Assembly (NCBI GenBank): GCA_036925085.1
Contig: JAUPFP010000032.1
Location: 124,001-188,000, forward strand
DNA length: 64,000 nt
Origin: Brachycybe producta
Lineage: Eukaryota; Arthropoda; Diplopoda; Playtdesmida; Andrognathidae
Direction of reading: 5' to 3'
This document shows, piece after piece, positions 1-64,000 of the stretch. Position numbers and translations under genes: made by a program. The notes below the pieces were generated by a model. The model searched no databases. It saw only the letters and a program-made list of their open reading frames with translations, and had not been told where the DNA came from. Numbering within the stretch: position 1 is the stretch's first letter; each line of letters begins with the position of its first letter.

Positions 1-345
1 TTCGTGTTAAACGAATTTAGCGTGAAAGGGGTGAGGCCCCAGGTGGGGATTTTAAAAAGATCCCTAATGGACCTTACCAAGTATGGGTCGCGTGTCACTC
101 GTGAATACACAGTGAAGACCGTTTAACACGAAAGAAAAGAAAAGAACCGGAATATCTTTTCGCGTTAAACGAATTTTGTGTGAAGGTACAGGTAATTTTT
201 GAGCGTGGCTCAGGTGGGGATTTTAAAAGGAACCCCTGACTGACATTTGAGTAATTCAAATGACACGAAGGAATCGACTGTGAATACCGTTTAACACGAA
301 ATAAAAAAAAACTGGAATATTTTTTCGTGTTAAACGAATTCATTT
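1..345. repeat. Tandem repeat of ~160-bp unit
   Basis: Two copies of a roughly 160-bp unit lie head to tail. Each carries the words GTGTTAAACGAATTT, CAGGTGGGGATTTTAAAA and CCGTTTAACACGAA, and the start of a third copy is seen near 325. The first copy is cut by the window edge. A related sequence tip occurs near 14190 in an NCAPH2 intron, so this is a dispersed repeat. No coding potential was recognised. Confidence 0.6.
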
Positions 346-504
346 TCAAACTGATATTGATTGCCACGAAAAAAGTTTTAGCATCATATTTTACCATTCT
401 AGTTTTGAAAACAATTTGAATTTTTTTTTTTTTCGTTATGTTGTTTCTAAAAAAAAACGTTCGCTTGACGTTTTTGTACGGAGCTCTGAAAAGCTCATGC
501 GAGA

Positions 505-712
505 TTTTTTTAAAAATCTCGACATATCGACTTTTAAACTGTTTTATTCGGCCATGTTAATTATGCCATGTTGTGCGCACCATACTCTTAATATTTAAAT
601 TATTTCTGCTACAAGAGGGTGCTTTAATTTGAGTATGGTGCGCGCAACATGGCATAATTAACATGACCGAATAAAAGAGATTAAAAGTCGACATGTCGAG
701 ATTAAGAAAAAA
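505..712. mobile_element. Foldback element, ~208 bp
   Basis: The left arm (about 505-590) and the right arm (about 625-712) are near-perfect inverted copies. Shared words include ATGTTAATTATGCCATG on the left with its reverse complement on the right. A short AT-rich loop separates them. Looks like a non-autonomous DNA transposon; superfamily not determined. Confidence 0.6.
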
Positions 713-759
713 TTTGCTAAAAGTCCTCTGCTGGTCTCCATATTTTTGCTTCCAAAATC

Positions 760-901
760 ACAGGCAATTAGAAAACGGGATGAACAGAAGTTAGCTCCAC
801 CCTTTTTATGACGGCCGGCAACTTCTAATTGGTTTGTTGTGTGGTTCGTCATAAAAATGGGCGGAGCCAACTTCTGTTCATCCCGTTTTCTAATTGCTTG
901 T
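760..901. mobile_element. Type A foldback MITE, with TSD
   Basis: The element starts ACAGGCAATTAG and ends CTAATTGCTTGT, with inverted arms covering nearly its whole length. Both arms hold a GC-box-like word and GAACAGAAGTT. It is flanked by the direct repeat CCAAAATC. This is the shortest of the nine type A copies listed here. Confidence 0.75.
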
Positions 902-1320
902 CCAAAATCTTGCAAAAACATCCGTGGAGCACAGTATTAGCCACTGCAGTGGCGCCATCCGGTGAGAGAAAAACGTAATAAATATTGAGCCAATTTAAGC
1001 AGGTTTTACTAGTGAAAGTGTCAATGATTTTTGCCGACATTTAGGTTAGTTATCGAGGTTAAGGTCTTCAAGTGATGCCCATTAAAAGTAATTTTTTTAA
1101 AAAAAAAATGTAGATGAAATTAAACATGGTCACGTGGCCAAGGTTGAATCTGGATCACGTGAACAACAACAAGAAGCAGCAGTCATTTGAATAAAAGTAG
1201 ATTGTGATTCAAGTTTGACTGCAAACCAAACCCCACACAATTAAGGTGGTTTTTAAACTGAACTCAGAAACTTGAAATTGTTTTAGAAACTAGAAGGGTA
1301 AAGACCATTTTACACTGAAA
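902..1320. repeat. Type E fragment, otherwise unassigned
   Basis: The stretch 930-1000 holds the type E terminal sequence (CACTGCAGTGGCGCCATC followed by a degraded tail). From 1010 to 1320 no gene or further repeat was recognised. Confidence 0.4.
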
Positions 1321-1660
1321 ATACGTCTTGTTATTAGTAATGTTTTTAACAAGTATTAGCAAATCGGCCTATAAACTGTTATTAACTTTTGTTATCAACT
1401 TTTTTTTTATCGACTTTTTGTTATCGACTTTTGTTGATAACATTTTGCTAGTAACATTATTAAGTCTCTGGAAACGTTAATATTTGCTGTTAACATTGTT
1501 CCAAAGTCTCTAGAAATGTTAATAACATTTGCTGTTAACATTGTTAAAAGTCTTTAGAAATGTTAATAACATTTCCTGTTAACATTGTTAAAAGTTTCTA
1601 GAAATGTTAATAACATTTGCGGTTAACATTGTTAAAAGCCTCTCATCGGCTTTTTTATTT
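1321..1660. repeat. Type D repeat block upstream of PPP1R15
   Basis: Degenerate tandem and inverted copies of GTTAATAACATTTGC and GTTAACATTGTTAAAAG end about 40 bp before the first upstream ORF of PPP1R15. The same family appears at 3436, 21965, 34864, 38341 and 53800. Because it lies so close to the gene, the promoter or 5'UTR probably borders or includes it. Confidence 0.6.
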
Positions 1661-1700
1661 TTATACTAGGTCTTTTTCGGAACTTTACGAGTATTTACGA

Positions 1701-1793
1701 ATGGAACGCTGCGACAATCATGAGAACGTATCTGTTAAACATTCAGCAATAAATTTATTGAACGTAAAAAAAAATGATGTTCGCTACAAGTGA
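1701..1793 (+). promoter_or_regulatory. Upstream ORF overlapping the PPP1R15 start
   Basis: A 30-codon ORF starts at ATG 1701 and ends at TGA 1791-1793. It runs past the main PPP1R15 ATG (1774) in a different frame. A ribosome that translates it cannot reach the main start by simple forward reinitiation. Upstream ORFs control translation of vertebrate PPP1R15A and PPP1R15B in the integrated stress response, so the layout fits the family. That this one is functional is inference, and the transcription start was not seen. Confidence 0.55.
1720..1752 (+). promoter_or_regulatory. Short upstream ORF of PPP1R15
   Basis: A 10-codon ORF starts at ATG 1720 and stops at TAA 1750-1752, nested within the longer overlapping upstream ORF but in another frame. 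It ends 21 nt before the main ATG. Two nested upstream starts before one main start could give graded translation under stress; this is inference. Confidence 0.45.
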
Positions 1794-4207
1794 TAGAAGA
1801 AGACGATCGGACGTTTCATTTCAGTTTCTTCCTAGACATAGTCAAAAGATGTCGGACCGAACAGGAAAAAGTTGTTCCTGGAGCGGAACTTCAACTGTTC
1901 CGTATTTCTCGACAGTCAAGTCGAACAGTTTTAGCTCCGATCGCGTTTTACAACGATGTCTTTCTTTTAATAAGTGCATCGCGTTTCAGAATTCTAGTCC
2001 TTACGTTCCGAATTTTCACGAAAAAACTCTCGATTCCGCAAACTGGAACGAGCCGAGTTTCGAGTTAAAGCAAGGTTTAATCGAAATGTCGATTCCGACA
2101 ACTTACGCTAGTGTAGTTAAGAAGCCGCCGGTTAGCGGCGGCGACGAAAACAAATCCAATAAAGAGAACGTTAAGAAACCCGCTCCAACGAATCGGTTTA
2201 ACAAGTTGGGAATGCCTCTCGGTGTCGGCAGTCTTCCGAACGTGCACGGAAAAGACGTGGGTTCAAATGACGTTTCGGACTTTCCTAATGCGAAAATACG
2301 GATTAAGCAGACAATTAATAAGTTGGACTTGTTGCGTGGATTGATAGGCCTATCTGGTTTTAGTAACGTAGTAAGCGTCGGATTAGGTGGCTCTGCCGAG
2401 ACATTCGGCTGCCGTAGACAATCCGACGAACAGAAACCGTCGGATATCTTACTCGGGCCCGCTTGTAGTAACGAACCGAACTCTATGGATTCAAAGATAA
2501 GTACGGAAGAGACTTCTTGTTTGTCTGAAGATCGTAAACATTCCACCGATGACGACGAATGGACGTCGACCCAAAGTGATTCCAGAGGACACGTTTGCAG
2601 AAATGCGCAAATCGCGTTCATAATGGGGTTCGAGATGTCTAGTTCGGAGGACGAAGATGACGACGATAGTTTTGATGATAACGAATGGGATTTGGTATTC
2701 GGTGAAGGCGATGATACGGAGAAATTGGCAGCTGTGCATGAGGTTCGTGCAGAACAGCTTTACTTTACAGTATGTTAAATTATGTTATATGAAATTACTG
2801 TTGCATTGCGTTACATTACATTGAATCACTTACGTTATATTACGTTGCATTACATCGCCATCGTGTCACCTTACATTACGGCATTACGTTATATTGCAAT
2901 ATACCAATCTATTGGCTGGAACAGTTTTTATGTGAATGTATTTTGATGAATGTTCTTTTACTTGTAAGGAATGCAAATCCAGTGGCTTCACGAAAACAGA
3001 AACGGAAGAATGTGACAGCGAAGACGAGGTCGACTACGCGGTCATTAAGTTAAGCGACGTTTGCTCCAATCCAGAAAGTCTTCTTCCGTTTCATCGAGAA
3101 CTTTCGAACGAATCGCTACGCAAAGTCAACTCAAACTGGGATCGGATTTATGGTGATATCGCTGTAGCGGCAAAGGAAAATCGAAAGGTTTGTGTTTTTT
3201 TTTTTTTTGTATTCGTAACTGAAAATTGTCTAAAATTTCAACGCAAATAAGCAGGAATCGAGAGGAGAAGAAAAAGGTAAAATAGTTTTGAATTTGTCGA
3301 TGACCATCTTGGATTTTGTAGCTCAGGTTGCGATTCGTTGTGGAAACTATTTTTGTATCGCAACATTTGGCAACGTCGTTAGCGGAGATGACACCACGAT
3401 CGCTCCTGTGATTTGTTTTCGAGTCGAAAAGGCCGATTTACACTGAAGAAATAGCAAAAACATTGTTAATAGCAAAATGTTAATTAACAATTTTTTTTAC
3501 TGTTTCTGTTCAATGTTGAAAACAAAATGTGAATAACAATGTTATTGACAAAAATGCTGGTAGCGTGTCGGCATTAAACTGATCCCACGAGCAGGAAGTT
3601 ATTAACAGTGTCAGCAGCAACAAAAAACTTGCTAGTAACATTTTGTTATCAAGATCCTTCAGTCGGGACCGCCTCCAGAAGTTTGTGAAATTGCAGACAA
3701 AACATTAGTATTGTCGCCAATTTGTCTCGAAACACTTGTTTCTGTTTTGTTTGTGTTTCGTCAGCTTGACGTGGATCTGCCTTAAGGTACCGAATCCAAA
3801 ATATATTTCGCCTTTTGCGATTTTACGTGTTAAAAGGTTTCCGGCATATGAATGGAATTTTTTCATCGTAGTGAAAATTGCGTTATAAATACGGTCTTAA
3901 TTTTAACCACAAGTTACGGCTATTGGATTTGTGGAATTTCGGGAGTTCCGACATAAAACGACGACACTTAGTTGCTTTTTTTTTGTGTGTATTGTAGGTT
4001 TTCTTTGCCGATGATGTTTCATTGGTCCTTGTCCACGCTGTGCCTACTTACAACCGCAAAGGTCCATGGGAAGAAGTGGCACGAGATCGTTATCGATTCA
4101 AAAAACGAATCCAAGAAACCGAAGTTGTTCTCGGGAAGGTTTTCGATCCGAGTCATCGGCGAGATGTTTACGAGAAACGGATTTTGCCTTTATATAGCCG
4201 TACTTGA
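1774..4207 (+). CDS. PPP1R15: PPP1R15 (GADD34/CReP-like) PP1 regulatory subunit
   Basis: Three exons, 1774-2769, 2969-3187 and 3998-4207, join in phase 0 to give 474 residues. Family role: it brings protein phosphatase 1 to phosphorylated eIF2alpha and so ends the translation block of the integrated stress response. The C-terminal core shows this. KVFF (about residues 405-408) is the PP1-docking RVxF motif. It is followed by RKGPWEEVARDRYRF, which matches the conserved block that in mammals contacts G-actin and positions eIF2alpha. The N-terminal 330 residues are low in conservation and end in an acidic stretch (SSSEDEDDDD) before LYFT; exon 2 is also acidic. The second intron falls exactly between K and V of KVFF. 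The start is the first of two tandem ATGs. Paralogue 15A versus 15B cannot be assigned; the C-terminus looks closer to 15B. Confidence 0.93.
3436..3790. repeat. Type D tip and type K fragment in PPP1R15 intron 2
   Basis: From 3436 the sequence carries the type D tip (GAAGAAATAGCAAAAAC) and internal words. From about 3690 to 3785 it carries one end of another repeat also seen in thymidylate synthase intron 5 (TTTGTCTCGAAACACTTG, GTCAGCTTGACGTGGATC). Neither is complete. Confidence 0.5.
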
Positions 4208-4394
4208 AAACTTGAGCGTGTTGTTCGGGTTTTAACGGCGAATGTGCTTTAAGTTACCATACATATGGACTGTATAATTAATGAAAATTTATCTTAAGAA
4301 TACTAAAATTTTATTTAACTAATCGCATTTTAAGTCTTATTTTTCTGATCTAGAAAGAGTGTGGATTCCAACATTCTGGCGCACTGGCCAAGTT

Positions 4395-4515
4395 ATGGCC
4401 GAAAGATCAAATTACGGCCTACGGGTCAAATTACGGCCTACGGGCCAAATTACGGGCCTGCAGGCGAAGTTACCATCTGTGGGTCAAATTACGGCCTGCG
4501 GGCCAAATTACGACG
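4395..4515. repeat. ~20-bp minisatellite
   Basis: About six degenerate units of the type CAAATTACGGCCTACGGG lie just 3' of PPP1R15. The unit resembles other GGCC-rich satellite units in this window but is not identical to them. Confidence 0.6.
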
Positions 4516-4741
4516 TTTCCTAATCCCCTCCCCTTGCGTAAAGGTTTTTGTCCTTGTTTGTACAGCGTTACACACACACACAAACATGAAGGTCATGTAG
4601 GTTATTTCTTGGTGTAAATCAGGCTTTAGCATTCACTTTATGACTTATCTGTTTTATGTTTGTTCGGCCTTGTTTCCATTGGGGTGAAAATTTGAACCGG
4701 TGAAAAGTAACAGTTTACTATGGAGAAGTACGGAGCCCTGA

Positions 4742-4803
4742 AAAGGACATTTGTTTTTATTTTTGTAAATATTAAATTTACAAAAATAAAAACAAATGTC
4801 CTT
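4742..4803. repeat. Perfect hairpin, 29-bp arms
   Basis: Arms 4742-4770 and 4775-4803 are perfect inverted copies around a 4-base loop. The sequence just outside (ACGGAGCCCTG at about 4729) matches the tip of the 8-bp-TSD foldback element at 25930-26955. This is therefore probably a tiny internally deleted relative of that family. Confidence 0.7.
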
Positions 4804-5009
4804 TCCAGCCTATTGTTCAGTTTGTAACTTTTTTTCGAACCCGTTTCAAAAAAAGAACACTCATTTTTATTAACTACCTTCAATTTATCCTCTTATTTCT
4901 AATCGACATTAAATGACTTTAAAAAATCTATTGTGAAAAAAAAAACATGCTTAAGTAGTATTTATCACGTGTGAAACACAATTTGTTTTTTTGTAAAAAC
5001 CCAATTCCA

Positions 5010-5739
5010 CTTAAGAGGCTACCATCGTTACCGCGCTAGCATCGTTTTTCTATTGAACCCATAGAGCCAATGTTAAAGAAGAAACGTTAATTTTTAAAAT
5101 TACACAGTCGCGGCGGCAATATGTTTTTTTTTCATATTTAAAGTTGTCCAATTTTGAAGGTTCAAAGTGCAATGTGCACCTTAAATATATGCTGATCTAG
5201 TGATAGAATGACAAAAAATTGGTAAATGTTTTTCTATTTTTAAAAACTATTTCAAAATCGCGAATTTCTAACTTTTGTTAAATTCCATTCAGTTACGCCC
5301 AAATAAGAAACAACCTCCATCAAAATGCTCGTAAAAATACGTAAAAATAATTTTAAAAAAATACACCGCGCACAATGTATTGGCTTCACTGTGGTTTTTA
5401 AAAATAATTTTTGCATATTTTTACCAACATTTTAATGGGTATTTTTTCTTACATGAGTTAGAAATTCGCGATTTTGAAATAATTTTTAAAAATAGAACTG
5501 CAATTATCAATTTTTTGCCATTCTATCACTCGATCAGCCTATATTTAAGGTGCGCATTGCACTTTGAACCATCAAAATTGGACAACTTTAAATATGAAAA
5601 ATATATTGCCACTGCGACTGTGTATTTTAAAAACTAAAGTTATTTCTTTAACATTGGGTCTATGGGCTCAATAGAAAAACGATGCAAGCGCTCTTTGCGG
5701 AGATTTTTCGAAGTAATTTTGCGATGTTAGCCTCATAAG
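5010..5739. mobile_element. Type F long foldback element, copy 1
   Basis: Two inverted arms of about 330 bp start with TTAAGAGGCTAC and end with TAGCCTCATAAG. Shared arm words are GCTAGCATCG, GGTTCAAAGTGCAATG and ATATATGCTGATC. Three more copies are at 18942, 50926 and 57600. No transposase was seen, so the element is non-autonomous. Confidence 0.75.
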
Positions 5740-5853
5740 TAAGTTTTCAATATTAAGTAGAACGAACATAAAAAAAAACATAAAAGTAGAAATAAGTAGA
5801 AAAAAACTAAATTAGCTACTGATGACTGGAATTTTCAGACATTTTGTGATTGG

Positions 5854-8800
5854 CTAATGGTTGCGTTGCCGTGTGTTACGACCGCTTAACCAATTGGCCA
5901 TCGAGGCAACTCCAAAGACGGACCACAAAAACACTGGAGCCGTCACTTGTCGAACCCACGACCTCATAGCATTTAAAGCGATTAATAACTGGTTGTTCGT
6001 CGTTTTCACCTTCGTTTGATCGACCTGAAAAGAAACCAACGAGAGCTTGTTTTAAAGCGTAAACAGCGCTTCTCGAATTCCGGTCATTCGGTCTTTCAGA
6101 AGAGCAAAATGAAGAGAAACTTGAAAGTGTTTTAGAAACTAGAAACACGATCACAAGTACTTCCGTGTTATCTTTTAAATATAAATTACGTCATGACCTT
6201 GACGTATTGCGATTTCAGCATCGATTTAGATCGATCAGAATATATGAAGCGCACATTTCCATAAACGTTGTAAATGCCAAAATTTAAATTTTTCACAAGA
6301 TAGAAAAAACCAACTACTAAACCAATCACATTAAATGCATAAAATATTGTAATCCAATTTACAAGAAGCTAATAAATGAAGAGAATCAATTAAAAATTAT
6401 TTATCAGTAATTAAATATTTTTTTTAAAAATGTTAAAACTTCACTTCAGTTTAAAAAAAAACCTTGTAAATGCCAACATGCCACATATGCTGACAAAAGT
6501 TTATCTTGAAAGATATCTTCGTGAAAAAAACTTTGCATTATAACGAACTATTCTAGTTTCTAAAACACTTCTGAATTTTTTCATAATGTTTCTCCTGAAA
6601 AGCGTTCGCTTCGAAAATATAAATTTGCTCAGAACTGCGGGTGGAGAGGGTGGGAGTAGATACCTCCTACATACAACATAATAGCCAATGCAGTGGCGCC
6701 ATCTGAGGGGACGAAAACAAAATACATATCTATTCAGCCACCTTAACGAGAGTTATGAAGACGTTCTCACTTCGAGCTTTAAATGTTTTTTTTTTAAATT
6801 TGAATGTCTAGTCTGCAAAGCCTACGACAGAGGGACAATTTAGTTCAACCAAATCCTATCATCTTTTTTCTAAACAGGATTTTTAAAAATTAAGTTTTCT
6901 CAGCGGTTTGACGTCGAATAACGAAACAGAACTTAACATTTTTTTTTAAAAAGAAACAATGAACTACCTGTACCTCACTCAGTCCATGAGTTTTCAAGAA
7001 GTCGACAAGTGATTGGTGATCCTTTGTTATTGCTGGCAGATATTCACCGGACTTCTTTCTCGTCCACCAATTGGAAGGATTTCTGTTTTTATATATACGA
7101 GCGTAAAAACAAATGACCACCAGAATAAGAATCTGCTCGTGCAAAAAAAAACCTCAAAAATTATCTCCATCGACCGTTACTTACTTGCTTTTGTTCGAAG
7201 TGTAATGGTAAATGTATTGCGTTGCTCTTATGTAAGTCGGTGGTTTGTTCGGAAACGGATTCTCGGCCAAGAGATCCAGCACTTCATAAATTAAACGACA
7301 ACAAAAAAAATGCTTGTAATGTCAAACAGACAGTCGCGAATAATCGCGATTGTCATTTTTAACTAAATGACTGACACTTCTCAAGATCTCTGATTTAAAT
7401 CGAAACATTTTTCTTTTCTTCATAGTTTGAAAAGAAATTGACACTTAAATATTATTTAAACCGATAATTTAACCTTTTAAAATTATTTAAATCGAGAATT
7501 TAATATTTGAAAAATTATTTAAATCGAGAATTTAATATTTGAAAAATTATTTAAATCGAGAATTTAACTTTTTAAAATTATTTAAATCGAGAATTGAATT
7601 TTTAAAATTATTTAAATCAAAAATTTAATATTAGAAAAATTATGTAAATCAAAAATTTAATATTAGAAAAATTATTTAAATCGAGAATTTAACTTTTTAA
7701 AATTATTTAAATCGAGAGTTTCATTTTTAAAAATTATTTAAATGAAGTACTTCATTTTTTAAAGCTATTTAAATTAAAAAAACTGATTCCATAGTTGTCT
7801 ATTCCACCTCAAGAAGAGGGCTGGAGGTGAAGGCTAGCTATAAGAATATATCATTGCGAAAATCGGAAACTATACACTCCTTCACACTACACCAAAAAAA
7901 GCAAATCTATCAGTGCTCAATGTGCAAGAGAACCCGTTTTTATCATTATTGGAAACTTAACTCGAAGTTTTGCTAGCCTCCACGTCCAACCCTCGTCACA
8001 GGCTAAACTAGAATCACTCATTCAAAACTTTAAGAATTTACCTTCCTTTTGACCCGCTAGTAATCTATTGACTAGACTAACGAACCACGGATTCTGTTGG
8101 TACGAGCTCAGAGCTGCGAACCACATCTGCCAGTCGAGTCTCGGTTGATACGGTGCTGAAATTATTACAGAAATATACAAACAAATGTTGAAAATTTCAA
8201 TGTGTTTTCTTTTGAAATTTAGGTTATTTTGAGGCACCTATGAACTGCGGCATTCTGGAAACATTTCCAGGCTTATAGAGAAAGTGATATTCTTTCCAGG
8301 CGCCATTCATCGAGTCGCTTCCTTCGATCACAACTTCTGGTCTTCCTCCGACACCCGTCATTCTAAGGAGGTCACAAATTGGAAACGGTTTCTCGTAATC
8401 ACAGGGAGTTACCATTTTTAAAAATCCCAACTCTAGTTAATTCTACAATTTCAGAAGGACAACACTAAGAAGAAATTGAAACTGTTTTGGAAACTAGAAG
8501 GTTAACTCAATCACTTAAATGCGCGTTTTCATTCTAACATCTTTGAAAGTCATGTTAACAACATGAAAATAAAAATGTGATTCCGCTACCCTTCTAGTTT
8601 CTAACACAATTTCAATTTCTCCTTAAGCGTTGCTATTCTGAAGCGCAAATCAAACAAAAATCCCTTAATAATCCCCGACCAAGATGTGAATATCACCTTC
8701 GAAATAAGCCGTACGAATTAACCAAATGATATTTATCAAAATTATCGTGCCAACGCTGCACCGTAGGCCAGATCTGTGAATTAAGATCGGGATCTACGAC

Positions 8801-11800
8801 CGTATGTGGAACCTGAAGGAGCATATAAATGCATAAAAATCCTTTTCTTATATAAAAAATAGGCATCTTACAGTGCTGATGCAGAATATCCAGACCGCAA
8901 CTGCTCCAAAGAAGACCGAGACAATAATTGCTCTGAGCTTCGGAAATATTCCGTTAACGTTTTTAAGAATGTCGTAAATCGTCGTCAACACGACTGCGAT
9001 TAGTGAAATTCCTCCTATGTAAATAGACGCCTGAACTGTTTTTCCCAGAATACGATGAAAGTCCATGTTGGTGAAAGCTATAAATAATAACCGCGATCAG
9101 ATTATCAGGAACGCCGAAATAATTTAACGGCACGTGCTGCATCGACGCCATGACACAATGTTAAGTGAAAATTTGACGTTTCCAAAAAAACATGGTCTCG
9201 ATTCTAAATACAGATCTCTCTTCAAACTCTGTTTTGAACAGTAATTGGAGTTGCGCAATCGCTTCTTGAATCTCGTGGCCAGGTTATAAGGTATTTTTGG
9301 TTGCAATATTCAAAGTGGTTTTCATTTTACAACCTTTTAAATTATGCTAATTTGTTCGACCCATATTAAACGCCATAGACCTCATTTCGCTAAATACCTC
9401 CCATCCTTCAGGAACGTATTTGCATTTTAAAATAAAATTATGTGTTTTCTTTAACATGTTCTTCGAGTTTTAACACAATTTTATAACCTTTCGAATTGCC
9501 ATTTGGTTGCTAGCGCGATTTGATTAACTTAGGACCCGCAAAACTGACCTTATCTCATCACACGTCGTGCAAATCTAGTGTATTATTTTACATGTAGGTT
9601 CTTGCAGTTAAACTTCATCGTATACCTATTAGGGATTCGATTGTGAAGTCGGGAGTTAACTTCAACGAAAACAAAGTGATCGTCCAGTAGATGAGTGAAC
9701 CGTAAGCAAAAAATTCCAAAATGTGCGATATTGAACGTCCAATTCGAGAATCTCCGTTTCTAGAGACATATTGCTTAGATTTCTTCTGCTGCACGAGTTT
9801 GACAAAACTACTTTCGTCGAGCAGAGAAATGCAAAGGACGACGGTCAGTAAATTAAAGAAATTGTAATTTCCGCTGAGAACAATCAGCAACTGCAAGAAA
9901 ACCTACAGAGAGAAATTAAATCGAATGTACAATTACGAAATACTTTCATTAACTGTTGCAGATTTTACCTGACAGGAAAAGCTGAACATTCTGAGGGAAC
10001 GAACGGGTGAGAAAAACAAGAACGGAACTGCAATTTCGATTATGAAAGTTCCAACGACTCCGAGTTTCAGAATCCATTCCGGAAGGTGGTGAGCATACCA
10101 AGCTAACGGTGTCGGAATACACTGACTTTCAAAGTGATAATTCAAGGCTGAAATTACAACGAAACCAGTTTAATACTCGTTAGATTTAACCTCAGTTTAA
10201 AATGAAAACTTCCGTCAAGAAACATCAAAATTTTACCAGTCAATTTCCACCATGTTGGACACATACTAGTGAGTTTGACGACACCAGACGCAAACATAAA
10301 TCTAAAAAGTAGCCATTTTACCATCCACATTTTGATCTTGTCGTGATGGTACTGAGATATCGGGCGCCATTTCATTAGATTCAACGGAGCTACGAGAATC
10401 GTAAGGAAACCGGCTTCTAATAAGAGTATGTCCCTATTCGAATAAAAGGACCCAATACAAAATGGCGAATATTAATTATAAATAATCTAATGACTGAAGT
10501 TCGATTTCAGATTCCTACCATTGAAACCAAAGGAATGTTTGTCCAATCTAAAAAAAACAACAAATTACTTCATTTATTTTGAAAAAAATGACAAAAAAAA
10601 ATGGCGGCAAATGCAAAAATGATCCCGATTTCGAGAGTATGAAATGCCCAGTTTTACTCGAACATTTAAGTGAAAAGCACACAAACAACTCATGTTGTCC
10701 CCAAAAGCGTTCGGAAAGGAACGACTTTTAGTGGTCGTGATGTACTTCAAAAAGTGCTTGCCCTGTGGCCGAAACCGAACACTCAAGCGGACTGCCAGTG
10801 GTCATAGTGTAGTTGAATGAACTGCGACCCCTGGGGGGATTAAATACCGTTTTCAATAGGTGGGCTGCCCTCGTGAGACACCACGACGCCCCCGAAAAAC
10901 CTCGAAGTCCACTGCGAGGTGCCGTACATCATCAGACTTTGACGGCAGGGACCCTTTTAAAGGTTAACAGGGTCTGTTTTACCCACATACCGGCGACTTT
11001 TAGCAGCCATCTCAACCACTAAAAATTGCTTTCAAATTCCGTTTGAAAACACCGACAAACATGCAAAAAAATTATTAGTTCATAACTTAGCCTCGAAACA
11101 GGTTTTACCTGATATAACGACATGTACAAAGCCCAAAGTGCGGCAAAACATAAAGTGTCTCGGAGTTTGTCGACGACGAGACCGAGGAATGATATGGAGA
11201 GTCCGAGAAGAGAGACGAACTCGACCATCGACTGAACGTCGAGACCGAGCAAAGGGCCGAACCAGACGAGAGTCGGTTTTAATCCAAAACTAGCCTCAAC
11301 GGATTTACCTTTTAAAATGTTTATTATATAGAAAATCGTGTTTCTGTTTCAAATCGTTTTTTTCGAATTTGGATTCTGTATAGCAGTCCTCAAGTTATGA
11401 TATGGGTGGCGCCACCTATTGCAATTTAAACACAAACTGCGAGAGAAACTTGCAGAAACCGGCGAGAGAAACTCGCAAGCGTCGGCAAGAAACTAGCAAA
11501 GGTCCGCAAGAAACTTTCAAGTCTGCGAGAAACTGGCAAAGGTCCGCAAGGAACTCGCTAAGGTCCACCGAGAAACTGGCAACGGTCTGCGAGAGACTCG
11601 CAAGAGTCCTCGAGACTCGCAACGGTCCGCGAGAAACTTGCAAAAATCTACAGGAAACATTCAAAACCCTCAACAGACCAGAGTTACTCAGGTTTTGGTA
11701 GCTTGTTTTGAGGGTTCAAGTTACAGTTGAAAGTGTCAAGTTCACTTTCTTGAGTTCTGCTATACGAGCGCTCTTCAGAGGCTCAGCTCAAGTGGGATCG

Positions 11801-12047
11801 AACCTGGTTTGAGAACCAATTTGGCCGGTAACACCCCATTGTCACCATAAAGACCTATATAAAGAAAATCATACAAAAAATGTTAAAAATCGATCAATCA
11901 ATCGGTTGATCGATCCCCCCCCCCAAAAAAAAGAAAACCCTCACCTGGAACTTGATAATAAAACGACCCGAATGCAAATAAATAAACAACACACATTAAA
12001 TACAAATATAAATCCCTCGAACTACGAAAATTATCAAAAAGAAACAT
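5854..12047 (-). CDS. LMF2: Lipase maturation factor 2
   Basis: Fourteen exons, read leftward: 12047-11945, 11854-11804, 11308-11109, 10547-10519, 10433-10237, 10147-9969, 9902-9626, 9077-8872, 8812-8697, 8362-8238, 8155-8042, 7281-7185, 7082-6968 (or to 6974), 6024-5854. All phases join, giving about 659 residues. Family members are multi-pass ER membrane proteins; LMF1 is needed to fold lipoprotein and hepatic lipases. Recognisable blocks, in order: [10 protein letters not shown] near the N-terminus, [26 protein letters not shown]-like ([10 protein letters not shown]), [36 protein letters not shown] and a C-terminal hydrophobic segment in the last exon. The overall order matches vertebrate LMF2 more closely than LMF1. 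The start ATG begins a hydrophobic segment as in the family. The gene is divergent from NCAPH2. Large introns 2, 3, 11 and 13 hold repeats. Confidence 0.95.
6097..6755. mobile_element. Type E element in LMF2 intron 13
   Basis: Begins with AAAATGAAGAGAAAC and GTTTTAGAAACTAG. It contains the inverted word CTAGTTTCTAAAACAC at about 6555 and ends with GCAGTGGCGCCATCTG and CAGCCACCTTAA. The middle is degraded. The family recurs at 13739, 41270, 45215, 53210, 57165, 58965, 60735 and 63515. Confidence 0.55.
7453..7770. repeat. ~31-bp AT-rich tandem repeat in LMF2 intron 11
   Basis: About ten units of the form ATTATTTAAATCGAGAATTT plus a variable AT tail lie head to tail. Several copies have drifted (GAG to AAA). 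No coding potential. Confidence 0.75.
8467..8626. mobile_element. Short type E palindrome in LMF2 intron 9
   Basis: The left end AAGAAGAAATTGAAACTG and the right end CAATTTCAATTTCTCCTT are inverted. Inside them lie GGAAACTAGAAGG and its complement CCTTCTAGTTTC. The element is about 160 bp and lacks the longer type E interior. Confidence 0.65.
10548..11108. other. LMF2 intron 3, unassigned
   Basis: A 561-bp intron with a GC-richer middle (about 10740-10990) than its surroundings. I saw no inverted ends, tandem repeat or coding signature that could be named. Confidence 0.3.
11452..11670. repeat. ~21-bp degenerate minisatellite in LMF2 intron 2
   Basis: About ten head-to-tail units of the form GAAACTGGCAAAGGTCCGC with 1-5 substitutions each. 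The period is near 21, a multiple of three, which keeps both strands open in one frame. The apparent small ORFs there are by-products. Confidence 0.7.
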
Positions 12048-13553
12048 GATTTCACTAAAAATTAACAGCAAATTTCTCTCAGCGTCCTAAAAACTACTTT
12101 CCACAACGCAAAAATCAACCACTGCAACGAAATGATCCATAAAACCCATTTAACAGAAGCGCTTTACGTTTATTCTTAGTTAATCAAAGTTGTAGCCTCG
12201 TCCTAAACGCCAGTAATAAGTTCTAGCCTCACAGAATTTTCATTAAAAAAAAAATTGTGCGAAAGAAAATCAATTGAAAAGGCTCGTTAGAGGCTAGAAT
12301 TAAGCTGAAATTAATATAGGCTGCGTTTTAATTCTTTATAATTCATAGCCTCTAACAAGGCTGTTTTATTGCAAAAAGCGTAATTCTTTGTTGAAAAGGC
12401 AAGGGCTTCATTGAATCATTTCAAAACGACTATATAGAGGCTACGAATTAATAAGATTGCAGTAGTATGGATAGAGGCTAAATGACGTTTCTCATAAAAA
12501 GGGCGGGACTGTATTCTACTGAGTACGCTTGCCTGTGTCAAAATAGCCTCAAACACAACCTCCACCTGGCCACGCTGTCATAAAAATGACTTCTTATGAG
12601 CTTTACAAGTATGTCTACGACTGCGTGATGAGGTTTGTTGTATTAGAGGCTACTTTCGACGGTTATTCACTGAAGCTGCCGAAGCCTTCATTCTCTTCAA
12701 TAGGAGGTTAACAAGGTAAATACCGTTAAGCGTAAAAGTTATCGGAATTTATCATTGTTTTTAAAGACAGTTTGTTTAAATATTAATGTGATAAACTTAA
12801 TCGTGTTTAACGTGAGAGAAACACGTGCAAATTGTAAGTATTAAGAGGTAAAACGTCTTTTGTTCTTTCTAAATATTGCGTTCGTTTCCGGATAATAAGT
12901 TTCTATTGTTATTTCCGATTTTATTCTTGTTGTTCGCCTTGAAAGTACATTTTTTTTCCATATATTTTGTCGATTTCTATGTTAGATTTTGCACGTTTTT
13001 GTTGCGTTTTATTGTCATTTGATTCGTTTCGAAACGGAAGAGAAATTGGATGAAATGGCGCCGAATGAAAACATGACGGTTTGGCGGGAAAAATGATTAA
13101 TTCCGAAGAAAAAAAACTGCGGAAATACGGTATTTTTTCGATTAGGAGCCACCAGCCACCGTTTTAAAGCTGAGGGTTGCGTTAATGGCGTGTAAAAGCC
13201 TTTAAAGGTAAATCATAAAGGGGAAGTGGCGCCTAATTGAAAGAATTTTTCCGAAAAAAGTCGCAGAAATGGTCAAAACGGCGCCAAATAGAAACATGAC
13301 GGTCTTTTTGTCGTTGAAAATGATAAATTGCGGAAAAGAAACGGTTGAAATGGTATAAAATTCCGAACAAAACGTGGAAACGGGGTATTCTTCTTCGATA
13401 ATGCACCGTGCATTTTCGGGAATCTTAATTTTGTCATGTCGCTTGATTACGTTTCCGCATTTTTCCGGTTTTTGTAGATTTTACGATCGTCTATATTAAC
13501 TGTTTTTTTTTTTCAATTTACTTTTAGCGAAGTTTTCCGTACTTATGTAAGTA
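12048..13553. promoter_or_regulatory. Divergent LMF2/NCAPH2 intergenic region
   Basis: This 1.5-kb stretch separates the LMF2 start codon (12047) from the NCAPH2 start codon (13554). CTTTTAG at about 13524-13530 is a good splice acceptor just before the NCAPH2 ATG, so an upstream non-coding exon is likely. AACAAGGTAAAT near 12710 is one possible donor. Half a type B MITE lies at about 12495-12539. The block 13050-13400 holds two diverged copies of a segment with GGCGCC and ACATGACGGT. Confidence 0.5.
13080..13091 (+). promoter_or_regulatory. E2F-like site upstream of NCAPH2
   Basis: TTTGGCGGGAAA fits the E2F consensus (TTTSSCGC-type core) and lies about 460 bp before the NCAPH2 start codon. 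Condensin genes are cell-cycle regulated in animals, so an E2F input would be natural. No footprint is visible beyond the motif match. Confidence 0.4.
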
Positions 13554-16500
13554 ATGGGATCTCAAGAAGAAGCGATAGGCTGTGAAGTGGATACGGAACG
13601 TTTTGCACACTTTTTGAATCCGATCCGTGATCTTGCAAAGAACTGGGAGATAGACATTGCAGCCTATCTCGAGGAATACATAACAGAAGTTCGTATACGG
13701 AAAAAACGTCAAAAACGTCAATCGAACGTGTTTTAGACACAACATTACAAAACAAATTCAAATAATTTACAAAACTAGAATGGTTAAAGATGATGCTAAA
13801 AGTTTTTTCGTGGCAATATCTTGAAAAATGAACAATTTTATAGTTCAGTTTGAAAAATGACCCGTTTTTTTTAGTTTTTCCATTGAAATTTCAAGAAAAA
13901 CTCTTTTCGGCCTTTTTCAGACTGTCAAAAAGTTTATTTTGAAAGATATCATCATGAAAAAACTTTTAGCATTATAACGAACTATTCTAGTTTCTAAAAC
14001 ACTTTGAATTTTTTGTAATGTTGTTTCTCCTGAAAACCGTTCGCTTGAAAAATTAAAATGTTCTCAAAACTGCAGGTGGAGAGGGAAGAGACCTCTTATA
14101 GAACATAATAGCCACTGGCGCCACCTGGGGGCGTACGAAAACAAGATAAATATCTATAAAGCCACCTTAACACGAAATAGATCGGACCGGCATATTTTTT
14201 TGTGCGAAACGAGTTTTGTCTTAAAAAGAATTTTTTTTTTTTCTGTTTTTTCGTTTCAAGCTCGAGCATGTAGCCATAACGTTCGATTGTGGCAAAACCG
14301 TTATGAATTTTGCCGATGCGGCTCTGCTGATTCAAGGCTCCGCTTGCGTCTATAGCAGAAAGGTGATGTTAACGGAATCTTTTTCGATGCGTCGAACTAA
14401 TCAACTAACAAACCTTTTTTTAACTTTTCTTACTAAAGGTGGATTTTCTTTATAACCTCGTTTTGCAACTTCTCGATGTCGTTCGGTGTTCGAAGTAAGA
14501 ATTTGCGAGGCTCTTGTATCTTTCAATTTGTGTTTTGGTGAAATTCTTGATGTTTGCTTTCAGAAAACAGAGGCAACAGAAAAAGCACGACTCCAGCAAC
14601 AGTTTGAACGAAAATACGTCACAGGTTGAAAATGTATGGACAAATTTATATCGTTATTTTAAATTCTAAGTACGAATATGAGACGGAGGTTAACTTGCGA
14701 TCCTTTTAGTTTTCGAGGTTACCTCGTAAATTGTTCTTTAATCAAGCCGATTTTGCCAAAATGTTTTTTGCCGCTTTTACTACTAATCGGCAAAAAACGG
14801 ATCGGCGAACAAATTTTAACCGGTTTTCGATCATTAACGCACTCAACAATTAGGTCTGCTTTCCGATATAATCTGACTTGGTCCTTTGCAGCTTTGGAGA
14901 GGGGGAGGGAGCAATTGCCCTCCCCCAACTCATATGCCTGTGTGTACAGCCTACAATTTCTGTACGAGAAATCGGTTGTGAAACAAACTCCAGCAGTGAA
15001 AATCGGCATGATCGGCTTGGTTAAATCAATCCCGCATGTGAATTTTTTTTTTTTTTTTTGTGTGTGTGATCGGTTTGGTGTTGGCTCGGTAAAAAAAGTG
15101 TGATTGGTAAAACCTTACTTTGAATATTATTCAACCGAACAACTTTAAATGTCGGCTATAAAATAAGAATTTCTTGTATTGTACTATACAAGAACACGAA
15201 TTTGACGTAAACGATAACATTTTTATTTCACTCCAGTTCTTAACTCTCGACAACTGCGACGTTCAACAGAACCTTAACTTTAAAGAAACTGATGCACCGT
15301 CTTCAAGTTCTCAGTTACTTTTGCCCTGCACACCGTGTTCCGTAATTCCTCTCGATAGCGAAGAAAGGAACGAAAGTTATATTAAAACGTGAGTTGTGGT
15401 TTCGGATGTCTTTCTGTTTGGGTACATCGTTGATAATTTTGCTCATCGTGTCGAAAATTACAGCGAGAAAAATGAGTTGCTTGGCTTTAAAACTGATTTC
15501 TCGTTGAATTCGATGGAAGTTGATCTTCGCGGAAGTGTGTCTCACGATATTATTTTGTCTACGTCGGATGTTTTTGGTTCACCACCGGAATTGCCAGGTA
15601 ATTTGAACCGTTTATTTAGAAATGTTTTTAGGCAAAGTGCCGGTAATACCGTTCGACTTGTAAAAATGCCGCACAAAAGCAAAAATTATTTTTTAAAAAC
15701 TACCTTTTTATCGCATCTTTTTTAATCAGCTTGCAATTAAGTAACCTGGCGTTTTTGTATCACGAAATTAACGTAGCAAATATTTTATTTTACGTTTACA
15801 GTTTCGTTGATTGAACCAGAACCACAGCCACCACCACCTCCCGATCCGGAGGAATTGGATGATGATTTTGGTATTACGATACGTTTATTTTAAGTTTTAC
15901 ACGTGTGCTTCATGTTGTCGTGTTCTAACTTTCGAGGAGGGTTTAATTATAGCTTAGACTATTACTTTACTTGACTGGCAAATCCTTGTTAAAGCGTTGA
16001 ATGCATGTTCTTAGGCAAAAGTGATGCCAGCTCCGTCTGGTGCATTATTTTTACAGAAAAGTCTTTTTTTTTGTGTGGTTCAACGTTGATTGATGTGACG
16101 TCAGAGTACATAACCAACCAATTAGAAATTGCGTTCGTCATAAAAAGGGCGAAGACAACTTCTGTTCGTCCCTCCCGATTTCTAATTGCCAATGTAGTTC
16201 TTCATCGGCCATACTTTTTATACTAATATATAAAAATACACCCTATATAGCTACAAAATGAACTCGTCCAATACTTGACTTTTACTATCAAGTTCATATA
16301 CGATAGTCCCGCTAGAGGCGCCTCTTGGATAACGACGATGCAAAACTGTCAAACACAAAATTTCGGGAGTTGCCAGTCCAGTAAAGTAATAGTCTAAGAT
16401 TATAGTTTATGCGTACTGACATTAGTAACCTCGCAATGAATACACTCGTACCTCGCTATATGGCCGCTCTTTATACGGCTTTTCGCTATAACGACCTTTT

Positions 16501-19500
16501 TTAATTATCGCTCAGTTTCGAAGTACAGTTTAAAATGTTTTCGAAATACGGCCAAAAAAACCGCAAAATCCCATACGTTCTTGTATTTAAAAATTTATTA
16601 CGCTCAATCAAAGTTCAAGTATTGCTTTTTTATGGCTTTTAATAATTTCTTGTACGATTTAGTTCACGACGACGCATTTCCTCCGGAAGTGGAGCCCGAA
16701 CCTCCAGTAAACGATGTTAGTATTAATTCGGAAAAATTCTATAACCTTCGTAAACGGGCAACGACTCAGGCGACAACAGCCGAAAAGGTAAAATATTTTT
16801 ATTTCAACAATTTTTTAAAGTGGCCACAATGTCTCTTTGCGAAAAGCTAATGATGGAAAACGGTTAAACCCGATACACGTTGACAGTTTCGATATAAATT
16901 TTGATTTTAAAAAAAATTTGATTATTTTGCTTTTGCTTTTTTTTCTTATAGGCGGAATCATTTTGGAAGTTGGCAAATGCCCACGAAGAGGTTCCTTCGA
17001 AGATTAAGCCGCCCAGGAAAGGTGAATTATATACTGTCTAACGTATGCCTACTGAAAGGTTTAACATTCATCTTTCGTAGGAAGGACGTTAAACGTGCTG
17101 AAAACTGTCGAAAATGTTGTACATAGAGCTTCGAAACGCCTGAGAAAAATGAAACCCGTCGAAAACGCTAAACTACCTAACATTGCGGCATTTTGCAACA
17201 ATTCGGGTGAATTTCATTTCATTCTTGTTACATTTTTTTTACAATTTCGAGAGACGTTTAGGTTTCTAATTTGTTGTGGTTGTTTAGTTTTTTCGCATTC
17301 TTCCAAGTTACCGAAAAATAGCAAACATTTGATTTGTCCTTCGATTGAGAATTTGTTTTATGAGGAGTTTCAGCGAAGGAAAATGATGCTGCAGAACCTC
17401 AAAGAGCAACTGAAGGTATTTTTGGTTCGATTTTATTTCGGCGTTTGTTTTTTTTGAAAGGTGCATTTGGAAACTAGAAAAGTCAAGAAAGGTTCTAGTT
17501 ATTCGACGTGATACACGTGCAATCGGCTCGAGAGGTGTGTGGCAGGGAGAGATAATTCCCAATCGTAAATGATTTGTCATTTGGACAAAGTTTAGAAATC
17601 ATCATGGAATTATTTATTAGGTTGGTACTAAAATTAATTGCGGTTTTTTTGTTTTCTCTGCTAATAACGAAATGTATGAATTAATAATTATCTTTACTAA
17701 TCGAAATAAGCACATTTTTGGCCATTTAATCACAAGTTTATTTATTCCGGTGGTGTCAAATTTCGGAGTCATGGAGTTGATGGAATCTCGAAATGCATTT
17801 GGGGCAGCAGCAGCTACTGTTGTTTGACGATATTCGTTTCTTGTCCGTTTTCAATTCAAAAGCCTAAATTGAAACACAATTAACAATAAAACCAAAGTTA
17901 CTCAAATACAGACCTCAAAATTGCACTTTCAAATGATTTTAACAAAAACACAATGTAATGACACTTCCATTGAAAACAATTGAGTTTCAATTGCAGTAAA
18001 CAAAAACCGCAATTATTTTCTTACCAACCTAATATTATCAAAGTCTTTGTAACTATGCATAAACGATGACCGCTGCCTTGCAAATAGGTTATAAAGGATT
18101 TTTCGGTAGTGGCGATGAGCAAAACGGGAAATGATGATCGCTCTTCTTAAGACCAATCAGACAGATAAGGAACAGCGATCGTTTAACCGATTTGCAATCT
18201 TTTGTTTGTTTAGAGGGTTGAAAATGACGTTAAAGAAGAAAGTGACGAAGATGATGATGATGGCGTAGATTTTAGAGGTACACACTTGACCGTAGTTGCT
18301 TGTTCTAATGTTTTAGGTGTTTTTTTTAAATAAGCTTTTACTTTAATTTAAGGTGATGATAACGTAAACGACGATCTCGATTGCGATGACTTTCAGCCGT
18401 TACTTTTACCGAACACAAACGACGATAAGATTCCAATGTCTCCGTTGCGTAAGTTAATATTTAATATCTGCGAGTGAAAGTGCAAATTGGTAGTTTCCGT
18501 AGTTTCGCTACGGGTTTAATCGTGACTATTACGAGATGTAGCGGCGAAGGAAAGATGGCAGTTAAAGTGTGGAAGTAAATAAACTTTAATAAAAAAGTCT
18601 GTTTTATTGTCGTAGGTGGTGGTGATCAAAATGCTACTGAAAACGTTTCGATGTCGTACGAAGATCTAATTCGAAAGCATACGGTGAGTGTTTAGGTTGT
18701 TTTTCACCTCCCTTCTAAGGGAAGGAAATTTTAAATGGTCGAAGAGAAGTTTTGGAGCAAAAACTTAGCTTAAAATGGAGCTACGGGTGCGTTCAGTTCC
18801 TACCCGCCTCTTTTTTGTGCTCTTTGCTCGTTGTGAAGCAGCTCTTTCGGTAAGCACTCAAATATGAATTGAACGCGTTTACAGCTTTAAAACCATGTTA
18901 AGAGAAACTGTAAGGTGTTTTAGAAACTAGAAGGGTAGGCTGCTTAAGAGGCTACATCGCAAAATTACTTCGAAAAATCTCCACAAACAGCGCTAGCATC
19001 GTTTTTCTATTTGAGCCCATAGACGCCATGTTAAAGGCAATATGGTTATTTTTCATATTTAAACTTGTCCAATTTTGATGGTTCAAAGTGCAATGTGCAC
19101 CTTAAATATATGCTGATCGAGTGATAGAATGACAAAAAATTGGAAAGTGCGGTTCTATTCTTTAAAAACTATTTTAAAATCGCGAATTTCTAACTCTTAT
19201 GTTAAACTCCTTTGAGTATGTGCGCGTAAGCAAAAAAAACACCCATTAAAATGCTCGTAAAAATATGTAAAAAATTACTTTAAACAATCAGCATGTGCGC
19301 CAATGGTTGGCTTCGCTGTAGTTTACTAGTGGTTTTTAAAAATAACTTATTTATTTTAAGAACATTTTAATGGATGTTTTTTTCTTATGAGTGCGTACTT
19401 TCAATGGAGTTTAACGAAAGAGTTAGAAATTTGCGATTTTCTAACAGTTTTTAAAAATAGAACCACACTTTCCAATTTTTTTTAATTCTATCACTCGATC

Positions 19501-22500
19501 AGCATATATTTAAGGTGCACATTGCACTTTGAACCATCAAAATTGGACAACTTTAAATATGAAAAATAAACATATTGCCGCCGCGACTGTGTAATTTTAA
19601 AAATTAACGTTTTTTTCTTTAACATCGGGTATATGGGCTCAATAGAAAACCGATGCTAGCGCTCTTCGTGGAAATTTTTCGAACTCATTTTGCGATGTGT
19701 ATCCTCTTAAGCTTGGGTTATAGTCTAACTTCATAAAAAGCTTACTTCGAAAGATATCCACATTGAAAATACCCTTAAGAAAATTGGGCTACCCGTCTAG
19801 TTTCTAAAGCACATTCAAGTTTCTCTTCATTTTTTTTGTCTGAAACACAGAATAATCAAGTTAGAAGAGCTGCCATTTACAGCAGTTAAAAAAATCACTT
19901 TATCTTTAATTTGTTTTAATTTCAGGAAAGTTATATGGCGTCAACGCGTGAATTTAATGCCCGGAATAGTATGTCACGCAAAGTGAAGGAATGGGAAGAC
20001 TCTTTGTCAACAATATTGGAAGAAGAGGTAATCTGTTGTCTTATTTTTCGCAATGAATTTCATTATTTGGTTGAAATGTAAAGCAACTTAAACATGTGAT
20101 AGGAAAAACTAGCCGAAAAGGCTTAAAAGGTTTATTTGGGGCTCCTGTTTGGGTCAAGCTAGCCTCTGTGTATGTATCTTTCCGTGCACGAAATCGTGTT
20201 TTTATGCAAGAATATTTTTTTAAAGAAATTAATCGGTATGATGTAATACCCGGTACAGTAAAACCTTAGATCGTGAGCATAATTCGTTCCGGAAACGTGT
20301 TTGTAATTCAATCGACTCGGTTATTTAAGCGAACCATCGGCTCAGTTGTGATCACGTGACGCTCGGCAGACAAAAAGCGTATGCGTACTACTCGTGTTGC
20401 AAGACCACGCTCGTTTATCTCGTTTTGCAAAACACTTGCGAACAAGGTTACTCGCAATCCAAAGTTTTACAGTATAGCCGTTTATCATGGTTTGTGTGTT
20501 CGGTTTTTTGTTTAGTCGTTATTTTCGAGCACAGTTGCTGTGTGAGACGTAATTTAAAGTGCAATAAGAACTCGAATTTACTGTGAAATTGTGAATCCAC
20601 TGTTAAGTTTGCAAAACGGTAGTTACGATTCTTTCAATTGTTAAAGAAAGTTTGAAAATGGCTTACATGCTAATTGCCATAGATGAACAGTTTGTTTCAA
20701 ATCGTCTGTGGAAATTAACATGCGAGACGAATCCTAAATTTTCTCGAATCCGAATCCTAAAAGGTTCTCGAATCCTTAATATAAGAATCGTATATTATTC
20801 ATTAAGAAGATACAAATAAATGAAATAATATTAAATATTAAATTATTAATGATAAAAAAAACAGAGTGTGGTACTCAGGGTCGCTACAAGGTGGTGATCC
20901 GGATACCACCGAAATTGCAACAATCGCCGGTTTTTTTTTTTTGAAAGGTTCAAAAGACGAAAAAAGCGCGAAGATTCAGGTTTTCGAATCTTGAATGTTT
21001 TTCAAGGTTCGCGGGATTCGAATGTCCCATCCCAACTATTTGCAATAAATTGTCACATCTTCCTCGTGGCCTTGTAACAGTCACAAAATAAATTATATAA
21101 TACGACAGTGAAAACTGTTTAAAATTTGAAAAAAAAAATCTGATAAGGCGAAATATATTTTCGATCTGGTTCCTTAGAACGGAGGCTCCCGGCCGGACTC
21201 GGCCCGTGGTCGCTTTGACAAAAAAAAAAGATAATTTCAATATTATTGTTCCTGCACGCAATATAGCTGGCAACATTTTCGATAAAGCGATATTTCGATC
21301 TGTATTTAACTAAACCTCTTTTTTAATTGTAACCAAATAGGAAACTCACTGCAACTACGACATGAGGGACTACTGCGGCCGTGTTCTCAGGAAGTTCTCT
21401 TCGAACAATCGTAAACAAACGATGTCGTTTTCGACGATAGCGGCCGGAGAACCGGCGTACGAGGTGGCTCGTATCTTTCTCGCTTCGCTACAATTGGTAA
21501 TTTTTTGTAATTTTTTGCACCAATCGTTAGAGGTGGCAAAGGGTAGAACCTAACCATTTCAACTCGGTTCGAAACCTGTTCAATCGGTTGGCGATTTTTT
21601 TGGAACCGGTTCTGATCAGTTCGTCAGTCTTCACGAATCGGTTCAAACCGGTTCCCAATGTGCATTAGCAGATTTGCCCCGCACATTAGTACATTACACA
21701 GTAACACAATGCTGACTTAAGTTCCAGTCTCACTGGTTGGCCGAGCTTATAAGAACTGGTTCCGAACCGAGTGGAACGGTTCGGTAGCACACGAGGGTTG
21801 AATCACATCATGGCTCATTACCTGGTTCACTCCAGTGACTGGTTCGTGTGTGGAGACGTGATGACGACTCGACCGTGTCGTGCTACCATTTCTACTCGTT
21901 CGGAACCAGTTCAACCTAAATTCGCGAACCGGTTCTATCGGTTCCGAACCGTACAGATCTCTACCAATTGACAATTATTGATAACAAAAGTTAATAGCAA
22001 AATGTTATTAACATTTCTAGAGGTTTTTATGAATGTTAGTAGCAAATGTTATCAGCAAACGTTGATAATAAAGTTAATAGCAAAATGTTATTAACATTTC
22101 TATAGTTTTCCAAAAATGTTAATAACAAATGTTGTTAACACAAGTTACTAGCAAAATGTTATTAACATTTCTAGAGGCTTTTATGAATGTTAATAGCAAA
22201 TGTTATCAACAAACGTTGATAATAAAGTTAATAACAAAATGTAATTAACATTTCTATAGTTTTCCAAAAATGTTAATAACAAATGTTGTTAACACAAGTT
22301 CATAGCAAAATGTTATTAACATTTCTAGAGGCTTTTATGAATGTTAATGGCAAATGTTATCAACAAAGTTTGATAATAAAGTTAATAGCAAAATGTAATT
22401 AACATTTCTATAGTTTTCCGAAAATGTTAATAACAAATGTTGTTAACAAAAGTTAATAGCAAAATTTTTATTAACATTTCTAGAGGCTTTTATGAATGTT

Positions 22501-22985
22501 AATAGCAAATGTTATCAACAAAGTTTGATAATAAAGTTAATAGCAAAATGTAATTAACATTTCTATAGTTTTCCAAAAATGTTAATAACAAATGTTGTTA
22601 ACACAAGTTCATAGCAAAATGTTATTAACATTTCTAGAGGCTTTTATGAATCTTAATAGCAAATGTTATCAACAAATGTTGATAATAAAGTTAATAGCAA
22701 AATGTTATCATTTCTATAGACTTTTAACAATGTTATCAACAAATGTTTATAACATTTTATAGACTGATTTTTAATATTTGTTATAAACACTGCTAATAAC
22801 ACGTGTTTTCACTTGAACCCAAAGTATGAATTTTCATTGTATTTAATATAATTATCCGGGTTTTTTTTTTGTTAAATTTCGTATAGGCTAACAATTACAA
22901 CGTCGACATAGAGAAAACTGACGAGAATTTAGAACTAACATTGTTGTCTCGCAAGCAGCATTTCGAGGATCTATTCACCGAATGA
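13554..22985 (+). CDS. NCAPH2: Condensin-2 complex subunit H2
   Basis: Seventeen exons: 13554-13688, 14261-14362, 14439-14494, 14564-14624, 15237-15388, 15464-15597, 15802-15870, 16663-16787, 16952-17021, 17081-17206, 17288-17415, 18214-18277, 18353-18448, 18616-18683, 19926-20027, 21341-21496, 22887-22985. Total length is a multiple of three and gives 580 residues. NCAPH2 is the kleisin of condensin II, bridging the SMC2/SMC4 heads in mitotic chromosome compaction. Identifying blocks: [20 protein letters not shown] at the N-terminus (kleisin SMC-contact region), [26 protein letters not shown], an acidic/proline linker, [19 protein letters not shown], and [20 protein letters not shown] near the C-terminus (winged-helix region). 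Exon 4 may instead end at a later donor (GAAAAT before gtatgg). The linker is poorly conserved, as usual. Several introns carry transposons. Confidence 0.95.
13739..14165. mobile_element. Type E element in NCAPH2 intron 1
   Basis: Contains, in order, AAAACTAGAATGGT, GAAATTTCAAGAAAAAC, TTATTTTGAAAGATATCAT, CTATTCTAGTTTCTAAAAC, AGACCTCTTATAGAAC and CCACTGGCGCCACC. It follows exon 1 by about 50 bp. The order is the same as in the copies at 41270, 45215 and, reversed, 53380. Confidence 0.6.
15953..16398. mobile_element. DNA transposon remnant with 7-bp TSD
   Basis: Terminal inverted repeats of about 28 bp (CTTAGACTATTACTTTACT on the left, its complement on the right) are flanked by the direct repeat ATTATAG. 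The interior contains half a type A sequence (about 16105-16195). No transposase. It sits in NCAPH2 intron 7. Confidence 0.7.
16440..16570. repeat. Solo transposon tip
   Basis: The stretch starting ACTCGTACCTCGCTATATGG and continuing with CGGCTTTTCGCTATA matches, inverted, a sequence at about 32915-32957. It looks like one terminal end of a small DNA transposon family. Confidence 0.4.
17617..18032. mobile_element. Mariner-type non-autonomous element
   Basis: Left end TTAGGTTGGTACTAAAATTA and right end TTACCAACCTAA are inverted repeats, flanked by TA on both sides. The word AATTGCGGTTTTT follows inside. This terminal sequence is typical of Hsmar1/cecropia-group mariners. At 416 bp it has no transposase ORF and is a deletion derivative. 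It sits in NCAPH2 intron 11. Confidence 0.85.
18901..19836. mobile_element. Type E palindrome split by type F insertion
   Basis: Outer type E arms (18901-18938 with GTTTTAGAAACTAGAAGG; about 19785-19836 with its complement) are separated by the type F element at 18942-19712. The nesting shows that F inserted after E. Located in NCAPH2 intron 14. Confidence 0.65.
18942..19712. mobile_element. Type F long foldback element, copy 2
   Basis: It begins GCTTAAGAGGCTAC and ends TCCTCTTAAGC, with two inverted arms of about 350 bp. Arm words match copy 1 (GTGCAATGTGCACC, TATATGCTGATCGAG). Confidence 0.8.
20256..20472. mobile_element. Pogo/Tigger-like MITE
   Basis: Left end CAGTAAAACCTTAGAT and right end ATCCAAAGTTTTACAG are imperfect inverted repeats flanked by TA. 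About 217 bp, no transposase. Located in NCAPH2 intron 15. Confidence 0.65.
21558..21962. repeat. GGTTC-rich repeat in NCAPH2 intron 16
   Basis: Repeated words such as AACCGGTTC, GAACCGGTT and TCGGTTC occur in both orientations across about 400 bp. The same words form the 20-bp minisatellite at 52262-52612 and a shorter block at 43970-44080. The boundaries are approximate. Confidence 0.45.
21965..22790. repeat. Type D satellite, ~154-bp unit x5
   Basis: The word TTTCTAGAGG recurs at about 22017, 22170, 22325, 22480 and 22634, a spacing of 153-156 bp. Each unit holds GTTAATAGCAAATGTTATC and CTATAGTTTTCC. The array fills the end of NCAPH2 intron 16. Confidence 0.75.
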
Positions 22986-23514
22986 ACTTTTTAATCAATT
23001 CGCCGATGTGTTCGAAGAATTGCCGCAAGTATTACGAGACACGGAATTCAGTCATTCCGAGAGTTTATAACGCGCAGCTCTGAAAGTCAAACGGGGTTCG
23101 AACTGGCCGATCGGCGTCATTAAACAATTGCCGAAATGGGCCACGGTGTCATTAAGGTCCTTTTCGTGCTTTTGCTAGCTCGAAAGACACTTGCGGATCG
23201 GTTTGTTTTTATGTCATCATTCCGCTTTGAAAACTAATGGCTAATGCGGCATTTGTATTTATCAGTGTATATTTTTTTTTCGTAAGTAGGGCTCGAGAGC
23301 AGAGGCGCGTTTATGTCTGTTTGAGGCCCCCTAATTTTTTTTAAAAAAATGTTGGTTGAAAAATGTGTTTTTCGGAATCAATAATCGTAATTGTTAATAC
23401 ATTTGTAGTAAAACTGAACCTGTTTATTGAAAAGCCCTACTCTTTGTTTTTGTTTCTGGAGAAAAATTCAGAGAAACTCGAAAGTGTTTTAGAAACTATG
23501 AGGGTAGTTCATTC

Positions 23515-23719
23515 ACAGGTAGTTAGAAATCGGGGAGAACTTCAGTTGGCTCCGCCCTTGTTATGACGACCAGCAACTTCTATTTGGTTTGTTGTGTGGT
23601 TCGACATTGAAAAGGGCAGAGCATATGACGTCAGACTACATAACCAACCAATTAGAAGTTGCCGGTCGTCATAACAAGGGCGGAGCCAACTTCTGTTCGT
23701 CCGATTTCTCATTGCCTGT
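23515..23719. mobile_element. Type A foldback MITE
   Basis: Ends ACAGGTAGTTAGAAATCGG and GATTTCTCATTGCCTGT. The arms contain GGCTCCGCCCTTGTTATGA and its complement, and the centre contains TGACGTCA. The target duplication is not clear (TTCATTC / TTCATAA). Confidence 0.7.
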
Positions 23720-23867
23720 TTCATAAACGTCTGAATATGAAATGATTTGGCTCTTAGGTGTGGGTGGCGCCATCTATTGGCTACATTCGGATATTTCAGA
23801 GAATGTTTGATAGTAAGAGAAATTTATAAAGGTAAATGAACTTCGTGTTAGAAAACCACGTCAAAAG

Positions 23868-24058
23868 GCAGGCGTCTGTAGACAGCTTCAGAATTTTTTT
23901 GGCTCCGCCCTTTTATGAGCGTCAGATAATATCAACCAATTAGAACTAAAATGGGCGGAGCACGTGACATCAGACCCAGTAGCCAACCAATTAGAAATTG
24001 GTGACGCTCATAAAAGGGTGGAGCCAAAGAAATTCTGAAGCTGTCTACAGATGCCTGT
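23868..24058. mobile_element. Type C foldback MITE with 9-bp TSD
   Basis: The left end GCAGGCGTCTGTAGACAGC and the right end GCTGTCTACAGATGCCTGT are inverted. The flanks are a perfect 9-bp direct repeat, CGTCAAAAG. The core resembles types A and B (GGCTCCGCCCTTTTATGAGC, CCAATTAGAA). Confidence 0.85.
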
Positions 24059-24339
24059 CGTCAAAAGTGAGTGAAGAAGAATCGTCTGATTTTGGAAGCT
24101 AGAAGGAAGCCATCTTGCTTTAAATGTCATCCATTATTTTTGTACGTTCATTGTGAATCGTATTGTAACTGAAGTACAGATTGCGTCATCTATCGTTTAC
24201 ACTCAATTTTCGCGCGAAATGCTCCATAGGTAAACCTCTTAGTTGAGTTACCTCTATTTATCCTATTAATAGGGCTGGCGATATTTTGAAGAAAAAAAAT
24301 CGATCCGATATTTTTAAATCGATTTTTAACGATATATCG

Positions 24340-25180
24340 AATGATAAATATATGGTAAGCCGTTTTACTTTTTATTCCCGAATTTCGGAGAATGATGAGA
24401 CTTGTGTGTTGCTAATTCAATTCTGGATATGGAAAGTTGAATTCTGGATATCGACACATGTCCTGACATATGGTGGTGGCTTTTCGAGCACCACTTTTTA
24501 AGAGAGTGTCTATTTTTACTATAGAAATCCTATGAAGATGGAAATTACTCTCGTAGAGTTTCCAAAATCGGCGGCCAGATAGCAGCACAATTTGTGATAT
24601 CGAAACATGAATTATGGATATTGAAAATTCAATTTTGGATATCGAAATTGAATGGATATGTGCGCCTTTTTAGTTTTTATTTTTGAATTTTGGAGACTGA
24701 TGAACAAACTGAATTTTGGATATCGAAACCTGAATTCTGGATATCGAAAGTTGAATTCTGGATATCGAAAATTCATTTTTCGATATCGAAATTGAATGAA
24801 TTTGTGAGCCGGTTTATTTTTTATTTTTGAATTTTGGAGATTGATGAACAAACTGAATTTTGGATATCGAAACCTGAATTCTGGATATCGAAAGTTGAAT
24901 TCTGGATATCGACACATGTCCTGACATATGGTGGTGGCTTTTCGAGCACCACTTTTTAAGAGAGTGTCTATTTTTACTATAGAAATCCTATGAAGATGGA
25001 AATTACTCTCGTAGAGTTTCCAAAATTGGCAGCCAGATAGCAGCACAATTTGTGATATCGAAACATGAATTATGGATATCGAAACTTGAATTTTGGATAT
25101 CGACACACAAGTCTCATCATTCTCCGAAATTCGGGAATAAAAAGTAAAACGGCTTGCCATATTGGCAGTTAAGACGCCAT
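24340..25180. mobile_element. Inverted-repeat element with GATATC repeats
   Basis: Outer arms (24350-24405 and about 25105-25165) are inverted, sharing CGAATTTCGGAGAATGATG and TTTTACTTTTTATTC. Between them, GAATTCTGGATATCGAAA-type units occur many times, and a block with ATGTCCTGACATATGGTGG is present twice (24450, 24905). The open frames here follow the repeat and are not taken as a gene. Confidence 0.55.
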
Positions 25181-25929
25181 TTTGAGGCGAATTGAACACT
25201 ACGGCGGCCATGACTGTAAAAGGTAAAAAGCTCTTAATTGCCTATGGTCTGCTAATAGCAAACTCATATATTCTTTTTTTTTTTTCAGAAAAGGAACTGC
25301 ACATTTAATGTATTTGTTCATTATTTATGTAACCTACTCGTAAAATTATACTGAATACAATACAATAAAATTTAATTATTTATTTCACACAATTAAATAC
25401 CAAAATACACATATTTAACATGAATAATAAAATACGTACATAAACGTGATTTATTCAATGGCCTTTGAAAATAATTAATTTGGTTAGCTGTTGCTGTTAC
25501 TGTCATTGGCTTTTTCACTGTTGGCAGGTAGTACCCCCACCTACCCTCGATTACCCTCACCTGCACAAAAATATCGCGACCTGCCCAGAAATAACGAAAT
25601 TCTGCCCATTCTGCCCTATACAAAAAATTTCAAAATTTTTTTAAAATTCTGGAAATGTTTTTTTCGGGAAGGTAATGGTTAAGTTTAGTAGGGAGTAGCC
25701 TCACCTACCCTCGATTAACCTGACCTGCCCAAAAATATTGCGACCTGCCCAGAAATAACGAAATTCTGCCTTTTCTGCCCGTCTGCCCTAATGTATTTGA
25801 CTGCTGATCACTGTCCTTTCTGCCTATAACTGTCATGGCGGTGCGTAGCTGCAGTAGCCTCAGTTTGGGGGCGCTGATGTCTATGACATTGCCAATCTAT
25901 TCTTTATAGATCGTTGTACATACCAATAT

Positions 25930-26955
25930 ACGAAGCCCTGTAAAGGACATGCACAAAATTAAATAAAGTTAAACAAAAAAAAGATATGGCCACAGTTAAG
26001 GCACCACTTGTGGCGCCAAAAAAAGATACGGCCGCACTTACGGCCGCACTTACGGCCGCACTTACGGCCGCACTTACGGCCGCACTTACGGCCGCACTTA
26101 CGGCCGCACTTACGGCCGCACTTACGGCCGCACTTACGGCCGCACTTACGGCCGCACTTACGGCCGCACTTACGGCCGCACTTACGGCCGCACTTACGGC
26201 CGCACTTACGGCCGCACTTACGGCCGCACTTACGGCCGCACTTACGGCCGCACTTACGGCCGCACTTACGGCCGCACTTACGGCCGCACTTACGGCCGCA
26301 CTTACGGCCGCACTTACGGCCGCACTTACGGCCGCACTTACGGCCGCACTTACGGCCGCACTTACGGCCGCACTTACGGCCGCACTTAAGGCCGCATTTA
26401 AGAAAAAAGATGGAGCTTACGAATGCATTTTGTCTAGAGTTCGTTTGATAATCAATTATGAAATATGTTTTCAATGATACTGATGTATGTCTTGTTTTTT
26501 TTTTACCAAATACGCTCATAAAAATATGGGGAAAATATCGTTTGCTATCTCTTTCAATATATCATCTGTCATTTGTGTGTGTTCATTTGTAAATATATTG
26601 TATGCACATAAACACACAGGCGGTTGGGTTCAGCACAAAAACCCCTGTTTATGAAGGACTGCAATTTCTAATTGGCAAACGAAGTTTTTGTGCTGAATCC
26701 AAAGCCTGTCACAAATACTGTGACACAGTAGTCAGTTTAGTCAAATAGCCAATGTTTATCACCTTATACACCATCTAGTGTGAGAAATCACAAACTTACA
26801 TTTTTGTTGACAACTTTTTCCTTAAGTGCGGCATTAAGTGCGGTCGTAAGTGCGGCCGTAAGTGCGGCCGTATCTTTTTTTGACGCCATAAGTGGTGCCA
26901 TATCTTTTTTTTTTAACTTTATTTAATATTGTGTATGTCCTTTACGGGGCTTCGT
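25930..26955. mobile_element. hAT-like foldback with 8-bp TSD and satellite arm
   Basis: The left end ACGAAGCCCTGTAAAGGAC and the right end GTCCTTTACGGGGCTTCGT are inverted, with perfect 8-bp flanks ACCAATAT. The arms continue inverted through AAATAAAGTTAA and AAGATATGGC. The left arm then holds the 12-bp satellite in about 31 copies, the right arm only about 4. A small nested foldback lies at about 26615-26710. No transposase. Confidence 0.8.
26027..26400. repeat. 12-bp satellite, ~31 copies
   Basis: Near-perfect head-to-tail copies of TACGGCCGCACT; only the last two units differ. The 12-bp period keeps several frames open on both strands (LTAA, LRPH and KCGR peptides), so the long ORFs here are artefacts of the repeat. 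Confidence 0.95.
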
Positions 26956-27090
26956 ACCAATATGATACAATCAAAAATCGTGCCAATTCAATGTTTTTGA
27001 TGTTTTTCAATATATCGAGTACGATATTTTAAAAAATATCGATATATCGAGAACTTTGGCCGCCCTGTTAGATAAACGGTTCTTTTACAT

Positions 27091-27268
27091 TCAAGTAAGC
27101 GCAGTAAAATAGTCGTTTGCCCCGATCTTTTATGAGAAACGGCAGCTTTCCAATAGGTTTGTTATTTGGCCTGACGTCACATGCTCCGCCCTTTTCAATT
27201 TCTATTTAGTTGACGCTCATAAAAGGGGCGACGCGAACGACTGTGTTTTACTGCGCTTACTTGCCTGT
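27091..27268. mobile_element. Type B MITE upstream of ILRUN
   Basis: Inverted ends (AAGTAAGCGCAGTAAAA on the left, TTTTACTGCGCTTACTT on the right) with a type B core including CTGACGTCAC and GCTCCGCCC. It lies about 410 bp before the ILRUN start codon. Confidence 0.65.
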
Positions 27269-27329
27269 GTGCTTTTTTTTAGTTGATCTGCGTGTATGTA
27301 AATGGTTTTGCTCGGCGCTCGCTACGAAA

Positions 27330-27520
27330 CTGGCAAGTGTAAAGCAGTAAAATTTCTTTGGCTCCGCCCTTTTACGAGCGTCAGACCAAATATCATCTAA
27401 TTAGAATTTAAAAAGGGTGGAGCATGTTACGTCAGACCAAGTAACGAACCAATTATAAATTGATGACGTTCATAAAAGTACGAGATCAACAAAATGTTAC
27501 TGCTGCGTACACTTGCCTGT
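27330..27520. mobile_element. Type B MITE next to the ILRUN promoter
   Basis: The left end TGGCAAGTGTAAAGCAG and the right end CTGCGTACACTTGCCTGT are inverted. The core holds GGCTCCGCCCTTTTACGAGC. It ends about 156 bp before the ILRUN start codon, which puts it in the proximal promoter. Confidence 0.65.
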
Positions 27521-27555
27521 GAGGCTATACGAATGGGGACATTAGACGGGGATAA

Positions 27556-27563
27556 TGACGTCA
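27556..27563. promoter_or_regulatory. CRE-like palindrome in ILRUN promoter
   Basis: TGACGTCA, the full cAMP-response-element palindrome bound by CREB/ATF factors, lies 114 bp before the ILRUN ATG, outside the adjacent MITE. Function is inferred from the motif only. Confidence 0.4.
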
Positions 27564-27608
27564 TATCTGACAACACTATCAAACGTCTGACTTTATTTTT
27601 TGGTGCCT

Positions 27609-27668
27609 ATGGACGACATTGATCTCAATGCAAAGTTGTCGTTTTGCAAACTCATTTTCGTTTTATAG
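27609..27668 (+). promoter_or_regulatory. Upstream ORF before ILRUN
   Basis: A 19-codon ORF (ATG 27609, TAG 27666-27668) ends 8 nt before the ILRUN ATG. TTTTATAG at its end could also be a splice acceptor, in which case the upstream ORF may not be in the mature mRNA. Confidence 0.35.
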
Positions 27669-27676
27669 CAGTCGCA

Positions 27677-30600
27677 ATGGAAGTGGACAACGACTTAGAT
27701 CAGAATCTGTTACAACAGTTCAGCTGTATGGGAACAACGGATAAGGAAGTTTTAATTTCACAGCTTCAAAAACTAGTTGGCAACCAATTGAACGATGCGG
27801 GATGTGCGTTTTTCCTCGATATGAACAACTGGTGAGTAACGGACTAAAAAACATCCCTATCTATAGGGATTTTTTCCTTTCTCATAGGGATTTTTCGATC
27901 GGTTACTTCCTCCTTTCTCTATGGATCTCAATGGACGTGTCTGGAATCGATTACTCTCTTCAGAGTGATCCTTGTGATGAAATATCAAAACAAAACCGAG
28001 ATTTACGTTGTTTTTGATCCATTTTTCTGAGATTAAAACCCGATAAACGCTTAATTGATAATTCAGACATGTTGTCATTATTTTTAGGTCGTTGTTTAAG
28101 CCATTTATGATCGTAATTCGGTTAGAAAAACGTCAGTTTTTGTCAAATTTTGATGAAAAATATCGTAGAATTCATTTAAAACTGAAAGACAAGACCAAAA
28201 AAATGAATCAAAATGTTTTAATTCACATTCATAATACAAATCTGGTTAGAAATATGCTGAAAACCGAGCAAGAAACGCGAAATTCATAAGAGAAACAATT
28301 AAGAAAAAGATCTGTAATGTAGAAACATGTCTGAACATGCTTCGAAACATGTCCAAACATGTTTTGAAACATTTAATCCAATTTGTACTCAAATGCAAAA
28401 GGTGGATAAATTCCCAGTTATTTAGACGAAGTTCAGACATCAATATCAAATTAAATTCGTTCTAAAACAGAAATGTCTGTAGGAAGAGAATTCCATAGTC
28501 TAAATACATTTGGAAAGAAACGACGATACATGTTCATTGTTTTGGCGTGTTCGAATCATATTTTAGAACTGATTTCGAGCAGTCTGACAAAAACTCGTCT
28601 TGTAATGGTTTCAAAACATGTTCCTGGTGCCGAAAAGAACATGAATTACCAGCCGAAGGAGAGTTTTTCTCCTGTCACAGGGCTCGCTAGCGGTTTGCTG
28701 ATGTATTTAGTTAAATTGAACACGAGCACCAGATCACTTTGCAACCAATACTCATCACTGATGAGCGAAACGATAATTTCGATAAAAGAGTCGTAACCGT
28801 GTCGAGCACCTTGAAGTTGTGAAATTTATTTCCAAATTGTTATCTGATTTTGCTAGGAATCTTCAAGCGGCAGTTTGTTCGTATTTCGACTACGAATCGC
28901 CGAGAGACAAATTACCTTTCATGGCCTTCGTTCGTGATGTCACGATCGGAGACGGAGAATCCGTTCCTCCGAACACAAAATTCATCAAGACTTGGAGGGT
29001 ACAAAACAGCGGTTAGTTTTCAACGCCGTTATTTCAAAAACCGTCTTTCACACATTGTTACATTTTCTTATAATTTCAGGAGACGAACAATGGCCTCCCG
29101 GATGTTGCCTAAAGTTCACACACGGAGAACGGTTAGGGTTACAAGACAGAGTTCTCGTCGATTCTCTGAATCCCGGCGACGTTACGGACATAAGTGTCGA
29201 GATGACGAGTCCCGAGAAGCCGGGAATGTATCAGGGACAATGGAGGATGAGTACGGCGACCGGATTCTATTTCGGAGGTCAGTTTCGCTATTTTCGATAT
29301 GAGGTCCTGAGGACATTTCCCGATACATTTTTTTTCATATTTCAGAAGTGATTTGGGTGATCGTAACGGTGGCCGAAGGTGGGATTCTGAGCCTTACTCA
29401 ACAGATGTCTAAATTTCACGAATTGGGTTCTCCGCCTAAAACGTCTTTACAAGTTGCGAATCCGTTCGCATCTTCGAACGGTACGGTTACGCTTCTTGTA
29501 AAACACCTTGTATAAACCGGAAACCTGTATAAATCGGAAACGGAAGGCAATTTCCAATACAAATGTAATACAGTAATACCTGGATAAAACGGATTCTTTA
29601 TAAAAACGGAAAAACCTGGCTAAACGAAAAGGAAATCGGGGAACTTGCCCTATTAAGTTTGGGCTTTACGTACCTCTATAAAACGGAAAACTGCTAGATG
29701 GAAAAACTGGAACAGCGGGATTCCGTTTTATCCAGGTTTTGTCGTACTTATTTTGGTCATTTTTAGGATGTTATGGTTATATATGGCAAAAAATCTCGGC
29801 TTTACGTTTTGAGTTTATTAAAAAAAAATAGATTATTTTAACTATTAAGACAAAATTGAGAAATTGATACATGAAAAATTTGGAATTGGATTCAGGAAAG
29901 TTTTTCGAATCGGATATAGATGGCGCAAATAAATCAGCACAAAGTTCGTCAATAGGCAAGTGTGCCCAGCAGTAAAATTTTGTTGGCCCCGCCCTTTTAT
30001 GAGCGTCAGACCAAATATCAACCAATTAGAAATAGAAAAGGGCGGGCATGTGACATCAGACGAAGTAACAAACCAATTAGAAATTGATAGCGCTCATAAA
30101 AGGGCGGGGCCAACAAAATTTTACTGCTGGGCACACTTGCCTGTGTTCGTTACGTTTTCAACCGCCATCTTTGCGGAGAAACGCACTCAAAATTTCAGAC
30201 AGACAATTAGAAAACGGGATAAACAGAAGTTGGCTACGCCCTTTTTATGACGAACGCAACTTCTAATTGGTTGGTTTATGTAGTCTGACGTCACATGCTC
30301 CGCCCTTGTCGAACCCCACACAACGAACCAATTAGAAGTTGCCGGTCGTCATAAAAAGGGCGGAGCCAACTTCTGTTCATCCCGTTTTCTAATTGCCTGT
30401 AAATTTCAGTGCGTTTTTGGAAGCCAATCGAAGTGGTCGATGTACACTTAATGGGAAAAGTGGAATACTACTACTAAACATGAATTTTTTAAAATCCTTT
30501 CGTTTTTGAAATAGGAAACGTAGTGGCAATGCCGAACGGTGTGAGTAACACGAATTGCACGCCGACCGTGACGATGGCGAATGCAAAAAGTCCGTTAAAT

Positions 30601-30791
30601 GAAGTATGGTCTATGGCATCACCGAATGCAAGTTTGGTGAGTCGCTTTCTCTTTCTCTCGTAACCGAGCGTATTTTAGTTTTACGAGAGAATTTCAAGCG
30701 AGTCCTTTTTTTTTCTGTTCTCCTGTCGTAGTTTTCGTCGGTCGTACAGCCTTCGAAAGGGTCCGGCGAAGACGAAGAAATGACGGCGTGA
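27677..30791 (+). CDS. ILRUN: ILRUN (C6orf106) orthologue
   Basis: Six exons: 27677-27831, 28857-29011, 29080-29277, 29346-29480, 30515-30636, 30732-30791. All phases join, giving 274 residues (human about 298). The N-terminus has the UBA-like fold signature (QQFSCMGTTDKEVLISQLQK, GCAFFLDMNNWNLQAA). It is followed by the NBR1-like Ig domain (FVRDVTIGDGESVPP, TWRVQNSG, PGMYQGQWRMSTATG, VIWVIVTV). The C-terminal tail is low-complexity and ends in EDEEMTA. In mammals the protein lowers IRF3-dependent transcription by affecting p300/CBP, and it has been linked to lipid metabolism; I infer only family membership here. The start matches the human start region. Intron 4 holds one Tc1/mariner-like MITE and two foldback MITEs. 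Confidence 0.96.
29571..29744. mobile_element. Tc1/mariner-like MITE in ILRUN intron 4
   Basis: The left end CAGTAATACCTGGATAAAAC and the right end GTTTTATCCAGGTTTTGTCG are inverted and flanked by TA. About 174 bp without transposase. Confidence 0.65.
29952..30144. mobile_element. Type B MITE in ILRUN intron 4
   Basis: Left end AGGCAAGTGTGCCCAGCAG and right end CTGCTGGGCACACTTGCCT are inverted through nearly the whole element. The flanks share GTTCGT, an eroded target duplication. GC-box words and CCAATTAGAA are present in both arms. Confidence 0.75.
30199..30400. mobile_element. Type A MITE with perfect 9-bp TSD
   Basis: Starts ACAGACAATTAGAAAAC and ends GTTTTCTAATTGCCTGT; flanked by AAATTTCAG on both sides. 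The core holds CTGACGTCACATG and two GC-box-like words. Confidence 0.85.
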
Positions 30792-30964
30792 CCACGGTAA
30801 TTGTTGTCGTAGCCAATCACAATTGTTTAACTCGAATGACGAGTTGGTTGTTTTGTCTTATTTCGGAGTTTCTTCCCTTTTTTTTAATATTTCCTCTTTG
30901 AACTGCTGAGATAATTGCATTCGAAACCATTTTTTTTTTCTTTTCTTAAAACAAGTCGTAACAA

Positions 30965-31440
30965 ATGTACAAAGCCACAAAACCAATAATAGAGAGCGGG
31001 TTTTTTTTATTTCATTATTTTACGGCTTTGATAAGAAGCCGAAATGCAGATGTTTTCTGGTTTCGAGTTTTGCGATTAACGTCTTGCTCGGGCCCCCTCG
31101 GCATAGTAGATAGCGGCAGCACGCATTGCACAACGTGCAGCTTAGAACCCGTACTTGCTGAAGGTCGGTCGTCGACGGAAGTACGGCCGACGTGGAAGTT
31201 TTTTTTAATACAAAAGGGAGCAAATGCTTGTGCTTGGACCTTTTGCTCGGGAGCAAATTCTCGTGCTCCTTTTGCTTATGCGCGTAAGCAGATATTCGCA
31301 AAAACCCCTTTGACTCCAACGCTACGTTAGTTTCCTTCATAAATTCTAAACATTAAAATACTGTCGAGATTTTGGTAATGTGGTTTTTGGGTTGGTTACA
31401 GCTGCGGCAGCCGTCACTTAAGGCAAAGGTTAAACAGGAT
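30965..31440. other. Intergenic stretch, unassigned
   Basis: Contains inverted GGAGCAAAT / TTTGCTCC words around 31220-31280 and long T runs. No gene or classifiable repeat recognised. Confidence 0.25.
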
Positions 31441-31493
31441 GTTTATTGTTTGCGATCGTTGGCGGCACAAGGATGAGTCGAAGGACACAATTT

Positions 31494-31722
31494 GCACATG
31501 TGCAGATGGAATCGGAACGTTCTGCACATGCCCAGTTGTCAAAAAGAACGATCTGCGCATCTTTAAATGCCATTAAGAACCATGTGCACATGCGCATTTG
31601 TAAAAAAGAAATGTACACATGCGCAGTTCTAAAAAAAACGATCTGCACATGCGCAGTTCTGAAAAAACCGATCTGCACATGCGCAGTCGTCAAAAGAACG
31701 ATCTGCACATGTTCAGATTGGC
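31494..31722. repeat. ~31-bp tandem repeat with CACATGCGCAG
   Basis: About seven units carry CTGCACATGCGCAGTTCT plus an A-rich spacer, with a period near 31-36 bp. The half-palindrome ATGCGCA resembles an NRF1 half-site. No gene attached. Confidence 0.6.
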
Positions 31723-31749
31723 TTCATATGTGCATACCTGGTTGTTTTG

Positions 31750-33215
31750 CATAAAGCTGCTTCATCATTTGAGACTGGTTATTCTTAACAATTACCATTT
31801 CGGGATGTACATTTGCTTCACACAAAACACAACCATTTTCTAAAGCCGTTGGGCGTTCTTTCGATTAGGAGCGAAGCTAAGCCTCCAAGCTAATATTGGC
31901 GCGCGAATTTACACGAGAAGGCGAAAGAGCCGTACAAGCTCGTAATTAGCCTCGCAGGGCCTAATAACTGAAAGGCTTTCAGTAATTGCTCGCTTTCCTG
32001 ATCGAAACGATGCTCAAATTATTTAATAACCTAGTGAGGAAAAGGTGAATTTTTTTCTCCAAACGTTTAGCGCATTTTAACGTTCTCGGCTGAAATTTGC
32101 CTCGTGTTACAAAGCAGTAGAAACAGTTGCTCGATTCTCTCTTCTACGATAGCTAATTATTTTTCACTCTTTTTATCTCAAACATCAGTTGTGATTGCTT
32201 TGACAACTTTGAATTCTTAACGGAACTCTTTTTTTTTTGTACACATGTATATTGATGTGTGTATGTGCGCAGAAATATATATTTCGAGGGGATCAGAAAA
32301 AGAACTTCCTGTTTGGAGGATCTCGGTTCCTTTTTAATGTTAGGTTGAATAGAGAATTCCGTGGATTTGTTTTGTCTGGTTTTTATTAAGAACAGTACGT
32401 CCTTAAGTTTTAAGCAGATTTATAGATATACGCGGTTGCGGCACTTTACGTTATATGAACTAGGTAAAAGCATTGCATTCTGGGAAATGCGCGTTCGTTA
32501 AAAACCATTCATCTTTTTCAACTTAAGACGAAACTCCCCCCCCCCCCCTTTTTTTGGATTTTTTGGATTATGGCTTTACAATCAAGAATCTTTTGTTTGT
32601 TTGCACGAAAACCTTCGGAACGAATTAACTGCGTAAGTTGAGGACTTTTGTATTATTGTTAGGGATGGGACATTCGAATCCCGCGAATCTTGAAAAATAT
32701 TCGAGATTCGAAAACTCGAATCTTCGCACTTTTTTCATCTTTTGAATCTTTCGAATTCTAGCCTAAAAAAACTGTTAATGGAAGACCGGGTCTAATCGGA
32801 ATCTGGCGAGGAACACCATGTTGTGATCGTCATGATCCGCTGTTGCGGAATATGGCGTTTCCCGATTTTTTTTTGCCGTACATCGAAACATTTTGCGCTG
32901 TAAATCGAAACATGAGCGACAACTATAGCGAAAAGCCGTATAACGAGGTATGAGTGTCAACGCAGCCGTCTTGTGACGACGAGACGCGTCGGTTTTCAGA
33001 CTGCAAAGGAATTTTGATATAAAAATAAGGTTCCTAACTACGAGGGAACCGTGGTTCTTTAAATAATCTTTTTTCTAAGCCTCTCGAGTATATATTTTGA
33101 GAAATTGTGTGGGTTATGACTGTTTGGTATATTATTTTGGTGGCTATTTGTTAACAGCATCGGCTAAATAATTATAATCGTTCAAATAAACTAGGCTTCT
33201 GGTTCTCGGAAGTAT
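31750..33215. other. Intergenic region with few recognised features
   Basis: Apart from a transposon tip at about 32915-32957 (inverted match to 16440) and a segment at about 32665-32760 resembling 20950-21020 (ATTCGAATCCCGCGAA), I see no genes, tandem repeats or complete elements. Confidence 0.3.
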
Positions 33216-33221
33216 TTACTT

Positions 33222-33754
33222 GTAAAGCCGGGTCCAGACTTAGATCGGAACAACGAACCGAACGCTGTGCGCAAACAGCGAGGACGGTTTTCCCCTCCGA
33301 ACATTTCTTTTTAACAAAATGTGTTCGGTTGTTCTGTTCGGCTCCTATCCACCAGTTGTCGGGTTTTGCCCCGTCACATCAAAAGATGTTCGTGTTCGGG
33401 CCAGAAGTAGTTCACACTAGAACCGGCAAAATTTTTAAAAAAAATAATCGTACTCGGTATATCGAAAAAATCGAAAACACAATACTAGTTTTTTTTTTCT
33501 GTATTTTTCGACCCCCCCCCCCCCATTTTGTTTCGATATATCGTTAAAAATCGATTTGTTTTAATCTCGGACCCGTTTCGAATTTTTCCAAAATATCGTC
33601 AGCCCTAGTTTGGACGTCTCGGCGAACATTTCCCAGAACATACAAATTACCAAACTGGGAACACGTTGTTGCGATTATGCCAGCCACAACAGAAACAACG
33701 AACATGTTCTTTGGAATGTTCGCGAACAGTGTTCTAGTCTGGACCCAGCTTTAC
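33222..33754. mobile_element. Inverted-repeat element, ~530 bp
   Basis: The left end GTAAAGCCGGGTCCAGACT and the right end AGTCTGGACCCAGCTTTAC are 19-bp near-perfect inverted repeats. The interior holds another repeat tip (ATATCGTCAGCCCTAG at about 33592), so it is probably composite. Confidence 0.6.
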
Positions 33755-33759
33755 GTTGT

Positions 33760-34860
33760 GGTTTATCCGTCGGGTTTTTGTTCGTAAAGGTTTCGGCCGT
33801 TTGCTGTTAACGGTGCCATTATTATTATTATTATTATTTTTTTCTAACTGTAATTTTAAATTTTGGAGTGAACAGTGACGTAACAAATGCTATGTGATGT
33901 TTTCTTTTTAAGACCATTTGTCAAATACTTTATATTACGGATTACCACTTTAATTTGTTAAATTATAATTTTGATTTGCAAATAATTTCTCAAGAAGATT
34001 CTTTTTTTGTGGGGTATATTAACGAGTAACGGCACGTGCGGTTAAGATCGTGATTTGTTGTCGAGATACGTTGGGTTAAGGCTGTGTGAACCGTTGGGTT
34101 TTTTTTAAATTACAGATTGTGCTCCTAGAGCTGTACTAGCATCGCTAAGTGTCGGCGAGTTACCATGCGTGCCAAAGAGAAGAAAAACTACGTAACGATT
34201 CTACCGAAACAAGTATTGAGCTTGTTGGAAATCACTTTTAAACATAATTCAAAGTATTTTCGAAAGAAGACGAGTAAATTAACAAGGTGGTTAATTGTTT
34301 GTGACGATCAGTTTGGAAATAATCGTTTTATGACGAGTTTTGAAATGCCGGTAACGATCGAAATCGAAAATCGACGTTTTAAAACTTGTCACAAGACGAT
34401 TATTTCCGAACCCATTGTCATCAAAAAGTAATCAACATGTTAATTTATTTGTGAAGTTTCGAAAACACTTTCTGTTTCGTTTTAAAGATGCTTTTGCGAA
34501 GCTTCGTACTTGTTACGGTAAGATTTAGTGCTCTTTTGAGATTTTATTTTTTCGTGTTAGGCCGCCATTTTGGAGCACTTTTTGTAATTAGTGTTATTCG
34601 AAAAGCAAGAAATACGGCCTTAGTCAGCACCGACAAGCGTAGCGATTGGTATGCAACCCCATAGTTTATTCATTTCTCTGGTACGATACGATGAAACTAG
34701 GTTTGCAACTTAAGATTACTGGTTTGGTTATTTAAATTAGCCGCATCATGTGAACTGCATTCGCTTATGTTAACGATATGACGTTAACCACGAAAGTTAT
34801 TATCAAGAAATAATTACAAAATGGAATTCTTTACGTTACGAATTATTATTTCGGGTAAAT
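33760..34860. other. Intergenic stretch with one unsupported ORF
   Basis: Mostly AT-rich. An open frame of 88 codons (34165-34431) and a possible acceptor at 34115-34120 occur, but neither resembles a known protein nor joins to another exon I could find. No complete repeat recognised. Confidence 0.3.
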
Positions 34861-35078
34861 GCGGCTTTACATGGAAGAAATAGCAAAAACATTGTTAGTA
34901 GCAAAAATGTCGATAACAAAATGCTAATAACAATGTTTTTGACAAAAACTGTTGGCAAGGAAACTTATCCCACGAGTAGAATGTTGTTGTTAACAGTGTC
35001 GGAGCGGTCGCAAAATTTCTGCTATTGACAAAGTTAGCAACAATATTATCGACATGTTAATGGGGAAAATAACAAAAG

Positions 35079-38000
35079 TTCATCATCATCATCATCATTT
35101 CCTGTACCTTATCCCGCGAGCAGCAGGGTCGGCCTTGCTGGTTCTAACTCTCCACTCGTTCCGATTTTGCACCAAGCCCCCAGTGACCCTACATGCCACC
35201 ATATCCCGTTTTACTACCACATCCCAGGTTTGCTTGGGTCTTCCTCTACCCCGTTTTATTCCCAGGTCTAAGTTCATTGCCTGTCTCAGCAGCCCATCTT
35301 CTCCACTCCTGAGGACATGCCCAAACCACCGCAGCCTATTTTCCTGCATCTTTTCTACTATATTTGTTACCCCTACACTACCCCTAATAAAATCATTTCT
35401 GATCCTATCCCTTCTGGTCACCCCACTCATAAACCTTAGCATTCTCATCTCAGCTACCTGCATTCTATCCTCATGCACCTTCTTGATTGCCCAACATTCT
35501 GACCCATACAACATAGCTGGTCTGACTACTGTTCTATAAAACTTTCCCTTCAATTTTATAGGTAACTTCCTGTCACATAAAACCCCACTAGCCTGCCTCC
35601 ACCTATGCCAACCTGCTTTTATCCGGTTTGTGATGTCTAAGTCTAAGCTCCCATCATCTTGCAGCACAGATCCTAAATATTTGAAGTCATGCACCTGCTG
35701 CATTAAACTGTCCCCAAGTCTAATCCCCTCATTCAACTGTTCTTTCCCATCCCACTGAAATTTCATGTACTCCGTTTTTGCCCTACTTATTTTCAACCCC
35801 TTTGATTCCAAGGCATTCCTAGTCTCCTCTAACCTTATCTCGAGTTCCAATTTGGATTCCCCAACTAAGACTATGTCATCTGCAAACAGCATACACCAGG
35901 GGACCTCCTGCCTCACCCCTGCCAGTAACTCATCCAGGACCAAAATAAATAGATATGGACTAAGTGCTGAGCCCTGGTGCACACCAATCCTAACACGAAA
36001 ACTGTCAGAGAACCCCCAGGCAGTCTTAACGCTTGTTCGTGCATCCCTATACATGTCCCTCACCATATCTATATAACTCTCACCCACCCCCTTCTTCTGT
36101 AAGACCTCCCACAATAACGTCCGTGGTACTCTGTCATAGGCTTTCTCTAGATCTATAAATACCATGTGTAACTCTTTCTTGGCAGCCCGAAACTTCTCAA
36201 TAACTTGCCTTACGGCAAAAATAGGGTGCATTGTGGATTTTCCTGGCATAAACCCAAACTGACTTCCCCCAATTGCAGTTTTACCCCGTAGTCGAGCTTC
36301 AATTACTCTCTCCCAAAGCTTCATCGTATGACTCATCAATTTAATACCTCTATAGTTCCCACATTCCTGAACATCACCCTTCCCTTTGAAAATAGGCACT
36401 AACCAGCTGTCCCGCCATGCACCTGGCATTCTATCCCCCATAGCCAATCTATTGAATAACTTTGTGAGCCAGGAAATGGCAACATTCCCCAAGACCTTCC
36501 ACACCTCTACTGGTATCCCATCTGGCCCTAAAGCCTTCCCTAGCTTCATTTTTCGCAATGCCTGAACAATTTCCTCAGCCCTAACCTGCTCCACTTCTTC
36601 TCTATGATTATTTCTTCCAGTGAAAGGCTCCTGCTCTACCCCCTCATTCATAAGCTTACTAAAATATTCCCCCCACCTGTTCCGTACTGGCTCCCTACCC
36701 CACAATACTTTGCCCCCATTATCCTTAACACTCACCACCTTTTCAATATCTCTGCCTTTATTCTCCCGAGCCCTAGCTATTCTATATACTGCCATTTCTC
36801 CTGCTCTGGTACCTAACTTGGCATACATGTCCACATATTTCTTATGCTTTGCTAAGGCTACCTGCTGTTTGGCCTCTATCTTGGCACGCTTGTATTCTAT
36901 CTGGGCCTCCCTGCTTCCATCGTGCCACCAAGTCTTGAAAGCATCTTTCTTCCTTTTAACTGCCCTCTGTACCTCCTCATCCCACCACCAAGTTTCTCTG
37001 TCTAATCGAGACCCCCCTACTCGTACTGTCCCTAGTACCTCGTTTCCACAATCACGAATCTGTTGTGCTACCCTTGTCCACAGCTCTCCTGCAGTGCCAT
37101 CTAAATCCCATGCTATCTTACCTGCCATTTTCTTAAACTCTTCCACCTTGTCTGGTAATGCCCACCACCTAATTGCTGTCTCTCCTCTATGTCTGACCAC
37201 CTGTTTTGCACCCCTAGGTTTTAGGTCTAACACTACTAGCCTATGTTGTCCCGCTAAGTTTTCACTCGGTATCACTTTACAATCCTTGCACTCGTTTCTA
37301 TCCTCACTCCGAATCATGAAGAGATCAATCTGGGATTCTCCTGCCCTGCTCTTAAAAGTAATCAAATGTGTTCCTCTCGCTTCTGGAATAGTGTGTTTGC
37401 TAACATTAACTTATGTGCCACTGCTGCCTCCAGGATACTCTCCCCTGCTTTATTTCGCTCTCCATAGCCCCACCCACCATGTACCTCTTCATACCCTTCT
37501 CTACCTCTACCTACATGTCCGTTAAAATCCCCACCAATTATGACCCGTTCCTTCCTACTCAGGCCCAACATTAGGTCATCAAACTGTTCCCAGAATGCTA
37601 GCTTCCTGGCTGTATCTAATCCAACCTGGGGGCCATATGCACTAACTACATTTATAACAATGCCACCCCAAACTACCTTTACTACTAACAGCCTACTATT
37701 TATCCGCCTAACCTCAACCACACTATGTCTGAGTTCCTGATCTAGGACAATTCCCACTCCATTTCTACCCTCCTCACTACTTGCATAAATTAATTTATAC
37801 CCATCCCCAATGTCCCTGGATTTATCCCCTTTCCATCTTGTCTCCTGCAGACATGCAACATTTACCCTCCTAGCCTTTAGAACACTAGATAACTCCCTAG
37901 TCTTCCCTGTCAAACTCCCTATATTCCAGGTGCCAAACCTAAGTTTAGTACCTCCACTTCTACAACTACTTCCAAGACCTCCTTGTTGTTGATGCTGGAC

Positions 38001-38341
38001 TCGCTTCTTTAGCCCCACCCGTCCACTGTGGGGTAGCCCTTGCCAATTTGTCACAGCCACCGGGCGTTGCAGCTGCGCGTCGCTTATGGCGGGGGACGCC
38101 CTAGCCATATTCGGAATACTATTTCGAACCAACATCATATGTTTTGGCAAATCTTTACAACCGGCTGCCAACCTGACGTCGACCCTCCACTTTTGCACCC
38201 GGGCTGGGGGACCGGCAATGGCGTGGTTTGGTTTTGGTCTGCCCTGAGTATTTTATGCCCTCAGTACCCTCCATATCTGGCGGGCATTCCCCTATCCGCC
38301 ACCTGGGGAGGCACCCGATAGGGGACCAACTACCCCCACGG
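35079..38341 (-). mobile_element. RTE-like non-LTR retrotransposon, one frameshift
   Basis: About 3.26 kb on the minus strand. The endonuclease part (38198-37362) shows QETRWKG, AYGPQ and GGDFNGH. The reverse transcriptase part (37365-35095) shows GPDGIP, FIDLEKAYDRV, HQGSALSP and the catalytic FADD. The C-terminal part holds RRWFGH-type (LRWFGHVLR) and RGRGRPK motifs. One single-base difference near 37363 puts the two halves in different frames; otherwise the frame is open throughout. The stop codon lies in a TGA-repeat tail (about 35079-35098), a typical RTE ending. Flanks share ACTTTT..ATTTTCCC with a 3-bp indel, a likely target duplication. Young but probably inactive. Confidence 0.9.
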
Positions 38342-39054
38342 GAAAATAAAAGTTAATAAGCAAAATGTTATAAACATTTCTAAAGAATTATAACAAAGTT
38401 AATAGCAAAATGTTATTGACATTTCTAGAGATTTTTTAACAATGTTAATAACAAATGTTATTAACAAGTGTTGATAACAAAAGTTAATAACGTTTTAAAG
38501 GCCGATTTTTAATATTTGTTAAAAAAAAACATTGTTGAAAACACGTGTTATTAGAAATGTTTTTAACAACTATTAAAAAATCGGCCAATAACATGTTAGT
38601 AACTTTTGTTAGCAACATTTGTTGATAACATTTTAATTGTTAAAAGTCTAGAAAAGTTGATAACATTTTGCTATTAACATTTTGTTAAACGTCTAGAAAA
38701 GTTAATAACGTTTTGCTATTAACATTTTGTTAAAAGTCTGGAAAAGTTAATAACATTTGCTTTTCAGCATTTATTTTTTCCCATTAACATGTTGATAATA
38801 TTGTTGTGTCAATAACAGAAACTTAGCGACCGCTCAGAAGGTGCGGCCTTCATCAAAGGATGTTGATAACAGAATGTTACTAGTAAGTTATTTCTGTTGT
38901 CACCACTGTTGAACATTCTACTGGTGGGATCAGTTTCATTGCCGACATGCTTACCAACAGTTTTTGTCAAAAACATTTTTATTAGCATTTTGTTATCGAC
39001 ATTTACCAAAAAGTCCGAAATTGTTAACTAACATATTTGTTATATTAACACGGT

Positions 39055-39372
39055 TCGGATTTTCATGCAATATCAAGCAACATGTTTCTCAATTTGTGGC
39101 CCAAGAGCCAATTGTGAAGTAACAATCTCCAGTTTAGAGATCAACTAAAAATTATATTTATTCAATAAAAAAAAACACCTGGTTAGAGGCTAGAACTTTC
39201 TAGTCGACAACTAGATAGTAACCAGACATTTAGCCTCTAACCAACCTTGATTAGAAAAAACATCATTGCAGTTGCATCAATGATGATGATGATATGATTT
39301 ACTTCACAATTGTCACTTGGGCCACAGATTGAGAAACATTTTTACTTGATTTTGCATGAAAATTTCGAACCG
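39055..39372. mobile_element. Foldback nested in type D element
   Basis: Left arm words TGTTTCTCAATTTGTGGCCC and GCCAATTGTGAAGTAA, and right arm words TTACTTCACAATTG and GGGCCACAGATTGAGAAAC, are inverted. Between them is a TAGAGGCTAGAAC / AGCCTCTA hairpin. A relative lies at 50612-50810. Confidence 0.55.
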
Positions 39373-39931
39373 TAGTTATTAACATTTTGCTACTAACAAT
39401 TTTTTTGTTGCTATTTCTTCCGTGTAAATCTACCTTTTTTTTTTGTGAAAATATCGAAATTTTTAGTCGTTTGACCACTGGTAAGAAGGGCCTTGTTTCC
39501 AATCGTGTGAAAATTTGAACTTTTTGAAAGTTTCAACTGGTGAAAAATTAGAGCACACGTGGCCTTTACCGATTATAGTGAATGGGCGGTTGAGAAGGGG
39601 GAGGGGTGGGAGGAGGGTCACATGTGTTCAATTTTTCACCAGTTGAAATTTTCACTCCAGTGGAAACGAGGCCCTCTATCATTTGAAATAGGAAAATTTG
39701 GATATTGTATTATATGGTATTTTAAACGGAAAAAAACTAACAATTTTGTGGGTAAAAAAGAATAGTTTCGAACATATATATTGTATGTATGTATCATGTG
39801 CACATTTTATATTGAAAAATTAAGTGTAATATATAAATTTATATAAAAAAAGAGAAATGAATAGAAAGCGTGCATTTTCAAAAAGGTTGTAAACGCCACG
39901 TAAGGGTGAAATAAAGTTTTGAGTCGAAAAA

Positions 39932-40129
39932 AGCATTTGTAGACAGCTTCAGAATTTCTTTGGCTCCGCTCTTTTTATGAGTGTCAGACTAAATATCAAC
40001 CAATTAGAAATAAAAAGGGCGGGGCTTGTGACATCAGACCCTGTAACTGTGTAACACACCAAGTAAAAATTGATGACGCTCATAAAGGGCGGTGCCAAAG
40101 AAATTCTGAAGCTGTCTACAGATGCCTGT
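39932..40129. mobile_element. Type C foldback MITE
   Basis: Left end AGCATTTGTAGACAGCTTC and right end GAAGCTGTCTACAGATGCC are inverted; the core has GGCTCCGCTC and CCAATTAGAAA. No clear target duplication. Confidence 0.7.
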
Positions 40130-40174
40130 AAAATGGTTGTAAACGCCATGCTTTTTGACACGGGGAATTTGGTT

Positions 40175-40361
40175 GACAGGCAAGTGTGCCCAGCAGTAAA
40201 ATTTTGTTGGCTCCGCCTCTTTTATGAGCGTCATCAATTTCTAATTGGTCTGATGTCACATGCCTCGCCCTTTTCAATTTCTAATTTTCGTTGATATTTA
40301 GTCTGACGCTCATAAAAGGGGCGGAGCCAACAAAATTTTAATGCTGGGCACACTTGCCTGT
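40175..40361. mobile_element. Type B MITE with perfect 9-bp TSD
   Basis: Starts ACAGGCAAGTGTGCCCAG and ends CTGGGCACACTTGCCTGT; flanked by ATTTGGTTG on both sides. The best-preserved type B copy here, 187 bp. Confidence 0.9.
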
Positions 40362-40379
40362 ATTTGGTTGTCACCGAAA

Positions 40380-41030
40380 GTGCTGTTCCTAGCTATAAAA
40401 ATGAAATAGAATTGTTGTGCAAGTCATAACGTTGTAACAGCCAATAGCAAATCGAGTGACAACCTAACCAGTCAATTAGTGATTATAGTAACGTTGTAAA
40501 CGTCAACAATGTCACTATAGGGACAACTTGTCAGCATGTGTTGCATGTTGGCATTTACAACGTTGTTTGGAGACTGAAGTGAAGTTTAAAATTTTTTTTA
40601 AAAAATATTCTAATTACTGATTAATAATTTTTAATTGATTCTCTTCATTTCTTCTTCTTCCAATATTTTGATGGCCTTTAATGTGATTGGTTTAGTAGAA
40701 AATACGGTTTTTTCTATAATGCTAAAAAATTTAAAATTTTGGCATTTATAACGTTTTGGAAATGGCACGCTTTTTATATAATATCCAATAATAAATGTGT
40801 TTTACAGAAAAGCAAAAAATATTTTAAGTATTGTAATTGCGAAAACAACAACAACAAAAGGTTTTGTTCTGTTAATCACTTTTAAAGTATATTTGTTCCG
40901 AAAAAATAATGAATGAATTTTAAGTTATTCAAATCGCAATGAAAATAAATATTTTTCGTTACTTAACGTTATTATGGCTGCGGCTGATTTAAAGGTCCCG
41001 CCAGATGGCGCCAACTGCAGTGGCTAATGC
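40380..41030. other. AT-rich intergenic, unassigned
   Basis: No gene recognised. CCAGATGGCGCC at about 41001 is a type E terminal word adjoining the following type A insertion. Confidence 0.3.
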
Positions 41031-41034
41031 TATA

Positions 41035-41232
41035 ACAGGCAGTTAGAAATCGGTCAGAACTTCAGTTGGCTCCGCCCTTGTTATGACGACCGGCAACTTC
41101 TAATTGGCTCGTTATGTAGTCTGACGTTGAAAAGGGCGGAGCATGTGACGTCAGACCAGCCAATTAGAAGTTGCTGGTCGTCATAACAAGGGCGGAGCCA
41201 ACTGAAGTTCCGACGGATTTCTAACTGCCTGT
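41035..41232. mobile_element. Type A MITE with perfect 9-bp TSD
   Basis: Starts ACAGGCAGTTAGAAATCGG and ends TTTCTAACTGCCTGT; flanked by AATGCTATA on both sides. The insertion lies within a type E element end (CAGTGGCTAATGCTATA), so it is younger than that element. Confidence 0.9.
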
Positions 41233-41269
41233 AATGCTATATGCTTCTTCATAGAATTTTTATTTTGTA

Positions 41270-41720
41270 AAAATTTGGACCGCAAAAACGTCAAGCGAAC
41301 GTTTTTTTTTCCCCGAACAATCCGACAATATCTTAAAAAATAAACAATTTTATAGCAGAGTTTGAAATTTAGGGGGTTTTTTTTTCAATTGACATTTCAT
41401 GAAAAACTACTTTTGGCCTATTTTTCAAACTGTCATAAAAAGTTTATTTTGAAAGATATCATCATTAAATATACTTTTAGCATTATCACCAACTATTCTA
41501 GTTTCTAAAACACTTTGAATGTTTTCGTAATGTTTCTCCTGAAAAACGTTCACTTGAAAAATATAAACCGCAGGTGATGGAAGAGATCTCATATAGAACA
41601 TAATAGCTACGCAGTGGCGCCACCTGGGAAGACAAAAAATAAACGTTTATAAAGCCGCCTTAACATAATAGCTATGCAGTGGCGCCACCTGGAAGGACAA
41701 AAACAAAATAAATGTTTATA
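41270..41720. mobile_element. Type E element with duplicated end
   Basis: Contains the usual type E order (GAAAGATATCATC, CTATTCTAGTTTCTAAAAC, AGATCTCATATAGAAC). Its terminal segment CATAATAGCTA..GCAGTGGCGCCACCTGG is present twice in tandem (41600 and 41667). It lies just downstream of the thymidylate synthase stop codon. Confidence 0.6.
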
Positions 41721-41826
41721 AAAAAAACTTATTTAAATTATTCAAAAGGAAGTTACAAAATGAATATGCTTGAAATTCTCGTCAAAATAAAGTGACTTTT
41801 CTCTTTTTGATCAGTTGGAAAAACGT

Positions 41827-45132
<3,306 letters not shown>

Positions 45133-45214
45133 CTGCCATTTTGTTTTTCAAAAAACAACCAAAAAGTTTTTAATGCAAAAAATAACCCCCCCCCCCCGCA
45201 AGGTCTAGCAATGG

Positions 45215-45780
45215 ACTTGCGTTTTGTTTTTGTCCGCTCAGATGGCGCCACTGCAGTGGCTAATGCTGTGTTCCATAGACATTTTTTGTAAAAATATGGC
45301 ATGCTAAAAACGTCAAGCGAACGTTTGTTTTTAGAAACAAAATTCCAAAAAAATACAAATTGTTTTCAAAACTAGAATGGTAAAAGATGATGCTAAAAGG
45401 TTTTTTTTAATGGCAATATCTTAAAAAATAAACTTTTTTATAGTTCCGTTTGAAAAATGACCCGTTTTTATGTTTTTTCCATTGAAATTTCATGAAAAAC
45501 TATTTTCACCTATTTTTTTCAAACTGTCATAAAAAGTTTATTTTGAAAGATATCATTATCGAAAAAACTTTTAGCATTATCACCAACTATTCTAGTTTCT
45601 AAAACACTTTGAATTTTTTTCGTAATGTTTCTTCTGAAAAACGTTCACGTGAAAAATAGAAATTTTCCTCAAAACCGCAGGTAAGGAGAAGAGACCTCCT
45701 ATAGAACATAATAGCCACTGCAGTGGCGCCATCTGGGGGAGACAAAAACAAAATAAATATCTATAAAGCCACTGTAACTC
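45215..45780. mobile_element. Type E element at the 5' end of thymidylate synthase
   Basis: Both ends carry the AGATGGCGCCACTGCAG palindrome (45239 and, inverted, 45718) followed by ACAAAAACAAAA words. The interior holds CTAGAATGG, GAAAGATATCATT and CTAGTTTCTAAAAC. It starts about 80 bp upstream of the first recognised thymidylate synthase exon. Confidence 0.65.
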
Positions 45781-45789
45781 ATTAATTTT

Positions 45790-47640
45790 GTGGAAAATAT
45801 AGATCTTCTAAGTCAAATTTATATTTTAATAATCTTAAATTTCGCGTCAAAATTATGTTCTTACAGATGTTCACGCTAGATGGCGTAAGTGTAACCATTT
45901 TTAGCTGAAATTCTTTTTGTCAAAACATGTGGAATTTCAGCAATATTTGCAATATAGCCTCTCTATGTATATATATTCGTTCATTGTCGGCTTTAGAACT
46001 AGACTATAACCACGCATGCGCACTGAACTGAAACCTCGTTGAAGGAGGCTAAACAAATAGTATCCCCTCGGGAACTGGAAATTGAGCTCCGATTCGTTAC
46101 CTGGTGTCGTTTTCTATGTTAATTTCGTTATTTGTCGATTCCATTTGATCCAATTAAAGAATTATACAAAGCAAAATAAAGTTAAGTCACTCGGTGCCTT
46201 TCTTAATTAGTTAATATTAAACAATAAGCAGGAAACCAACAAAACTGACTTAACAACTGCGCATGTACAAGATTTCCCGCGTAATTGACGTCATTTAGCC
46301 AATCAGAGCTAGAAAGTGTGGATGACGTCACTGAAAATTGTTAGGCTTGTTTAGCCATAGCCTTCCTATACGAGGCTATAGGAAGTTTCTATGGAAGGCT
46401 ATGGTTTAGCTATAGAAAGTTGGAAGGACGCCATTTTCTGATCAATTGCAACTCTACAATCCTTTTGTATTACACTTTAAGTTAGAAATATTAAAATACA
46501 ACAAAATCCCGTCAGACCAAAAGTAATTTACATTTTCTAGCTGTGATCATGTAGTAATTTGGATGTTTCTGAGTAAAAAAAAGACATGTTATCTATTTTT
46601 TATTTTATAAAAACCTGAATTTCTTCTTGAGTACCCGGTAGCAGTTTAGGTTTTAGATAGTGTTTTCCGTGGGCGCTTTCTTATTTCTGTGTTATTCTAT
46701 TTACAAATAGAGGAGAGCTTCGTAGCGGATGCCATTTGATGACCTTGTAGTAGGCTTCATTATTGTGTTAACCATTGTAGTTCTATTACAGTGGCTCTAT
46801 TAACGGTCGTGATTCAGGAATAGGGTTTAGGGTGTCAATTAAATAATTTCAGAAATTTCGAAGATGTTCTGAAACTAGAGGTTACAGAAACAAGCGCCAA
46901 CGGGACTTTATCAATGAAAATTAACTCATTTTTAATAAAAAAAAAGTGAAAAATAACGGCAAAATTCTATTTTGCAGTGACATTTGGAGATTTGGTGAAC
47001 CAACATGGCGTTTTATTAATATTGGAAAATACAAGAACGCCATATTAGTATGCCTTATATATAAATTATTAGTTTCAATATATAGATGTTAAGTCCGCAC
47101 TATCAATCAGCGCGCTTTTCAAACACTTCGGTTAGACAACCGGTTTATTAAGTATGACGTCAATTTCATAACTGTAACCTGAACGCAACGGTTAGTTTAA
47201 AAATGTGAAATATGTAACTTATTGACATCGATTGCTTTGTTTTGGATCGATGTTTATTTTATTCTTGCGGATGCGGTGAAGGCATCTTGATATACATATG
47301 TTTATAATTATGACGTCATTGCGTCATTTCTCATCACCTGCCTCATTCTGCAGGTAGTAACTTTCAGAACGCATACGTATGATATCCCTCGATAGAATTC
47401 ATATAACGCAGACATATGCAATGTAACCGTAAGCGGTAAGCCACTGCAGTGTTATGTTCAAGGTTATTAAAAAAAGAGGTTTCTTGCTCATCAAGGAAGC
47501 GTCACTGTTTACAGAAAGGAAACGTTCTAATGTTTGATTGGATAAGTTGCGTGATGTCATAAGGGTAGTTATTAGACTCCGCCCTTAATGATTGTTAATA
47601 ACCAATGAAATATGAGATGTTTTCTTTTGCTAATGGTAGA
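45790..47640. other. Intergenic region, no gene recognised
   Basis: AT-rich. Four copies of the 8-bp palindrome TGACGTCA or its extended form occur (about 46287, 46323, 47156, 47310). The block 46350-46440 repeats CCTTCCTATA / GGAAGGCTATGG words in both orientations. No complete transposon or ORF is supported. Confidence 0.35.
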
Positions 47641-47713
47641 TTTTTTTCTCAAGTTTGACCGATTTTCGCCGACTGAGATAAAAGTTGTCTGCCGTCTATA
47701 GACGTGTTTTTAG

Positions 47714-47890
47714 AATTAACGGGATCGGATAAACGGTATTCGGTGACGGGTTCTTTACATATTTTTTTCTCTCTCCCTCCTGTCTCTCTCTCTCTCTCAG
47801 TGGGTGAAAATGGTGAAAGGACGGTTAGAAAACATCTGATTCCGCCGCACGTGCGACCGTCTGTCCGCGCGAGAGAAAGACGTCTAAACG
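47714..47890 (+). CDS. Two in-phase exons of an unidentified gene
   Basis: Exon a (47714-47749, after TTTTTAG, before gttctt) and exon b (47801-47890, after a long CT tract ending CAG, before gtaaga) both start and end in phase 1 and join without a stop. Exon b encodes ENGERTVRKHLIPPHVRPSV then a basic run. The strong acceptor and donor and the higher GC argue for a true exon. I do not recognise the protein and found no further exons. Confidence 0.4.
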
Positions 47891-47949
47891 GTAAGAACGT
47901 GGCCACGAGGAGGAGGCTTTTTTTTGCTTTCTGTGTATTTTAATGTAAA

Positions 47950-48530
47950 ATTCATATTATTCAATGGAGAGGAGTTTGTTTTTTTAAAGACAGGGATGGA
48001 TGAAGGGAGGAGGAGGAGGAGGGGATTTTGTATTTAATGGGGCCGGTCGTTGGACTATTAGCCTCTCCCTCATCCTTCATGCTGTTTTTATATTATGGCG
48101 ATTTGCGGTTGATTCTAATTACGGCCCAATTGCGTCTAGTTATGCGTAACGCAAGGAAGCAACGTTTTTTGTAACCTTTTAAAACTTATTTTGTTGATTT
48201 TCATGCGTTTTTATCGGTTTTAATAACCGAAACAAAAATATATATATTTTTTTTGGCAGTGACAGTGTTGCCAGATTTGTTCTGCTTACATTCGTAATAT
48301 TTTTTTTTTATTTCTGGTTGCGGTTTCATTAGGATTTTGTCTGCGAAAAACTCTTTTTTTGTTTGCGTCAGTCGCACATAAAAGAAAGATATTTTTAGCT
48401 TAATTACAGCTCGATAATTCTAAAAAAAATTGCTGTTTTTTTGTGTTATTTCAATCGATAGATCCTGGATTTAGTTAAGGCAAAAATAAATTAGGATATG
48501 ATGGTTTGTTGGAATTGGCAACACTGTGAT
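47950..48530. other. Intergenic, low-complexity patches
   Basis: A GGA-rich run at about 48005-48025 and T-rich stretches; nothing else recognised. Confidence 0.3.
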
Positions 48531-48540
48531 GAACAAGGAT

Positions 48541-49045
48541 ACTAATATTTAAAGTCAAATTCCCTATTTAGAATTGGTGAAATCCCTATTATGGTATTTT
48601 TTTTACTTAAGAAAAAGCAATGTTATTAATATTTAAAGTCAAATTCCCTATTTTGAATTGGTGAAATCTCTATTATGGTGTTTTTTTAACTGAGAAAAAC
48701 ACTGTTACAAATATTTAAAGTCGAATTCCCTATTTTGAGTCAGTGAAATCCCTGTTATGTTTTATGGTGTTTTTCTTACTGAAAAAAAAAGCAATGTTAC
48801 TAATTTTTAAAATAAAATTCCCTATTTTGGATCTATGAAATCCCTATTATGTTTTTATGGTGTTTTTTACTGAAAAAACAATGTTACTAATATTTAAAGT
48901 GAGATAAAGCTGTGATTGGGAATTGTTCCCCTCCTGCCGCATGGCTCTCGAGCTGATTGCAGGTGTACTTGATTGAATTGAATCGGAAAGTCCAAATTCC
49001 CTATTTTGAATCGATGAAATCCCTATTAGGGTGTTTTTTTAAACT
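48541..49045. repeat. ~84-bp tandem repeat, 4-5 copies
   Basis: Units start near 48541, 48624, 48704 and 48797, each with TATTTAAAGTC, AATTCCCTATTTTG and GAAATCCCTATTATGG. An unrelated segment of about 90 bp (48900-48990) interrupts the last unit. Confidence 0.7.
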
Positions 49046-49363
49046 GAAAATGAATACAATGCACTCTTTATTTTTATTTTGTAAGTAATAACCATATTAT
49101 TAGTTATTATTTGTCGATTTTTTTTTTATCTTTTTGTTTGTTGTGCTTCATAGCAACATTTTATTTGCTTGATTTGAACGATTCGAGTGTTTTGTGAGTT
49201 TTTGTTTCTTTTGTGCGGATAAAGAGGGATGGAGAGAGGAGGATAAGGGTGGGGTGGGGGAGGCGCGAGGTGGAGAATAAAATTTATATATTAAGTGATA
49301 TCAGTTAATTGCATCCAATAAAGGTGTTTATTATCTAAGGGTGTGCCTTTTGAAAGTGTTTCA

Positions 49364-49795
49364 GTAGTAAACTGTGTTAAGTCACATTTAAAAAAAACGA
49401 TTTTTTTACATTTTATGATTCAATTCAGCCTTTCAAGTTCTAGCAGGAGTAAACAGTGTTAAGTCCACAGTTTTACCACATCGGCCACTAGATGGCGGTA
49501 TACCATGTTAAGTCCTATTCCTATGCTTGCAAATGACTGTAAAATTTAGGTTTTTGTGACTTAACACCGTTTGCCTCTAAGGTAAACGGTGTTAAGTTTC
49601 ATTTAAAAAAAACATGATTCTTACATCTTATGAGTCAGCTTGTCAAGTTTTATCAGTGGTAAACAGTGTTAAGTCCACCATTTTGCCACATCGGCCGCTA
49701 GATGGCGGTATACCATGTTAAGTCCTATTCCCTTCAATGAAGAGATGATTCTCCTGTAAAATTTAGATTTGGTGACTTAACACAGTTTTCCTCTT
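49364..49795. repeat. ~210-bp direct repeat x2
   Basis: Two copies each contain GTAAACAGTGTTAAGTCCAC, CACATCGGCC, CTAGATGGCGGTATACC and ATGTTAAGTCCTATTCC, offset by about 210 bp. The word TGTTAAGTC appears many times in each. No coding potential. Confidence 0.75.
49485..49498 (+). promoter_or_regulatory. CTCF-like motif
   Basis: CCACTAGATGGCGG fits the CTCF core consensus CCASYAGRKGGCRS at every position. A second copy at 49695-49708 (CCGCTAGATGGCGG) differs at one position. It lies inside the 210-bp repeat, so chance within a repeat is possible. Confidence 0.35.
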
Positions 49796-50153
49796 GAGAG
49801 GCACTCATCTGTTTTTTTGTTGCAATCTTCAGATAAAAGCAGACTTAAAATAAACATTTTTTTTTATGTTTGAATGTTTTCTAAATAATCTTAATTGTTC
49901 TCTTTATTTCAACCGAAATTCAGTTTTTTTTTACTCCAATTTTTATCACAAAATTGGGTAAATTTATTACGAATTTGGATAAGCCACACACACAACACAC
50001 TTAAAAAAACCGAGATAATTTAACTGCTGTTAAGGGTGGGTGGAGGGGTGGGGTATCTTTAATACTTAATTGAGTATTAGTCAGTTTAATCCGGATTGAA
50101 CTGAGCTCGTTTAAGTTTAACCTAGTACTAAAAATGAACATCACGTAATTCTA

Positions 50154-50361
50154 ACAGGCAATTAGAAATCGGGACAAACAGAAATTGGCTCCGCCCTTTT
50201 TTATGACGACCGGCAACTTCTAATTGGTTGGTTATGTAGTCTGACGTCACAGACTCCGCCCTTTTCAACGTCAAATGACACAACAAACCAATTAGAAGTT
50301 GCCGGTCGTCATAAAAAAGGGCGGAGCCAACTTATGTTTGTCCCGATTTCTAATTGCCTGT
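50154..50361. mobile_element. Type A foldback MITE
   Basis: Starts ACAGGCAATTAGAAATCGGG and ends CCCGATTTCTAATTGCCTGT, with CTGACGTCACAG in the middle. Target duplication eroded. A partial type B copy follows at about 50385-50550. Confidence 0.75.
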
Positions 50362-50611
50362 CGTAAACCTAACAGACATCTCAGAGGCCCAGCAGCAAAA
50401 TGTTGTTGGCCCACCCCTTTTATGAGCGTCATCAACTTCTAATTGGTGTGTTACTGGGTCTGATGTCACATGCCCCGCCCTTTTCAATTTTTAATTGGTT
50501 GATATGCGGTCTGACGCTCATAAAAGGGCGGGGCCAACGAAGATGCCTGTTAATTTTACAGTTAGAAAATAAAAAATGCCTGATTTTGAATTATATATTA
50601 AAAAAATTAAA

Positions 50612-50810
50612 AGCTCGGATTTTTATGCAAAATAGTCTTAAGCAACTGTTTCTCAATCTGTGGCCCAAAGAGCCAATTGTGAAGTAATCATTAGGACTTG
50701 GATTTTTATGCAAAATAGCATAAGCAGATGTTTCTCAATGTGTGGGCCGGGCCACAGTTTGAGAAAAATTTCCTTATGATATTTGCATAAATATCCGAAG
50801 ACAATTGTGA
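50612..50810. mobile_element. Foldback related to 39055-39372
   Basis: Left CGGATTTTTATGCAAAATAG, TTTCTCAATCTGTGGCCC and GCCAATTGTGAAGTAA are followed by inverted copies (GGGCCACAGTTTGAGAAA). Possibly two fused copies. Confidence 0.5.
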
Positions 50811-50925
50811 TGTACCAATCACGTTTTGGTATCAATCGAACAGTTTTTTTTTTCCAATATAAAACCACCTGATTAGAGGCTAGAACTCTCTAGTTTGACA
50901 ACTGATAGTAACCATACAAATCTAG

Positions 50926-51757
50926 CTTTAAGAGGCTGCAACCACAAAATTACTTCAAAAAATCTCCGCAAAGAGCGCTAGTATCGTTTTTCTATTGAGC
51001 CCTAGACCCAATGTTAAAGAAAAAAACGTTAATTTTTAAAATACACAGCAGTCGCGGCGGCAATATGTTTATTTTTCATATTTAAAGTTGTCCGACAATT
51101 TTGATGGTTCAAAGTGCAATGTGTACCGTTAATATATGCTGATCTAGTGATAGAATGACAAAAAATTGGTAAGTGCGGTTCTATTTTTAAAACTATTTCA
51201 AAATTGCGAATTTCTAACTCTTATGTTTTAGTAAACTGCATTGAGTATGCCCAAATAAGAAAAAAAAAACATCTATTAAAATGCTCGTAAAAATACGTAA
51301 AAATAATTTTAAAAAACCACAATTAAAACACAGTGAAGCCAACACATTGGCGCACGTGCTGATTTTTTTCTGTTTTTTTTTAAATTATTTTTACGTATTT
51401 TTACCAGCATTTTTAATTGATGTTTTTTGCTTTGTGAGCGCGTACTCAATGGAGTTTAACATGAGAAATAAAAATTCGCGATTTTGAAAGAGTTTTTAAA
51501 AAATAGAACCGCACTTACTAATTTTTTGTCATTCTATCACTCGATCAGCATATATTTCAGGTGCACATTGCACTTTGAACCATCAAAATTTCACGACTTT
51601 CAATATGAAAAATAATCATATTGCCGCCGCGACTGCTGTGTATTTTAAAAATTAACGTTTTTTTCTTTAACATCAGGTCTATGGGCTCAATAGAAAAACG
51701 ATGCTAGCGCTCTTTCCGAGATTTTTCGAAGTAATTTTGTGATGTAGCCTCAAGTTA
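50926..51757. mobile_element. Type F long foldback element, copy 3
   Basis: Starts CTTTAAGAGGCTG and ends GATGTAGCCTCAAG, with two arms of about 370 bp inverted around about 51340. At about 830 bp it is the longest of the four copies. Confidence 0.75.
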
Positions 51758-52261
51758 TTTAAAGGCAAGCTACGATTCGACCGATTATTTCTTATTTTCT
51801 GCTTGTTTTTTTTTTCTGTATGTGTGATCCCACCCTGTGGAAGGTGGGGGGGGGGCCTTAGTTACATTTTTTGTTTATAATGAATGCATCAAAAATGAAA
51901 AATCTTCATGAGTCACGACATGACGGATCCTTGTTTATTTTTCTGTCTGTTGTATACGACTGTCTTGTGTTTGGCGCATGTCTATTTTCTGTCTTGTTAC
52001 ATGTTCATTTCGTTGTTCTAGTCTGTAATTGTAAGCTAGCCAAGTGTGCGAGGGTGTGTTTGTTTATGTGGCCTTCTGGGTAACACCGATTGGGGAATTA
52101 CCTGAATTTACCGATGCAACCAAGTTACATGTTACCAAGTGGCTGTGTTCGGAAACTGAAGACTGATTTTCTTTTACTGTGCTGTAAAGAATTTATGATT
52201 TTCTATAGCGGTGACAGCGGGGTAGAAGTGAACCGTTTCTAATCGCTTTGGAGCCGATTTG

Positions 52262-52612
52262 ATCGGTACGGAACTGGTTCAGTGGGTTCGGGACCGGTTC
52301 AATGGGTTCGCGACCGGTTTAATGGGTTCGCGACCGGTTTAATGGGTTCGCGACTGGTTTAATGGGTTCGCGACCGGTTTAATGGGTTCGCGACCGGTTC
52401 AATGGGTTCGGGTTCGCGACCGGTTCAATGGGTTCGGGTCCGGTTCAATGGGTTCGGGTCCGGTTCAATGGGTTCGCGACCGGTTCAATGGGTTCGCGAC
52501 TGGTTCAATGGGTTCGCGACCGGTTCAATGGGTTCGGGTCCGGTTCAGTGGGTTCGGGTCCGGTTCAATGGGTTCGGGGCCGTTTCAGTCGGCTGGCGGC
52601 CGTTTCAGTCGG
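52262..52612. repeat. 20-bp minisatellite, ~17 copies
   Basis: Head-to-tail units of the form AATGGGTTCGCGACCGGTTC, with CGCGAC/CGGGTC and GGTTC/GGTTT variants in runs. The surrounding words match the GGTTC-rich repeat at 21558. Open frames here follow the repeat and are not genes. Confidence 0.9.
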
Positions 52613-52905
52613 TCGTTTTATTCGGCTTTATTGATATTAGCAAAATACTATACTTCTAATTTTTAAAAGACTACTTTTTTATGCAAGTTCGTTTTGTCGC
52701 GCCGAGCGCAGCCTGTTTTTTTTTCTGCGCGCGGTCACTGCGCCAATTTTTGAACGGCGTAGGATCCATGTGGCTGCCGATTTTATTTTGCTATCGGCTC
52801 CCACCTCTACTTGTAGTTTGTCTGGGGTTAACTATAACCTTGGTTAGGTAACTGCAGTTAATTTTTGTGGTGGAAATGGGGTAAACCAGTTAAATACTCA
52901 TTGTC

Positions 52906-53110
52906 ACAAGCATTTAGAAATCGGGACGAACACAAGTTGGCTCCGCCCTTTTTATGACGCCCGCCAACTTCTAATTGGTTTGTTGTGTGGTTCGACGTTG
53001 AAAAGGGCGGAGCATGTGACGTCAGACTACATAACCAACAAATTAGAAGTTGCGTTCGTCATAAAAATGGCGGAGCCAACTTATGTTCGTCCCGATTTCT
53101 AAATGCCTGT
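52906..53110. mobile_element. Type A MITE, 9-bp TSD with one mismatch
   Basis: Starts ACAAGCATTTAGAAATCGGG and ends CCCGATTTCTAAATGCCTGT; flanks CTCATTGTC and TTCATTGTC. TGACGTCA lies in the core. Confidence 0.8.
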
Positions 53111-53209
53111 TTCATTGTCTGCTTTGGATCGATTTATTGACTTAAGATGGTTTTATAATCAATCAGCTTCGATTCTCGAACTCTTTTGATTAATTCTGTC
53201 TTTCAGAAG

Positions 53210-53795
53210 AGTAAAATTAAGAGAAACTGGAAAATGTTTTAGAAACTAAAATGGCCGGGTAGCTCAATCACTTAAAAGGGTATTTCCGTGTTGACATCTT
53301 TCAAAATAAACTTTTTTTACGTGAAAACTCACATAAAAAGTTTATTTTGAAAGTTATCAACATGAAAATAAGTTTAAGGTGGTTGAATATATATTAATTT
53401 TGTTTTTGTCTCTCCAGATTGTCACTGCAGTGGCCTGTTATGTTCTATAGGAGGTCTCTTCTCTCCAACCCGCGTGTTTTGAGAAAATTTATATTTTTCA
53501 CGTGAACGTTTTTCAGAAGAAACTTTACGAAAAAATTCAAAGTGTTTTAGAAACTAGAATAGTTGGCGAAAATGCTAAAAGTTGTTTTATGATGATATCT
53601 TTCAAAAAAAAAACTTTTTATTACAGTTTGAAAAAAGGTCGAAAATAGTTTTTCATGAAATTTCAATGGAAAACCATAAATTACAAACTGAATTATAAAA
53701 TTATTTATTTTTTAAGATATTTACACGAAAGAACTTTTAGCATCATCGTTTACCATTCTAGTTTTGAAGGCAATTTGTATTATTTCATGTTATTA
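53210..53795. mobile_element. Type E element, inverted orientation
   Basis: A short palindromic portion (53210-53380 with GTTTTAGAAACTA) is followed by the long form in reverse order (CACTGCAGTGGC, AGGAGGTCTCTTCTC, GTTTTAGAAACTAGAATAG, CATTCTAGTTTTGAAGG). Confidence 0.55.
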
Positions 53796-53799
53796 ACAC

Positions 53800-54380
53800 T
53801 GTTGACAACAGGAATCACTTGCTAGTAACATTTTATTATCAATATCCTTTGACCGCGGACCGCCTTTAGAGCGGTCGCGAAAATGTCTGCTATTAACAAA
53901 GTTAGTAACAATATTATCAACATGTTAATGGAAAAAAGTAACAATTGCTGAAAGCAAATGTTATTGACAAAGGTTAATAGCAAAATATCGTTTCTAGAGA
54001 CTTAACAATGTTAATAGCAAATGTTACCAACAAATGTTGATAATAAAGTTAATAGCAAAATGTTATTAACATTTCTAGAGACTTTTAACAATGTTAATAG
54101 GAAATGTTACCAACAAATGTTAATAATAAAGTTAATAGCAAAATGTTATTAACATTTCTAGAGAATTTTAACAATGTTAATAGCAAATGTTATCAAAATT
54201 TGTTGCTAGCAAAATGTTATTAACATTTCTAGAAACGCTTAACAATGTTAATAACAAATGTTGATAAAAGTTAATCACATTTCATAGGCATAGGAAATGT
54301 GATTAACTTTTATCAACATTTGTTATTAACATTGTTAATATTTAAAAAAAAACATTGCTAATAACACGTGTTTTCGCAAT
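53800..54380. repeat. Type D repeat block
   Basis: Contains GAGCGGTCGCGAAAATG, repeated AATAGCAAAATGTTATTAAC with AACATTTCTAGAG, and an internal palindrome at about 54258-54340 (AACTTTTATCAACATTTG and its inverse). Confidence 0.65.
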
Positions 54381-54814
54381 GTTACCGCTGTAACGCGACG
54401 GAAAGCAGAAATGTAGCAAACATTTAATTTCAAACCATTTATTTATTTTCTGCATTTTTAATGTATGTGGGATTCAGGCTTGATTCTCATACTGTCACTT
54501 TTTAACTAATTATTATTTTTTTGGTTAAAAAATGATTGCATTTCTCGTAATACCTTTACACCTTTTATATGGCGTGGGTGGTGGTGGCGGCGGTGCTCAT
54601 GACGACATTTGTGACGTCAGTGGTGTGTTCCAAGTGACACAAACACCCACAGCTATTTTATCTTTCAAATGCAAATGAAGCCAAAAATAATTGTGGCGAT
54701 AATATATTTATATAATAATTTGACCATATGGTAGGGAGATAGTACGGAGCACTGTTGAGGACATCAATTATTCTTTTTTTTTTATCTCGTCCGGACATAC
54801 AGACGTCTCTCTGT

Positions 54815-54990
54815 CCAATGCTCAGCACTAACTTTTCGTTTGATCCGCCCTTTATGAGCGTCAGACCAATTAGAAATTGAAAAATGGGCGCGGCTTGTGA
54901 CATCATACCAAATAACAAACCAATTAGAAGTTGCCGTTTCTCATGAAAGGGCGGGGCAAACGACTGTCTTCTACTGAGCACACTTGGCCT
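54815..54990. mobile_element. Type B foldback MITE, degraded
   Basis: Left GCTCAGCACTAACTTTTCG and right CTACTGAGCACACTTGGCC, with the type B core (CGCCCTTTATGAGCGTCAGACC, shortened). The ends are imperfect. Confidence 0.5.
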
Positions 54991-55039
54991 GCGCTGCATG
55001 CCGATTGCAGTGCCATCTACTGTATACCAGTTTTTTGAG

Positions 55040-55219
55040 ACAGGCAAGTGTGTTCAGCAAGATGCAGTCGTTTGCCCCGCCCCCTTTATGAGGAACGGCA
55101 ACTTCTAATTGTTTTTTTTGTCTGACGTCATATGCTCCGCCCTTTTCAATTTCTATTTGGTTTGACGCTCATAAAAGGGCGGGGCAAACGACTGCACCTT
55201 GCTGAGCACACTTGCCTGT
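55040..55219. mobile_element. Type B MITE with imperfect 9-bp TSD
   Basis: Starts ACAGGCAAGTGTGTTCAGC and ends GCTGAGCACACTTGCCTGT; flanks TTTTTTGAG and GTTTCTGAG. Core CTGACGTCATATG and GCTCCGCCC. Confidence 0.75.
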
Positions 55220-55229
55220 GTTTCTGAGA

Positions 55230-56040
55230 ACTTTTTAAACGTCCCTCGTACAGGATGCTCTTGTTAGCTTTGTTCTGAGAGTGAGTCTAGAAAATGTGTT
55301 CATTCAACTTATGATTATTTATTCAAAGTAAAACTATTTTTTTGCTCAAAGGAATTTCATCCAATGATATCCGACTTCGTCTAAATCCAACTCCCTTCCC
55401 TCCCCCACCCACCCCACACACACGACTCCCCCTCGCCCAAATAAAAAAAATTTCGGCAGATTTTTCAAGCTTTTTAATTTACAAATGATTCAAATTAGGT
55501 GAATCTTTTTAGACATTTTTTCCCTAAAAAATTTTTTTACCCCCAAAAATAAACATCTTAAGCTTGAAGCGTCTAAAAGAATTTGGATTTTTTTTTCCAT
55601 TGGAATTAGGTCTCTAACAGTTCTCGTTGTTGTAGGTCAGGTACACATGAGAACGCTGACCTAGTCACTTAGCCATTTATTTCATGTTAAAGTAAAAAAG
55701 GAGCGAGATGAGAAAGAGCGCCTAAGTAGCGCAAATGGTTGGTTGGTGGCCAACCTTTTTTGCTAACAGCGCCTCGTAAGAAAAACAATTTCAATGTCTA
55801 CAATAATAAAATATTTATTTTTAGCAATAATTTATAGAAATTTCTTGTATACATTTTTAATTAGTTAAAATCTTAATTAAGAATTTGACGTTTTAAGTAT
55901 TTTATTTTTCCAATTTAAAGAAGTTTGCTTCTAAATTTGGTCATATTAATATAATTATTTGTAAAAATTAAAAAAAATGTTAAATTATTTGAACGTTTTT
56001 AATTATTTTAAAATTTTCTGGCGGAAAAATATGGTTTTTG
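55230..56040. other. AT-rich intergenic, nothing recognised
   Basis: A pyrimidine-rich patch at about 55390-55440 and AT-rich sequence. No gene, tandem repeat or transposon end seen. Confidence 0.3.
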
Positions 56041-56051
56041 TTTTTCATAGC

Positions 56052-56101
56052 ATTGAGAAAAATCGTAGGGGTTATTTTAGTAAAAATAACCCCTACGATT
56101 T
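56052..56101. repeat. Near-perfect hairpin, ~24-bp arms
   Basis: AAAATCGTAGGGGTTATTTT and its inverse are separated by a very short loop. It adjoins an A-rich tandem repeat (GCAAAAAAAATTATTTTTAA and ATGCAACAAAAAAAATC units, about 56104-56340). Confidence 0.75.
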
Positions 56102-56599
56102 TTCTTTTAAGCAAAAAAAATTATTTTTAAGCAAAAAAAATTATTTTTAAGCAAAAAAAATCATTTTTATGCAACAAAAAAAATCATTTTTATGCAACAA
56201 AAAAAATCATTTTTATGCAACAAAAAAAATCATTTTTATGCAACAAAAAAATCATTTTTGCTAAAAAAATCATTTTTATGCTAAAATTAAATTCATTTTT
56301 GCTAAAAAGAAATGAAACTCATTTTTGCTAAAAATAATTTCATTTTAAAAAAAATGTTCAAAATTCTAAAAAAAATAGAAACTTTTTATAAAGTGAAATA
56401 ACATTAAATTTTATCCTAAACAAATTACCATTTTTTTCCGAAAATATCAAAGAAATATTTCTTTCTTTCTTTTAAAAAGCATCAAAGAAAGTCATGAATA
56501 CAACAAAAAATAACAAAGAAATTCACGTTTTTTCTTAAAATAATTTAGTCTTATATAAAAGCGTAGAAATTTTCAATTATTCTAAATTCTTATAAATTA

Positions 56600-57045
56600 A
56601 AATTAAAGTTAAATTAAAGTTAAATTAAAATAAAATAAATTAAAACTTAAATTAAAACTTAAATTAAAATAAAATAAGTTAAAATAAAATAAGTTAAAAT
56701 AAAATAAGTTAAAATAAAATAAGTTAAAATAAAATAAGTTAAAATAAAATAAGTTAAAATAAAATAAGTTAAAATTAAATAAGTTAAAATTAAATAAGTT
56801 AAAATTAAATAAGTTAAAATTAAATAAGTTAAAATTAAATAAGTTAAAATAAAATAAGTTAAAATAAAATAAGTTAAAATTAAATAAGTTAAAATTAAAT
56901 AAGTTAAAATTAAATAAGTTAAAATTAAATAAGTTAAAATTAAATAAGTTAAAATTAAATAAGTTAAAATTAAATAAGTTAAAATTAAATAAGTTAAAAT
57001 TAAATAAGTTAAAATTAAATAAGTTAAAATTAAATAAATTCAAAA
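56600..57045. repeat. 15-bp AT minisatellite, ~29 copies, two variants
   Basis: Head-to-tail units of TTAAAATAAAATAAG or TTAAAATTAAATAAG. The two variants occur in blocks rather than mixed, which suggests block-wise duplication. The long minus-strand open frame (N, L, F and Y only) is an artefact. Confidence 0.9.
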
Positions 57046-57164
57046 TTTTTAAAATTAAATTTTTAATTAAATATGACTTTTTTTAATAATTATTACAATA
57101 TTAAAGTTTCTGCTATTTTTTTCTTTATCTTAGAAAATTGTAAATTGCCGCTTTTTTTTTACAA

Positions 57165-57490
57165 AATGAAGAGAAACTAGAAAGTGTTTTAGAAACTAGG
57201 AGTAGCTCAATCACTTAATTGTGTTTTCTTGGCGATATCTTTCAAAATAAACTTTTTATGCGTGTTTGAGTTTAACCCATCGGCCAACGTGTGAACCTGG
57301 CGATATTCTTTAATTTGTATCCAAAAAAAAAAGTTTATTTTGAAAGATATCAACATGATTGAGCTACCCTTCTATTTCCTCTGAAAAACAAGAATAGTTA
57401 TCTAAAAAAAGTTTATTTTGAAAGATATGAAACACGAAAATTACTCTTCAGTGATATTGAGTTACCCTTCTAGTTTCTAAAACACTTCGA
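57165..57490. mobile_element. Type E palindrome
   Basis: Left AAAATGAAGAGAAACTAG with GTTTTAGAAACTAGG, and right CCTTCTAGTTTCTAAAACAC; inside, AAAGTTTATTTTGAAAG in both orientations. Confidence 0.6.
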
Positions 57491-57599
57491 ATAATGAAAG
57501 GCGGTCGAAAGAAAAAATGAGAAAAAGTTTTATTCAAGATATTATTTAATGTAAATTCCACTTGTGATTATGTTTCAAAGCAAATCTCGATTGTCGCAA

Positions 57600-58246
57600 A
57601 ATCGCAAAATTACTTCGAAAAATCTCCACAAAGACCGCTAGCATCGTTTTTCTATTGAGCCCATAGACCTGATGTTAAAGAAAAAAACGTTAATTTTTAA
57701 AAATACACAGTAGCGGCGGCAATATGTTTATTTTTCATATTTAAAGTTGTCCAATTTTGGTAGTTCAAAGTGCAATGTGCACCTTAAATGTATGCTGATC
57801 GAGTGATAGAAAGACAAAAAATTGGGAAGTGAATAAAAAATATTTCAAAATCGCGAGTTTCTATTTCTCATGTTAAACTCCATTGAGTATGCGCTTGTAA
57901 GCAAAAAGCATCTATTAAAATATGGATGTTTTTTGCTTACAAGCGCATACTCAATGGAGTTTAACATGAGAAATAGAAACTCGCGATTTTGAAATATTTT
58001 TAATCACTTCCCAATTTTTTGTCATTCTATCACTCGATCAGCATACATTTAAGGTGCACATTGAACTACCAAAATTGGACAACTTTAAATATGAAAAATA
58101 AACATATTGCCGCCGCAACTGTGTGTATTTTAAAAATTAAACATTTTTTTCTTTAACATCGGGTCTATGGACTGAATAGAAAAACGACGCTAGCGCTCTT
58201 TGTGGAGATTTTTCAAAGTAATTTTGCGATGTGTAGCCTCTTAAAA
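57600..58246. mobile_element. Type F long foldback element, copy 4
   Basis: Arms of about 310 bp are almost perfectly inverted around 57920 (ATGGATGTTTTTTGCTTAC at the centre). The best-matched arms of the four copies, so perhaps the youngest. Confidence 0.8.
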
Positions 58247-58249
58247 TAG

Positions 58250-58850
58250 CAGCAGACGCGCAAAAACCCCTTGAGGGCAATGAACTTTGCCTTTCGTTTG
58301 ACTTCCGCACTTGCTCACAAAGAGAGAAAATGATGCTACCTTTTACACGTATATACAGCCAGCCTTCAAAGGTAGCAAGCCATGACGTCATGCAAGGCTG
58401 ACCATGCCTTAATTGAGAGAGAAGAAGGGGAGCCAAACATTTTTCTCGCGTGCCAGTCGTTGGTTAACGTAAAGGGAGGCAGGTAGGGTGGTTGAAAAAT
58501 GGGGGGGGGCATTTTATGTTGTTACTGACCCCCTCCTCCCCCCCCCCCAATATAATTTTGGCTTGTTTACAATCGTCATTGAAACTGTTGCAAAAAAAAA
58601 TGTTATCTTTTTTTTTTTGGTTGAAAAAGTGTCTTCGCCCTTTATGCTATTTAGATATATGGGTGTGGAATGTGTACTCATTTCGCTTTGGTCAGTCAGT
58701 GGGATGCTTCCGTCTTGTCGTCGTCCTTCTTCTTCTCCATAGGGATTTTTCTCTCTCTCTCTCTATTGTGTCTTGTGTGTTTGTGAAATGACTTACTAAT
58801 TCTTTTTAAATATTATTTAAAATTATCCATTAATTTTTATTTTTCTTAAA
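58250..58850. other. Intergenic, low complexity
   Basis: Runs of G (58500), C (58540) and CT (58750) in sequence without recognised genes or repeats. Confidence 0.3.
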
Positions 58851-58853
58851 AAA

Positions 58854-58909
58854 ATGGCTAAACTTGTGGGATATTTCGTGTATTTTCTGAAGGGGTTTAT
58901 GTTTCTCAG
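58854..58909 (+). CDS. Possible first coding exon, unidentified
   Basis: An ATG opens 18 codons of hydrophobic sequence (MAKLVGYFVYFLKGFMFL) followed by the strong donor CAGgtaagt. This could be the start of a small membrane or secreted protein. No downstream exon was found before 64000, so it may be chance. Confidence 0.2.
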
Positions 58910-58964
58910 GTAAGTTTGTGTGGTTTTTTTTCTTTTCTGGGTAGTTTTATGCAGAGTTGGAATG

Positions 58965-59800
58965 AAAAATTAAATTGTTTTTGAAACTAGAATGGTCAAA
59001 GATGAGCCTAAACAAAATTTGAGAGTGATATCTTAAAAAATAAACATTTTATAGCTGTTTGAAAAAATGACCCGTTTTTCATGAATCATAAAAAGTTTAT
59101 TTTGAAAGATATCATCATTCCGACTATTCTAGTTTCTAAAACACTTTGAATTTTTTCGTTATGTTTTTTCTGGAAAACGTTCACGTGATAAATGTGAATT
59201 TTTCTCAACCAAAAAAAAACCAATCTGACAACAACGAAATAAATATAAAGCCACCTTAGGTGGCACAATAGATATTTATTTTGTTTTTGTCTTCCTAACC
59301 TCCAGATGGCGCGCCTGCACTGTCTATTACGTTCTACAGGAGATCTCTTCCCATCCACCTTTGGTTTTGAGAAAATTTATATTTTTCACGTGAACGTTTT
59401 TCAGGAGGAATAACGAAAAAATTCAAACTGTTTTAGAAACTAGAATAGTTTGTGATAATGCTAAAAGTATTTTCATGATATCATCTTTCAAAATAAACTT
59501 TTTATGACGGTTTAAAAAATAGGCGATAATTTTTTCATGAAATGTCAATGGGGGAAAAAAACCGAAAAGCGGGGTTTTTTCAAACTGAACTATAAAATCG
59601 TTTATTTTTTAAGATACTGTCATGAAAAAAAAAACGTTTAGTATAGTCATTTACCATTCTAGTTTTGAAAACAATTTGAATTTTTTCATAAGTTGTTTCT
59701 AAAAGACGTTTTTGCGCGCAAATTTTATCCAGAAACGTCTATGGAGCTTAGCATTAACCGCGGCAGTGGCGCCATCTGGAGGACCTGTATTTTTTCGCGC
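58965..59800. mobile_element. Type E elements, fused or nested
   Basis: A forward fragment (58970-59170, CTAGAATGGTCAAAG to CTAGTTTCTAAAACAC) and a reversed longer copy (59230-59790, with CCAGATGGCGCGCC, GTTTTAGAAACTAGAATAG and CAGTGGCGCCATCTGG). Confidence 0.5.
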
Positions 59801-60475
59801 ATGTGGGATCGGGGCTTTTAACTTTGTATGCTTCAGTTTAGCATATAGCGTGCCTGAAGTACTTGGATTTTCCTATTGTGTGACGGCCTATTGGTGGCGT
59901 ATTGATCAGGTTTAGGATCGATGATGTCATATTTGTCTATTGTGATATAACTAGATAAATATTTAAAAAAAGGGGTTTGAGAGAGTCACAAAGTCCAGCG
60001 CCGATTCGGAACATAAAACATAACTGTAGAGGATTTGTCAAACTTCATCTCGATCGATAATTATCATGTCAGCCACGAGATGGCGCTGCATTATTATGGA
60101 AGTGAGGTGGTGGGGAGATCATTTTCAGAAAAGAAACATAAGAATGTCTTATGACAGTCAATTAGCATAATATCTAGCTCATAAGTTCAAAACAAAACAT
60201 TGTATGATATATTGTCATATCTTTGACTGTTATATTAAGCATAATATGACAGATCATAAACAGTGACATCATAACATGTGATTGTCACATTTTAATGATT
60301 TTTTTTTCTTTCTTCTTCTGTAATTATAGTAATAATAATAATAGGATGTCATTTCATGTGATTATCTGTCGTAAAGATAGTATACACATATGATAGAATT
60401 TGTCATTTGAAAATGTTTTCTAATTTGGACATGTGATTGTTACGAAGTTATGTCGTAAATTATGAGATTTTAGCC
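59800..60475. other. Intergenic, unassigned
   Basis: AT-rich with scattered TGACAG/CTGTCA words; no gene or complete element. Confidence 0.25.
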
Positions 60476-60479
60476 TGCG

Positions 60480-60541
60480 ATAAGACTGTCCTATGACAGT
60501 AAATTATGAGTCATAATTTACTGTCACAGGATAGTCTTATC
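60480..60541. repeat. Hairpin with ~29-bp arms
   Basis: ATAAGACTGTCCTATGACAG and TAAATTATGA are followed by an inverted copy with one or two mismatches. Confidence 0.65.
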
Positions 60542-60544
60542 TCA

Positions 60545-61240
60545 TTACTTCCTCAATGACTTAAGGGTATTTTCATTTTGATGTTTCAAAATAAACTTTT
60601 TACAAAAAGCTTATTTTGAAAGATAACATGAAAATTACCTGTAAGTGATTGAGTTGCCCTTCTAGTTTCTAGAATGCCGTCTTAATTTCTCTTCGTTTTG
60701 CGTTTTTGAGAGGCGCCCTGCACTTTAAAACTACCTTAAGATGACTGAATAGATATTTATTTTGCTTTTGTCTCCCACTGGATGGCGCCACTGCAGTTTC
60801 AAAATTTTTTTTAGAAACATTGCGAAAAAGATTCAAATTGTTTTCAAAACTAGAATGGTAAGATTATGCTAAAAGTATTTTAATTGCATTATCTTAAAAA
60901 GTAAACGATTTCATAGTTCAGTTTGAAAAATGATCCGTTTTTTTTTTGTTTTTTTTTTCATTGAAATTTTCATGAAAAAACTATTTTCGGTCATTTTTTA
61001 AAGTTGTCATAAATAGTTTATTTTGAAAGATATCATAAATAGTTTATTTTGAAAGATATCATAAAATAACTTTTAAAGATATCATAAAATAACTTAAGCA
61101 TTATCACTGACTATTCTAGTTTCTAAAACATTTTGAAAAACTCCTGGAAAACGTTCGCTTGAAAAATAGAAATTTTCTAAATTAATGGCGCGCCATCTGT
61201 GGGGGAGAGATGAAAATAAAATAAATATCTCCTCAGCCAC
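60545..61240. mobile_element. Type E fragments
   Basis: A short palindrome (60545-60705) is followed by a longer copy (60735-61240). In the latter, GTTTATTTTGAAAGATATCAT is locally duplicated two to three times at about 61015-61090. Confidence 0.5.
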
Positions 61241-61254
61241 CTTCAATTTTAAGT

Positions 61255-61565
61255 GTCACGTGATCAAAACTACAAAATGAAAGATGCATCTTAAGACACA
61301 TGCATTAGAAATTAGAATTAGAATTTCTTTTGCTCCGCCCTTGTATGACTTCAGGATAAGTTACATACCAATCAGAAATTGATTAGTCATAAAAGGGCGG
61401 AGCAAAAGAAATTCTAATGCTGGGCACAATTGCATGTGTCTTAAGATGCATTTTTCATTTTGTAGTTTTGATCACGTGATGATCACAAAATGTCTTAAGA
61501 TGCATTTTTCATTTTGTAGTTTTGATCACGTGATGATCACAAAATGTCTTAAGACCAACCCAGGT
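61255..61565. repeat. Composite repeat with duplicated 54-bp segment
   Basis: GTTTTGATCACGTGATGATC and TGTCTTAAGATGCATTTTTC are tandemly duplicated (about 61440-61555). An inverted partner lies at about 61258-61300. Between them is a type B-like foldback (61310-61435). Confidence 0.55.
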
Positions 61566-61570
61566 TTTAG

Positions 61571-61943
61571 AACAGGCAGTTCTTCTGCCCAGCTCTAAGT
61601 TTTCGTTTGCCCCGCCCTTTTATGAGCATCATCAATTTCTAATTGGTTGATATTTGGTCTGACACTCATAAAAGGACGGGGCAAACTAAAAGACAGGCAA
61701 TTAGAAAACGGGATCAACAGACGTTGGCTCCCCCCCTTTTTATGATGAATGCAACTTGTAATTGGTTGGTTATTTAGTCTGACGTCACATGCGCCGCCCT
61801 TTTCAACGTCATCAGACTACATAATCAACCAATTAGAAGTTGCCATTCGTCATAAAAACGAATCTGTTTATCGAGTTTAACGAGTCTGTTTATCCCGTTT
61901 TCTAATTGCCAGTAACTAAAAGTTTGTGCTGGGCAGAGAGAGA
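61571..61943. mobile_element. Type B-like MITE split by a type A MITE
   Basis: Left AACAGGCAGTTCTTCTGCCC and right TTTGTGCTGGGCAGAG flank, in order, a type B core and the type A insertion at 61693-61913, whose 9-bp target duplication AACTAAAAG lies within the type B arm. Confidence 0.65.
61693..61913. mobile_element. Type A MITE with perfect 9-bp TSD
   Basis: Starts ACAGGCAATTAGAAAAC and ends GTTTTCTAATTGCCAGT; flanked by AACTAAAAG on both sides. Core CTGACGTCACATG. Confidence 0.85.
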
Positions 61944-62109
61944 ACAGATAGTTAGAAATAAGTGAAAACTTCAGTTGGCTCCGCCCTTGTTATGACGACT
62001 GGCAACTTCTAATTGGCTGGTTATGTAGTCTGACGTTGAATAACCAGCCAATTAGAAGTTGCCAGTCGTTCTAACAAACTGAAGTTTTCACCTATTTCTA
62101 ACTGCCTGT
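61944..62109. mobile_element. Type A MITE, short copy
   Basis: Starts ACAGATAGTTAGAAATAAG and ends TATTTCTAACTGCCTGT, 166 bp. The central GC-box/CRE part is deleted. Confidence 0.65.
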
Positions 62110-62556
62110 GGGTTTTAGATGCATCTTTCATTTCGTAGTTTTTTTTTGCCACAAGATGGCGCCAGGTGTTATTTTATATTTAAGTAAAACGTGACCTACT
62201 ATTTATTCTAATGGTAATTCTTCTCAAAATATTTGTCTATGAGAGAAGCTTTAGTAAAAGATGCAATATTAAACAGATTATCTTGTAGAGTTGTATGTAA
62301 ATAGTGTTCATTAATTGCTTATAAATTACTAATGTTGATGTGCATTTGTTACATGCAAATTAGGGTGAACCCCATTTATTATTGACTTGAATGAATCTTC
62401 TCCTCCATATTGTTTGATATGGGAACTGCTAGTGTTACGGATGGTTCACACATGCAGAAAAACAATCTACATAGAGGGGCGCCATAGGAAGAATACTTTT
62501 GCGTAAATGCAAGGTAGATGGCGCCAGCCTCCACTTGCCAATTAGTTTGAAATCGG

Positions 62557-62660
62557 AGGCAAGTGTGCCCAGCACTAAAATTTGGTTTGCCCCGCCCTTT
62601 TATGGTATCAGACCAAGTAATAAAATAATTAGAAATTGATGGCGCTCATTATCAGCACGT
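62557..62660. mobile_element. Truncated type B MITE
   Basis: Left tip GAGGCAAGTGTGCCCAGCA and part of the core; the right end is missing after GGCGCTCATTATC. Confidence 0.5.
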
Positions 62661-62791
62661 GACAAACTTACGTGGAACATATAAGAGAGAACACGTGGAG
62701 AAATAGTGACGCAAATTAAGTTTGTGCCAGTGCTGTAACGCTAATCTTAGATGTATGGATGTGATTAATTAGACTTTGATATCTCAATGAA

Positions 62792-62944
62792 ATGGCTGAA
62801 ACGGCCACTGAGGGCGCTGCGTGTAACGTATTAATGAAAAGAACAACTAGCGACCCTAGTGGCAGTTCTATTCAGTTCAAAGTTTTGTCATTTACTACAT
62901 TTAGAGACGCATTACGCATGCGCAGAAAGGATTCTCAAGTAGTA
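62792..62944 (+). CDS. Possible first exon, unidentified
   Basis: An ATG opens about 50 codons of mixed, non-repetitive composition (MAETATEGAAC at the start, FRDALRMRRKD near the end) before possible donors at about 62938. Not recognised, and no partner exon seen before the window end. Confidence 0.2.
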
Positions 62945-63510
62945 CTTTTAAGTTTCACTTTTTTGTTGTTGTTGTTTTGAATGACTTGTCCTAAAACTCT
63001 TTTAAGAATGCAACAATTGTTGAGTTGGAGAGGGTTGTGTGACGTCACTGTGTATTGTCAGATTGAACCAATGGCAGCACTTTTAAAAGTGTGACCTGTT
63101 TTCTTTAACTGACACACGTGGGTTTTTCTCAGATATTTTACTTATTTTTTGCTATTTAATAAAAGATGTCTGAAGAATATTTTTCTGAACACATTTAAGT
63201 TTTATATTTAATTGTTGGTTATTTGTTATGAGTCATCAATTTAAAATTGGTAGTTAAGCTTAGCAGTTAATTTAGTTTAGATTGGTAATTTTTCTTCTTC
63301 TGGGTCTGATTCACATCGTTCTGTTTCAGTGAGTTTATATTATTAGTTTGATTATTAAGTTAACTATTGTTTATTTTATAAGATTTCTTTTTGGGGGTGG
63401 TTGAGAGGAGGTGTTGTTGCTTAAAATGCAATTTTTGGAGATCATTGCAAGTTTTTAAAGGTGATTTTAAAATTTAAACCGCATCGAACTCTGGGTATTC
63501 CGTTTTTTTT
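62945..63510. other. Intergenic, unassigned
   Basis: One TGACGTCA at about 63039. No gene or repeat recognised. Confidence 0.25.
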
Positions 63511-63514
63511 TCAG

Positions 63515-63790
63515 ATGCAAAATGAAGAGAGGAACGTGAAAGTCTTTTAGAAACTAGAAGGGTAACTCAGTCACTTAATGGTATTTGTCATGTTGGTATA
63601 TTTCAAAATAAGCTTTTTATGTCAGTTTAAAAATGACTCACCTTTAAAACAGACATTATTTTAAAAAAATGTGTCCGTAAAAAGTTTATTTTGAAAGATT
63701 TTAACGTGAAAAATACCCTCTTAAGTGACTGAGCTACCCTTCTAGTTTCTAAAACACTCAGGTTTCTCTTCATTTTCTTACTCCTGAAAG
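63515..63790. mobile_element. Type E palindrome
   Basis: Left CAAAATGAAGAGAGGAAC and TTTTAGAAACTAGAAGGGTA; right TACCCTTCTAGTTTCTAAAA and TTTCTCTTCATTTTC. A second partial copy follows at about 63845-63920. Confidence 0.65.
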
Positions 63791-64000
63791 CCAGAATGTG
63801 AGTTTAACCCAACATTACCCAGATGATGTTATTCATTTTTGTCTATAAAATAGTTTACTTTGAAAGATTTCAACATGAAAATACTCTTTCTAGTTTCTAA
63901 AACACTTTCAATTTTCTTTAATTATGGTTAAAGAAATTTCTTTAATAAGATTTTAAAGCGCGTCTCAAACTCTTATTCCTGAGTTTCAGGTGTGAAATTA

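Follow-up and report, generated by a model that had tools for sequence, protein, structure and literature searches.

MITE families are usually described as constant at their ends and variable in the middle, since it is the ends that the transposase reads. Members of the P superfamily have a 7- or 8-bp target duplication and a P-type transposase. In the cited sections on the CMITEs of Acropora corals, small MITEs carry different terminal inverted repeats (TIRs) over a highly conserved internal region, and the short motif CC[C/T]T is the sole terminal motif kept in all (PMC2872659). They form tandem arrays, and one element bears the core of another family; the duplication is TTAA, the origin piggyBac-like, the length approximately 100 bp, and the TIRs 13–14 bp (PMC2872659). 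Galileo of Drosophila mojavensis, a P-superfamily element with 7-bp flanking sequences, likewise has TIR subfamilies, one central region found with the TIRs of three subfamilies, and chimeras that combine two different TIRs and lack a matching duplication; its copies with two TIRs average 1.7–2.2 kb, and its differing TIR ends extend over hundreds of bp (PMC3573991). The Tm1 Mutator/Foldback elements of root-knot nematodes have 9-bp duplications, MITE-like members, and foldback-like TIRs built of conserved and variable motifs, but their terminal motifs are CGGTTAA, CCTACCC, and GGA, their tandem TIR units are mostly 14 bp, and a shared core under different tips is not described in the sections cited (PMC3169594). 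MULEs are recognized by an 8–10 bp target duplication and long TIRs; Muta1 and other Aedes aegypti MULEs have 8–9 bp duplications, subterminal repeats, TIRs longer than 100 bp in 12 of 14 families, and many non-autonomous derivatives that share the TIR and differ inside (PMC5225508).

We analyzed a 64,000-nucleotide stretch of Brachycybe producta DNA (the window), which held 26 copies of a single palindromic MITE family (24 sites and two nested copies; 4.4 kb in total). The copies ended in ACAGGC/GCCTGT and were approximately 180–220 bp long when two-ended and full-length; they were short, non-coding, and numerous, with terminal inverted repeats and, in types A, B, and C, 9-bp target duplications. 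Arms outside the six seeds matched the six-seed profile with E-values down to 6.5e-23. Folding of two copies gave near-complete hairpins (z of -22 and -15) in which the core formed part of the palindrome. The core carried the repeated words GGCTCCGCCC, TTTTATGA, TTCTAATTGG, and GTCTGACG. The ACAGGC-like ends and common inner words of the original prediction were both found in the copies. Between ACAGGC and the core lay a tip of usually 25 nt, a length mostly common to all tip types and found in 28 of the 35 arms with an anchor word (25 by script and three by reading; 5 of the 40 arms counted had no anchor word).

Kept core under varied tips is the reverse of the Aedes MULE derivatives (PMC5225508). 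As in CMITEs, conservation between types was higher inside than in the TIRs, with a short shared terminal motif; unlike CMITEs, the family had 9-bp duplications, ACAGGC ends, a length of approximately 180–220 bp, a near-complete palindrome, and no head-to-tail arrays, in place of the TTAA duplication and CC[C/T]T ends of piggyBac type. Its differing tips measured 25 nt, against hundreds of bp in Galileo. The original prediction could name no described family of this design; coral CMITEs (PMC2872659) and Drosophila Galileo (PMC3573991) are precedents. The copies lay close together, tightly paired in places. They are listed below by window position, without strand.

760–901: type A1, core partly deleted; duplication CCAAAATC 8/8, or TCCAAAATC 9/9 with the element's last T excluded.
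12481–12536: type B2, single arm.
16080–16194: type A1, comprising a single arm and some of the core.
23515–23719: chimera by reading, A2-like left tip and A1-like right tip; exact-boundary duplication 2/9 (7/9 is reached only by shifting 2 bases and falls within the null).
23868–24058: type C; duplication CGTCAAAAG 9/9.
26616–26709: type D, core largely deleted; duplication 7/9.
27087–27268: type B2; duplication 7/8.
27329–27520: type B1, 60 bp beyond the preceding copy; no clear duplication.
29952–30144: type B1; duplication 7/8.
30199–30400: type A1, 54 bp beyond the preceding copy; duplication AAATTTCAG 9/9.
39929–40129: type C; duplication not found (3/9).
40176–40361: type B1, 46 bp beyond the preceding copy; duplication ATTTGGTTG 9/9.
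41035–41232: type A2, near-complete hairpin; duplication AATGCTATA 9/9.
44088–44221: type D, left end lost.
44265–44407: type D with a single inner unit and a right arm that reads as partly B2-like; duplication not found.
44505–44684: type C, right end an internal ACAG (arm without its outer 14 nt); duplication AGTTGATGG 9/9.
50154–50361: type A1, directly adjoining the next copy; duplication 8/10.
50372–50550: type B1, right tip cut to 7 nt; boundary match 5/8.
52906–53110: type A1; duplication 8/9.
54809–54991: type B2, left end degraded; duplication not found.
55040–55219: type B2; exact-boundary duplication 7/9.
61298–61437: degraded, its right tip B/C-like ('F'); boundary flanks 8/10.
61572–62109: composite with an E-type left tip (28 nt), an A2-type right tip, and two nested A copies inside; duplication GGTTTTAGA around the whole, with one extra base on the right.
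61693–61913: type A1, nested within the E copy's right tip; duplication AACTAAAAG 9/9.
61944–62109: type A2, its right end serving the E copy as well; no separate duplication.
62555–62674: type B1, comprising the left arm and some of the core.

When the flanks of the 22 two-ended copies were compared at their exact boundaries, k-1 or more of k positions matched in 0, 0, 3, 7, 1, 0, and 0 copies at k = 6 to 12. The mode was thus 9 bp (seven copies, against three at 8 and none at 7), and in 10 of the 22 the best flank score was above 6.4, the 99% point for 2000 placements at random. The seven copies at k = 9 were exactly those for which perfect or near-perfect 9-bp duplications had been proposed: the match was 9/9 in six (A copies at 30199, 41035, and 61693; the B copy, with its boundary at 40176; C copies at 23868 and 44505) and 8/9 in one (the A copy at 52906). 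This mode differs from the 7- or 8-bp duplication of the P superfamily and lies within the 8–10 bp range of MULEs, while the paired arms, at somewhat under 100 bp, fall a little short of the TIR length expected of MULEs. Judged from duplication length and long inverted repeats, the family is probably Mutator-like. Types A, B1, and C had both the ends and the 9-bp duplication in common, which fits one kind of transposase.

There were no fewer than six tip versions (A1, A2, B1, B2, C, and D), rather than the three first proposed. In consensus comparisons (alignment columns 7–31 for tips and 32–93 for cores), A1 and A2 matched at 17/25 tip and 60/62 core positions, B1 and C at 14/25 and 59/62, B1 and D at 12/25 and 38/43, and A1 and B1 at 8/25 and 48/62. 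The B1, C, and D tips were interrelated (12–15 of 25 positions), and similarity among B1, B2, C, and D was graded. The A tips resembled those of B/C/D only at the level of shuffled sequences, and the corresponding cores were 74–85% alike; with overall similarity at that level, columns common to the six consensus tips were not used as evidence of common descent of A with B/C/D. The claim that types differ only in their outer 15–30 bp did not hold for A, whose core departed from B/C at fixed positions (about columns 53–60) and which had one inner unit inverted. This unit was scored as inverted in all six full-length A copies and as direct in 9 of 10 full-length B/C copies, the other being a tie, with some margins of just 2 points. 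In A, therefore, the tip did not change alone, because the core and the orientation of one inner unit differ too. The A1 tip had 9 nt in common with the core, a match reached by 28 of 2000 shuffles; its origin from the inner word CCAATTAGAA was a weak lead, A2 and the other tips having no such word.

Within types, tip and core agreed to a similar extent in A1 (0.88/0.89), B2 (0.75/0.79), C (0.91/0.91), and D (0.96/0.96), with departures in opposite directions in A2 (0.86/0.96) and B1 (0.92/0.86). Hypermutability of tips after insertion was rejected, since within-type divergence of tip and core was about equal overall. The two arms of a copy agreed at 392 of 437 tip cells and 392 of 456 core cells (18 copies). 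Among B1, C, and D (11 copies), tips differed by 0.136 within types and 0.425 between them (P = 0.0002), whereas cores differed by 0.124 and 0.131 (P = 0.38, with low power at n = 11). The histories of tip and core are decoupled for these types, the cores being unsorted by tip in this small sample of low power. Between B1 and B2, a core difference was present (P = 0.046), and the tips differed too. Exchange is seen directly only in two chimeric copies, 23515–23719 and 61572–62109; together with the tight pairing of copies, they hint at a route of tip exchange. That tips are exchanged while the core is kept was partly supported, through the B1/C/D decoupling and the chimeras; in A, the core differs as well. 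For the related B/C/D tips of mostly constant length, stepwise change fits as well as swapping.

Our tentative preference is for ACAGGC-end MITEs with a docking core and a changeable 25-nt linker tip, mobilized in trans by a Mutator-like transposase. A single non-autonomous palindromic family would be moved by a probable MULE/Phantom-type enzyme that cleaves at ACAGGC. The repeated core words would be under constraint as the place where the transposase, or else a host factor, docks, and the 25 nt between end and core mainly a linker of fixed length, its sequence free to change. A changed tip may reach both ends when the arms copy each other as a fold-back, or by recombination between copies or insertion of one into another, and each successful version would then expand as its own subfamily. 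The consensus contrasts of tip and core, the similar within-type divergence, the agreement between the arms of a copy, the 25-nt tips, the hairpins, the B1/C/D cores unsorted by tip, and the chimeras argue for this reading. The altered core and inner-unit orientation of A argue against it, as do the B1–B2 core difference, the small size of the core test (11 copies), and the failure to find a transposase in the 40 of 70 ORFs scanned or an autonomous copy in the window. The conservation of tips within types also counts against it, being expected equally of specific binding sites.

The tip may instead be the transposase binding site, a reading almost as likely and just as tentative, with tip versions tracking several related Mutator-like transposases diverged in specificity and the core kept for another function, such as a promoter- or enhancer-like one, or passed between tip families by recombination. 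The tips are sharply clustered as well as conserved within types, B1, C, and D retain 12–15 of 25 positions as related sites would, and distinct transposases have been proposed for the Galileo TIR subfamilies (PMC3573991). On this reading, the kept core has to be accounted for by some second function or by recombination that occurred repeatedly. In its favor, the core words appear to resemble the GC box, a CCAAT-like motif, and the CRE. Against it, as against the linker reading, no transposase of any type was found in the 40 of 70 stop-to-stop ORFs of at least 90 aa in the window that were searched against Pfam. The copy at 44505–44684 tells slightly against a binding site and slightly for a linker, as it keeps a perfect duplication and may have been mobile when the outer 14 nt of its right arm were already missing, unless these were lost later. 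A full C arm, as read from C copies, has two CTGT words 14 nt apart, and loss between the two words yields the same product; the right end may thus stem from a deletion after insertion or from a move that used a cryptic end.

Ordinary subfamilies, in which tips and cores diverged by descent and unconstrained tips changed faster with no exchange of parts, would account for the mostly constant tip length, the graded B1/B2/C/D similarity, and the parallel tip and core differences of A from B/C and of B1 from B2. We consider this unlikely, as B1/C/D tips differ threefold more between than within types and cores do not, two chimeric copies exist, and unconstrained tips would, without copying, lose the match between both ends. 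It is very unlikely that several distinct transposon families acquired the same core independently, each by copying sequence from the host or a foreign source into the space between its inverted repeats, a possibility raised by the CMITE authors for corals (PMC2872659). Repeated capture would give a shared core under different tips, but the six types have the same ACAGGC end and mostly 25-nt tips, A, B1, and C have the same duplication length, the B/C/D tips are related, and the core belongs to the palindrome.

Pfam matches above the cut-off in the window were to a reverse transcriptase, an endonuclease, a thymidylate synthase, a lipase maturation factor, and an NBR1-type Ig domain. Many of the remaining 30 ORFs are antisense to the retroelement, coincide with MITE copies, or look low in complexity. 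Reading of the window's arm list gave no long element bounded by paired arms as an autonomous candidate. Rfam, at gathering scores, and ARAGORN each returned zero hits in the window, and a promoter scan covering 200 bases found nothing. The core patterns were not found in viral contigs; in prokaryote genome contigs, one 20-base match, in a Clostridia metagenome contig, was taken as chance. Gathering of copies at CTCF-like AGATGGCG words was suggestive, but was chosen post hoc, and several words lie inside another repeat.

With the reversed pattern of kept core and varied tips, one can test what part of an element is required by its transposase. It is a speculative and rather improbable extension that the element consists of two modules: a fixed core for docking the transposition machinery and, about three helical turns from the cut, an end cassette of 25 nt that is interchangeable. 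Replacement of this cassette at both ends together would then allow the family to change its transposase partner or evade repression while the rest of the element stayed as it was. The family is an unusual variant of the design described in corals, not a new kind. As far as the open-licence literature was searched, it is the second case, after coral CMITEs (PMC2872659), in which divergent inverted repeats enclose a conserved MITE core, and its duplication class differs (9 bp rather than TTAA). The pattern in a second duplication class would suggest a recurrent evolutionary route, not a coral oddity.

An ACAGGC-family profile built from six seed arms and then iterated (cut-off, E up to 0.01) gave 52 matches in the window, some of them inner parts only. 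Sorted by eye, these matches represented 24 insertion sites and two nested copies of the ACAGGC family, palindromic MITEs with ACAGGC/GCCTGT ends, which totaled 4,367 bases. Thirty-nine of the 52 matches were assigned by hand to types A1, A2, B1, B2, C, and D according to the tip, the segment between ACAGGC and the core; the 13 untyped matches were inner parts, truncated or odd arms, and arms with the odd tips E and F. The window is of eukaryotic, probably animal, origin: it also contained one exon for thymidylate synthase, exons for lipase maturation factor, an NBR1-type Ig domain, and a non-LTR retroelement, which is listed below with further features.

35095-38252, minus strand: non-LTR retroelement whose two overlapping reading frames carry endonuclease and reverse transcriptase domains
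5079-5738, 19000-19696, 50928-51684, 57598-58230: second long inverted repeat set, 80-95% complementary between sites
25943-26470, 56540-57134, 52194-52638, 21952-22726: tandem arrays, units of 12, 15, 20, and about 154 bp
360-63722: dispersed repeat families D9, D14, D16, and D18, 9 to 13 places each, common throughout the window, containing words like GTTTTAGAAACTAGAA and AAAGTTTATTTTGAAAGATATCAT
23768, 29918, 30163, 41003, 62154, 62516: examples of the AGATGGCG word

Relatives of the approximately 154-bp unit array (21952-22726) were also observed near 38340-38500 and 53935-54300. The CGCCATCT/AGATGGCG word, which resembles the CTCF core motif, occurred 17 times outside the MITE copies, seven times at 120 bp or less from a copy (1.2 expected), and several occurrences lay inside another repeat, in a context like CAGATGGCGCCACTGCAGTGGCTA.

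When arms were numbered from the end (1-6, ACAGGC; 7-31, tip; 32-93, core), the mean column information over the matches was 1.73, 0.78, 1.35, and 1.47 bits at columns 1-6, 7-31, 32-60, and 61-93, respectively. The consensus tips of A1 and A2 were identical to those of B1, B2, C, and D at 6 to 10 of 25 positions, and shuffled tips did as well (P 0.16 to 0.64); the corresponding cores showed 74 to 85% identity over the compared positions. Among themselves, the B1, B2, C, and D tips shared 11 to 16 of 25 positions (shuffle P 0.0002 to 0.036). Tip similarity was below that predicted from the core rate in all 15 type pairs (binomial P 6e-3 to 4e-9, with columns treated as independent). Within types, tip and core divergence were about equal (seven arms that were decayed or chimeric were set aside, leaving 32 of the 39 typed; core columns 32-58), with exceptions both ways (agreement in A2, tip 0.86 and core 0.96; in B1, tip 0.92 and core 0.86). 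The two arms of one copy agreed in 392/437 tip cells and 392/456 core cells (18 copies), tip agreement being lowest in the chimera 23515 (17/24), copy 44265 (18/25), and the decayed F copy (17/25). The tips are thus no mutational hot spots, and the tip differences between types originated in the source elements.

Sorting by type was analyzed using the distance of the closest arm pair, with labels permuted among copies and E and F omitted. For B1, C, and D (11 copies), the tips sorted by type (P 0.0002) but the cores did not (P 0.38), and for A1 versus A2 (nine copies) P was 0.012 for the tip and 0.17 for the core. B1 and B2 sorted in both parts (P 0.008 for the tip and 0.046 for the core), and the cores of B1, B2, C, and D pooled gave P 0.054. 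When all six types were pooled, the cores sorted by type (0 of 20,000 shuffles as extreme), because the A core is distinct too. The inner TTCTAATTGG units faced each other in each of the six A copies of full length that were scored, with 18-26 for the inverted and 4-7 for the direct orientation. The direct score exceeded the inverted in nine of ten full-length B/C copies, the margin being only 2 points in two cases; copy 50372 gave a tie at 5, its words nonetheless running in the same direction. Inversion of one inner unit thus separates A from B/C beyond the tip, and the original prediction that the types are distinguished solely by the outer 15-30 bp does not hold.

For k from 6 to 12, the flanks at the exact boundaries of the 22 two-ended copies matched at k-1 or more of k positions in 0, 0, 3, 7, 1, 0, and 0 copies, respectively, and the seven copies at k = 9 were exactly those originally predicted to carry 9-bp duplications. 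Other duplications were as follows.

61572-62109, E composite: nine matching bases and one extra base
760: 8/8, or 9/9 if shifted by one base
26616 and 55040: 7/9
27087 and 29952: 8-bp fit, 7/8
50154 and 61298: 8/10

Among these 22 copies, no usable duplication was found at 27329, 39929, 44265, 54809, 50372 (5/8), the nested 61944, or the chimera 23515, which matched at 2/9 at the boundary and at 7/9 with a 2-base shift, a score under the 95% point of random placements. In this chimera (23515-23719) the left tip was A2-like and the right tip A1-like; such a pairing of different tips without a duplication at the boundary is the signature of chimeras of Galileo, a Drosophila mojavensis element (PMC3573991). 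The composite 61572-62109, whose left tip was E and right tip A2, lay within one GGTTTTAGA duplication. A second A copy with its own duplication lay inside its E right tip and therefore postdates the E copy. One simple scenario, with the order of events inferred, is that A2 inserted into the tip and a short stretch was then lost between two AACTGCCTGT words. In the type C copy 44505-44684, the right arm began at an internal ACAG and the outer 14 nt were absent, and the 9-bp duplication was perfect; either a cryptic end was used when this copy transposed, or a later deletion between two CTGT words removed the 14 nt.

The CMITEs of Acropora corals have TIRs that differ between families around a highly conserved internal region (PMC2872659). 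They belong to piggyBac and have a TTAA duplication, so the ACAGGC family is not a CMITE, although it works like one. Galileo combines one central region with the TIRs of three subfamilies, resembling the shared core here (PMC3573991). The nearest metazoan Mutator/foldback elements found were Tm1 of root-knot nematodes (PMC3169594) and Muta1 of Aedes aegypti (PMC5225508), with 8-9 bp duplications. No further family of such design was found among the open-licence papers that the literature searches listed.

Nine of the 23 gaps between sites were 150 bp or less, with 1.35 expected under uniform placement, a null blind to exons and chromatin (0 of 20,000 simulations as high). Five inter-site gaps were 43-60 bp (0.28 expected for 40-70, a range picked post hoc), a pattern as if each copy drew in the following one at a fixed distance.

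27268-27329, 30144-30199, 40129-40176, 44221-44265, 54991-55040: spacers of the close pairs

By eye, spacers between neighboring copies had no obvious likeness, and several neighboring copies had their own duplications; the neighbors therefore look like separate insertions. Clustered and nested MITE insertions are described for carrot (PMC3695323).

The anchor word was present in 35 of 40 arms examined, and the tip was 25 nt in 28 of these 35 (25 by script and three more by reading, arms 29952, 30144, and 61693, which were 24 nt by script and 25 nt on correct anchor placement). The remaining seven tips were 24, 23, 18, 7, 28, 28, and 29 nt (one 28 being 27 in the script), and the usual length was identical across the six types. 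Across types the core was mostly retained and the tip changed, the left and right tips jointly. We narrowly favor a reading in which the core words hold a constrained function in movement, the cut would be made at the ACAGGC end, and the 25 nt between them would serve as a fixed-length spacer, with the core starting after 31 bp, probably about three helical turns. Nearly as good is the explanation that the tips are specificity boxes for several related transposases; a transposase is needed by both, and none was seen among the 40 of 70 long ORFs of the window that were scanned. In the favored spacer reading, a new tip would reach both ends by arm-to-arm copying in the hairpin and by recombination between neighboring copies. 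The proximity of the copies offers a chance of such recombination, consistent with the chimeras.
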